Shown here: positions 1 to 40,779 of the stretch, in pieces
Layout of the letters: each line of letters begins with the position of its first letter
Numbering within the stretch: the first letter of the stretch is position 1
NCBI GenBank assembly: GCA_902794825.1
Contig: CADBIU010000031.1
Location: forward strand, 1-40,779
DNA from: an uncultured Lachnospiraceae bacterium
GTDB lineage: Bacteria > Bacillota > Clostridia > Lachnospirales > Lachnospiraceae
Length of the DNA stretch: 40,779 bases
Reading direction: 5' to 3'
Notes under the pieces: generated by a model
The model's input: only the letters and a program-made list of their open reading frames with translations
Told to the model about the DNA's origin: nothing
The model's database searches: none
Program-made: the position numbers and the translations under genes

Positions 1-134
1 ACTCTGACATCATAGTACTCCGGATCAATATCCTTGGGGAGAGAGCCGACAACGTCAGCCAGTCCGCCGGTCTTGATGAACGGTACGCACTCTGATGCGA
101 CAAATAAAATTTTTTTTCTCTCGTTTGCTGCCAT
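1..134 (-). CDS. glgA: Glycogen synthase, N-terminal part (runs off left edge)
   Basis: Only the first 44 codons are in the window. They read [19 protein letters not shown] followed by the [14 protein letters not shown] motif, the ADP-glucose-binding signature at the start of bacterial glycogen (starch) synthases (GT5). The enzyme adds glucose from ADP-glucose to growing glycogen in the cytoplasm. The ATG at 134 follows a GGGGGT ribosome site at good spacing. The gene lies downstream of rny but behind the rny terminator. A TATAAT-like box near 190 on the minus strand could start its own transcript, though no good -35 was found. Confidence 0.9.
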
Positions 135-267
135 TGATTGACCCCCTTGCGTATACGATAGATTGCGATATTTTGGTAAATATATATTAGTATTATAACC
201 TATCTCTTCATTATTTGTGCATATTCCTTATAAATTCCTTAAAAAAAGTGCCTCTGTTTTCGCCCGC

Positions 268-304
268 AAAAAAAAGCGGAGACGAAATCTGCTTTCGTCT
301 CCGC
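268..304 (-). terminator. Intrinsic terminator of rny
   Basis: Perfect 12-bp stem (GCGGAGACGAAA / TTTCGTCTCCGC, 276-304) with a 5-nt loop. On the minus strand it is followed by eight T (268-275). It lies 24 bp past the original rny stop codon. Confidence 0.92.
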
Positions 305-327
305 TCCATTTTCTTTACTCGCTTGCC

Positions 328-455
328 TTATTTGGCGAAATCCGTCACTCTCGATTCGCGGATCACGCTGACCTTGATCTGTCCGGGATATTCCATTTCG
401 TTCTCGATCTTCTTGGAAATATCGCGGGCCAGAAGCACCATGTCAGTATCGCTGA
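328..455 (-). pseudogene. rny: Out-of-frame C-terminal remnant of RNase Y
   Basis: Just past the point where the rny frame stops, another frame reads [20 protein letters not shown], continues with [21 protein letters not shown] and ends in TAA at 328. This is the normal RNase Y C-terminus. Relative to the family, about 14-15 codons (AGREIRVMVVPE region) are missing at the junction near 455, and the loss is not a multiple of three. The remnant would be translated only if the frame were restored. Confidence 0.8.
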
Positions 456-1831
456 ATAGCGTAAGAATTACTAACCCCTTTAAAACTGTTTGTGATCTCC
501 TCGAGCTGTTTGAGCCTCATTGTATAAGTTTCCAGCGTCTCTCTGCGGGCACCGGGTCTTGCGGCCGATATCGTATCCGCAGCCTGAACAATGCATGCGA
601 TCAGGCTTGTGGGCTCCACATCGCCGTGATGGGATTCCACTGCATTGATAACAACCTGAGATTCCTTATACTTGCGGCACAGTTCAGCGCCGAGCTGTAC
701 ATGGGACCCTTCCATCTCGTGGTCCACTGCCTTGCCTATATCATGCAGAAGGCCGGCTCTCTTGGCCAGACGGATATCCAGTCCCAGCTCCGCTGCCAGA
801 AGTCCTGACAGCTGCGCAACTTCGATTGAATGCTTGAGAGCGTTCTGCCCGTAGCTGGTGCGGAAACGCATCTTGCCGAGAAGTCTTACGAGCTCCGGAT
901 GAATGCCGTGCACTCCGACTTCCAGTGTGGCTGCCTCGCCTTCTTCCTTGATCTTCGCCTCCACTTCGCGCTGCGCCTTGGTGACCATCTCTTCGATCCT
1001 GGCAGGATGGATCCTTCCGTCCACGATCAGTTTCTCAAGAGCGATCCTTGCCACCTCGCGGCGAATAGGATCAAATCCGGAAATAACGACAGCTTCAGGC
1101 GTATCGTCGATAATAAGATCTACACCTGTCATTGTCTCGAGCGTGCGGATATTCCTTCCCTCACGTCCGATGATTCTCCCCTTCATCTCATCACCGGGAA
1201 GCTGCACGACTGAGATAGTCGCCTCGGAAACATGATCTGCTGCACAGCGCTGGATCGCGCTGATCAAATATCCCTTGGCTCTCTTGTCAGCTTCTTCCCT
1301 GGCCTCCGTTTCGATCTCCTTGATCATAACGGCGGAATCATGCCTTACATCGTCTTCAACAATTTTTAAAAGGTATTCTTTGGCTTGTTCAGAGGTCAAT
1401 CCCGAAATTCGTTCGAGTTCCTGCTGACGCTGCTCACCGAGTTTCGCAACTTCGTCTCTCTGCTTGTTCAGCGATTCTTCCTTGGACTGCAGGCTCTGCT
1501 CCTTGCGCTCGAGATTCTCCATCTTGCGGTCGAGGGACTCTTCCTTCTGCTGAACCCTGCGCTCATTGCGCTGCACTTCATTTCTGCGGTCCCGGATCTC
1601 CTTCTCAAGTTCATTTCTGGACCTGATGGATTCCTCCTTGACCTCAAGCAGCGCTTCGCGCTTCTGGTTCTCAGCAGTAGTCAGCGCCTCATCAATGATC
1701 GCCCTGGCCTTCTCCTGCGCATTTCCGATCGTCTCTTCCTGCTGCTTCTTGCGATAGTTGGAAGTAGCGAAAAAAGTGACCGGTACAGAGATTGCAAGTG
1801 TAAGAATCACTGCGATAATTGCAGTGGTCAT
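443..1831 (-). CDS. rny: Ribonuclease Y, truncated by a frameshifting deletion
   Basis: RNase Y is the membrane-anchored endoribonuclease that starts mRNA decay in many Firmicutes. The protein has an N-terminal membrane helix ([18 protein letters not shown]), a long charged coiled coil (about 25-170), a KH domain ([15 protein letters not shown]) and an HD domain with LLHDIGKA. The reading frame ends after SYAIQRY at 462 residues; the family usually has about 515-520. The missing tail is present just downstream in another frame (328-455), so a small internal deletion has shifted the frame. KH and HD active sites are intact. The start has a strong site (AAGGAGGTG, 9 nt before ATG) and a consensus promoter lies upstream. 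It could be a real mutation or an assembly error. Confidence 0.93.
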
Positions 1832-1936
1832 ACAGGAGCACCTCCTTATTATATTCGCGTTTCTCTGTCATTTCGGATCCCGTTTGCGCTGTTACGGCTT
1901 ACAACACGTACCAAATCGCAAAACGGCAGATTCGCA

Positions 1937-2392
1937 CTAAATAATTTTATACACTAAACTCTTCACTGTCAAGCGATTCATTTTCCCCTTCTCTTCCCAG
2001 GATGCGCTCTGCGGATCAAAGTTTCTCTTTTGCATAAGCTTGAGGACCTGCCTGATCTCAGCGCTGTTCCCGCGCTCCTCGTTCTCCTCGCCGATGACCC
2101 TTGCGGCGATATCAGACGGCACGCCCCGATTCTCCAGGTCCATGCGGATCCGCGTCCTGCTCCTGTCCTCCCAGTGCGCCTGTATGAAATTCCGCGCGTA
2201 CCGCTCATCGTCCAGATAATGCGCTTCCTTCAGGTCTTTGAGAGTCATCTCAACTATTTCCTCCTCAAAGCCTCCTGCGAGAAGCTTATCCCGCAGCCTC
2301 ATGCAGGTATAATCGCGCTGCGACAGGAGTGTGCCGCTCTTTCGAAGGCACTCTTTCCTTCTCTGTTCCTGATCTCTGTCTGTATCTGCCAT
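1937..2392 (-). CDS. recX: RecX, regulator of RecA (C-terminus probably truncated)
   Basis: RecX binds the RecA filament and modulates its activity. The 151-residue protein carries the helical RecX repeats: SQRDYTCMRLRDKLLAGGF, then YLDDERYARNFIQAHW and RTRIRMDLENRGVPSDIAARVI. Family members usually end with a third repeat that includes an RRGF-type motif. Here the sequence leaves the family pattern after EEKGKMNR and ends with LTVKSLVYKII, and these last codons are the rny promoter itself. It lies 124 bp downstream of recA on the same strand, the classic recA-recX pair, with an intrinsic terminator between them that probably lowers its expression. The ribosome site is weak (AGAGAAAG). Confidence 0.85.
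   Translation of the reverse strand: MADTDRDQEQRRKECLRKSGTLLSQRDYTCMRLRDKLLAGGFEEEIVEMTLKDLKEAHYLDDERYARNFIQAHWEDRSRTRIRMDLENRGVPSDIAARVIGEENEERGNSAEIRQVLKLMQKRNFDPQSASWEEKGKMNRLTVKSLVYKII
1944..1972 (-). promoter_or_regulatory. SigA-type promoter of rny
   Basis: TTGACA (1967-1972), 17-bp spacer, TAAAAT (1944-1949) on the minus strand. It lies inside the last codons of recX and gives a leader of about 105 nt before the rny ATG at 1831. Confidence 0.85.
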
Positions 2393-2422
2393 CTTTCTCT
2401 TCCGCCAACACTGTTCTCACAC

Positions 2423-2476
2423 AAAAACGGGAGGCTGCCGCACTATCCGTCAAAAATAGTACTGCAGCCTGCCGTT
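2423..2476 (-). terminator. Intrinsic terminator/attenuator between recA and recX
   Basis: Long interrupted stem: AACGG.AGGCTGC on one side, GCAGCCT.CCGTT on the other, extended inward by ACTAT/ATAGT. On the minus strand it ends in TTTTT. It would stop most recA transcripts before recX. Confidence 0.75.
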
Positions 2477-2516
2477 AACTGTCTCATTTATCTCCTGCAG
2501 GGAAATACATCCATTC

Positions 2517-3578
2517 TTATTCCTGGCTGTCTCCCGCTTCAGCGGCCTCCGTCTCAGGCGCTTTATAAGCGCCATCCGGGTCGAGATTGTAGTACTCTCT
2601 CACCTTGCGGTCCACTTCGGCGAGGATCTCAGGATGTGCGAGCAGGTAGGCCTTGGAGTTCTCCCGGCCCTGGCCGATCTTATTCCCGTTGTAGTTGTAC
2701 CACGCGCCGCTCTTGTTGATAACGTCGCACTTCGCAGCCAGGTCCAGCACATCGCCGACATAGGAAATTCCCTTGCCGAACATGATATCGAACTCTGCCT
2801 CCTTGAAGGGCGGAGCGATCTTGTTCTTCACAACACGGATCCTGGTGCGGTTGCCGATCACCTCTCCACTCTGCTTGAGTGACTCGATCCTTCTGACATC
2901 CATTCTGACGGAAGAATAAAACTTGAGGGCGCGTCCGCCTGTGGTCGTCTCAGGATTGCCGAACATGACGCCGACCTTCTCTCTGAGCTGGTTGATGAAT
3001 ACGACCGCGCAGTTGGATTTACTGATAACCGCCGTCAGCTTGCGCAGAGCCTGGGACATCAGGCGCGCGTGAAGACCCACGTGTGAATCGCCCATGTCGC
3101 CGTCGATCTCGGCCTTAGGTACAAGCGCCGCGACGGAGTCGATCACGACGATATCAATGGCGCCGGACCTGACCATAGTCTCCGCGATCTCCAGAGCCTG
3201 CTCTCCGCTGTCGGGCTGGGAGATATAAAGGTTGTCGATGTCAACGCCGATGTTCTTGGCGTAGACAGGATCCAGGGCGTGCTCAGCGTCGATGAAGCCC
3301 GCGATGCCGCCTCTCTTCTGTACCTCGGCGATCATATGAAGGGTCACTGTAGTCTTACCGGAGGACTCGGGTCCGTAGATCTCAATGATCCTGCCCTTAG
3401 GGATTCCGCCCAGTCCGAGGGCTATATCAAGGCTCAGGGAGCCCGTGGGAATTGTCTCAATATTCATCTGAACGGAAGGATCTCCGAGCTTCATCACAGC
3501 TCCCTTCCCGTACTGTTTCTCGATCTGCAGCAGCGCCGCGTCCAGCGCCTTCTTCTTCTGTTCAATATCTATGCTCAT
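2517..3578 (-). CDS. recA: RecA recombinase
   Basis: Full-length RecA (353 residues), the ATP-dependent strand-exchange protein of homologous recombination and co-activator of LexA cleavage. Visible motifs are Walker [10 protein letters not shown], the ALDPVYA segment, Walker [16 protein letters not shown], loop L1 around [13 protein letters not shown], and loop L2 with [19 protein letters not shown]. The C-terminal tail is acidic ([13 protein letters not shown]), as is common. The ATG at 3578 follows GGAGGAG. Upstream are a SigA promoter and an overlapping LexA box, so the gene should be SOS-induced. recX follows behind an intrinsic terminator. Confidence 0.98.
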
Positions 3579-3596
3579 TTGATCTCCTCCAAATTA

Positions 3597-3610
3597 CGAA
3601 CATTTGTTCT
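3597..3610 (-). promoter_or_regulatory. LexA (SOS) operator of recA
   Basis: CGAACATTTGTTCT matches the Gram-positive SOS box (CGAACRNRYGTTYC) at nearly all positions. It lies just downstream of the recA -10 box, where bound LexA would block transcription. Confidence 0.88.
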
Positions 3611-3616
3611 AGCGAT

Positions 3617-3645
3617 AGTATAGCATCCACCCTTTAACAGCGCAA
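3617..3645 (-). promoter_or_regulatory. SigA-type promoter of recA
   Basis: TTGCGC (3640-3645), 17-bp spacer, TATACT (3617-3622) on the minus strand, next to the LexA box. Confidence 0.8.
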
Positions 3646-3743
3646 GCGATTTTGCAAAAAAATCGAATGTATTCTCGATTTTCAGGCCTGTCACATGGAA
3701 TGCGGGTGCCGGAATTCGGCTCAGAAATTTGCGTCAGATTTAA

Positions 3744-3770
3744 AGACCGGAAGCATACAGCCTCCGGTCT
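3744..3770 (-). terminator. Hairpin after the sigma-like operon
   Basis: Stem AGACCGGA/TCCGGTCT. On the minus strand it is followed only by TTTAAATCT, a weak T-tract. It lies 33 bp past the stop at 3803, so it is probably the operon's terminator. Confidence 0.5.
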
Positions 3771-3802
3771 CATTATCCTTTCCGGTATCCCCGCCTGTCA
3801 AG

Positions 3803-4231
3803 TCAGATCGCAAATTCCCTCAGCTTGAGTTTGGGGATCTGCACCTCCGAGATCACGATCCCCCGGAACTGCTTCTGCTGCGCGCTCAGCGCCATAAGAT
3901 CCTCGATCTTCCAGATTTCCTCCTTAAACACCCTCTGCTCTCTGCCAAACAGCCCTTTTCTGACCGCCGGGATGCTGAGTTTGACCCGCGTGCCTAAAAG
4001 CCGGTACACTTCCGCTGCCGGGTCCTGAGCAGTAAGGTAATACAGATGGCTCTCGAGGGTCGTATCCTGATCCACCTCAGTGATCAGGCACTGCCTGCAC
4101 ACGGCCTTGAACCTTACATAAGTCTCATCGCTCTCCAGGATCTCCTTGTAGGAGCATTTAGCTCCAAAATAGAGCTTGTACAGATCCTGCATTATATACT
4201 TGAAATCGTTTGTGAACTCACGGTCCGTCAT
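3803..4231 (-). CDS. Conserved-looking protein of unknown function (142 aa)
   Basis: Not recognised. It is a soluble, charged protein without membrane segments or a signal peptide. The N-terminal half has four cysteines (GAKCSYKEI, AVCRQCLITEV), and the C-terminus is rich in beta-branched residues (GIVISEVQIPKLKLREFAI). Its start codon overlaps the stop of the sigma-like gene (ATGA, 4228-4231), so the two are probably translationally coupled and may act together. It is the last gene of a three-gene operon that starts at 5936. The continuous frame and tight coupling support a real gene; function is open. Confidence 0.75.
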   Translation of the reverse strand: MTDREFTNDFKYIMQDLYKLYFGAKCSYKEILESDETYVRFKAVCRQCLITEVDQDTTLESHLYYLTAQDPAAEVYRLLGTRVKLSIPAVRKGLFGREQRVFKEEIWKIEDLMALSAQQKQFRGIVISEVQIPKLKLREFAI

Positions 4232-4968
4232 TGAATATCTCCGATCGCGTTGCCCGAGAGCCGCACTGCTTCCCTGATATCTTCGGGATCCATGTCGTAC
4301 TCCGCGGCAAGCTCCGCCACACTCACTTTCCTGCCGAGTTCCTCCGCCATTTCTCTTGCTCTGTCGGCCACCAGGTTGACCCTCTCCTCAACGACTTTCT
4401 CCGCCGCCTTCTCATCCAGATTCGCGGCTATGACATCTTCCATAGCGTCCATGATCCTGCGTCCGAGATATCCGTCCACCTCGTCGGGTTTATCAAGAGG
4501 CGCGAGCTGGGTGACAGCGATCAGAAGCACTTCATTGCCCGCTCCGATCAGATCTTCCATGTAGACGCCCTGCCCCGCGTAGAGCCTTGCGATATCCACG
4601 ACCTTCTTTAAAGAGTACTCCGCGAGCCTCTTCTGCGCGTCGCGCTCGCCGGCCATCGCGGACAGTTTGACCGCGTCCAGTACGCTGTCGGAAGGAACCT
4701 CGATGGAATCGAGCATCTCCTCATAGTCCCTGAGATGATTCATCTCCTCCTCGGAGATCACTTCCTCGATGGGCAGAGCCTCGCCGATCCCGATGCCTTT
4801 CGTCTTTAAAAAGTCCCTGACCTGAGTCATCTGGTCCTCATTCAGGTCCAGATCCGCAAAGGCTTCCTCAAGTTCCTCTTCCGATATCATATTGCCGTTT
4901 TTCGCGGCTGTATCCGCTGTATCCCTGAGTCTTTTCAGGAACAACACCTGTTTCTGTCTCTCATCCAT
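4228..4968 (-). CDS. Sigma-70-like protein lacking the -35-binding region 4
   Basis: A 246-residue protein with sigma-factor features in order. The N-terminus resembles region 1.1 (FLKRLRDTADTAAKNGNMIS, an EEELEEAF segment, then MTQVRDFLKTKGI). A region-2-like helix follows (VYMEDLIGAGNEVLLIAVTQ, compare the DLIQEGNxGLMRA core of primary sigmas), then a region-3-like helix-turn-helix (VSVAELAAEYDMDPEDIREA). The protein then stops: there is no region 4, and the aromatic -10-melting motif of region 2.3 is not obvious. It is coupled by ATGA overlap to the 142-aa gene and lies 17 bp after the rhomboid-like gene. It may bind RNA polymerase without recognising full promoters, or be a degenerate sigma with another role. 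Sigma-related ancestry is fairly clear, activity is not. Confidence 0.7.
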   Translation of the reverse strand: MDERQKQVLFLKRLRDTADTAAKNGNMISEEELEEAFADLDLNEDQMTQVRDFLKTKGIGIGEALPIEEVISEEEMNHLRDYEEMLDSIEVPSDSVLDAVKLSAMAGERDAQKRLAEYSLKKVVDIARLYAGQGVYMEDLIGAGNEVLLIAVTQLAPLDKPDEVDGYLGRRIMDAMEDVIAANLDEKAAEKVVEERVNLVADRAREMAEELGRKVSVAELAAEYDMDPEDIREAVRLSGNAIGDIQ

Positions 4969-4985
4969 TTCGGGATTCTCCCTCT

Positions 4986-5936
4986 TTAGTTATTTCCGCC
5001 GGGTGCCTGCATGTGGGGTTTCTCTCCCGCTTTCACGTGTACGTGGGTGAAAAGGTGATCCTGGCAGTACTCCTGCCCGCCCTCGCACTTCGAGCAATAG
5101 CGGAATTCCAGATCCGGGTTGTCCGCCTGGGTCCTCCCGCAGATCGCGCATCTGTGCACGACGCCGCCCGAAGGACGCATCTGTCTGCGGTCCGGGCCTG
5201 CCGCCCGGCTCTTTTTTGCCCCCTGTCCGCCCACAGCGCTGTGGAATATATCCTCCATCGCCCTGCCGCTGAAGCTTCCGCTCAGCTTTCTTCCTGAACG
5301 CAGATACAGGATCGCGATGTTGACAAAGGTAGCCGCGATCGCGAAGCGCATGGCGCCTGTTCCCTGAACGAACTCATACAGCAGATAGACCACGTCCAGA
5401 AGGCCTAGCCATTTTACCTTGACCGGGATGATGAAGAACAGAAGGACTATCGCCTCCGGGAATGTCAGCGCGTAAGCGAAAAAGATTCCCATATTTATAT
5501 AATATGTAGAGAAGGCGGCAGAATAATAGCCAAAATAGTTCACGGCCCCGATCTGCCCCAGCGCGCCGCCGCTTCCGGTAAGGTATGTGAAGCCCATCCA
5601 CAAAAAAGCGGACACGATCGTCAGAAGGATACCGGTGAAGATGAACACATTGTAGCGCCATGTTCCCCAGACTCTCTCCAGCGAAGTTCCTATGCTGTAA
5701 TAGAAAAACATCATGATCGCGATAAAGAACAGATTGCTGGCCGACGGAGGGATCAGAAGCCAGGAGATCAGCCTCCAGACCTGTCCGTGCACGATCGCGT
5801 ACGGATTCAGAGTCATATAGTACAGGATATCAGGCCTGATATAGTAGATCACATAGCCGATCAGATACAGTATGATCAGTTTGAGCGAAAGGTCTCTCAC
5901 TGCATACTTGCCAAATTTTCTCTCATAGTCACTCAT
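4986..5936 (-). CDS. Rhomboid-like membrane protein with C-terminal zinc ribbon
   Basis: A 316-residue protein with about six membrane helices between residues 18 and 215 (for example LIILYLIGYVIYYI and FFIAIMMFFYYSIGTSLERVWG). The order Q-VWRLISWLL, then SLERVWG and a glycine-rich segment recalls the rhomboid/derlin fold. I do not see the catalytic GxSG serine or the paired histidine, so it is probably not a protease. The cytoplasmic tail has a basic linker and two CxxC pairs (HRCAICGRT, RYCSKCEGG) followed by CQDHLFTHVHV, a likely zinc-binding module. First gene of an operon with the sigma-like protein, with its own promoter. A membrane sensor feeding the sigma-like partner is a guess from gene order. 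Confidence 0.65.
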   Translation of the reverse strand: MSDYERKFGKYAVRDLSLKLIILYLIGYVIYYIRPDILYYMTLNPYAIVHGQVWRLISWLLIPPSASNLFFIAIMMFFYYSIGTSLERVWGTWRYNVFIFTGILLTIVSAFLWMGFTYLTGSGGALGQIGAVNYFGYYSAAFSTYYINMGIFFAYALTFPEAIVLLFFIIPVKVKWLGLLDVVYLLYEFVQGTGAMRFAIAATFVNIAILYLRSGRKLSGSFSGRAMEDIFHSAVGGQGAKKSRAAGPDRRQMRPSGGVVHRCAICGRTQADNPDLEFRYCSKCEGGQEYCQDHLFTHVHVKAGEKPHMQAPGGNN

Positions 5937-5969
5937 TTTATTCCCCTGCGCTTTAAATCATTTTCAGTC

Positions 5970-5998
5970 ATTTTATCATCGCTTTATTTAAATGTAAA
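5970..5998 (-). promoter_or_regulatory. Promoter of the rhomboid-like/sigma-like operon
   Basis: TTTACA (5993-5998), 17-bp spacer, TAAAAT (5970-5975) on the minus strand, 33 bp before the ATG at 5936. Confidence 0.7.
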
Positions 5999-6023
5999 CG
6001 AAACCTTGCTCAATGCAAATGCG

Positions 6024-6052
6024 TTGCTTTTTTGTAACAACTGACTTATACT
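6024..6052 (+). promoter_or_regulatory. Promoter of the giant activase gene
   Basis: TTGCTT (6024-6029), 17-bp spacer, TATACT (6047-6052). Transcription would start near 6059. This rules out the in-frame TTG at 6056 as a start and supports the GTG at 6113. Confidence 0.75.
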
Positions 6053-6112
6053 GTATTGTTAGACAAAATGATTTGTAAGTTTTCAGACTATTTGAATAGT
6101 AGGAGTTTTTCC

Positions 6113-9100
6113 GTGATTGCTAAGGATTATACTTTAGGAATTGATATTGGATCCACAACTGTGAAGATCGCGATCCTGGATCCTGACCATAAACTGTTGT
6201 TCGCGGACTACCGCCGGCACCACGCCGATATCCGCGGAACACTTTTTGACCTTCTCACTGAGGCAATAGAAAAGCTTGGCGACTGCACGGTCCATCCGGT
6301 GATCACCGGATCCGGCGGCCTGACCCTGGCCAATTATCTGGAAGTGCCTTTTGTACAGGAAGTCGTGTCAGTATCCACCGCGCTCGAAGAGATCGCGCCC
6401 AAGACGGATGTAGCTATCGAGCTGGGCGGAGAAGACGCCAAGATCATCTACTTTGAGAACGGGAATGTGGAACAGCGCATGAACGGTATCTGTGCCGGCG
6501 GCACGGGTTCTTTCATCGACCAGATGGCGTCCCTGCTGCAGACAGACGCATCCGGTCTCAACGAGTACGCCAAGGACTACACTTCTCTTTATACGATTGC
6601 CGCGCGCTGCGGCGTTTTTGCCAAGTCCGACATTCAGCCCCTGATCAACGAGGGCGCCACTAAGGAGGATCTGGCGGCTTCTATCTTCCAGGCAGTAGTC
6701 AACCAGACCATCAGCGGACTTGCCTGCGGCAAGCCGATCCGCGGCCACGTCGCTTTCCTCGGCGGACCGCTCCATTTCCTTACAGAGCTCAAGGAATCCT
6801 TTATCCGCACGCTGAAGCTGGATGAGGAGCATACGATCGAAGTAGAGAATTCTCACCTCTTCGCAGCAATGGGAAGCGCCATGAATGCTAAGGAGGAGAC
6901 TTTCCTTCTTCTCTCTGAAATGAAACAGAAGCTCTCCGGCGAGATCAAAATGCAGTTTGAGATCGGCCGCATGGATCCCCTGTTTGAATCACAGGAAGAA
7001 TATGACGCCTTTACAAAGCGCCACAGCAAAGCCCGTGTAGTGAGGGGCGACCTTGCGAGCTATCACGGGAACTGCTATCTGGGTATCGACGCCGGCTCCA
7101 CCACTACCAAACTCGCGCTGGTCGGAGAGGACGGCTCTCTTTTATATTCCTTCTACAGCGGCAACGAGGGAAGCCCTATCAGGACTTCCATCAGGTCCAT
7201 TAAGGAGATCCAGAAGCTCCTTCCCGAGGACGCCCATATTGTGCGCAGCTGCTCCACCGGTTACGGGGAAGCTCTGCTTAAGGCGGCTTTCCTTCTGGAT
7301 GAGGGCGAAGTCGAGACCATCGCGCACTACTACGCGGCGGCCTTCTTCAATCCCGACGTTGACTGTATTCTCGACATCGGCGGACAGGACATGAAGTGCA
7401 TCCGCATCAAGAACCACGCTGTGGACAATGTCCTCCTCAACGAGGCCTGCTCCTCCGGCTGCGGTTCCTTCATAGAGACCTTCGCGAAGTCCCTGGACTA
7501 CAGTGTTCAGGATTTTGCCAAGGCGGCGCTCTTTGCGGAGCATCCCATTGACCTGGGCACACGCTGCACTGTTTTCATGAACTCCCGCGTCAAGCAGGCG
7601 CAGAAAGAAGGCGCTGAAGTATCCGATATTTCGGCCGGCCTTGCCTATTCGGTCGTCAAGAACGCCCTCTTCAAGGTCATCAAGGTCTCCGACGCATCCC
7701 AGCTGGGACGCAATATCGTCGTACAGGGCGGAACCTTCTACAACGACGCCGTTCTTCGCAGCCTCGAACTGATCTCCGACGGGCAGGTGATCCGTCCCGA
7801 CATCGCCGGCATCATGGGCGCTTTCGGCGCGGCCCTGATCGCAAGAGAGCGCTACGACGGCGAGACGCCCAGCACCATGCTCTCTTTTGACGAGATCGTG
7901 AACCTGACCTTCGAGACCTCGATCAGAGGCTGCGGAAAGTGCAACAACAACTGCCGCCTGACCGTCAACCACTTCAGCGGCGGACGCGAATATATCTCCG
8001 GCAACCGCTGCGAGCGCGGCCTGGGCCAGGAGATCAAAAAGAACGATATTCCGAACCTTTACAAATACAAACTCAGGCGGATCTTCGCTTACAAGCCCCT
8101 CCCCAAGGAGGCAGCTTTCCGCGGAACCGTCGGGATCCCGCGCGTGCTGAATATTTACGAGAACTACCCCTTCTGGGCGACCTTCTTTAATAAACTCGGC
8201 TACCGCGTCGTGATCTCCCCGCTCTCCACCCACGAGGTGTATGAGATGGGCATCGAGTCGATTCCGAGCGAATCGGCCTGCTACCCTGCCAAAATAGCGC
8301 ACGGCCACATCATGTGGCTGATCAAAAAGGGCGTGGACTTCATCTTCTATCCGTCCCTCTTCTACGAGCGCACGGAATTTGACCAGGCGGACAACCACTA
8401 CAACTGCCCCATCGTCACTTCCTATCCGGAGAACATCCGCAACAACGTGGAGGAGATCAGCCGCGGCGAAGTGGACTTCCGCAACCCGTTCATGGCCTTT
8501 ACGAATGTGGGTACCGTCAGTACAGCGCTGAAGAAGGAATTCTCCGACATTCCCGAGAAGGAAGTCGAAGAAGCCGCATACGCGGCTTGGACAGAGCTCA
8601 CGAACTGCCGCCGCGACATCCAGAAAAAAGGCGAGGAAGTTCTGAAATATATGGAGGACCACAATGTCAAGGGCATCGTGCTGGCTGGCCGCCCCTACCA
8701 TGTGGACCCGGAGATCAACCACGGCATCCCGGAAATGATCAACTCTTACGGCATCGCTGTGCTCTCCGAGGACTCCATCTCCCATCTGCAGGATCCCGAG
8801 CGTCCCATCGTCGTCCTGGACCAGTGGATGTACCATTCAAGACTGTACGCCGCCGCCAGCTATGTTCGCGGAAGGGACGACCTGGACCTGATCCAGCTTA
8901 ACTCCTTCGGCTGCGGCATCGACGCGGTCACAACGGACCAGGTGGACGATATTTTGTCCGGATCGGATAAGATCTACACCTGCCTCAAGATCGACGAGGT
9001 CAACAACCTCGGCAGCGCCCGCATCCGCGTGCGTTCCCTGATCGCGGCCATCCGGATCCGTGACGCCAAGAAGACCAGGCGCAGACGTCATGACACTACT

Positions 9101-10534
9101 GTCAAAAAAGTCCCCTTCACAGAGGAAATGCGCAAGAACTACACGATCCTGGCGCCCCAGATGTCGCCGATCCACTTTGATCTGCTTGAGCCCGCGGTCC
9201 GCTCCTGCGGCTACAACCTGGTTGTCCTCTCCAACGACAACCGCCGCGCTGTAGATTTCGGCCTCAAATATGTCAACAACGACGCCTGCTATCCCTCTCT
9301 CTTCGTAGTGGGACAGATCATGGAGGCTCTGCAGTCCGGCAAATACGACCTGAACCGCACTGCCGTCATCATGACGCAGACAGGCGGAGGCTGCCGCGCT
9401 TCCAACTATGTCGGCTTCATCCGCCGCGCCCTCAAAAAGGCCGGCATGGAACAGATCCCCGTCATCAGCGCCAATATGTCCGGACTCGAGGAGAACCCCG
9501 GTTTCAAGCTGGATCTCAAGCTGATCAGCCGCGCCGCTTACGCCATCGTGTTCGGCGACGTCATGATGCGCTGTGTCTACAGAATGCGCCCTTACGAACT
9601 CCGCGAAGGAAGCGTTGAGGCCTGCCATCAGAAATGGCTGAGGAGATGTTCCGACTTCCTGACAAAGACTTCCGGCCTTAACATCCCCAAGGTTCAGAAG
9701 ATGTCCATCGACATGATCCGTGACTTTGACGCCATCCCGATCCGCGAGGAGAGAAAGCCCCGTGTCGGCATCGTGGGCGAGATCCTGGTCAAATACGCGC
9801 CTGCCGCCAACAACTACCTGGTAGACCTTCTGGAGCAGGAAGGCGCAGAAGCCAACGTACCCGACCTGATGGGCTTTATGCTCTACTGCTTCTACAACCA
9901 GGTGTACAAGGCTGAGAACCTCGGTACGAGCAAGAAAACAGCCATGGCCTGCAACATTGGCATCAGGACCATCGAGGGCTTCCTCGGCCCCATCAACAGG
10001 GCATATAAAAAGAGCCGGCACTTCGACCCGCCCGCAAGCATTTACCAGCTGGTAAAATACGCGGAGCCCATCGTAAGCATCGGCAATGAGACCGGCGAAG
10101 GATGGTTCCTCACCGGCGAGATGATCGAGCTGATCCACAGCGGCGTTGAAAACATCGTCTGCATTCAGCCCTTTGGCTGTCTGCCCAACCACGTGGTAGG
10201 CAAGGGTGTCATCAAACACATCCGGAGCATCTACCCCATGGCGAACATTGCCGCCATCGACTACGATCCCGGCGCCAGCGAAGTCAACCAGCTCAACCGT
10301 ATTAAGCTCCTGCTCGCCACCGCGGGCAAAAACGCCGCCCGCAAGGCCGCTGCCGAAGATGATCCTTACTATGGCGCCGGCTCATGCTCGGGCTCCAGTT
10401 TAGAAACGGCTTCAGGATCGGGTTCGGGTTCAAAATCCGGCTCCGGAAAGAAGCGTTCCGGCAGCTCTGTCAAAACCAAAAAAGTACCTGGCAAAAAAGC
10501 ATCCAAAAATAAAAGACGTCTTTTCCCGTTTTAA
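6113..10534 (+). CDS. Giant acyl-CoA dehydratase activase / HgdB-like Fe-S protein
   Basis: A 1473-residue protein of the BadF/BadG/BcrA/BcrD-HgdC family. Two ASKHA ATPase domains are in tandem: GIDIGSTTVKIAI near residue 9 and GIDAGSTTTKLAL near 324, each with a later glycine-cysteine motif (NGICAGGTGSF; EACSSGCGSF) that should bind the bridging [4Fe-4S] cluster. CGKCNNNC is near 607. A DUF2229-type domain begins near 675 (ESACYPAK), and the last third resembles the HgdB dehydratase component (NNDACYPSLFV, GGGCRASNY, CIQPFGCLPNHV). Such proteins couple ATP hydrolysis to low-potential electron transfer; the substrate of this fused type is unknown. GTG start chosen because AGGAG sits 7 nt upstream. 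The last ~50 residues are a Ser/Gly/Lys-rich tail not expected for the fold. Confidence 0.92.
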   Translation: MIAKDYTLGIDIGSTTVKIAILDPDHKLLFADYRRHHADIRGTLFDLLTEAIEKLGDCTVHPVITGSGGLTLANYLEVPFVQEVVSVSTALEEIAPKTDVAIELGGEDAKIIYFENGNVEQRMNGICAGGTGSFIDQMASLLQTDASGLNEYAKDYTSLYTIAARCGVFAKSDIQPLINEGATKEDLAASIFQAVVNQTISGLACGKPIRGHVAFLGGPLHFLTELKESFIRTLKLDEEHTIEVENSHLFAAMGSAMNAKEETFLLLSEMKQKLSGEIKMQFEIGRMDPLFESQEEYDAFTKRHSKARVVRGDLASYHGNCYLGIDAGSTTTKLALVGEDGSLLYSFYSGNEGSPIRTSIRSIKEIQKLLPEDAHIVRSCSTGYGEALLKAAFLLDEGEVETIAHYYAAAFFNPDVDCILDIGGQDMKCIRIKNHAVDNVLLNEACSSGCGSFIETFAKSLDYSVQDFAKAALFAEHPIDLGTRCTVFMNSRVKQAQKEGAEVSDISAGLAYSVVKNALFKVIKVSDASQLGRNIVVQGGTFYNDAVLRSLELISDGQVIRPDIAGIMGAFGAALIARERYDGETPSTMLSFDEIVNLTFETSIRGCGKCNNNCRLTVNHFSGGREYISGNRCERGLGQEIKKNDIPNLYKYKLRRIFAYKPLPKEAAFRGTVGIPRVLNIYENYPFWATFFNKLGYRVVISPLSTHEVYEMGIESIPSESACYPAKIAHGHIMWLIKKGVDFIFYPSLFYERTEFDQADNHYNCPIVTSYPENIRNNVEEISRGEVDFRNPFMAFTNVGTVSTALKKEFSDIPEKEVEEAAYAAWTELTNCRRDIQKKGEEVLKYMEDHNVKGIVLAGRPYHVDPEINHGIPEMINSYGIAVLSEDSISHLQDPERPIVVLDQWMYHSRLYAAASYVRGRDDLDLIQLNSFGCGIDAVTTDQVDDILSGSDKIYTCLKIDEVNNLGSARIRVRSLIAAIRIRDAKKTRRRRHDTTVKKVPFTEEMRKNYTILAPQMSPIHFDLLEPAVRSCGYNLVVLSNDNRRAVDFGLKYVNNDACYPSLFVVGQIMEALQSGKYDLNRTAVIMTQTGGGCRASNYVGFIRRALKKAGMEQIPVISANMSGLEENPGFKLDLKLISRAAYAIVFGDVMMRCVYRMRPYELREGSVEACHQKWLRRCSDFLTKTSGLNIPKVQKMSIDMIRDFDAIPIREERKPRVGIVGEILVKYAPAANNYLVDLLEQEGAEANVPDLMGFMLYCFYNQVYKAENLGTSKKTAMACNIGIRTIEGFLGPINRAYKKSRHFDPPASIYQLVKYAEPIVSIGNETGEGWFLTGEMIELIHSGVENIVCIQPFGCLPNHVVGKGVIKHIRSIYPMANIAAIDYDPGASEVNQLNRIKLLLATAGKNAARKAAAEDDPYYGAGSCSGSSLETASGSGSGSKSGSGKKRSGSSVKTKKVPGKKASKNKRRLFPF

Positions 10535-10543
10535 CAGGTAATA

Positions 10544-10593
10544 AAAAGCCCGTAACGGATTTCAGCACCTGCTGCGATCCGTCACGGGTTTTT
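10544..10593. terminator. Bidirectional intrinsic terminator
   Basis: Stem CCCGT.ACGGAT / ATCCGT.ACGGG flanked by AAAAA and TTTTT. It serves the activase gene (plus) and the Sel1 gene (minus), which converge here. Confidence 0.85.
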
Positions 10594-10606
10594 ATTATGA
10601 CATTGT

Positions 10607-11563
10607 TCATTCACCGCCCAGCCTCTTAAGTGCCTCAGCCGCATTCTCATTGCCGCCTTCCGCGCCTTTGCGGTACCACTCCTCAGCCGGGTTTTTCACA
10701 CCGTATCCGTTCTCCAGACACCATCCGCTCATATAAGCGCCGTCGGCGTCGCCTGCATCCGCCGCCTTGCGGTACCAGTAATAGGCCAGTTCCGGATTCT
10801 CCTCTGTTCCGAATCCCCTCTGGTACATGAGTCCCAGGTTGTACATCCCGAATGTGTTGCCCGTATCGGCGAGTTTCTGAGTCCACTCAAACGCCTTGTA
10901 CTGATCAGGCTCTGTCCCAGTTCCCATCAGATAACACATTGCGAGATTATACATGCCCAGATCATAGCCTGCCTCGGCACTCCTTTTATAGTACTCAAAT
11001 GCCTTCGAGAGGTCCTGTTCGACTCCCTCTCCTTTCTCGTAGCAGACAGCTGTGTGGAACATTCCTATGGAATTTCCCGCCTCAGCCGCCTTCGTGTACC
11101 AGGCAAAAGATTGCTGATAATCTTGCTCCGTTCCTTCACCGCGGTCATAGCAGTTTGCCAGAGCCATCATGCAGTCCGTATTCCCCAGGTCCGCCCCTGT
11201 TTTGCTCCAGTAAAACTCCTGCTCAAAATCCTTCTCCGTGCCCCATCCGTTCTTGTAACAGTCTATGAGAAAAGGAATGGCCGCCGCGTTTCCCTCTTCC
11301 GCGGACGCCCTCAAAAAAGCGACGTCCTCCGGTTCGATCACATCTTTTTGGCTGATCGAGACGATCGCGGCGCCGTAGATGTCATAGTTGAGTTCCCGGT
11401 TCTTTCGGGAAATTACCGCATTTCTCCATAACAGCGCCCCGCCGGTCGAGGCGATCACAGCCGTCACTGCCGCTGTGATCAGCGCAGTGCGGATCCCCGC
11501 CCACAATGAAAGGAATGATATTTGATACTCTTCCCAGCGAGACAAAATATTTAACTTCCTCAT
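10607..11563 (-). CDS. TM and Sel1-repeat half of a broken TIR-Sel1 protein
   Basis: From about residue 24 this frame reads a membrane helix (ALITAAVTAVIASTGGALLW), a linker (NAVISRKNREL, QKDVIEPEDVAFLRASAEEG) and at least six Sel1 repeats of about 36 residues (GNTDCMMALANCYDRGEGTE, GYDLGMYNLAMCYLMGTGTE and others). Sel1 repeats are TPR-like alpha solenoids used in protein contacts. The first ~23 residues of this open frame are the TIR gene read out of frame, so the ATG at 11563 is probably not an authentic start. In related proteins the same TM-Sel1 part follows a TIR domain in one chain. An out-of-frame deletion near 11475-11490 seems to have removed the connecting ~80-90 residues. Its ribosome site is poor. 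Confidence 0.75.
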   Translation of the reverse strand: MRKLNILSRWEEYQISFLSLWAGIRTALITAAVTAVIASTGGALLWRNAVISRKNRELNYDIYGAAIVSISQKDVIEPEDVAFLRASAEEGNAAAIPFLIDCYKNGWGTEKDFEQEFYWSKTGADLGNTDCMMALANCYDRGEGTEQDYQQSFAWYTKAAEAGNSIGMFHTAVCYEKGEGVEQDLSKAFEYYKRSAEAGYDLGMYNLAMCYLMGTGTEPDQYKAFEWTQKLADTGNTFGMYNLGLMYQRGFGTEENPELAYYWYRKAADAGDADGAYMSGWCLENGYGVKNPAEEWYRKGAEGGNENAAEALKRLGGE

Positions 11564-11828
11564 TTACCCAGGAGGAGGCGGCGCTCGCCGGGGAGCAGAG
11601 CACGATCAGATACCGGGAAGTATCCAGATTCTGCCTCAGAGAGTCCTGCAGTTCCGTCCCTGCCAGGTCAGTCTGATCCCTGAATACGCGCAGCCCCTGG
11701 CCTTTGGGCCTCTCTCCCCTCATATCCTTCGGGATCCGGAAAGTCTCTATCTTTTTCTGGAGCCACGTTCCCCAGCTGAGATCGCGGTGACTGTAACTTA
11801 TGAACGCATCAAAAGTGTATTCTTCCAT
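11382..11828 (-). CDS. TIR-domain half of a broken TIR-Sel1 protein
   Basis: It starts MEEYTFDAFISYSHRDLSW and contains the TIR box 1 motif DAFISYSHRD, the loop FRDQTDLAGTELQDSLRQ, and SRYLIVLCSPASAASSWVNE with its W-x-x-x-E pattern, where TIR NADases keep the catalytic glutamate. After IIPFIVGGDPH the frame leaves the TIR pattern and ends in unrelated residues. The ATG at 11828 is chosen because GAGG lies 7 nt upstream and the domain starts there; an in-frame ATG at 11891 also exists. TIR proteins signal or cleave NAD+, sometimes in phage defence, but this copy is cut off before the end of the domain and from its Sel1 half. Probably a pseudogene or sequencing/assembly lesion. Confidence 0.75.
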   Translation of the reverse strand: MEEYTFDAFISYSHRDLSWGTWLQKKIETFRIPKDMRGERPKGQGLRVFRDQTDLAGTELQDSLRQNLDTSRYLIVLCSPASAASSWVNEEVKYFVSLGRVSNIIPFIVGGDPHCADHSGSDGCDRLDRRGAVMEKCGNFPKEPGTQL

Positions 11829-11920
11829 TGGGAGCCTCATTTCAGGAAACTGATCCATTGCGCACATCTGCATCTGATTCGAGAGTATCATGACGGCGCG
11901 GGCAATACAAGAAAACGCAA

Positions 11921-11965
11921 TAAGAAAGGGTACTGATCTTCTTTACGACCGGTACCCTTTCTTAA
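11921..11965 (-). terminator. Long perfect hairpin upstream of the TIR gene
   Basis: Stem AAGAAAGGGTAC / GTACCCTTTCTT (12 bp, no mismatch, 17-nt loop). On the minus strand it is followed by ATTGCGTTTTC, so there is no immediate T-run. It could end the transcript from the promoter at 12550-12578, or protect its 3' end. Confidence 0.5.
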
Positions 11966-12549
11966 TGTGCTTTGTCCAATGGCTTATTCCTCCTTAGCAC
12001 TTTCTGTATGATCCTCTTCTTTCCACCTTTTCTCTTTTTGTACTGATTGTACTGCGATGTTCATGGCTGAATATTCTGCAATCTGAGTGTCGACCCTCTA
12101 TGGAAGCTTTCTGTTATCATATTTGATAATACTGAAAATGTTTCCTTTAAGAACTTACCCTTTAATAATTGAATCTGATCTACTATTTGATCGGTGCGAT
12201 GATCTGAAATATGGGATATGATCCGGATACTTCTCATCCTGTACCTTTCCGGTTTCCGATCAGTTCTAAATATCGGGTTTTCATCTCTTGGGATTCATTT
12301 GTTCACTTGTCTGTCTTTCTGTGATTCCGGTTGACATCGGTTTCATTGATCGATCAGGCAGCTATCAGATTTATTTCCTATGATAAAAGAAATATTCTGC
12401 TCTAATGAAATTCACCGCGATCTTCGTGTACTTAATTCGGATGTTTGTAGTTTACTGGGCTGGTTACTAAAGTTACCTTTAATATTCGGCTCTCCAGTGG
12501 AGTTATCTGTCCTTTCCTTTCTGTTTGCTTTGTTTTTCTTTGTGAGATT
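11966..12549 (-). other. AT-rich stretch without a clear gene, downstream of a strong promoter
   Basis: About 580 bp that follow a consensus minus-strand promoter and end at the 11921-11965 hairpin. I see no gene of normal length on either strand. The minus strand holds short open frames: one of 58 codons (12061-12237), and one of 26 codons (11984-12064) overlapping it by ATGA. The sequence could be a small untranslated RNA, a leader, or a decayed gene. Confidence 0.4.
12061..12237 (-). CDS. Possible small protein (58 aa), unrecognised
   Basis: It begins MRSIRIISHISDHRTDQIVD and goes on QIQLLKGKFLKETFSVLSN. An AAAGG ribosome site lies 6 nt before the ATG, and a strong promoter lies about 310 bp upstream. 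The stop overlaps the start of a 26-codon frame (ATGA). No family recognised. In an A-rich strand such short frames and ATGA overlaps arise by chance, so this is only a candidate. Confidence 0.2.
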   Translation of the reverse strand: MRSIRIISHISDHRTDQIVDQIQLLKGKFLKETFSVLSNMITESFHRGSTLRLQNIQP

Positions 12550-12578
12550 ATTGTACTAAACGTAGTGCAATTTGTCAA
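12550..12578 (-). promoter_or_regulatory. Consensus SigA promoter with no assigned gene
   Basis: TTGACA (12573-12578), 17-bp spacer, TACAAT (12550-12555) on the minus strand, with an AT-rich upstream segment (12585-12640) that could act as an UP element. It faces the gene-poor stretch towards the TIR gene. Confidence 0.75.
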
Positions 12579-12662
12579 CAACTTACTTATTTATTTTTAA
12601 ATTATCTGATTTTTCTGATTAATTTATCAAATTGTAGTGCTATAGTGAATGGCTGACAGTGC

Positions 12663-12887
12663 GGGGCACATGGCATATTGAATTCGTGTGGTTTCACTAT
12701 GATCTTCTGCTGCGCTGCGGAGAGAACCGGCACCGAAACTTGACGGCCGCTCTTTATGACCGGCCGTCTTCGGACAACGGGCCTCTCGGTCGGCAGGAGC
12801 TGCCTCCCTCGTTCTCTTCTTCGCTTGCAGAAGATCAAGTGAAAGCCAACACTCATTCAAAATGTTTGCATCAGGACCATGTGCCCC
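12663..12887 (-). repeat. Palindromic structured repeat, copy A
   Basis: Member of a three-copy family in this window. Nested complementary arms: GGGGCACATGG/CCATGTGCCCC (12663-12673 with 12877-12887, exact), TTTCACT/AGTGAAA, and GATCTTCTGC/GCAGAAGATC (12701-12710 with 12827-12836, exact). An apical hairpin (12742-12768) has stem GACGGCCG/CGGCCGTC and loop GTCATAAAGAG read on the minus strand. A second small hairpin is GGCAG-CTC-CTGCC. Orientation is assigned by the shared core. Open frames over it are by-products of the palindrome. Confidence 0.8.
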
Positions 12888-13106
12888 TCCCTTTCAGATA
12901 TCGACTGCTTGCAGCCCGGAGGCTGACTCTCCAAGTGGTCCATCTACCGGGGAGCATTTTCAAATCCGATGGGTGCCGGAAAACTTGTTTCGTGGGTGTA
13001 CCCCATCCTCGGACATGCTTTGCTAAATTCCGATGGAGTCCAACAAGCTTCTTCCTATTACCAGACCATTCCCATAGGATCTTCAATGTCTATCGGCATC
13101 CGATAA
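12888..13106. other. Spacer between repeat copies A and B, no gene seen
   Basis: About 220 bp of mixed composition between the two inverted repeat copies. It has a weak internal direct repeat (AAATCCGATGGGTG and AAATTCCGATGGAG) but no frame I trust and no good promoter. Both copies face away from it, so if they are transcribed their promoters should lie here. Confidence 0.4.
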
Positions 13107-13122
13107 CCTGAGCGCCGGAGAG

Positions 13123-13345
13123 ATATACCCTTTAACAAGCCCTTTCCTTGAGTGCCGGATGAACCAAATCGATTCTCTGCGCAGGAGGGAATGAGGGAGG
13201 CAGCTCCTGCCGACCGAAAGCCAGCATGTTTGAGCAGCCCGGTCATAAAGACCGGGCTGCGAGTTTCTGATGTGCGGTTCCCTCCTGCGCGGGGAATCGA
13301 TTTATGTGAATCCAACGGAAAGGAACGGGCTTTTAAAGGGTATAT
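13123..13345 (+). repeat. Palindromic structured repeat, copy B
   Basis: Same family, opposite orientation to copy A. Arms: ATATACCCTTTAA/TTAAAGGGTATAT (13123-13135 with 13333-13345), AAATCGATTC/GAATCGATTT (13166-13175 with 13294-13303, exact), GCGCAGGAGGGAA/TTCCCTCCTGCGC. The apical hairpin (13234-13260) has stem GCAGCCCG/CGGGCTGC with loop GTCATAAAGAC. Weaker complementarity continues outward to about 13107 and 13361. The core at 13193-13214 is identical over 22 bp to the inverted core of copy A (12789-12810). Confidence 0.8.
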
Positions 13346-13412
13346 GTCTCCGTAGCGTAGGTTTACGTATCACGCTTTCCCGCATCACCACGACTTATTG
13401 AGTGTTTCTCAC

Positions 13413-13444
13413 AAAAAAGGGGCATGCAAACCGCATGCCCCTTC
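13413..13444 (-). terminator. Intrinsic terminator of glyA
   Basis: Stem GGGGCATGC/GCATGCCCC (13419-13441), followed on the minus strand by TTTTTT (13413-13418), 29 bp past the glyA stop. Confidence 0.92.
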
Positions 13445-13472
13445 ACAGGTTTTCCTATATTCGATTTCTCGC

Positions 13473-14711
13473 TCACACCAGCGGATACTTATCCGTGATA
13501 GTCTTGATGATCGCCTGCGCCTCTTCGATGCCGGCTTCCTGCTTCTTGATGACGATGGAGATCGCCTCAGCTACGCGGTCGAAATCCTCAGTGTTAAGGC
13601 CTCTTGTGGTTGCCGCGGGGGATCCGAGACGGATGCCGCTGGTCACGAAAGGAGATCTCTGCTCATTGGGGATCGTGTTCTTGTTGGCCGTGATGTGCGC
13701 CTCATCCAGAAGCTTCTCAACCTGCTTGCCGGTAAGACCCGTGCGGGTCAGGTCGACGAGCATGAGGTGGTTGTCTGTGCCGCCGGAGACGATGTCGATG
13801 CCTCTGGCCTGCAGTCCCTTGCAAAGTGCCTGCGCGTTGTCGAGAACGTTCTGTGCGTAGACCTTGAAGGAAGGATCAAGAGCTTCCTTGAAGCAGACAG
13901 CCTTGGCCGCGATCACGTGCTCGAGGGGGCCGCCCTGGATGCCGGGGAATACAGCTTTGTTGAAGTTATACTTCTTGGCCGCTTCCTCGTTGGCGAGGAT
14001 CATGCCGCCTCTGGGACCTCTGAGGGTCTTGTGGGTCGTGGTTGTCACAACATCTGCATAGGGGAAGGGACTCGGATGAAGTCCTGCCGCTACAAGGCCC
14101 GCGATATGAGCGATATCAGCCATGAGGACTGCGCCGCAAGCGTCGGCAGCTTCCCTGAACTTCTTAAAGTCGATCGTTCTTCCGTAAGCGGAAGCGCCTG
14201 CGATGATCAGCTTCGGCTTTGCCTCTATCGCGATCCTCTTGAGCTCGTCATAGTCGATGAAGCCGTTCTCATCCACGCCGTAAGGAACGATATTGAAGTA
14301 AGTGCCGGAGATGTTGGCAGCGCTGCCGTGTGTGAGATGGCCGCCCTGATTGAGGTTCATGCCCATCAGAGTATCGCCGGGCTTTAAGATGGCAAATTCT
14401 ACAGCAAGGTTTGCCTGGGCGCCGGAATGAGGCTGCACGTTTGCGTAATCACAGCCGAACAGCTTCTTGGCTCTCTCAATAGCAATGGTCTCTATTTCAT
14501 CGATCACATAGCATCCGCCGTAATATCTTTTGCCGGAGTATCCTTCTGCGTATTTATTGGTAAGAGGACTTCCCATCGCGGCCATCACAGCCTTGCTGGT
14601 CCAGTTCTCAGAGGCGATCAGCTCGATATGGTCATTCTGTCTCTTGATTTCTTTTTCAATGGCAGCCGCGATCTCCGGGTCTGTCATTCTTACTTCCTCG
14701 ATCGAATACAT
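13473..14711 (-). CDS. glyA: Serine hydroxymethyltransferase
   Basis: A 412-residue cytoplasmic PLP enzyme that interconverts serine and glycine with tetrahydrofolate, the main source of one-carbon units. Visible signatures are [20 protein letters not shown] at the N-terminus, [16 protein letters not shown], the active-site lysine motif [16 protein letters not shown], and the C-terminal [21 protein letters not shown]. Length matches the family. The ATG at 14711 follows AGGAGGAG. It is monocistronic, with its own promoter at 14778-14806 and a terminator after the stop. Confidence 0.98.
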
Positions 14712-14777
14712 TTAACTCCTCCTGTGTGAGTGTTTTTCCAGACGGACATTTGTCTTTTTTTAAAGTCGCCAAAATGT

Positions 14778-14806
14778 AGTATAGCAAGGTCCCACGGGCA
14801 CTGCAA
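14778..14806 (-). promoter_or_regulatory. Promoter of glyA
   Basis: TTGCAG (14801-14806), 17-bp spacer, TATACT (14778-14783) on the minus strand, giving a leader of about 60 nt. Confidence 0.75.
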
Positions 14807-14956
14807 GAGAATCTTCCACTAAAACAAAAGCGCAGGATCAGCCTCGCATTGTTCAAAATACATCCTAAAGCCTTGTTTTTCCTAAACATACATACGATTC
14901 CCCGATGATTTCCCTGCTTTTTAGCGTAATACTGTGCCTTTATTTTTGTACACCTC

Positions 14957-14985
14957 TTGATTTTTCTATTTTTTGGTTGTAGTAT
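14957..14985 (+). promoter_or_regulatory. Promoter of the PAP2-like gene
   Basis: TTGATT (14957-14962), 17-bp spacer, TAGTAT (14980-14985). The rest of the glyA/PAP2 intergenic region (14807-14956) shows nothing else recognisable. Confidence 0.6.
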
Positions 14986-15047
14986 GTCTGTCGATAAACC
15001 TGAAAATGAAATTGAGTATTTTGAAAACCATAAGAGGTGATTTTGCA

Positions 15048-15785
15048 ATGAAAGAACTTATTTGGGATTCGGGATACGGATTTGGTCCGCTCGCCGGCAA
15101 GTCAATGCCGGAGATCGTTCGCTATAAAGCGAAACTTGCAGCTCCGATGGCGGCGTACGGGGTGTTCTACCTTGTGACGTTTGCCCTGATCGAGAACTGG
15201 AACCGGCTTCACTACACGGTGATCCACACAGCAGTAGACGACATGATCCCCTTCTGCGAGGTATTCATAATCCCGTATCTGATGTGGTTTGTATATGCCT
15301 TCGGTTTTGCATTCTACATGTTCCTGCAGGATGAAAAGAGTTATCACGAGGTCGCAGCATTCCTTGTGATCGGAATGACCGTCTTTCTGGCCGTCTCCGT
15401 CTTCTTCCCGAATATTTTGCTGCTCAGGCCGGAAACAATGCCGCGAAACAATATTTTCACGTACATGGTCGAGCGGTTATACGCAGTTGATACCCCCACT
15501 AATGTAACTCCGAGCATTCACGTCTACAATTCTCTGGCCGTGATGATCGCTGTGTGGAGGACAGACGCGAAGCTGGTGCGCTCTAAGATGAGCAAGATCC
15601 TCATGACAGTCCTCGGCTTTCTCATCATTCTGTCAACGATGTTCCTCAAGCAGCACTCGTTCTCAGATGTGATCATCGCCACAGGGCTTGCGCTTTTCTC
15701 CTATATCCTCGTATACAGACTCGGATTTGTATTCGTAGGCAAGGAACGGCGCAGAGTTATCTATGAATCCGTATTCGAACACTAA
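15048..15785 (+). CDS. PAP2-superfamily membrane phosphatase-like protein
   Basis: A 245-residue protein with about six membrane helices. The second half carries the PAP2 pattern: TPTNVTPSIHVYNSLAV fits the SxH motif and KQHSFSDVIIATGLALF fits the last (HxxxD) motif, with lysine-arginine elements before. These enzymes remove phosphate from lipid substrates (undecaprenyl pyrophosphate, phosphatidic acid) or act as inositol-phosphoceramide-synthase-like transferases; the substrate cannot be told here. The start at 15048 is chosen because GAGGTG lies 9 nt upstream and the upstream in-frame codons look non-coding. Single gene with its own promoter and terminator. Confidence 0.8.
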   Translation: MKELIWDSGYGFGPLAGKSMPEIVRYKAKLAAPMAAYGVFYLVTFALIENWNRLHYTVIHTAVDDMIPFCEVFIIPYLMWFVYAFGFAFYMFLQDEKSYHEVAAFLVIGMTVFLAVSVFFPNILLLRPETMPRNNIFTYMVERLYAVDTPTNVTPSIHVYNSLAVMIAVWRTDAKLVRSKMSKILMTVLGFLIILSTMFLKQHSFSDVIIATGLALFSYILVYRLGFVFVGKERRRVIYESVFEH

Positions 15786-15805
15786 ATTGTAAACTGAACA
15801 ACTTT

Positions 15806-15842
15806 AATAAAAAAGAGCAGGCACAGCGCCTGCTCTTTTTTG
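15806..15842. terminator. Bidirectional intrinsic terminator
   Basis: Stem AGAGCAGGC/GCCTGCTCT with A-run before and TTTTTT after (15814-15842). It serves the PAP2-like gene (plus) and the LCP gene (minus). Confidence 0.9.
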
Positions 15843-15851
15843 ATTCTTTTT

Positions 15852-17414
15852 TCATTTCTGCGCGGTTTCAACGGTTTCCGTGCTCTCCGTATTGGTCGTA
15901 TAGCCTTCGCTCATGATCATTTCGATCCTTGCCTTATTGACCTTGACGCTCGCGTCGTCGGGCCACATAACATACAGAGGCGTGCTGCCTGCCGAGTATG
16001 TGGTCTCAAGAGCGCTTTCGCCCTGCTCCGCCGACTGCTTCATGATCTCCCAGCTCGCGTTGTCAGAGAGCTGCATGTTGACGAGTTCTGCGATCTTCTC
16101 CTGAGGAATGTTGAGCTGGAAGAAACCGTCCAGACTGTCCAGGATATCCGCGTAGTGAGGCAGGATCGCAGGGGAGATCAACTTCTCGATAAGTGCCTTG
16201 AGCACCTGCTCCTGGTTGCGGCCTCTCTGGTTATCGCCGTCCGCGAAGCTGTATCTCTCGCGGCAGAATGCCAGAACCTGGTCACCGAACATGTCGTGCC
16301 ATCCCTTGTCGAAATGGTATTCGTCTGTATAGCAGTCGAACGGATACTCGACGTAAACATCCAGACCGTCCATCGCGTCGACCAGTTTGATCAGCGTATC
16401 GAAGTTTACACGGACGAAATAAGTGATATCAATGCCGTAGAGTTCCTCAAGGGTTCTCATAGACGCGTCCACGCCGTAGATACCTGCGTGCGTGAGTTTA
16501 TCTCTGACGCCGTTTGATACTTCCGGAATCGGGACGAAATAGTCACGAGGCGTGGAGGTCAGCAGCACTTTCTTGGTCTTGGGATTGACAGTTACGATGA
16601 TGTTGACGTCGCTTCGGCTCGTCTGGGAAATATCTCCGTAGACGTCAATTCCGCTGATCAGGACGTTGAAAGGTTCTCCGACGTTGACAGTCTCCTTAAC
16701 GATGCTCGTCTGGATACCGTACTGATAGAGAACTCTCACCTTATCCTCGTATTCGTCGTCGTCGAGGGATTCCGCTATGACCGATGTATAGGCCTTATTG
16801 TAGATCGCGGCGTCCACCTTGCCCTCCAGAAGGGCCCTGGCCGCCTCCACGTCACTGTTGTACGATTCCACCTTGACCTTGGTGGAGAGCGCCGACTCGA
16901 TGTCGCTTATCATTTCGCCGCTTGCGCCTTCAGTGACCGATCCGTGCATGGCAAATTTGTAGTCCTTGGCGTCCTTGAGAACTTCCGCAGGATCATTGGC
17001 TCTTACCACCACGACCATATTGTCTGTCTTCTGGGCCTTGTCGCCGCTCGAGATCAGTCCCATGGTCCTGTTAAAATAGCGCGTAAATACCAGCACCATT
17101 ATGATCACTACAGTGCTGATCCCTATGCCGACCAGCCGGACTTTTCTGTTCCGCTTCAGATTCAGCATGAACGTTGCAGCGGCCAAAAGAGCCAGGACTG
17201 CAAAGATCAGTACCATGTATTTCCAGGGAAGCATTCCCGTCCTGCCGACGGTAATGATCATGATCAGAGATATGATCACCTGAAGGATAAACATGACCCT
17301 TCCGCTTATCCTGATATATCTGTTTATCTTCTTGCGCTGCGCTTTTTTTACGCTTGAAGCGCTTGTCTTTCTGGGGGGCCTTTTCTTCTGCGGGCTCACC
17401 TTATTACTGCTCAT
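15852..17414 (-). CDS. LytR-CpsA-Psr (LCP) family cell-wall glycopolymer ligase
   Basis: A 520-residue protein. A basic cytoplasmic start (PQKKRPPRKTSASS) is followed by three membrane helices (about 42-125). Next comes an extracytoplasmic insert (about 130-245) that looks like half of a solute-binding domain (NMVVVVRANDPAEVLKDAKD, EGKVDAAIYNKAYTSVIAES). The LCP domain follows: FNVLISGIDVYGD, the SRSDVN and TSTPRDYF arginine-aspartate motifs, and late RGRNQEQVLKALIEKL. LCP enzymes move undecaprenyl-linked teichoic acid or capsule polymers onto peptidoglycan. The extra binding-protein-like domain before the LCP domain occurs in some clostridial members. It starts 74 bp after proC's stop and may be co-transcribed with it; ribosome site AGGAG. 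Confidence 0.9.
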   Translation of the reverse strand: MSSNKVSPQKKRPPRKTSASSVKKAQRKKINRYIRISGRVMFILQVIISLIMIITVGRTGMLPWKYMVLIFAVLALLAAATFMLNLKRNRKVRLVGIGISTVVIIMVLVFTRYFNRTMGLISSGDKAQKTDNMVVVVRANDPAEVLKDAKDYKFAMHGSVTEGASGEMISDIESALSTKVKVESYNSDVEAARALLEGKVDAAIYNKAYTSVIAESLDDDEYEDKVRVLYQYGIQTSIVKETVNVGEPFNVLISGIDVYGDISQTSRSDVNIIVTVNPKTKKVLLTSTPRDYFVPIPEVSNGVRDKLTHAGIYGVDASMRTLEELYGIDITYFVRVNFDTLIKLVDAMDGLDVYVEYPFDCYTDEYHFDKGWHDMFGDQVLAFCRERYSFADGDNQRGRNQEQVLKALIEKLISPAILPHYADILDSLDGFFQLNIPQEKIAELVNMQLSDNASWEIMKQSAEQGESALETTYSAGSTPLYVMWPDDASVKVNKARIEMIMSEGYTTNTESTETVETAQK

Positions 17415-17488
17415 TTACGTTACTCCTATTAAGAAAAACACAATATCCTAATAAAGATACTCCTTAAATCCGACAAATGCAATCATTA

Positions 17489-18301
17489 TCAGTTTTTTTC
17501 GGCGTTCATTTGAGCAGATTTTTCAATACAGGCCTCTGTTCCCTCAATTATTGCGCTGCGGAGCCCTAATTCTTCGAGAACCCTGACCGCTTCTATAGTG
17601 GTCCCGGCAGGTGAGCACACCATGTCCTTGAGTTCTCCGGGGTGTTTGCCTGTCTCCAGCATCATCTTCGCGCTGCCCAGCACAGCCTGTCCGACAAATC
17701 TGTAAGCCTGCGCTCTGGGCATTCCCGCAAGAACCGCCGCGTCCGCCATAGCCTCCATCATCATGAACACATAGGCGGGAGAGCTCCCGCTGACGCCCGT
17801 CACTGCGTCAAAGAGAGTTTCCGGCACTTCTTCAAACAGACTGAAAGTCCTGATGAGATCTCCGACCTTTTCCATCTCTTCCGCGCTCACCTCCGCGCTG
17901 CAGCAGGCGGCCGTCATTCCTGCCCCCACAAGCGCCGGCGTGTTGGGCATTAAACGGATGATTCGGATCTTTTTACCCAGCATCTTCTGGTAATATGCGA
18001 TGCTCCGGCCTGCGACTATACTGACAAGAAGCTGATCTTTTGTGATCACATCCCTGATCTCATTAAGCACGTCGTCCAGAAACTGCGGCTTGACGCTGAA
18101 GAACAGAATCTGCGCTTGTGCGGCAACTTCTCTGTTATCTCCGGTCATCTCTATGCCGTAAAGAGAAGCCGCGCGATCCCTGCTTGACTGGGAGTGGTCG
18201 GCTCCGATTATGTCCTCTGCCGCCATCTTTTTTCCAGCCAGAATCCCGCCGATCATAGCTCCGCCCATATTACCTACGCCAATAAATCCCAGTTTTTTCA
18301 T
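17489..18301 (-). CDS. proC: Pyrroline-5-carboxylate reductase
   Basis: A 270-residue enzyme for the last step of proline synthesis: NAD(P)H-dependent reduction of pyrroline-5-carboxylate. It has the Rossmann start KKLGFIGVGNMGGAMIGGIL and the family signature around GVSGSSPAYVFMMMEAMADA with LKDMVCSPAGTTIEAVRVLE. The ATG at 18301 is used because AGGAGG sits 6 nt before it; 11 more upstream codons are in frame but lack a site. It is divergent from the lipoprotein gene at 18415, and the two promoters overlap in the short intergenic region. Confidence 0.96.
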   Translation of the reverse strand: MKKLGFIGVGNMGGAMIGGILAGKKMAAEDIIGADHSQSSRDRAASLYGIEMTGDNREVAAQAQILFFSVKPQFLDDVLNEIRDVITKDQLLVSIVAGRSIAYYQKMLGKKIRIIRLMPNTPALVGAGMTAACCSAEVSAEEMEKVGDLIRTFSLFEEVPETLFDAVTGVSGSSPAYVFMMMEAMADAAVLAGMPRAQAYRFVGQAVLGSAKMMLETGKHPGELKDMVCSPAGTTIEAVRVLEELGLRSAIIEGTEACIEKSAQMNAEKN

Positions 18302-18345
18302 ATTTCCTCCTATATTCTCTCCGGTTTCCGGCACTTGCCTATTAC

Positions 18346-18357
18346 CCCTTCGAAGGG
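18346..18357. promoter_or_regulatory. Palindrome in the proC/lipoprotein divergent promoter region
   Basis: CCCTTCGAAGGG, a perfect 12-bp palindrome within TACCCCTTCGAAGGGTA, next to the -10 boxes of both directions. A possible operator; no known regulator matched. Confidence 0.35.
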
Positions 18358-18358
18358 T

Positions 18359-18388
18359 ATTCTACAATAAAAGTCAGATTTTTCCCAA
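18359..18388 (-). promoter_or_regulatory. Probable promoter of proC
   Basis: TTGGGA (18383-18388), 18-bp spacer, TAGAAT (18359-18364) on the minus strand. A TACAAT box on the plus strand at 18363-18368 overlaps it and may serve the divergent gene. Confidence 0.5.
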
Positions 18389-18414
18389 CATATATGTATC
18401 GAGGTATTTTTATA

Positions 18415-20283
18415 ATGATCCTTTTTAAAAGGCGCCGCATCGGCGCGCTGTTCCTGATAATAATGTCCGCGCTCCTCATGGCCTCCTGCGGAAGTGGAAA
18501 TGAGCAGTCCGACGTGATGCGTGAGATCACAGAAAATCTCTCCTCAATGAAAGCCGATTCAGCGAAGGATCAGGGCGCGCTCTACGAGATCACACAGCTG
18601 ACCTCCCCGGAGAACAACGCAGTTCTGTGCTGCACCGGCCTCTATGATGAGTCCCGTCTGCTTCTCATTACCGCAAATCCGGACAGTCAGGGCGTCGTCT
18701 CTTCCTATACCGCGCAGTTACTGGACCTTTTGAGAGGAGAAAAGGAGGAGCTAACCTCATTCGACCGCGCTCAGGTAAAGGAGCGCCGCTTAGACGGGAC
18801 TGAGGGCCTCTCTGTGATCTCCTGTGATCCTCTGGTAATCTTCGACAGCCGCGGCGGTGTTATCTACCTGCCGGATACTCCCGCAGGCAGGGTCATCCTG
18901 CCCTCTTTCCTCTCAGACGCGGTACCCTGCTGTCTGAACGGGCGCCTATGGCTGTCCTCCGCAAGGGGCATTGTGTACGAAGTCACCGAAGACGGGGAAC
19001 TGCGTGTCTCATGGACTCTCCCCTGTGAATTTGGCGCCTTCACGCCCGTAATATGCGGCCACGAGGGCCGGCTCTCTTTTGCCACCTATTCGCGGCGCGA
19101 TCCCTCCCTGCAGGTCTACGTCGACGTAGATCCCGAATCAGGTGAGAGCGAATACTACCTTTCCGATATCAATCCATCCCGCTTCACCGTCACTGACAAA
19201 GGGCGCCTTCTGGGATCATCCTTCAGGACAAAGCCTGTGATCTCCGTCTGCGACCGGTCCGGACAGGTCAAAAGAGAGATGGAGCTTCCGGGCGATGTCC
19301 TCTCTGTGATCGGAGCAGACAATTCCTCGAAAGAGACAGATTCTTTCCTGGCTTTCAGCACTTTTCCCCGCTCTCTCTGCGGAGACTGGTGCCTGTGGGC
19401 TTTGTGCGACGACGCCGGGAGGCCCGCGCGCGTTTATCTTTGGGATACCTCTTCCTGCCGCGCTGTCAAGTGGGAGGCGCCCTCGAGTTCCGAGTACAGT
19501 GCGCCCGAAACATTTAGTTACGATTCTCTCACCGAAAAAGCCGGGAAACTGGAGGATCGATACGGAATCCGCATCCTGATCGGCGCCAACGTCCCGGCTG
19601 AGTTCTCTGATTACACCGCGGAAGCCTGCACGGACTCCGCCGTCATTGACGGCTCGCTGTCAGTACTGGAAAACGTGCTTTCCCTTTACCCCGACACTTA
19701 TTTCACGCAGCTAAAGGGTGGTTATTACAGGAACATCGCAGTCTATCTGACCGGAGCCCTGCATCCGCTGGATGCCTCGAGCAATATTTCCAACGCAAGT
19801 GCCTTCGCGACAGAGTCCGGCGGGACGATGCAGCTCGCTTTCGACCTTGGCGACGACCTGAGCCCCGACACGGTGATCCACGAGCTCACCCACGCGGCGG
19901 ATTACCGCTTCGCGGGAGAAGAGCTTTTAAACGAGGACGAATGGAACTCCATGAACCCCGAAGGTTTCTCATACTACTATTCTTACATCAATGAAAAGGG
20001 AGAGAGTTATGAAACTGCGGGGAGCCTTGAGAATACCGCGGTGAGCGGATGTCCCGCGGACGACGTCTGGTTCATCGATCCCTACAGCAAGACTTATCCC
20101 ATGGAGGACCGGGCGCGCCTGATGGAGACCTTGTTATCCGGCAGAACGCCTTACTCAGGCTGTTTTCAAGGCCGGCACATACAGGAAAAGCTCTCCTTCT
20201 ATTTCCGTTTCCTCAGAGAAACCCTGGACGACGGTTCCTGGCCTTCCCGCACTTCATGGGAGGATGCGCTCTACAGCAGCTGA
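18415..20283 (+). CDS. Lipoprotein with C-terminal HELTH zinc-metallopeptidase motif
   Basis: A 622-residue exported protein. The signal peptide (LFKRRRIGALFLIIMSALLM) ends in lipobox MASC, so it should be lipid-anchored outside the membrane. Residues ~40-360 form repeated short beta strands (RLLLITANPDSQG, GGVIYLPDTPAG, GRLWLSSARGIVYEVTEDGE) that suggest a beta-propeller-like fold. The last third contains DTVIHELTHAADYRF, an HExxH zinc-binding motif, and later DPYSKTYPMEDRARLMETLL, which fits the ED-containing helix of related putative peptidases. A surface-anchored protease or peptidase-like receptor is likely; substrate unknown. ATG at 18415 is chosen over an upstream in-frame ATG because GAGGT precedes it. 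Confidence 0.75.
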   Translation: MILFKRRRIGALFLIIMSALLMASCGSGNEQSDVMREITENLSSMKADSAKDQGALYEITQLTSPENNAVLCCTGLYDESRLLLITANPDSQGVVSSYTAQLLDLLRGEKEELTSFDRAQVKERRLDGTEGLSVISCDPLVIFDSRGGVIYLPDTPAGRVILPSFLSDAVPCCLNGRLWLSSARGIVYEVTEDGELRVSWTLPCEFGAFTPVICGHEGRLSFATYSRRDPSLQVYVDVDPESGESEYYLSDINPSRFTVTDKGRLLGSSFRTKPVISVCDRSGQVKREMELPGDVLSVIGADNSSKETDSFLAFSTFPRSLCGDWCLWALCDDAGRPARVYLWDTSSCRAVKWEAPSSSEYSAPETFSYDSLTEKAGKLEDRYGIRILIGANVPAEFSDYTAEACTDSAVIDGSLSVLENVLSLYPDTYFTQLKGGYYRNIAVYLTGALHPLDASSNISNASAFATESGGTMQLAFDLGDDLSPDTVIHELTHAADYRFAGEELLNEDEWNSMNPEGFSYYYSYINEKGESYETAGSLENTAVSGCPADDVWFIDPYSKTYPMEDRARLMETLLSGRTPYSGCFQGRHIQEKLSFYFRFLRETLDDGSWPSRTSWEDALYSS

Positions 20284-20293
20284 CCGGAATCTG

Positions 20294-21034
20294 TCACCTC
20301 ATTTTCCCGATCGCCTCGGAAACTGACAGCACGATCTCATCCGCGGCTTCCCTGAGTTCTTCGGGGGCGTCCGGGAATGTAAAGCCGACATCGGCTGCCT
20401 GAAGGAGCGGCAGATCATTATAGGAATCACCGATTCCCCCAAAGCGGTCAATCCCGAAGATTTCCCTGACTTTGCACATGCCTGTTCCCTTAGAGCAACC
20501 GGCAGCCACTACATCCACATGTCTCACATTCTGATACGGCGCGGCTTCCGCGCCGTATTTCTCTTTGATCCGGGCTGCTGCTTCTTCCGCCTCCTTTTCG
20601 CCGACAAAGCGCATGGAAATGCCGTAGATCGCGTCCTGCGGAAGTTCCTCAAAATCTCTGATGGCTATCTGAAGCGGGTACTCTTTCTCCGCGAAGGAGT
20701 ATACATTCCCACCCGCATGTACTACCATCGCGGCTTCCCCGTCAAATTCCTTCAGGATCGCTCTGGCCGTCTCAGGGGCAAGGCTGCGGCTGTCCAGCAC
20801 CTTTCCCTCTCCGTCGACAATGAGCGCGCCGCTCACGGAGATGATGAAATCAGGGTGCAGGAAACTCCCTGCGATGTCTAATATACTGTCGGGCGATCTT
20901 CCCGTGCAGATCCCGAATAGTCCCCCCTCCTTCCGGAAGAAGAGGATCTCAAAGACATCCTGTGCCCGAAACCGTTCCTCCGTATTCATAAAATAAAGTG
21001 TATTGTCAAAGTCGCTTGCAAGTGCTTTTTTCAA
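20294..21034 (-). CDS. HAD-superfamily (Cof-type) phosphatase
   Basis: A 246-residue protein with HAD motif I near the start (ALASDFDNTLYF, nucleophile aspartate plus DxD), motif II around ICTGRSPDS, and the late GGIGDSYNDLPLLQAADVGF typical of the Cof/YbiV group that dephosphorylates sugar phosphates or flavin-related compounds. It starts with TTG behind GAGGTAAGGA, 10 bp after the histidine kinase stop, so it is probably the last gene of that operon. It converges with the lipoprotein gene at 20283 with only 10 bp between stops. Confidence 0.88.
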   Translation of the reverse strand: MKKALASDFDNTLYFMNTEERFRAQDVFEILFFRKEGGLFGICTGRSPDSILDIAGSFLHPDFIISVSGALIVDGEGKVLDSRSLAPETARAILKEFDGEAAMVVHAGGNVYSFAEKEYPLQIAIRDFEELPQDAIYGISMRFVGEKEAEEAAARIKEKYGAEAAPYQNVRHVDVVAAGCSKGTGMCKVREIFGIDRFGGIGDSYNDLPLLQAADVGFTFPDAPEELREAADEIVLSVSEAIGKMR

Positions 21035-21044
21035 AATCCTTACC

Positions 21045-23600
21045 TCATGTCCCGTTCTTAGTCCTGTTTGCCAGTACCTGCTCCAGAATCTTTTTCACAG
21101 CCTCCGGATCGACAGGCTTGGCGATATATGCGTTCATACCCGCGCCGCGGGCTTTCTCCATATCGTCCTCGAAGGCGTTCGCCGTCATGGCGATGATCGG
21201 GATCTGCGCGTGCTCCCAGTCGAACAGCCGTCTGATATTTCTCGCGGCTTCGTAACCGTCGATTCCGGGCATCTGAATGTCCATCAGAACGGCGTCGTAA
21301 TAATCCCTGTCCGATCTCCGGATCATCAGGACCGCAGACTCTCCGTCTTCCGCCGTCTCCACCAGATAACCGATGTCCTCGAGAAGCTCCTTGGCGATCT
21401 CCCGGTTCAGTTCGTTGTCCTCCACCACAAGGATCCTGATCTTATCGTTCTCCTTTACTATGCCCGTATCCGCGGCGCCATAGAATATCGCCGACCGGGA
21501 AGTAATTGTCTGCCTGCCGCTGTCGGCTGCCTCTTCGGCATCGATCTCCGCAGTTTCTTCATCCTCATTCCTGTATTTCATCGCTAGGTTCACCGTGATC
21601 ACAGAACCTCTTCCCTGCTGGCTGTCCACAGTCAGGGATCCGCCCATGGAATCCACGATTCCTTTGCAGATCGACATTCCCAGTCCGCTTCCCATGACCT
21701 TGCTGACCGTAGAGTTGTTCTCTCTCTCAAAGGGCTCGAACAGGCGAGTCTGAAAATCCCTGCTCATTCCGATCCCGGTGTCGCTGATCACGAATTCCAG
21801 GGCAAAATATCCCTGGGGCGCCCCTATTCCCTCTGCGACCGACAGTCGGATCCGGCCTTGTTTCGGCGTATATTTTACCGCGTTGCTCAGGATATTGAGC
21901 AAGAGCTGCGTAACTCTGAGGCGGTCGCACAGCACATAGCCCGGTATGTTCTCCCCGACTCGGAATTCATATTCGTGTTCCCGGGCAAGAATCTCCGGTT
22001 TCATGAAATCCGTCACTTCATGTACGATTTCCCGGATATTGACCCATGATTCTTCGAGCACCATTCTGCCGCTCTCAATTCGGCTCATGTCGAGCACGTT
22101 GTTGATCAGCTGCAGCAAGTGATTGCTTGAGACTATGATCTTATCAAGACACGCCCTGACTTTGTCGGGATCGTCGAGGTGCTCGGAAGCTATACCGGCA
22201 AAGCCCATGATCGCGTTCATGGGAGTCCTGATGTCGTGGGACATATTGGAAAGGAAAGAGCTCTTGGCGTCCGCCGCGTGTCTTGCCTGCTCGAGAGCGT
22301 CTTCAAGAAGTTTTCTCTTTCTGAGTTCTTCCTGTCTCTCCTCCTCAATATTGGCAAAACCCAGAAGCAGCTGCATGTTCCTGCCGCTGCCGATCCGGAC
22401 TCCTTTGACCTGGTAGTACTTGGGCGCACCGGTATTTCCCGTGCGGAAGGAGAAAGTGAACCCGCTTTTCTTTCTCAGCGTCTTCCTGAGTTCATCAATG
22501 CTGAGCAGACGGATGAAATTCTCCCTGTCCTGCCTGTAGACGCCTCTGTATGCAAAAGCCTCAACGCTTTCGGAAAAACTGGGCAGAAAAATACTGCTGT
22601 ATTTGGTCGTAATCCGGTCGTTGCGCCTGTAAATATCATAGGAATCAGTCTCAAGGTCCACAAAATAGACCGATTCATAGTCATTAGTGAGTCCCATGAT
22701 CAGGTCCATGCGCCTTGTGTTCTCGATCTCGATCTTCTTTCTCTCCGTGACATCACGCACGACGATCAGCGCCATGATGTCCCCGGTCTCATCGCTCTTG
22801 GAGAGCGCGATGATCCCTCTGAGCCAGACTTTGTTGCCGAACCTGTCCTTCACCATACACTCGATCCAGAGATCTCTCTCTCCCATCCCGTACAGTGTGA
22901 TCAGGTTCTCTCTGGTCATCTGTTCCCGGAACTGGTCGACATTGTCCGAGAGGATCCTGTCCTCCCATTTCTTAACAAGCGCATCAAAGGGACTCGGTAT
23001 ATCGATGGCTTCCTGATAAAATATATCATCGTTATTGCCGATCGCGGCGATCACAGTATTGCGGGTGACATTGACTTCACAGGTAGACAATGTGTCGATG
23101 GCAAGCACGCCCTTATACAGTTTCTCCCTCGCCTCCCTGTGTCTCCTCTCTGAAGAAGTGACCAGAGACGAGAGGTCGTGTCTGTCCTCAAGGATCTTCT
23201 CGTTCTCCGCCAGGCGGTCCGTCTCCTCTTTTGGTATACAGGCAAATACCTTGACGGGTACGCCGTCCCTCTTTTCCAGGATACGGTTTTCCACCTTCAT
23301 CCATCTGCCGTCCTTCATCTGATAGGACAATGTGAAACTGTTTCTGTCTGCCAGTACCTTACGGATGTTCTCAACACTGCCCATCATCTCGCGCCACTGG
23401 GAATACTCGGGTTCGAGCATGGTGTAGCTGTAGACCCTGTTGAACTCCGAATAGCGGTTCTGTCGGACCGGATCGAACTCCGGCGCTCCCTCGGACTCCT
23501 GTATTTTGACGATCGTATCCTTTTCAAGATCGATCAGATACACGCGGCTGTAATTGTCAAGAAAAGACTTGAGAAGTTCATCTCTGTATTTATCGATCAT
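21045..23600 (-). CDS. Hybrid sensor histidine kinase with PAS-like domains and receiver
   Basis: An 851-residue soluble kinase without membrane helices. PAS-like sensing modules fill residues 1-430 (MKDGRWMKVENRILEKRDG and GTGDIMALIVVRDVTERKK-type ends). HisKA phosphoacceptor near 445 (FLSNMSHDIRTPMNAIMGF), then the HATPase N box (LLNILSNAVKYTPKQG), G boxes (SDTGIGMS, GSGLGMSICKGIV), and a C-terminal receiver from about 720 (IRILVVEDNELNREIAKELL) with the phosphoacceptor aspartate in AVLMDIQMPGIDG. Phosphate probably moves from His to the attached receiver; no separate response regulator is adjacent. Ribosome site GGAGAGG. It lies 29 bp after truA and 10 bp before the HAD gene. Confidence 0.93.
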   Translation of the reverse strand: MIDKYRDELLKSFLDNYSRVYLIDLEKDTIVKIQESEGAPEFDPVRQNRYSEFNRVYSYTMLEPEYSQWREMMGSVENIRKVLADRNSFTLSYQMKDGRWMKVENRILEKRDGVPVKVFACIPKEETDRLAENEKILEDRHDLSSLVTSSERRHREAREKLYKGVLAIDTLSTCEVNVTRNTVIAAIGNNDDIFYQEAIDIPSPFDALVKKWEDRILSDNVDQFREQMTRENLITLYGMGERDLWIECMVKDRFGNKVWLRGIIALSKSDETGDIMALIVVRDVTERKKIEIENTRRMDLIMGLTNDYESVYFVDLETDSYDIYRRNDRITTKYSSIFLPSFSESVEAFAYRGVYRQDRENFIRLLSIDELRKTLRKKSGFTFSFRTGNTGAPKYYQVKGVRIGSGRNMQLLLGFANIEEERQEELRKRKLLEDALEQARHAADAKSSFLSNMSHDIRTPMNAIMGFAGIASEHLDDPDKVRACLDKIIVSSNHLLQLINNVLDMSRIESGRMVLEESWVNIREIVHEVTDFMKPEILAREHEYEFRVGENIPGYVLCDRLRVTQLLLNILSNAVKYTPKQGRIRLSVAEGIGAPQGYFALEFVISDTGIGMSRDFQTRLFEPFERENNSTVSKVMGSGLGMSICKGIVDSMGGSLTVDSQQGRGSVITVNLAMKYRNEDEETAEIDAEEAADSGRQTITSRSAIFYGAADTGIVKENDKIRILVVEDNELNREIAKELLEDIGYLVETAEDGESAVLMIRRSDRDYYDAVLMDIQMPGIDGYEAARNIRRLFDWEHAQIPIIAMTANAFEDDMEKARGAGMNAYIAKPVDPEAVKKILEQVLANRTKNGT

Positions 23601-23629
23601 AGCCTCTCCTTTGCCTTATAAGAATCAGG

Positions 23630-24379
23630 TCAGTAGTCCACTTTCATCAGGCAAAGCCCTTGCGCGGGCGCTGTATACCCTGCTGTCTGTCTGTCTTTTG
23701 CCTCAATGATCCGGGCCATATCCTCCGGTTCTTTTTTGCCGAAACCGACCTCCAGGAGCGTCCCGGTCATGATCCTGACCATATTCTGGAGAAATCCGTT
23801 CCCGTGGAAATAGAAGCGTATGTAATTACCACTCTGCTCGATCCGGATCACGTCCACGACCCTGATAGTCGACTTTTTCATTCTGGCGTTGCCGCAGAAA
23901 CTCTTGTAATCGTGCATACCCGTCAGGTATTCCGCGGCCTCCTGCATGCGCTCTATATCAGGTTCCCTATCAAGGACCGTCACATAGCGCCTGTCAAAAA
24001 CAGGTTTGCTGCTGCCATACCAGCAAGTATAGCGGTAAGTCTTTCCTATGGCTTTGAAGCGGCTGTGGAAACGCTCAGCCGCCAGTTTGACGCTGTTTAC
24101 GCTGATGTCATCGGGAAGGTAGCGGTTCATGTACTCCTGAATCTCTTCCTCCGTCTTCACAGTATCCAGCAGCACGTTGCACGTCATAGCCCTTGCGTGC
24201 ACGCCGGCGTCCGTCCTTCCTGCTCCGATCACGGTCACGGACTGCCCCTCCGGCAATTCCTGCATCTGGCTGAGCACTTTCTCGAGCTTTCCCTGGATCG
24301 TCATATCTGTGTCCGGCTGATGTTCCCAGCCAAAATATCTTGTCCCGTCATAACTGACGATCATTTTGAAATTCTTCAT
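23630..24379 (-). CDS. truA: tRNA pseudouridine(38-40) synthase
   Basis: A 249-residue enzyme that isomerises uridines 38-40 in tRNA anticodon stems. Signatures are MIVSYDGTRYFGWEHQPD at the start, the catalytic aspartate in GAGRTDAGVHARAMTCNV, and later FYFHGNGFLQNMVRIMTGTLLEVG. Length is normal. It lies downstream of the 111-aa gene in the same-strand run. Confidence 0.97.
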   Translation of the reverse strand: MKNFKMIVSYDGTRYFGWEHQPDTDMTIQGKLEKVLSQMQELPEGQSVTVIGAGRTDAGVHARAMTCNVLLDTVKTEEEIQEYMNRYLPDDISVNSVKLAAERFHSRFKAIGKTYRYTCWYGSSKPVFDRRYVTVLDREPDIERMQEAAEYLTGMHDYKSFCGNARMKKSTIRVVDVIRIEQSGNYIRFYFHGNGFLQNMVRIMTGTLLEVGFGKKEPEDMARIIEAKDRQTAGYTAPAQGLCLMKVDY

Positions 24380-24430
24380 GCGCTTCCTCCTTTCCGTCAG
24401 TTTCCGTGCGCTGTGTTTTCGCAGTTCTTT

Positions 24431-24766
24431 TTAGTAGTTCCTCTTAAGAAGAGAAAACAGTATCTCAGCCTGGCTCCTGCTCTCCAGGGTCAGGACTTCC
24501 ACGCCTCCCTGATAGATCACCCGGATCGTCGGCTGTTCGATGTGATATCCTCCCATCGCGCTCTCCTCGTCCCTGCTCTCTTTGCCGGGTATCACGCCTC
24601 TGATCCTGTCAACAGGCAGATATTTCCAGGAAAGGCCGCCTCCGGGCATAAACAGCGCTTTACTTCCGAGGTGATATTGTTCGATGACCCTTGCAGTTCT
24701 GAAGTCTTCCTTCGGGTCCTCTATTGTAAATTCCGGCAGTACCGGTCTGTATCCCCAAAACGCCAT
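24431..24766 (-). CDS. Unknown 111-aa protein of the MoxR-VWA cluster
   Basis: Not recognised. A small soluble protein starting MAFWGYRPVLPEFTIEDPKE. Beta-rich with a glycine patch (FMPGGGLSWKYLPVDRIRGV) and a C-terminal helix (SRSQAEILFSLLKRNY). The alternation of strands and final helix suggest a small PH-like or single-domain fold, which is only an impression. It starts 16 bp after the MoxR gene with a GAGGAG site, so it should be co-expressed with the ATPase and VWA proteins. Confidence 0.7.
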   Translation of the reverse strand: MAFWGYRPVLPEFTIEDPKEDFRTARVIEQYHLGSKALFMPGGGLSWKYLPVDRIRGVIPGKESRDEESAMGGYHIEQPTIRVIYQGGVEVLTLESRSQAEILFSLLKRNY

Positions 24767-24782
24767 GTCGCTCCTCGCTGTT

Positions 24783-26330
24783 TCAGATCCCGAGAAGAGA
24801 AAGCGCTTCCTGCTGCAGAGATTCCCTGCGGTCCTTGAGCAGCAGAAGCCTGTTGTATCTGTAAAACGCCTCGTTCCCGTTCTCGTTCACAAATTTCAGG
24901 CTGTAATAGCCTGCGGTAAGTTCCGACAGAAACAGCACGATCTCCTGCCCCTCTCCGAAAGTCGCCGAGAGAAAACGGAAGCTGTTTGTCAGATGTCTGT
25001 CTGTCGCCGCGATCTCCTCTTTTCTCGCTGTCTCCGCCGCGTCAAATGATTGTTTGAGCAGCGTGAAATCATGCCGCGGGTCTCCGTTTCCTTCCAGAGA
25101 GACGAGCTTTTCCATCTCTCTGAGTCTGGCGCTGACCTTTCTCTCCACTCTCTCGCTCTCTCTGTCGAGCATTCTGGCTTTTTTCAGGCGCTCAGTCTCC
25201 TGCTCACACAAAAGCCTTCTTCCCGCCAGAAGATATTTTGCATTGTTTTCTCCGGCATCTGTCTTCATCTCCGCGCTTCTCTTAAGCGCTCCCCTGACAG
25301 TGGTGAGTTCCTCCAGGACCCTCTTCTGAACTCTCTGCATCTCGGCATAAGCTGTAAATTCCTGGCTGAGGCTGTCAATAAGAAGGCCGAGGATACTGAG
25401 TTTCTCATCGAAGGGAGCCTCCCTGAGCACTGTACTTTCCTCGGGGACAGACCCTTCAAGGATCTCCGGGATCCTGTAGAGAGTGCGGTATTTGCTGTAC
25501 AGCTCGTAATAGGACGCAAATCCAGCCGCAACCTCCGAATCCTGCAGGTACTGTACGCAGAGCCTCTCATTCACCGGAATGCCCATCTTCTCGTAGACCT
25601 TGATGATCCTGGAGAGGTCCTCCCAGCCTCTGGCTGTCACGAACTGCCTGCCGTCGATCTGTGTTTTGACACTGTAAAAGTCTTTCTTCCGGATCTCAAG
25701 ATAGGACAGGATCGCCCCGTGGATCCCCATCTGGTACGCGTACTCCTTCCACACCGGGAAGTCTTCCTCGATATCGATCCTCTTTACGCGGTCCAGCGTA
25801 ACGATGTCGAAATCCCTCACGGACTTATTGTACTGGGGCGGATTTCCGGCTGTGACGATGATAAAACCGTCCGGGACCTTGTGGTTTCCGAACATTTTGT
25901 ACTGCAGAAACTGCAGCATAGTCGGCGCCAGTGTCTCCGAGACACAGTTGATCTCGTCCAGAAACAGGATTCCCTCTGATATGCCTGACAGTTCGATCTG
26001 GTCGTAGACCGAGGCCACGATCTCACTCATCGTGTACTCGGTGACGGAGTACTCCTCCCCGCCGTATTCCTTCTTAGAAATAAAGGGCAGGCCGATGGCG
26101 CTCTGTCTTGTGTGATGGGTGATCGTATAAGAGATCAGGCTGATCCCGCACTCCCGCGCCACCTGCTCCATGATAGCGGTTTTGCCGATGCCGGGCGGTC
26201 CCATGAGAAGGATGGGTCTTTGTCTCTCCGGAGGTATCTCATAAGCCCCGGTATCGTCCTTTTTCAGGTAAGCCCTGACTGTATTGATCACTTCCTGCTT
26301 GGCTTCCTTGATGTTTAATCTGATATTCAA
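24783..26330 (-). CDS. MoxR-family AAA+ ATPase
   Basis: A 515-residue protein. The AAA module fills residues 1-260: Walker A LMGPPGIGKTAIMEQ, Walker B GILFLDEINCV, sensor 1 IVTAGNPPQYNKS, and LDRVKRIDIEEDFP before the lid. The second half is a long charged helical region (RVQKRVLEELTTVRGALKR, ESERVERKVSARLREMEKL) likely to form coiled coil. MoxR ATPases act with VWA-domain partners as chaperone-like remodelling pairs, and here the VWA gene is directly upstream. The TTG start at 26330 overlaps the VWA stop (TTGA), with GGGAG 6 nt upstream, so translation is coupled. Confidence 0.9.
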   Translation of the reverse strand: MNIRLNIKEAKQEVINTVRAYLKKDDTGAYEIPPERQRPILLMGPPGIGKTAIMEQVARECGISLISYTITHHTRQSAIGLPFISKKEYGGEEYSVTEYTMSEIVASVYDQIELSGISEGILFLDEINCVSETLAPTMLQFLQYKMFGNHKVPDGFIIVTAGNPPQYNKSVRDFDIVTLDRVKRIDIEEDFPVWKEYAYQMGIHGAILSYLEIRKKDFYSVKTQIDGRQFVTARGWEDLSRIIKVYEKMGIPVNERLCVQYLQDSEVAAGFASYYELYSKYRTLYRIPEILEGSVPEESTVLREAPFDEKLSILGLLIDSLSQEFTAYAEMQRVQKRVLEELTTVRGALKRSAEMKTDAGENNAKYLLAGRRLLCEQETERLKKARMLDRESERVERKVSARLREMEKLVSLEGNGDPRHDFTLLKQSFDAAETARKEEIAATDRHLTNSFRFLSATFGEGQEIVLFLSELTAGYYSLKFVNENGNEAFYRYNRLLLLKDRRESLQQEALSLLGI

Positions 26331-27748
26331 TGTGTACTCCCGCGCCTCTCTACTGTTTCCATCCCCTCCGGGGTCAGGAATAATTTAATGGCCCAGTCCG
26401 GCACTCCCGTGTCGTCCAGTTCCTCGTCCTTCCAGAAAACAAATGCCGTCTCATAATCCGTCGGCTTCTTCGGGTACTCCCCGAATCCGTCCGTAAAATA
26501 CATAAGCCCCCTCAGGTTCTCCAGTTCTCCCCTGGCCCTGAGGTCCTCCACATAGTTGAAGACCGGTCTGAAATCCGTTCCGAATCCGCCCTTCACCTCA
26601 AATTCCTCCGCATACTGCTGAAGCTGGGTAATGTCGCTGATCACCCGGTCATTCTGGACCTTGTCGTCGCATTCGATCAAATGGATCTCCGTTTTCTTAA
26701 AAAAGCTCCCGATCCCCGACAGAAGGTCCGCCGTCTCGTTCAGGAACTGCTGCACGAGGACCTTCTGACAGGACGCCGACGTATCGATGGCGATCACCAG
26801 CGAATCCACTTTCCGGATCTCCCGGAACTCATTCTCCTCGATCAGAGGCATATTGCCGTACAGCTCCATCCCGTAATAATAAAACCCGTAGTCGAAGGAG
26901 TCGAGATCGATCCCTGCCTCCTCGCGAAGGATCGAGAACCTCTGGAGGAACTCCCTGTAGTCCGTGCGCTTTCTGCTCTCAAATCGAAGGATCCTGGATA
27001 GGGAGCCGTATTCCTCCGATCTCTCCTTCCCGATCAGGTCAAGATCCGCCTCGATCTGCTCCGCGTTTTTCTTCCATTCGTCCTCTTTGGGGTTTACCGG
27101 CTTTAAATGCCGTGAATCCTGCGTCTCCTGCTGACCGTCCTGCCCGTCATTGTCCGGCGGAGCGCCGGGCGGAGTCCCGGGCGGCTTTTCCCGCGGCTCC
27201 TCGTCCTCCATGCGCTGCCAGAAACTGTGGTCGTCCACCGTAAACTCCCTGCGCAAGGCTTCTTCCATCGCGTATTCTCGGTCCCTCTCCAGAAACCAGG
27301 CGTAGATCTTCTCTGCCGTCAGGATTCTGATCTCGGACTCGAGTTTCTCATACCATCCCTCCCGGAAAGTCGAGTGGGATCTCGCGATCACATCATAAGT
27401 CATGGAGTCTACGACCGACTCCGCGGCAATGTCGCAGCACAGATCCCACAGCTCCGGATCTTCCCTGTCTCTTGCTGAGAACATGTGGCGAAACAGGCAG
27501 TGGATCAGCATATGCATATACATTCTGTTCATCCTGCGGGGTCTCTCCACATAAACCTGAAGAAGAAATCCCGGGTTAAAGCGTATGTAAGCCGCGTCTG
27601 TTCCCGCGGAGGATGTCGCGAGGTCCATCTTGAAGCCAAGGCTGTTCAGGGCGGGCGCCATAAACCGCATGGACAGAAGCAGTTCCGTCCGGACCGCGTC
27701 CAGGATCCTGAAACCCATCTGCTCCAGTTTCTCTCTGGTGTCAGACAT
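26327..27748 (-). CDS. VWA-domain partner of the MoxR ATPase (DUF2201-like)
   Basis: A 473-residue protein. The N-terminal half matches the putative metallopeptidase part of VWA-like DUF2201 proteins, but the usual HExxH is degenerate (MLIHCLFRHMFSARD lacks the glutamate). A low-complexity Pro/Gln/Asp linker lies near 190-225. The C-terminal VWA-like domain begins VDSLVIAIDTSASCQKVL, with an intact MIDAS motif DxSxS, and goes on to LMYFTDGFGEYPKK. It is coupled to the MoxR gene by a 4-bp overlap. Pairing matches RavA-ViaA-like and MoxR-CoxE-like systems; target unknown. Confidence 0.88.
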   Translation of the reverse strand: MSDTREKLEQMGFRILDAVRTELLLSMRFMAPALNSLGFKMDLATSSAGTDAAYIRFNPGFLLQVYVERPRRMNRMYMHMLIHCLFRHMFSARDREDPELWDLCCDIAAESVVDSMTYDVIARSHSTFREGWYEKLESEIRILTAEKIYAWFLERDREYAMEEALRREFTVDDHSFWQRMEDEEPREKPPGTPPGAPPDNDGQDGQQETQDSRHLKPVNPKEDEWKKNAEQIEADLDLIGKERSEEYGSLSRILRFESRKRTDYREFLQRFSILREEAGIDLDSFDYGFYYYGMELYGNMPLIEENEFREIRKVDSLVIAIDTSASCQKVLVQQFLNETADLLSGIGSFFKKTEIHLIECDDKVQNDRVISDITQLQQYAEEFEVKGGFGTDFRPVFNYVEDLRARGELENLRGLMYFTDGFGEYPKKPTDYETAFVFWKDEELDDTGVPDWAIKLFLTPEGMETVERRGSTH

Positions 27749-27815
27749 TCCGATTCCTTTCTGCTGTATAGTTACAGATCAAAATATAGTCATTGCTGCC
27801 GGTCATCCGTTTCCG

Positions 27816-28706
27816 TCACCAGTCTTCAAGTTCCATAGACAAATTCAGGTTTTTCCCGGCTGTCTCTCTTCCGCTCTCCATAAGTACCGCGCATATGGCG
27901 GTCTCCCCCAGTTCTGAGGCGATCCTGAGAGCTTTAGCACACGCCTGGCTGTCTGCCAGCCCTCTCTCTGTGAGGAGTCTCACTCTGTCGATCTGACCGC
28001 TCCTGATAAAGCGCTCCAAGGCCTGCTCCGCGTGTTCTGTAAGGAACTGCGTGTAATGCCTCTTAGCGGCTTCGTCGAGGTCATGGGGGAACATAAGTCT
28101 GTCTGATGCGATCACCGCCGCAAAGGACGCGTCGTCGCGCTCCATAAAGGAAAACAGTCGGTCATACTCCCTGAATCTGATCTCCCTTTTCCGGACACAG
28201 TTTCTGTACGCGTACCCGCCTCCCTCGTAGGCGAACTGGATCGTCCTGGCCATCGTGTTCTCCGATGCGATCAGGGCGTATTCCGGGAAAGACAGGCGGA
28301 TCTCCTCCCCGGGCAGAAGCAAGTGAAAGCTCATAGCGTGGTCGTTGTCCGAGAGCATATCCTTTACAAGCGCGTAAGACTGTCCTCCGAGTCTGATCTC
28401 GATCTCCTCAAGATCGGTACACTGGCGGATAACGCCGTCGTAATAGTCCTCTACACTGTCATACAGGCTCATCCTGCGCAGAGCCGCGCAGTTGTGAAAC
28501 GCGAACAGACAAAGTCTCTTTACCGATGCCGGAAGCACCGCTTCCCTCAGGTCCTTTCTGCCGGCGAAAGCGTGCTTTCCGATGCTTCTGACCGCAAGCC
28601 CCTCAATCCTGTCCGGTATCGTCAGGCTTCTCACAGAACCTTCAAATCCGGTTATTTCTATACAGTCCTCCCCGAGGTACCGTATCTTCTCATAAGTAAA
28701 TGGCAT
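27816..28706 (-). CDS. LRR (BspA-type) protein, first gene of the MoxR-VWA cluster
   Basis: A 296-residue soluble protein. Residues 20-115 hold BspA/LRR_5-type leucine-rich repeats (VRSLTIPDRIEGLAVRSIGK, HAFAGRKDLREAVLPASVKR, AFHNCAALRRMSLYDSVEDY). The last third is helical and ankyrin-like (RLLTERGLADSQACAKALRI, ASELGETAICAVLMESGRE). No signal peptide, so unlike surface BspA proteins it should be cytoplasmic. It precedes the VWA gene by 67 bp on the same strand. It may be the substrate adaptor of the MoxR-VWA pair, which is inference from gene order. Confidence 0.8.
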   Translation of the reverse strand: MPFTYEKIRYLGEDCIEITGFEGSVRSLTIPDRIEGLAVRSIGKHAFAGRKDLREAVLPASVKRLCLFAFHNCAALRRMSLYDSVEDYYDGVIRQCTDLEEIEIRLGGQSYALVKDMLSDNDHAMSFHLLLPGEEIRLSFPEYALIASENTMARTIQFAYEGGGYAYRNCVRKREIRFREYDRLFSFMERDDASFAAVIASDRLMFPHDLDEAAKRHYTQFLTEHAEQALERFIRSGQIDRVRLLTERGLADSQACAKALRIASELGETAICAVLMESGRETAGKNLNLSMELEDW

Positions 28707-28808
28707 TCCCGCGTCGCTCCTTCCCGTTTCACAAAAATTATAGCAAATAAGAAGGCATTACTCCATGAATTAGTCCATATATTAGTCTGCGAAAAGATCC
28801 GCGTGCTC

Positions 28809-28838
28809 AAAAAAAGGAGCAGCCTCGGCTGCTCCTTT
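28809..28838 (-). terminator. Intrinsic terminator of the lipoprotein gene
   Basis: Stem GGAGCAGCC/GGCTGCTCC (28816-28835), followed on the minus strand by TTTTTTT. It separates the 29-kb lipoprotein gene from the LRR-VWA-MoxR run. Confidence 0.92.
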
Positions 28839-28869
28839 CCCATACCTCTTCAGGTACCCGTATTCTGTT

Positions 28870-29796
28870 TTAAAGTCCGGTCACGTTATCAAAAAGACCG
28901 GTGCCGGACGCATCAGGCGCATCCTCTGCGGAGGAGATCACTTTCTCCGGGATCTTCAGTTCGTCGATGGTGTTGTATTCAAGATCGTCCACCGTGATCA
29001 CGAATTTGTCAGCGGTCACGCTGACGCCGTTTTCTCTGAGCATATCCCCAATCAGAAGATTGCCGAGAGCTGTGCAGTCCACTGTGGCTGCGGCAGGCAG
29101 CATCTCATCTTTGTAGATATAGAGTACAATGTTCGCGTCAGCTCCGGTGAAATCCAGATCCTCCGATATGGAGGAGCCCTCTCCCGACATATCGCCGGCA
29201 GCTCTGAGGATCTCTCCGATCAGTTCTCCGCTCACATTGACGTCCATTCTGTAAACTTCTCTCTCTCCCTTCATCTCTGTCTCTTCAGCCAGAACAGCTT
29301 TGACGTCGCCGGAAACGATCTTTTGCAGGATTCCGAGCATTACCTTGTAGTCAGGAAGTTTCTCCGTCTCCTGCCCGTTTTCCTGCTCGTTTTCTTTGTC
29401 ATTCTGTAGTTTCAGCCAGTTCTCGCCGTCCATACTCGCGTATACGACTGCTTCATCATCCCGGGTCTGCATATAGCTCTCCACGGGAAGAGAAATCTCC
29501 CCGATAATAGGGAATTTTGTCCCGACAGATCCCTTTACATGGCTCACTCCCGAATCCCTGACTGTTTCCATTTCGAGATCCGCGTTCAGCGCAAGGTCGA
29601 ATTCAATGCCTTCTGCAGAAGCCGGTCCCTCATAGTCCGCTCTGATATTGCCCTTGACGGATTTAACCGTTTCAAGGTTTTTCATCACTTTTTTGGTAAT
29701 GCTGACCGCAGTGGGCTTAAAGAGGCTGCACCCCGTAAGGGAGGTCAGCGCCACGACCGCGGCAAGAAATATTGCGATTATTCTGGATTTTTTCAT
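28870..29796 (-). CDS. Lipoprotein of unknown function
   Basis: A 308-residue exported protein. The signal peptide RIIAIFLAAVVALTSL ends in lipobox LTGC. The mature part alternates strands (VKSVKGNIRADYEGPASAEG, SHVKGSVGTKFPIIGEISL, AVVYASMDGENWLKLQNDKE), which recalls the LolA/LppX-like open barrel seen in clostridial DUF6612-type lipoproteins. That assignment is by look only. The ATG at 29796 follows TGGAGGAAG; further in-frame upstream codons lack a site. Monocistronic between two terminators. Confidence 0.75.
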   Translation of the reverse strand: MKKSRIIAIFLAAVVALTSLTGCSLFKPTAVSITKKVMKNLETVKSVKGNIRADYEGPASAEGIEFDLALNADLEMETVRDSGVSHVKGSVGTKFPIIGEISLPVESYMQTRDDEAVVYASMDGENWLKLQNDKENEQENGQETEKLPDYKVMLGILQKIVSGDVKAVLAEETEMKGEREVYRMDVNVSGELIGEILRAAGDMSGEGSSISEDLDFTGADANIVLYIYKDEMLPAAATVDCTALGNLLIGDMLRENGVSVTADKFVITVDDLEYNTIDELKIPEKVISSAEDAPDASGTGLFDNVTGL

Positions 29797-29914
29797 ACTC
29801 TTCCTCCAAAACTTATTTCTCATTCGTAACCGGGAAGCCCCGGCGCGCACAGAGCACTGCCGGGATCATCCTATATAATATACGTATTTCATCCGCTTTC
29901 GGCACGCTGTTGCA

Positions 29915-29954
29915 GAAAAAACGGCTCTCTGCCGCCTTCACGGTAGAGAGCCGT
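29915..29954 (-). terminator. Intrinsic terminator of galE
   Basis: Stem ACGGCTCTCT.CCG / CGG.AGAGAGCCGT, followed on the minus strand by TTTTTT, 23 bp past the galE stop. Confidence 0.92.
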
Positions 29955-29977
29955 CCGATTCCCGTTCCCTGGGTTTA

Positions 29978-30994
29978 TTATTCTACATAGCCGTCAGGAT
30001 TATTGCTCTGCCAGTTCCAGCCGTCCCTGCACATATCCTCGAGATTCTTCTCCGCAGTCCAGCCCAGAACTTCTCTTGCCTTGGCGGGGTCGCTGTAGCA
30101 GACAGCGATATCGCCGGGTCTTCTGGGGTCGATCACGTAGGGCAGCTCTCTTCCGCAGGCCTTTGAAAACGCCTTGATAATGTCGAGAACGCTGTAGCCG
30201 TGCCCTGTGCCCAGATTGAAGATGTTGACGCCGTCAAGCTTCTCCATGCCCTCGATGGCCTTAACGTGACCCTTTGCCAGGTCGACAACGTGGATATAGT
30301 CGCGGATGCCGGTTCCGTCGGGAGTGTCATAGTCGTTGCCGAATACGTGAACCTTCTCGAGCTTTCCGGTAGCGACCTGAGCCACATAAGGAAGCAGATT
30401 GTTCGGGATTCCCTTGGGATCTTCGCCGATCAGGCCGCTCTCGTGAGCTCCGATGGGGTTAAAATAGCGAAGCAGCATCACTTTCCAGCGGTTGTCCGCT
30501 TTCCAGATATCCGTCAGGATCCTCTCCTGCATGGACTTTGTCTCGCCATAAGGGTTGGTCGTGATACCCTTGGGGCACTCCTCCGTGATCGGAATGAACG
30601 CGGGGTCTCCGTATACTGTCGCAGAAGATGAGAATACGATCTTAAAGCAGTCATGCTCTCTCATCGACTTGCAGAGTGTAAGCGTGGATCCGAGGTTGTT
30701 CTCATAATACTCGATCGGCTTCCTGGTGGATTCGCCGACTGCCTTATAACCTGCAAAGTGAATGACCGCGTCGATCTTCTCTTTATCAAACAGGGCGTCC
30801 AGAGCCGCCTTATCGCATACGTCCAGTTCATAGAAAGCAGGGCGCTTGCCTGTGATCTTCTCAATGCGGTCTACGACCATCGCCTTGGAATTGTAGAGGT
30901 TATCCGCGATGACGACTTCATATCCGGACTGAAGCAGCTCGACTACGGTGTGACTTCCGATAAAACCTGTTCCGCCTGTAACTAATATTGCCAT
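29978..30994 (-). CDS. galE: UDP-glucose 4-epimerase
   Basis: A 338-residue extended SDR enzyme that interconverts UDP-glucose and UDP-galactose, for galactose use and for cell-surface sugars. It has AILVTGGTGFIGSHTVVELL (NAD site), the catalytic serine region FSSSATVYGDP and the YxxxK motif in NPYGETKSMQER. Length is exactly the family norm if translation starts at MAILVTGG (30994). There is no clear Shine-Dalgarno before this ATG. It is the last gene of a run YdcF-EEP-galE. Confidence 0.97.
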   Translation of the reverse strand: MAILVTGGTGFIGSHTVVELLQSGYEVVIADNLYNSKAMVVDRIEKITGKRPAFYELDVCDKAALDALFDKEKIDAVIHFAGYKAVGESTRKPIEYYENNLGSTLTLCKSMREHDCFKIVFSSSATVYGDPAFIPITEECPKGITTNPYGETKSMQERILTDIWKADNRWKVMLLRYFNPIGAHESGLIGEDPKGIPNNLLPYVAQVATGKLEKVHVFGNDYDTPDGTGIRDYIHVVDLAKGHVKAIEGMEKLDGVNIFNLGTGHGYSVLDIIKAFSKACGRELPYVIDPRRPGDIAVCYSDPAKAREVLGWTAEKNLEDMCRDGWNWQSNNPDGYVE

Positions 30995-31045
30995 GGTGTA
31001 AAAACAATGTATTTTTGGATCCAAAATATACCCTGTTGTATTTTT

Positions 31046-32161
31046 TTATTTCAGCACGCATTCGAGCAGCACCGGGTTGTGATCCGTGCACACAAACCCC
31101 AGATCTTTGGTCTCACAGGAGCGGACCTCGATGTTGGAAGACACAATAAATCCGTCGACCGCGTAGTACTGAAAACTCTCCTTGTCCGAACCGGCGTAGG
31201 GCTGGTCGAGAGAGCGGCAGGACGGAACGCCGCTGTCCATAAGGAACTGCCAGCCCTCTCCGAACGCTGCAGTTTCAAGTCTTCCGGGAGCCCATTTTCC
31301 TTCCTGAAGCGGATAAGCGCTGCTATCTATGCTGTCAAAGGTCTGGTTGAAGTCCCCGCCGGCAATGACGTAATTGCCCTTCCCGGCCTCTCTGTTCATG
31401 ATCTCAAAAAGCGCCCTCGTCTGCTCTGTTTTGCCCACGCCGTCGTCATAGGCGTCCATGTGAAGGTTGATGATCACCAGTTCCTTATCGCTGTCCTTTA
31501 TGGGAATACGCGAAAGAAGAAGGCATCTCTTGAAGTTTGCGAGCCTCACAGGCCACTTAAAGGGGCAGGGAAGCTGGATTCTTTCCGCTGAGCTCGTAAA
31601 CGCCCCTGTAAAGCTCATGATCCCGCTTTTGACCCTTCCGATGGGCGGAATGGGAAACGGGATAAATCTCACATTGAGATTATCGGCATAGGCTGAGGAA
31701 TAGCGCAGTTCGTCCTCTTTCAGAAGCCCGTTGATCATAGTGATCTCTTCGTCGATAAAATGGGACCTGGCCGCATTCGTGTCTATCTCCTGATACAGGA
31801 TCACGTCAGGGTCCATCTGCGCAGAAGCCTCCAGGATCCCGTCAAGATTGCTCTGCACTCTCTCCCGGTCGGCAGTCATGACTCCTCTGCCGCCATCCAT
31901 GAAGAAATCCGCGTTATCTCCCAGAGCGCCGTATCCGCAGTTCCAGGTGAGGATCTTCAGCGTATCTCCCTCTTTGAGCAGATCCCAGTTTCCATGATCA
32001 ACAGCAGCCATCTCTCCCGGCTCCGGCTTATATTCGGTCAGCGTCAGGTATTCCAGTATGGCCGCAAACAGAAGGACGATCAGCAGAACTGCTGAGAGCA
32101 GGAACCTGAATATCTTCTTTTTCCTTATGGAATACTTCTTATCATTATCCTTAATATTCAC
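31046..32161 (-). CDS. Membrane-anchored EEP-family phosphatase/nuclease
   Basis: A 371-residue protein. A basic start is followed by one membrane helix (FLLSAVLLIVLLFAAIL), with the catalytic domain outside. Endonuclease/exonuclease/phosphatase motifs are LKILTWNCGYG, VILYQEIDTNAARS (catalytic glutamate), VIINLHMD-type strand, VIAGGDFNQTF, and the final CTDHNPVLLE. Such proteins cleave phosphodiesters in nucleic acids, sphingomyelin or inositol phosphates; substrate not evident. The GTG start at 32161 overlaps the YdcF stop (GTGA) with GGAG 8 nt upstream, so the two are coupled. Confidence 0.87.
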   Translation of the reverse strand: MNIKDNDKKYSIRKKKIFRFLLSAVLLIVLLFAAILEYLTLTEYKPEPGEMAAVDHGNWDLLKEGDTLKILTWNCGYGALGDNADFFMDGGRGVMTADRERVQSNLDGILEASAQMDPDVILYQEIDTNAARSHFIDEEITMINGLLKEDELRYSSAYADNLNVRFIPFPIPPIGRVKSGIMSFTGAFTSSAERIQLPCPFKWPVRLANFKRCLLLSRIPIKDSDKELVIINLHMDAYDDGVGKTEQTRALFEIMNREAGKGNYVIAGGDFNQTFDSIDSSAYPLQEGKWAPGRLETAAFGEGWQFLMDSGVPSCRSLDQPYAGSDKESFQYYAVDGFIVSSNIEVRSCETKDLGFVCTDHNPVLLECVLK

Positions 32162-33210
32162 TGAATCACGCTCCACATCACCGCATCCATAGTCGGGATC
32201 ACGCTGCACAGCCATCCCGCAATAAAGATCAGGAGATTCTTTTTCTTACTCATGATCGCCGCGAACTCACGCAAAAGCGCGCTCGGCCAGTAGTACCGCG
32301 CAACATGTGCCCCGATCCCCGTGCATTCCAGGTCTATGTCGTCGCACAGGCTCAAAGCCCTGTAGACGTGATAGTTGCTCGTCACGAGCGCCACGTAAGG
32401 GTCCGCGTCCCGTTCGTCGATGATCTTTTTGGAAAAGGCCAGGTTCTCTCTTGTCGTCGTCGACCTGTCCTCCTTAATAATATGATCCTTCGGGATCCCG
32501 TGCTCTATAAGATACTGTTCCATCGCCTCCGCTTCGGAGATCTCTTCGTCCCGCCCTTTTCCTCCGGAAGGGATCAGGATCGGCGGCGTAGGATCCTTCT
32601 CGTAGACCTCTATTGCCTTGTCAATACGGTCTGCCAGAAGTTTCGAAACTTCTCTTCCCCGCAGCAGCCCGCTGCCGTGAATGATCACATAGTCAAAGTC
32701 CCTCTTGCGGGGAATGAGCTGTAAAAGCACCGTATAACTCATAAACGACACAAATACCACTGATACATATATCACCGACAGGCTTATAAAAAGCAGCACT
32801 TTCATTCCGGTCGTGATAAACTCGGAATTTTGGTCTGACCAGAATATCGGGAAAATAAAGAACAGGAAAAAGCACAGTTCTCCCACCCCCACCAGGATCC
32901 CCATGAGCAGGGAAAGCATGTTCTGAAGAGACCGCCCCTCTTTGCGGTACATGATCACGCCGTTCTCTATGAGCACAGCGGGAACAGACAGGAGCACTGC
33001 AAAGATCAGGATCGAAAGCGCCCTGGCCGTCCCCAGCGCATGACTTCCCGACAGCACACAAAAAAGCGGCGCCGAAGACGCCGCTGCCAGCAGCAGATAA
33101 ATACAATTCCTGAACCTGCTCCTGTCGACGGTGACCGACACCGCCAGAACTCCCCAGAACAGCAGGCAGGGCACCGCGTATTCAAATACTCTGCTCAGAT
33201 AACCACTCAT
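32158..33210 (-). CDS. YdcF-like (DUF218) membrane protein
   Basis: A 350-residue protein. The N-terminal 170 residues hold about five membrane helices (VPCLLFWGVLAVSVTV, ALSILIFAVLLSVPAVL, ELCFFLFFIFPIFW). The DUF218 domain follows, with DYVIIHGSGLLRGREVSKLL, PPILIPSGGKGRDEEISEAE, DRSTTTRENLAFSKKII and VTSNYHVYRALSLC. This family includes ElyC/SanA-like proteins linked to envelope integrity; biochemical role is unsettled. First gene of the operon with the EEP protein and galE. Confidence 0.88.
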   Translation of the reverse strand: MSGYLSRVFEYAVPCLLFWGVLAVSVTVDRSRFRNCIYLLLAAASSAPLFCVLSGSHALGTARALSILIFAVLLSVPAVLIENGVIMYRKEGRSLQNMLSLLMGILVGVGELCFFLFFIFPIFWSDQNSEFITTGMKVLLFISLSVIYVSVVFVSFMSYTVLLQLIPRKRDFDYVIIHGSGLLRGREVSKLLADRIDKAIEVYEKDPTPPILIPSGGKGRDEEISEAEAMEQYLIEHGIPKDHIIKEDRSTTTRENLAFSKKIIDERDADPYVALVTSNYHVYRALSLCDDIDLECTGIGAHVARYYWPSALLREFAAIMSKKKNLLIFIAGWLCSVIPTMDAVMWSVIQ

Positions 33211-33277
33211 TTTTCACATAATCTCCTAATATGATCGATAAATCAGAAGATTATTATATCACTTTAACCCTTCGCCG

Positions 33278-33811
33278 TCACTGCAGAGCCATGGTTTTAA
33301 CTCTGTTCAGCGCATTGGATACTACCGGAATACTGATGAAGATCAATACGATCACTGCCTCACCCGCAATGTAAATGATATTGTACACTGCGGAATAAGC
33401 TGCCGCGTTCCATCCCTCCCAGGCATATTCGCCAAAGAAGATCCAGCCGGAAAGAAAAGCGAAAAACCAGCGTCCGATACACGCGGCAATGTAGCCCTTC
33501 TGGTATCCGAACTTCTGGCCCGCAAAGAAACCGGAGAGGCCGAAAGCCGCAAACGCAAGGCCGTAATCAATAAAGACCTGCACAGGTGTCAAAATATAGG
33601 GACCAAGGAAGAACTGAAGGATCCCGTGGGCGAATCCTGCCGCGATCCCCACTGCAGGGCCGAAAAAGAAGCCCGGAAGAGTCGCGAAAAACGTAGACGC
33701 CAGTGTAATGGACCCCCCGGTGGGGAACTCAAACACCTTGATCATACTGGTCACACTGGCCAGTGCGATGCACATTGCGCTAAAGACGAGAACTTTGATA
33801 CTTTTGGACAT
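33278..33811 (-). CDS. thiT: Thiamine ECF transporter substrate-binding subunit
   Basis: A 177-residue membrane protein with about six helices, the S component that binds thiamine and works with the shared EcfA-EcfA'-EcfT module (not in the window). ThiT features are PTGGSITLASTFFATLPGFF, LGPYILTPVQVFIDYGLAF, and the C-terminal GWIFFGEYAWEGWNAAAYS whose aromatic and acidic residues fit the thiamine pocket. The ATG at 33811 lies after AAGGAGG and a T-run, inside an expression-platform hairpin. A TPP riboswitch just upstream confirms the substrate and predicts shut-off when thiamine is plentiful. Confidence 0.94.
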   Translation of the reverse strand: MSKSIKVLVFSAMCIALASVTSMIKVFEFPTGGSITLASTFFATLPGFFFGPAVGIAAGFAHGILQFFLGPYILTPVQVFIDYGLAFAAFGLSGFFAGQKFGYQKGYIAACIGRWFFAFLSGWIFFGEYAWEGWNAAAYSAVYNIIYIAGEAVIVLIFISIPVVSNALNRVKTMALQ

Positions 33812-33839
33812 AAAAAAACCTCCTTTGTTGTACAGGAGG
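33812..33839 (-). terminator. Riboswitch expression platform: hairpin holding the thiT ribosome site
   Basis: CCTCCT (33834-33839 read on minus) pairs with AGGAGG (33819-33824), followed by TTTTTTT and then the thiT ATG. The same hairpin hides the Shine-Dalgarno and looks like an intrinsic terminator. Confidence 0.75.
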
Positions 33840-33904
33840 AGAGTTGGTTCACAGCACTTCAAACAAATCACAGAACCGGCTTAAAGCCGCTAGTCATTCA
33901 AGTA

Positions 33905-34010
33905 CTGTGCGCTTCCTTTCGCCGGCATTACCCGGATCAAGTAATAAGGGTCAGCCGCTCCGCTCCTGCGAACGGGCCGCTGTCTCAGCATCCGCTCCCC
34001 CAGCAAGTAT
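33905..34010 (-). promoter_or_regulatory. TPP riboswitch (THI element)
   Basis: On the minus strand: GGGGGAGC, then the invariant CTGAGA, GACCCTT, TTGATCCGGGTAATGCCGG and CGAAAGGAAGC, in the order of the TPP aptamer. The pyrimidine-sensing and pyrophosphate-sensing helices are both present. It controls thiT. Confidence 0.95.
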
Positions 34011-34023
34011 TGTTTACTCTAGT

Positions 34024-34052
34024 AAAGTACTACGTTGAACTGTAATTGTCAA
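34024..34052 (-). promoter_or_regulatory. Promoter of thiT
   Basis: TTGACA (34047-34052), 17-bp spacer, TACTTT (34024-34029) on the minus strand, just upstream of the riboswitch. Confidence 0.75.
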
Positions 34053-34074
34053 TGAACAAATCGGCTCTGATATT

Positions 34075-34117
34075 GAAAAACGCCGCTGCAATTACCGGAA
34101 TCGGTAATTGCAGCGGC
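34075..34117 (-). terminator. Intrinsic terminator of the HPr-LDH gene
   Basis: Stem GCCGCTGCAATTACCG / CGGTAATTGCAGCGGC (34082-34117, near perfect), followed on the minus strand by GTTTTT. Confidence 0.93.
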
Positions 34118-34144
34118 ATCTGTTTACTCATTTACAGGTTTTCT

Positions 34145-35443
34145 TCACTTCACCTCTGACATTCCGTAAGGAAGTCCTTCGTTGAAGTTTCTCGCATTCT
34201 CCATAGTGACTGCGGCGATAGCCTGCAGCGCTTCTCTGGTAAAGAACGCCTGGTGAGAAGTAAGTACCAGGTTCGGGAACATTGTCAGTCTTGCTACGAT
34301 GTCTGTGTCGATCATCTCATCGGATCTGTCATTGTAGACGTTGGCATCCTCGCCCTCGTAGACGTCCAGCGCGACAGCGTGGAACTTGTTCGCCTTAAGG
34401 CCTCTGATCAGCGCTTCGGAATCTACAAGAGGTCCGCGGGAGGTATTGACGAGCATGACATTGTTCTTCATCATGGCGATCGCATTGTCGTCGATCAGGT
34501 GATATGTTCCGTTCGGGCCCATGACCAGCGGAGCGTGCAGGGAGATGAGATCCGCCTTCTGCAGAAGTTCTTCCTTGGAGACATATCTCAAAAGTCCCTT
34601 CTCCTCAAGAGCCATATTCGGGAATGCATCCCATCCCAGGACGGTCATGCCGTAACCCTTGCAGATATTGGCCATGATCTGGCCGATCCTGCCGGTGCCC
34701 ATGATGCCGGCTACCTTGTTGTGAAGATCCAGTCCCAGAAGTCCGCTCAGCGCGAAGTTGTTGTCCTGAACCTTGATGTAGGACTTGTGAATGCGGCGGT
34801 TTGCTGCCTGAAGGATCGTCATTGCGTGCTCAGCTACTGCATAGGGGGAATAGGCGGGGACACGAAGAACAGTGATTCCGCACTCTGCGGCAGCCTTGGA
34901 GTCAACGTTGTTGAATCCTGCGCAGCGAAGGAGAATGAGTTTAACGCCGCCCTCCGCCAGGATCTCAATAACTTCACGGGGCGCTTCGTCATTGACGAAA
35001 ATGCAGACCGCGTCGTAACCCTTAGCCAGGTTTGCAGACTCAATGGTCAGACGGCTGTTGAAATACTTGATGTCGACATTGTAAGTGCCCTCTCCCTTGT
35101 CTCTGGAGAGTTCGCTGAAGAAAATGCGGTCATAATCCTTGGTGCCGAAGAACGCGACCCTGAGGACTGTATTCTTCTTGGCCTTGGGAGCGATCTCCTT
35201 GAGCACTTCCTGGATCTTGGCGATCGCCTCTTCCTCATCGGGACCGTCAGCAGTAATGTTCAGGATAGAACCCTTAGCCGCGTGTAGGGCGAGGATCTGA
35301 AGAACGTTATTGCCGGAGGCAACATTTCCATTGCACTCGATCATGACTGCACTCTTGAAGTTGGTGCATGCCTGGGCAAGAAGTGCCGCGGGACGCGCAT
35401 GAATTCCGAGCGAGTTCTTGACAGTATACTGCAGGTCTTTCAT
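34145..35443 (-). CDS. HPr-domain fused to D-lactate dehydrogenase
   Basis: A 432-residue two-domain protein. Residues 1-88 are an HPr phosphocarrier: SLGIHARPAALL puts the phosphorylatable histidine exactly at 15, but the HPr-kinase site at 46 is Asn (GNVASGNNVLQILAL). From about 90 it is a D-2-hydroxyacid (D-lactate type) dehydrogenase: LRVAFFGTKDYDRIFF, LRCAGFNNVDSKAA (substrate arginine), NAD motif GIMGTGRIGQIM, NTSRGPLVDSEAL and the catalytic histidine in LTSHQAFFT. D-LDH reduces pyruvate with NADH in fermentation. Fusion to HPr suggests control by PTS phosphorylation. The start at 35443 fits the domain and a GAAGGG site. Own promoter and terminator; no internal break. Confidence 0.93.
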   Translation of the reverse strand: MKDLQYTVKNSLGIHARPAALLAQACTNFKSAVMIECNGNVASGNNVLQILALHAAKGSILNITADGPDEEEAIAKIQEVLKEIAPKAKKNTVLRVAFFGTKDYDRIFFSELSRDKGEGTYNVDIKYFNSRLTIESANLAKGYDAVCIFVNDEAPREVIEILAEGGVKLILLRCAGFNNVDSKAAAECGITVLRVPAYSPYAVAEHAMTILQAANRRIHKSYIKVQDNNFALSGLLGLDLHNKVAGIMGTGRIGQIMANICKGYGMTVLGWDAFPNMALEEKGLLRYVSKEELLQKADLISLHAPLVMGPNGTYHLIDDNAIAMMKNNVMLVNTSRGPLVDSEALIRGLKANKFHAVALDVYEGEDANVYNDRSDEMIDTDIVARLTMFPNLVLTSHQAFFTREALQAIAAVTMENARNFNEGLPYGMSEVK

Positions 35444-35503
35444 TTCTTTTTCCCTTCTTTTGTTATGTGTAGTGGATAGCTTCAAACATAATATGCTATT
35501 GTC

Positions 35504-35532
35504 ATTATATACAAAATATACTATTAGTTCAA
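35504..35532 (-). promoter_or_regulatory. Promoter of the HPr-LDH gene
   Basis: TTGAAC (35527-35532), 17-bp spacer, TATAAT (35504-35509) on the minus strand. Strong; leader of about 55 nt. Confidence 0.85.
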
Positions 35533-35617
35533 TGAAAAACCGTTTGAATTAGGTGATTTTGACAATATTTTATTCTCCTGTATACTGCTCACCGCTTTGT
35601 GTACTTGATCCTGTGAA

Positions 35618-37621
35618 TTACCCCACATTACGCGTCGCGATCTTCCGGTACTGTGCCGGCGACACTTCAAACGTCTTCTTGAATACCCTGGAGAAGTGTT
35701 CCGCATTGGGATAGCCAATGGAATAAGAGATATTCTCGATCGTCATATTGCCGTTTCTGAGCAGCGTCTTGGCCCTTTTCATGCGGACTGACGTGACCTG
35801 CTCGCCGAAGGTCTTGCCGGATTTCTCACGGATGAACTTGGAGATATACGGCGTGGAGAGATGAAATTCCCTGGCCATGTCCTCGAGTGTAACTGTCTGA
35901 TAGTTGGCCTGGATGTAGTTGAGCATCGCGATCAGCCTGTTGTCCTTCTCCGTCGCGCTGTCCTGCAGCTGCGGGAGCTTATTGACCGCTACGACCAAAG
36001 CGTTGATCGAAGCGTGAATGATATCCTCGTGGATGCCTACGCCCCAGTATGTTTTGCCATTGCACAGGACGCTGACATAAGCCATAGCTTTGGAGGAAGA
36101 GCCTCTGGAAAGCGCATGCTCCTCGTAAGTGGAGAGCTCATAGCTGATCCCGTAATACTGCTTGATGGTATTGCTGACCGCGTCCAGACGGCCGTTTCCG
36201 TTCGCGTCCACGACAGTCCTGTTGTCTCCGGCCGCGATCGTCGCCTCTGCCATAATGCCGTCTGCCTGGCGGAAATGGCACTCCGGGATCGTAAAGTGAG
36301 GCGTGTAGTCCACATATCTGTCTGTGAAGATCTCGTAAACAGCCTGAGGCGCAAGCTCGCTGTGAGTCTCGTCCGAAACCTGCTTCACGGCGTAACCGAC
36401 TTCCTCTCTCATCTTCTCAGGCAGCACGATCGCGTAGTTCTGCCTCAGCACATATGCTACGCCGCCCTTTCCGGACTGACTGTTGATGCGGATAACGTCT
36501 GAATCGTATGTCCTCGAGACATCCTGCGGGTCGATGGGAAGATAAGGAACTGTCCACTTGTTGGGATCGTTCTTCTCCTTGTAGGCCATGCCCTTGGAGA
36601 TCGCGTCCTGGTGGGAGCCGGAAAACGCGCTGAAGACCAGATCCCCTGCATAGGGCTGTCTGGGATGCACATCCATTCCGGTCAGTCTCTCATATTTTTC
36701 GCGGATCTGCGGCATATTGGAGAAATCCAGTTCAGGGTCGATCCCGTAGGAGAAGAGATTCATCGCTACAGCAACCAGATCGACGTTTCCGGTTCTCTCG
36801 CCGTTTCCGAACAGCGTACCCTCGACGCGGTCCGCGCCCGCAAGGATGCCGAGTTCCGTATCCGCCACGCCGCAGCCGCGGTCGTTGTGCGGATGAAGAC
36901 TGAGGACGACGCCGTCCCTGTATTTCATATTCTTATTCAGGTACTCGATCTGGGAAGCGAAAATATGAGGCATCGCCGTCTCGACCGTGGCAGGAATGTT
37001 AATGATAGCTTTCCACTCAGGGGTAGGTTTCCAGACGTCCAGCACCGCGTTGCAGACTTCCAGCCCGTACTCCACCTCGGTCCCGTGGAAGCTCTCAGGG
37101 CTGTATTCGAACATGAAGTTGCCGTCGGTCTCGTCCGCCAGTTCCTTGAGGAGCTTCGCGCCGTCTACCGCGAGTTTCTTGATCTCTTCTTTGTTCTTTT
37201 TAAAGACCTGTTCCCGCTGCGCAACGGAAGTGGAATTATAGAGATGGACCACCGCCTTCGGCGCTCCCTTGACCGCTTCAAAAGTCTTGCGGATGATGTG
37301 CTCCCTGGCCTGGGTAAGAACCTGGATCGTGACATCGTCCGGGATCATGTTCCTCTCGATGAGAGCGCGAAGGAAGGTGTACTCCGTCTCCGAAGCGGCG
37401 GGGAATCCCACCTCGATCTCCTTAAAGCCGATGTCTACCAGCATGCGGAAGAATTCGATCTTCTCTTCGAGGCTCATGGGCTCGATCAGCGCCTGGTTGC
37501 CGTCGCGCAGGTCGACGCTGCACCAGATCGGAGCCTTCTCGATATGATCCTTTTTCGCCCAGTCCAGACACTCTTCCGGAGGGAGAAAATATTGACGCAT
37601 GTACTTCCTGTAGTTCATCAT
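35618..37621 (-). CDS. leuA: 2-isopropylmalate synthase fused to an AraC-type DNA-binding domain
   Basis: A 667-residue protein. Residues 1-~555 are a complete LeuA of the long type: IWCSVDLRDGNQALIEPMSL (metal and substrate site), VVHLYNSTSVAQREQVFKKN, LHPHNDRGCGVADTELGILA, FGNGERTGNVDLVA, and a leucine-regulatory domain (TVVDANGNGRLDAVSNTIKQ, HALSRGSSSKAMAYVSV). Residues ~560-660 are an AraC/XylS double helix-turn-helix: VTLEDMAREFHLSTPYISKF and MTIENISYSIGYPNAEHFSR, then KTFEVSPAQYRK. LeuA makes 2-isopropylmalate from acetyl-CoA and 2-oxoisovalerate in leucine synthesis. The frame is unbroken across the fusion. The added DNA-binding domain could let the enzyme sense leucine and control genes, which is inference. 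Ribosome site GAGAGGA. No other leu gene is nearby. Confidence 0.93.
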   Translation of the reverse strand: MMNYRKYMRQYFLPPEECLDWAKKDHIEKAPIWCSVDLRDGNQALIEPMSLEEKIEFFRMLVDIGFKEIEVGFPAASETEYTFLRALIERNMIPDDVTIQVLTQAREHIIRKTFEAVKGAPKAVVHLYNSTSVAQREQVFKKNKEEIKKLAVDGAKLLKELADETDGNFMFEYSPESFHGTEVEYGLEVCNAVLDVWKPTPEWKAIINIPATVETAMPHIFASQIEYLNKNMKYRDGVVLSLHPHNDRGCGVADTELGILAGADRVEGTLFGNGERTGNVDLVAVAMNLFSYGIDPELDFSNMPQIREKYERLTGMDVHPRQPYAGDLVFSAFSGSHQDAISKGMAYKEKNDPNKWTVPYLPIDPQDVSRTYDSDVIRINSQSGKGGVAYVLRQNYAIVLPEKMREEVGYAVKQVSDETHSELAPQAVYEIFTDRYVDYTPHFTIPECHFRQADGIMAEATIAAGDNRTVVDANGNGRLDAVSNTIKQYYGISYELSTYEEHALSRGSSSKAMAYVSVLCNGKTYWGVGIHEDIIHASINALVVAVNKLPQLQDSATEKDNRLIAMLNYIQANYQTVTLEDMAREFHLSTPYISKFIREKSGKTFGEQVTSVRMKRAKTLLRNGNMTIENISYSIGYPNAEHFSRVFKKTFEVSPAQYRKIATRNVG

Positions 37622-37752
37622 TGCTTTGTCCTCTCAATCTTTAGATACATTCGGTTTAAAATTTATCAAAAACCGTGATTAGATTTTATCTCCATGGACA
37701 AAGAATTAGAATGATTATATTTACTCTGTTTTGATGATTTAATTTAATACAA

Positions 37753-37785
37753 CAAAAAAGAAGCCGCATCCTGCGATGCAGCTTC
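37753..37785 (-). terminator. Intrinsic terminator of apt
   Basis: Stem GAAGCTGCATC/GATGCGGCTTC (37760-37785), followed on the minus strand by TTTTTT. Confidence 0.92.
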
Positions 37786-37806
37786 TCCACAGTGTCTTAT
37801 GAAATA

Positions 37807-38331
37807 TCATTTGCCTTCAAATGCAAGTACAGAATCCACGCGGTACCCTTCCAGGAACTTGCGGCCGTTCAGGCCTGCCAGTTCGATCATGAAGAGCATG
37901 TCGACGACTTCACCGCCCAGTTTCTCAACGAGCTGAGCCATAGCCTTAGCCGTTCCGCCGGTCGCCAGAAGGTCATCCACGACGAGGCATTTCTGTCCGG
38001 GCTGTATAGCGTCGATGTGCATTTCCAGTGTAGCCTTGCCGTATTCCAGATCATAATCCACAGAGATGGTCTTCCAGGGAAGTTTGCCTTTCTTGCGGAT
38101 CAGTACCAGCGGCTTATGAAGGTTGTAAGCCAGCGCGGCGCCGTAAATGAAGCCGCGTGATTCCGCGCCGACGATCACGTCAAAATCCAGATCCTTGATC
38201 AGCTCCTGCATGGAATCGATCGCGAGCTGAAGGCCGTCGGCATCCTGGAATACTGTTGTAATGTCACGGAACATGATGCCGGGCTCCGGAAAATCCGGAA
38301 TAGTACGGATATAATCTTCTAATTTCTTCAT
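37807..38331 (-). CDS. apt: Adenine phosphoribosyltransferase
   Basis: A 174-residue cytoplasmic salvage enzyme that makes AMP from adenine and PRPP. Signatures are IPDFPEPGIMFRDITTVFQD at the start, VGAESRGFIYGAALAY, LVLIRKKGKLPW and the PRPP-binding loop CLVVDDLLATGGTAKAM. Length is the family norm with the ATG at 38331, which follows AAAGGGG. A TATAAT box at 38382-38387 (minus) without a clear -35 may be its promoter; the L,D-transpeptidase gene lies 70 bp upstream, so read-through is also possible. Confidence 0.97.
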   Translation of the reverse strand: MKKLEDYIRTIPDFPEPGIMFRDITTVFQDADGLQLAIDSMQELIKDLDFDVIVGAESRGFIYGAALAYNLHKPLVLIRKKGKLPWKTISVDYDLEYGKATLEMHIDAIQPGQKCLVVDDLLATGGTAKAMAQLVEKLGGEVVDMLFMIELAGLNGRKFLEGYRVDSVLAFEGK

Positions 38332-38400
38332 GATTACCCCTTTTCTGTATGCATAGGTGTAGAGCTCTAAGAACATTATTTATTATAGCACGGCAGATGG

Positions 38401-39840
38401 TCACTGAGTATCCCCGTAATGGACCACGACAGGCATATTTTCGTAAACCAGTTCATAGATCGTCGGCATCACCTTCGGCGGAATGTTCACGCAGCCGTGG
38501 GAGCCGTTCCATTTCCAGATATTTCCTCCGAAAGAGTAACGCCAGTTCGCGTCATGAAGACCGATGCCGGTGTCCGTAAGACGGATCCAGTAATCCACCG
38601 GTGTCTCGTATCCCCATTCTCCGTCGTCCTGTTTGTCGCCCCTGAGAACTGTGTCTGTCTTTTTATCGTAGGCAAAAAATGCCCCCGCAGGTGTCTTGTG
38701 CTCTTTGTCGTTAAGGCCCGATACCACATCTGTTTCCAGGATCACCTCTCCGTCCTGATAGATCCACAGATGCTGTTTCGAGAGATCGACCTCCACATAG
38801 CTGCTGCCGAAGCCATGGTTGTCATCGGGCTCTGCCGCCTCCGTCCTGCGGTATACAGGCTCCCTCTCGACCTGTTCATTTTCGTCCAGTTCTTCCCACA
38901 GCTGCTCTTCTTCCTTTGTCTTGTCTATGCGGTAGCCATAGTAGCCCTTTCCGGGCACCATGATCTCATCGCCGTCGTGGGTGGTAAAGGCATGCTCTTT
39001 ATAGACCGTGTCTACCTCTTCTGCAAGTTCCTTTACATATTCCTCGAGGCACTCATCCCAGACGTCGTCGTCTCTGTAATAATCGCCCTCGTCGTCCACT
39101 TCCAGCCAGTCCTTGAGGATCGGTCCGTCCAGGACCTTGGTCGCACCGCCCGGCAGTTTGTAGACAACTCTGCCTCCGGCCAGCTCATTGAGCTGCTCTG
39201 CCTCTTCACCCAGATCTTCGTCATCTTTTCTGATCTCCGGATAACTGTAAATTCCTTCCGTGTTTCCCAGGTCGACGGAACCGATCTCCTTGTCGACAGC
39301 GGAGATCACCGTGCTTCTGACGAGCTCCGGATCCAGGGTTGTGCCCTCCACCTCCGGAATGACCGTAAAGGTACCGTCAACATAGCCAAGATGGGCGTCT
39401 TCCGGCGCGATCATGTTGGACTCATTCATCTGCGGCGCGGCGTTAAGGATCGCCAGGAGTTTCTCTTTGGAATACTCTTTTTTCTCGTTGATCTCGTGCG
39501 AGTTCTTTCTGAAAAGTCCGGCGCCCCACAAATACGGATTCTGCTGCTGCATCAGCGCGTCCAGTTTGCCGTCCGACACATAATGGTAATCTATTTCATC
39601 GTTAGAGACAGCCAGATCTTTTCCATCGCGGAATTTCAGGATCAGGCCGTAGTCTCCAAGCACTTCTTCCATTTCACTGACTGTGAGGCCGGAAGCATCC
39701 ACGCCGTTTATCACAGTACCGGGAATAAAAGTATCCCGAAATTCCAGCGCCTCATTGATATACAGGCTTCCCACAAGAGCGGCGGCTGACAGTACTGCCG
39801 CGATCGCTCCCTGCGCAAATTCGTTTTTTCTCTCGATCAT
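38401..39840 (-). CDS. L,D-transpeptidase (YkuD) with peptidoglycan-binding-like repeats
   Basis: A 479-residue membrane-anchored enzyme. One N-terminal helix (AIAAVLSAAALVGSLYI) is followed by a region of the VanW/PG_binding_4 type (FIPGTVINGVDASGLTVSEM, GTFTVIPEVEGTTLDPELV), an acidic stretch, and from about 345 the YkuD domain: SYVEVDLSKQHLWIYQDGEV, KTPAGAFFAYDKKTDTVL, and the catalytic cysteine in WNGSHGCVNIPPKVM. These enzymes form 3-3 cross-links in peptidoglycan or attach proteins to it, outside the membrane. The ATG at 39840 follows AGGAAT. A TATAAT box lies at 39893-39898 (minus) with a poor -35. Upstream stand a terminator and the structured repeat C. Confidence 0.92.
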   Translation of the reverse strand: MIERKNEFAQGAIAAVLSAAALVGSLYINEALEFRDTFIPGTVINGVDASGLTVSEMEEVLGDYGLILKFRDGKDLAVSNDEIDYHYVSDGKLDALMQQQNPYLWGAGLFRKNSHEINEKKEYSKEKLLAILNAAPQMNESNMIAPEDAHLGYVDGTFTVIPEVEGTTLDPELVRSTVISAVDKEIGSVDLGNTEGIYSYPEIRKDDEDLGEEAEQLNELAGGRVVYKLPGGATKVLDGPILKDWLEVDDEGDYYRDDDVWDECLEEYVKELAEEVDTVYKEHAFTTHDGDEIMVPGKGYYGYRIDKTKEEEQLWEELDENEQVEREPVYRRTEAAEPDDNHGFGSSYVEVDLSKQHLWIYQDGEVILETDVVSGLNDKEHKTPAGAFFAYDKKTDTVLRGDKQDDGEWGYETPVDYWIRLTDTGIGLHDANWRYSFGGNIWKWNGSHGCVNIPPKVMPTIYELVYENMPVVVHYGDTQ

Positions 39841-39995
39841 ATCCTATTCCTGTTTCCTCGTCCCCTCATTTCCCCAAGTGGTGCACTGTCCTATTATAGT
39901 CCCAAATATGATTGAGCGCACACAAAAAAATTTCTTTTTCTGAGGACTCGGCACTTTTTTTGCCGGTATGTGTTTTAACCCATCTTCGAGAACTG

Positions 39996-40055
39996 AAAAA
40001 GGGGCTGTCGCATTAAGCGTGAAGGTTCAAAACCTACGCTTTTGCGGCACGCCCC
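39996..40055 (-). terminator. Long terminator-like hairpin directly after repeat copy C
   Basis: On the minus strand: GGGGC, CGCA, AAGCGT, AGGTT pair in order with AACCT, ACGCTT, TGCG, GCCCC (40001-40055), followed by TTTTT (39996-40000). Its 5' half (40044-40055) is the same sequence that forms the outer 3' arm of repeat copy C. Confidence 0.8.
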
Positions 40056-40273
40056 TTTATCGTTACATTGAATTCGCGGGGATTCACACAGATCCTTCCT
40101 TCGCTTCGGAGGGAACCGCCTCTCCAAAACTCGCCGTCCGCTCTGATGACCGGACGTCTCAGACAGGTGGGCTTTCGGGCTGCAGGAACTGCAGCCCTCA
40201 TTCCCTCCTGCGCTCCCTCAGGATCCGGTTCATCCAGCCGCTCATTCAAAGCAACTCTAAAGGGACATGCCGC
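40044..40273 (-). repeat. Palindromic structured repeat, copy C
   Basis: Third family member, in minus orientation. Outer arms (40258-40273 with 40044-40059) pair as GCGGCATGTCCCTTTA / TAAAGGGGCGTGCCGC, using two G-U pairs on the minus strand. Inner arms: TTGAAT/ATTCAA, GCGG/CCGC, GGAT/ATCC, GGAGGGAA/TTCCCTCC. Apical hairpin 40135-40156 (CGTCCG/CGGACG, loop GTCATCAGAG) and a second hairpin 40177-40197 (GGGCTGCAG/CTGCAGCCC). Equal spacing to copies A and B without gaps over the core. Confidence 0.8.
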
Positions 40274-40332
40274 AACCGCTCAGGCTGATCCTGACGCCGG
40301 ATGCACAGACCCATTTCATATCAGGAAAACAC

Positions 40333-40362
40333 AAAAACCGGGCTCCAAAGAGTCCGGTTTTT
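40333..40362. terminator. Terminator-like hairpin between repeat C and the IS200 end
   Basis: AAAACCGG.CTC / GAG.CCGGTTTTT with A-run before and T-run after, usable from either strand. Confidence 0.65.
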
Positions 40363-40398
40363 GCTGTAAAATTCAGTTATGCGACTAACCAAAATCCT

Positions 40399-40558
40399 AC
40401 AGGGAGATTATACCCTGTCCAGATCTTATTATCAAAGTCATGACCACCAGCCCCGCTGGTGGTTTGAGTTAGCCCCTCGGGGGCATTGTTGTGATTCCGC
40501 CTGAAGGCGGGTCTAACAAACCTGTTCGATTTGTTACTGGTAGCCGCTTAAAAGCGGC
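40399..40558. other. Cluster of five short hairpins next to the IS200 transposase
   Basis: ACAGGG/CCCTGT (40399-40418), ACCACCAG/CTGGTGGT (40443-40463), GCCCC/GGGGC (40472-40484), CCGCC/GGCGG (40497-40510), GCCGCT/AGCGGC (40543-40558). They lie just past the tnpA stop, where an IS200/IS605 right end with its subterminal hairpin is expected. Which hairpin TnpA binds cannot be told. Confidence 0.6.
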
Positions 40559-40571
40559 AACTTACATTTGC

Positions 40572-40779
40572 TCAGCGGGGTTCTCCTTCCAGTCGATCCC
40601 GCTCGTACTGCTCTTCGATATACTTTTTAATTGTTGCTTCATTCACATTACCGATTGTTTCGCAATAATATCCTCTCGCCCAGAAATGGCGGTTGTATTT
40701 CTCTCTATATTCTGGATGTCTGTCGAAAAGCAATAGGCTGCTTTTGCCTTTAATCCTTCCGACCACCTTCGATACAGAT
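40572..40779 (-). CDS. tnpA: IS200/IS605 transposase TnpA, C-terminal part (runs off right edge)
   Basis: The visible 68 codons end the single-strand transposase of IS200/IS605 elements: SKVVGRIKGKSSLLLFDRH, then FWARGYYCETIGNVNEATI and KKYIEEQYERD, which includes the catalytic tyrosine helix. The HUH motif lies beyond the window. These HUH enzymes cut and join single-stranded DNA at hairpins. No TnpB/IscB gene is visible on this side. The frame is open to the window edge, so the gene may be intact. Confidence 0.92.
   Translation of the reverse strand, partial: SVSKVVGRIKGKSSLLLFDRHPEYREKYNRHFWARGYYCETIGNVNEATIKKYIEEQYERDRLEGEPR

Follow-up and report, generated by a model that had tools for sequence, protein, structure and literature searches.

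The ends of transposons are usually short repeats that are read as double-stranded DNA, and REP/BIME repeats are palindromic, intergenic and often arranged in divergent pairs. For IS1272, a member of the IS1182 family, IR-replacing insertion has been reported (PMC5678879, PMC4923244), and target duplication is reported there to be absent (PMC5678879).

The window analysed here, a stretch of 40,779 nucleotides from an uncultured Lachnospiraceae bacterium (contig CADBIU010000031.1), carries three copies (A, B and C) of a palindromic module of ~190 nt, or ~230 bp including its outer stem. The elements concerned resemble the IS1182 family and IS1272 in their transposase family (NF033551) and terminal hairpins, and in apparently inserting where a hairpin or terminator stood, the target hairpin being lost; they differ from IS1272 by the ~190-nt folded module beside the terminal hairpin, which the consulted text of the same papers (PMC5678879, PMC4923244) does not mention and which is also missing from most IS1182-type loci scanned in this genus. 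Like MITEs (for example, PMC5896051 and PMC6382973), they include short gene-less units with inverted ends shared with an IS (L180 and L028); unlike in MITEs, a large fold specific to one strand and covarying in an RNA-like manner forms each end, and no consistent target duplication accompanies the module units inspected. The modules share the three traits of REP/BIME repeats named above, yet are far larger (~230 bp versus the 20–40 bp given in PMC3733652). With bacterial stem-loop repeat families, surveyed in 40 genomes (PMC2267715), they have in common, by description alone, repeated intergenic elements of common predicted structure. With IS110 bridge RNA and seekRNA (PMC11208160 and PMC11187229) the shared trait is an insertion-sequence end that is structured and non-coding; however, the transposase here is of the DUF772/DDE_Tnp_1 class, gene-less units carry the module at each end, and solitary units have it too. 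No published description of the module was found in the open-access literature, and the terms ‘transpos-' and ‘Lachnospiraceae' are absent from the accessible main text of PMC8040213.

A covarying, strand-specific fold

The initial annotation had reported a three-copy palindromic element with compensatory arm changes, and this observation is confirmed: the three copies are present where it placed them (Table 1) and the stems that it quoted were found in the sequence. Its gap-free alignment of the cores is nearly so, with a few short indels being required by MAFFT. Each copy folds as a long hairpin that branches at a three-way junction in its centre, and its stems are kept via paired changes. 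Under a covariance model built from 28 copies, A, B and C among them, the cores scored 172, 164 and 206 bits, respectively. A total of 12 module matches were located in the window's own genome, the window copies being part of a larger set. The source of the three look-alike sequences is a gut bacterium.

Table 1. Positions of the modules and neighbouring features in the window.
Feature	Position	Strand	Remarks
Copy A with outer stem	12663..12887	-	type 2 module with core 12675-12863, on the left of a divergent pair
A/B spacer	12888..13122	.	a different repeat family (GATGG...CCCCATCC) is represented in part
Copy B with outer stem	13123..13345	+	type 1 module with core 13141-13328, on the right of the A/B pair
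IS1182-type terminal hairpin	40001..40055	-	begins GGGGCTGTCGCA; inner half doubles as 3′ outer arm of copy C
Copy C with outer stem	40044..40273	-	core 40065-40252; type 1 module within IS1182-type left end
IS1182-type transposase gene, first codons	40379..40436	+	interrupted by IS200-type insertion
IS200/IS605-type insertion, truncated by contig end	40437..40779	-	tnpA 3′ part 40575-40778; outside module

That the fold is selected and maintained by compensatory change was borne out by shuffles and slides of larger alignments. In an unfitted MAFFT alignment of the 28 copies (A2), 94.2% of cells pair, versus 80.1% when shuffled and 34–49% when slid, with double-sided changes at 37 of the 46 consensus pairs. 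Covariation persists among 93 distinct copies (A4), where 92.1% of cells pair versus 68.9% after shuffling and none of the 46 consensus pairs is without double-sided changes, this alignment having been made to the covariance model and being biased towards the model's structure. Before these counts, 21 reverse-strand, partial or weak rows and three identical cores were removed from an alignment of 117 rows (A3), and near-identical copies were also removed for non-redundant sets. The internal loop UGUYUGA / GAGUU is near-invariant across the family.

A strand-specific fold, with the forward strand favoured, is supported. The likely RNA strand had been assigned from the GU pairs of copy C; this stands for C (5 forward versus 1 reverse in the core) and for the family, yet the two strands tie in B (6 each) and A shows the opposite (0 and 3). 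Fold energy is lower on the forward strand in all three, and among 53 copies of <85% identity the forward fold is the more stable in 51, with 181 forward versus 62 reverse GU pairs (118 versus 51 without the invariant loop, in 46 copies of <80% identity). At the consensus pairs of the unfitted A2 alignment, GU exceeds AC less clearly: 36 versus 12, falling to 24 versus 12 once the end pair is left out. One genome (G281) is an exception, as both of its copies fold better on the reverse strand.

Distribution and genomic context of the modules

The covariance-model search that had been proposed yielded many further copies: 30 of the 62 genomes searched within the genus have module matches, with from 0 to 41 copies per genome, and a further three genera of the family hold remote or transferred copies, the E-values for R1 and R2 being approximate. 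As the wide searches scored only six candidates per genome, absence there is weak evidence. Near-identical cores occupy separate loci (for example, G024 C77 and C20; G012 C55 and G068 C113). Among the loci fetched, some copies lie in the same gene neighbourhood of two or three genomes and most are unshared. The family, which the initial annotation had not recognised, has no Rfam match at its copies at gathering score or E <= 1-5, the Rfam hits being located elsewhere or at L201 (two, far below gathering score); no match to one exact pattern was found in viral contigs.

Copy C lies between the terminal hairpin and the transposase start of an IS1182-type left end, to which it was assigned by both the adjacent transposase gene and the shared terminal hairpin. 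This arrangement was found at six loci: the window, G016 C11 (centre deleted), G012 C55, G012 C30, G068 C113 and G166 C19. The last, from another genus, has an intact 543-aa transposase ORF, and window 39998-40436 aligns with its left end over 441 bp at 85%, terminal hairpin included. Only the first 58 bases of the transposase gene are left in the window, and the same start heads longer ORFs in relatives; the family was named from a longer relative in L052 and from NCBIfam NF033551, above whose cut-off the full-length relatives score. The module at G043 C24 contains an IS1182 copy where its third hairpin would be. No module match was present within up to 1.5 kb at 19 of the 20 IS1182-family loci that were scanned, and the sole locus with a match is an element inserted into a module. 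Association by genome is weak (IS1182-family matches in 14 of the 30 genomes with modules versus 9 of the 32 without). Modules are numerous in G047 and G048, although neither genome gave an IS1182-family match at E <= 1e-10; most units of G047 are without IS1182 terminal hairpins, and G327 units carry a different terminal repeat, with no transposase found for them.

The A/B arrangement is a divergent pair. Two other pairs (L180 and L028) are built from IS1182 end sequence, with ~300 bp of the left end (80–82%) and 48–53 bp of the right terminal hairpin (85–89%), whereas the A/B pair aligns with the IS in module cores (105–150 bp, 75–78%) but not in terminal hairpins. Among the 151 matches listed, all 20 pairs closer than ~1 kb are minus then plus, a count restricted to that listing because many fetched loci were chosen for holding pairs; the four G327 pairs are likewise. 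In five G001/G043 pairs, left copies cluster with left and right with right. Only frames of ≤104 aa, with no recognised start or family by reading, were present in the 12 pair spacers read, and the G012 counterpart of the A/B spacer holds several tandem units of the GATGG...CCCCATCC repeat family.

Relatives with empty sites were found. Both A and B are absent at G023 C34 and G021 C214, and G012 C22 has B but lacks A. The pair at G000 C56 (~740 bp) is missing from G012 C3, where a terminator hairpin stands instead between flanks of 93–99% identity; a terminator hairpin is likewise, less surely, missing at the L156 locus (76% flank identity). No consistent target-site duplication was seen in the four G327 units and three solitary G047 units inspected. 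The MITE-like mobile palindrome that had been offered as an alternative is thus upheld by copy C inside an IS1182-type end, by the discrete paired units and by the empty sites; of the transposon-end match with target duplications that had been named alongside it, the match was found for copy C, and consistent duplications were not seen in the units inspected.

Solitary copies, many of them without IS1182 ends, lie at gene 3′ ends: of 41, 18 are between convergent, 22 between tandem and 1 between divergent genes, based on crude longest-ORF gene calls with one convergent locus (L035/L126) counted twice. Between tandem genes the directions are about even (10 and 12), and a cis-regulatory leader reading was rejected for this lack of bias. 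The idea that G327 units are surrounded by host palindromes, which arose when one flank was read in both directions, was also discarded: a direct test was null for three of four units, and for L353 it gave an 11-base match that was equalled by 2 of 300 shuffles.

Readings of the module

The modules are probably giant strand-specific folded ends of IS1182-like elements and of their gene-less derivatives, plus solitary units. The structured RNA and the MITE-like palindrome are compatible with each other; the initial interpretation is upheld in part, for a selected, strand-specific fold and a mobile palindrome, the evidence fitting a structured module at transposon ends. In transposase-bearing copies, the module separates the left terminal hairpin from the transposase start; gene-less units consist of two modules that read outward from a non-coding spacer between them; solitary hairpin units occur alongside both forms and, we guess, are mobilised in trans by an IS1182-type transposase. 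Insertion is into hairpins such as terminators, the target hairpin being replaced, as seen at one clean locus and in one IS1182 copy within a module. The outward strand would need to adopt the three-way junction, including the invariant UGUYUGA / GAGUU internal loop, because it is recognised by a protein, putatively the transposase or a host factor. Whichever end is considered, this would be the DDE transferred strand and also that of the outgoing transcript; therefore, orientation cannot separate RNA from single-stranded DNA. Within this reading, the acting form has about an even chance of being RNA, a distinctly smaller one of being single-stranded DNA and a smaller one again of being something else. 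It is a long shot that the module is a transposition RNA, that is, an outward transcript folded round UGUYUGA/GAGUU and bound by the DDE transposase, helping to find or replace hairpin targets.

An independent family of structured RNA genes, with its own promoter and acting in trans, near or picked up by IS1182-type elements, would account for the strong covariation, invariant loop and strand preference, for the solitary copies without IS1182 ends and for the gene neighbourhoods that some copies share between two or three genomes. It is nevertheless unlikely given the 0 to 41 copies among genomes of one genus, the near-identical cores at different loci, the empty sites, and upstream regions in which no common promoter-like sequence was seen by eye rather than by promoter scan.

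The 3′-end positions of solitary copies, the loss of host terminator hairpins at G000 C56 and (less surely) L156 and the A and T runs that end some outer stems are consistent with a mobile two-way transcription terminator or insulator, which replaces host terminators and whose fold serves termination. This is quite improbable, as it accounts for the outer stem but not for the conserved junction and loop; moreover, many units are without a T run, and the 3′-end position may merely reflect hairpin targeting.

A strand-specific hairpin in intergenic DNA also recalls REP-like repeats, which a Y1 (RAYT-type) transposase would mobilise as single-stranded DNA, and by genome this idea was promising: long RAYT-like Y1 ORFs occur in at least 24 genus genomes, and 20 of those listed have modules. 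However, unlike in REP/RAYT systems, no module lies beside the gene at any of the 40 RAYT-like loci fetched (of 44 listed; four chance-level hits only), the palindromes next to these genes in the loci read are different ones, with GGGGACGGTTCTC or ACCCCAGAGGTC motifs, and G047 has 16 module matches and no Y1 match; the idea, very improbable, was rejected.

Long palindromes are prone to template-switching repair, and two copies are centre-lost or fused (G016 C11, G024 C198), yet arms kept alike by such repair with no selection on the fold are scarcely credible, since repair towards a perfect palindrome would erase mismatches, whereas mismatched internal loops and junction letters stay constant while the arms vary, and GU is preferred to AC on one strand.

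Implications for the IS1182 family

This lineage keeps a ~190-nt fold, with its near-invariant loop, through many compensatory changes in transposon ends, gene-less pairs and solitary units. A fold so conserved points to the need for a binding partner and for a step at which the module is single-stranded, as RNA or DNA, when this IS family moves or is controlled; how the family inserts by replacing hairpins is itself poorly understood. RNA cofactors have so far been known for other enzyme classes such as IS110; a transposition RNA, if true, would provide a DDE transposase with one. The family also represents a large set of natural compensatory mutants.

Fold and strand of the module

The three palindromic copies described in the initial annotation were all present in the window (see table), each as a hairpin of about 230 bp. 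The core is built around a three-way junction, with a long stem, a second hairpin that is short and a third hairpin, and is of near-constant length (181–195 nt) among the 93 distinct copies of alignment A4, which were aligned to the covariance model R1 and are thus fitted to it. In alignment A2 (28 copies; MAFFT, structure by RNAalifold), 94.2% of cells paired, versus 80.1% when shuffled and 34–49% with partners slid; in A4, pairing was 92.1% versus 68.9% and the covariation score 0.621 versus 0.189. The compensatory stem changes proposed from the three copies were borne out, being double-sided at 37 of 46 pairs in A2 and 46 of 46 in A4. Conservation extends beyond the stems to unpaired letters: UGUnUGnA lies 5′ and GAGnU 3′ of the third hairpin, every letter being kept in 44–46 of 46 copies (<80% identity). 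Judged from these alignments, the module fold is under selection. To our knowledge, this asymmetric loop matches no named motif, and the suggested comparison with Rfam gave no match at the module copies; the sole Rfam match in the window above gathering score was a TPP riboswitch (33897–34011, minus strand).

Sequence comparison also shows one strand to be favoured across the module family. The forward fold was better than its complement in 51 of 53 copies (<85% identity), and GU pairs numbered 181 in the forward folds against 62 in the reverse ones. This GU bias is only partly due to the invariant loop: with the loop left out, 118 forward and 51 reverse pairs remained in 46 copies, the excess being forward in 34 and reverse in 8. 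At consensus pairs, GU exceeded AC by 80 to 18 in A4 (46 copies, fitted to the model) and by 36 to 12 in A2 (28 copies, unfitted; 24 to 12 with the end pair dropped). Forward was better in 11 of 11 copies tested from G327, a genome of the same family, and in neither of two tested from another, G281. Within the window, the GU pairs of copy C had been taken to fix the likely RNA strand; that signal stood for copy C (5 forward, 1 reverse), but B was even (6, 6) and A opposite (0, 3), while folding energy favoured the forward strand in all three. GU made up about 5% of pairs, which we judge low for a pure RNA fold.

Distribution of the module

The covariance-model search that had been suggested, using R1 (built from 28 copies), gave 12 matches in the own genome and, at E ≤ 0.01, matched 30 of 62 searched genomes of the genus (own included), with a maximum of 41 per genome. 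Of 397 genomes sampled from the family, 4 contained the module by a second model, R2 (the own, G166 with one match, and G281 and G327 with two each), a lower bound as six candidates were scored per genome. A deeper search gave 20 module matches in G327 and none in the other 40 genomes that it covered. Units in G327 have a different terminal repeat (TTGCTGTTTAG), which encloses a non-coding spacer together with two modules. Public genomes scanned for an exact pattern yielded 20 stretches, 19 titled Lachnospiraceae and one Clostridia, several of them ruminant-derived; the same kind of scan on viral contigs returned none.

In one genome (G047) most copies are solitary, each with its own outer stem; two subfamilies there are sharp-ended (GGG...CCC and GCCATATC...GATATGGC), and the solitary units had no evident target duplication. 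Intergenic modules of differing type lie between putative rsmG and parA at L154 (G047 C37) and L049 (G012 C7), where GTTTCACGTGAAAC sites on both sides are, we presume, parS-like.

Empty sites and hairpin targets

Comparison with relatives shows module sites that are empty there. A pair of about 740 bp on C56 of the own genome is absent at G012 C3, where the flanks are 99% and 93% identical and its place is taken by 45 bp that include a terminator-like hairpin; G023 and G021 carry a similar hairpin. By this alignment, one insertion occupies the place of a terminator hairpin. The A/B stretch is absent at G023 C34 and G021 C214, and at G012 C22 B is there and A absent. At G043 C24 an IS1182 copy (544-aa ORF) lies within a module, at the place of the third hairpin. 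IS1272, of the IS1182 family, is described as replacing inverted repeats with no target duplication (PMC5678879), and an IS1272-bounded transposon as inserting into, and partly deleting, terminator hairpins (PMC4923244).

Solo copies sit at 3′ ends of genes: the neighbours of the 41 with both called (crude gene calls, one convergent locus counted twice) were convergent at 18, tandem at 22 (10 and 12 by direction) and divergent at one. Identical cores at different loci, within one genome (G024 C77 and C20) and between two (G012 C55 and G068 C113), point to recent movement, and common gene neighbourhoods of modules in two genomes (L161/L164; G049, G044) and three (L041/L123/L183; G012, G070, G045) suggest that some copies may be inherited. 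One module lacks its centre (G016 C11, ~106000), and at G024 C198 (~1300) a type 2 outer arm is fused to a type 1 outer arm with all between gone, as expected of unstable palindromes.

IS1182-type ends and gene-less pairs

Module copies and adjoining features in the window
Feature	Position	Strand	Remark
Copy A	12663-12887	minus	type 2
Copy B	13123-13345	plus	type 1
Copy C	40044-40273	minus	type 1; outward-reading
Terminal hairpin	40001		starts GGGGCTGTCGCA; beyond 3′ side of copy C
IS1182-type transposase start	40379, broken after 40436		~100 bp past outer stem, 5′ side of copy C
IS200/IS605-type insertion	40437-40779		interrupts the transposase gene; cut by contig end

A longer relative of the transposase (L052) matched Pfam DUF772 and DDE_Tnp_1 and scored 231 bits for NCBIfam IS1182, under the 270-bit cut-off because it is truncated; full-length relatives exceed that cut-off. 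The order hairpin, module, transposase recurs at G016 C11 (centre of module deleted), G068 C113, and G012 C55 and C30 (where the contig stops with only the start of the gene included), and outside the genus at G166 C19, where the 543-aa ORF is intact. The stretch at copy C aligned with the left end of the G166 element over 441 bp (85% identity). A fixed link between module and IS1182 is argued against by 19 of 20 scanned IS1182-family loci without a module and a weak association by genome (IS1182-family matches in 14 of 30 with modules, 9 of 32 without).

At least 20 pairs (same contig, gap <1 kb) occurred among the 151 R1 matches listed, 20 of 20 among these in the order minus then plus, as were 4 of 4 in G327. 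At L180 and L028 the left side is ~300 bp of IS1182 left end including the module (80–82%), and the right side a second module plus 48–53 bp from the terminal hairpin at the right end of IS1182 (85–89%); by these alignments both are gene-less IS1182 derivatives. The A/B pair, with one module of each type, is likely of IS1182 origin, but nothing except the module cores aligns with the element. In five G001/G043 pairs left copies cluster with left and right with right, the pattern expected of left and right ends. Taken at sequence level, the module moves together with IS1182-type ends and also within gene-less pairs.

A further repeat family (GATGG...CCCCATCC) adjoins module copies at window 12888-13122, G012 C22 and G012 C45, with several tandem units in G012. 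RAYT-like Y1 transposase genes with their own flanking palindromes were seen at L281, L287, L291 and L292 (G001, G043, G048) and at L284, L288 and L294 (G070, G012, G045); these palindromes carry GGGGACGGTTCTC or ACCCCAGAGGTC motifs and are distinct from the module.

Searches of the open-access literature brought up no description of the module; what they gave was the hairpin targeting of IS1272 and MITEs as a general kind, and we file the module as an unusual folded part within known kinds, IS ends and MITEs. The functional strand would be the outward-reading one, whose fold a protein may recognise; orientation is no guide to whether that strand acts as RNA or as single-stranded DNA, since a read-out transcript shares its sense with the strand that a DDE element transfers. 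Hairpin-targeting elements drawn to one another's hairpins may have united modules and terminal hairpins.
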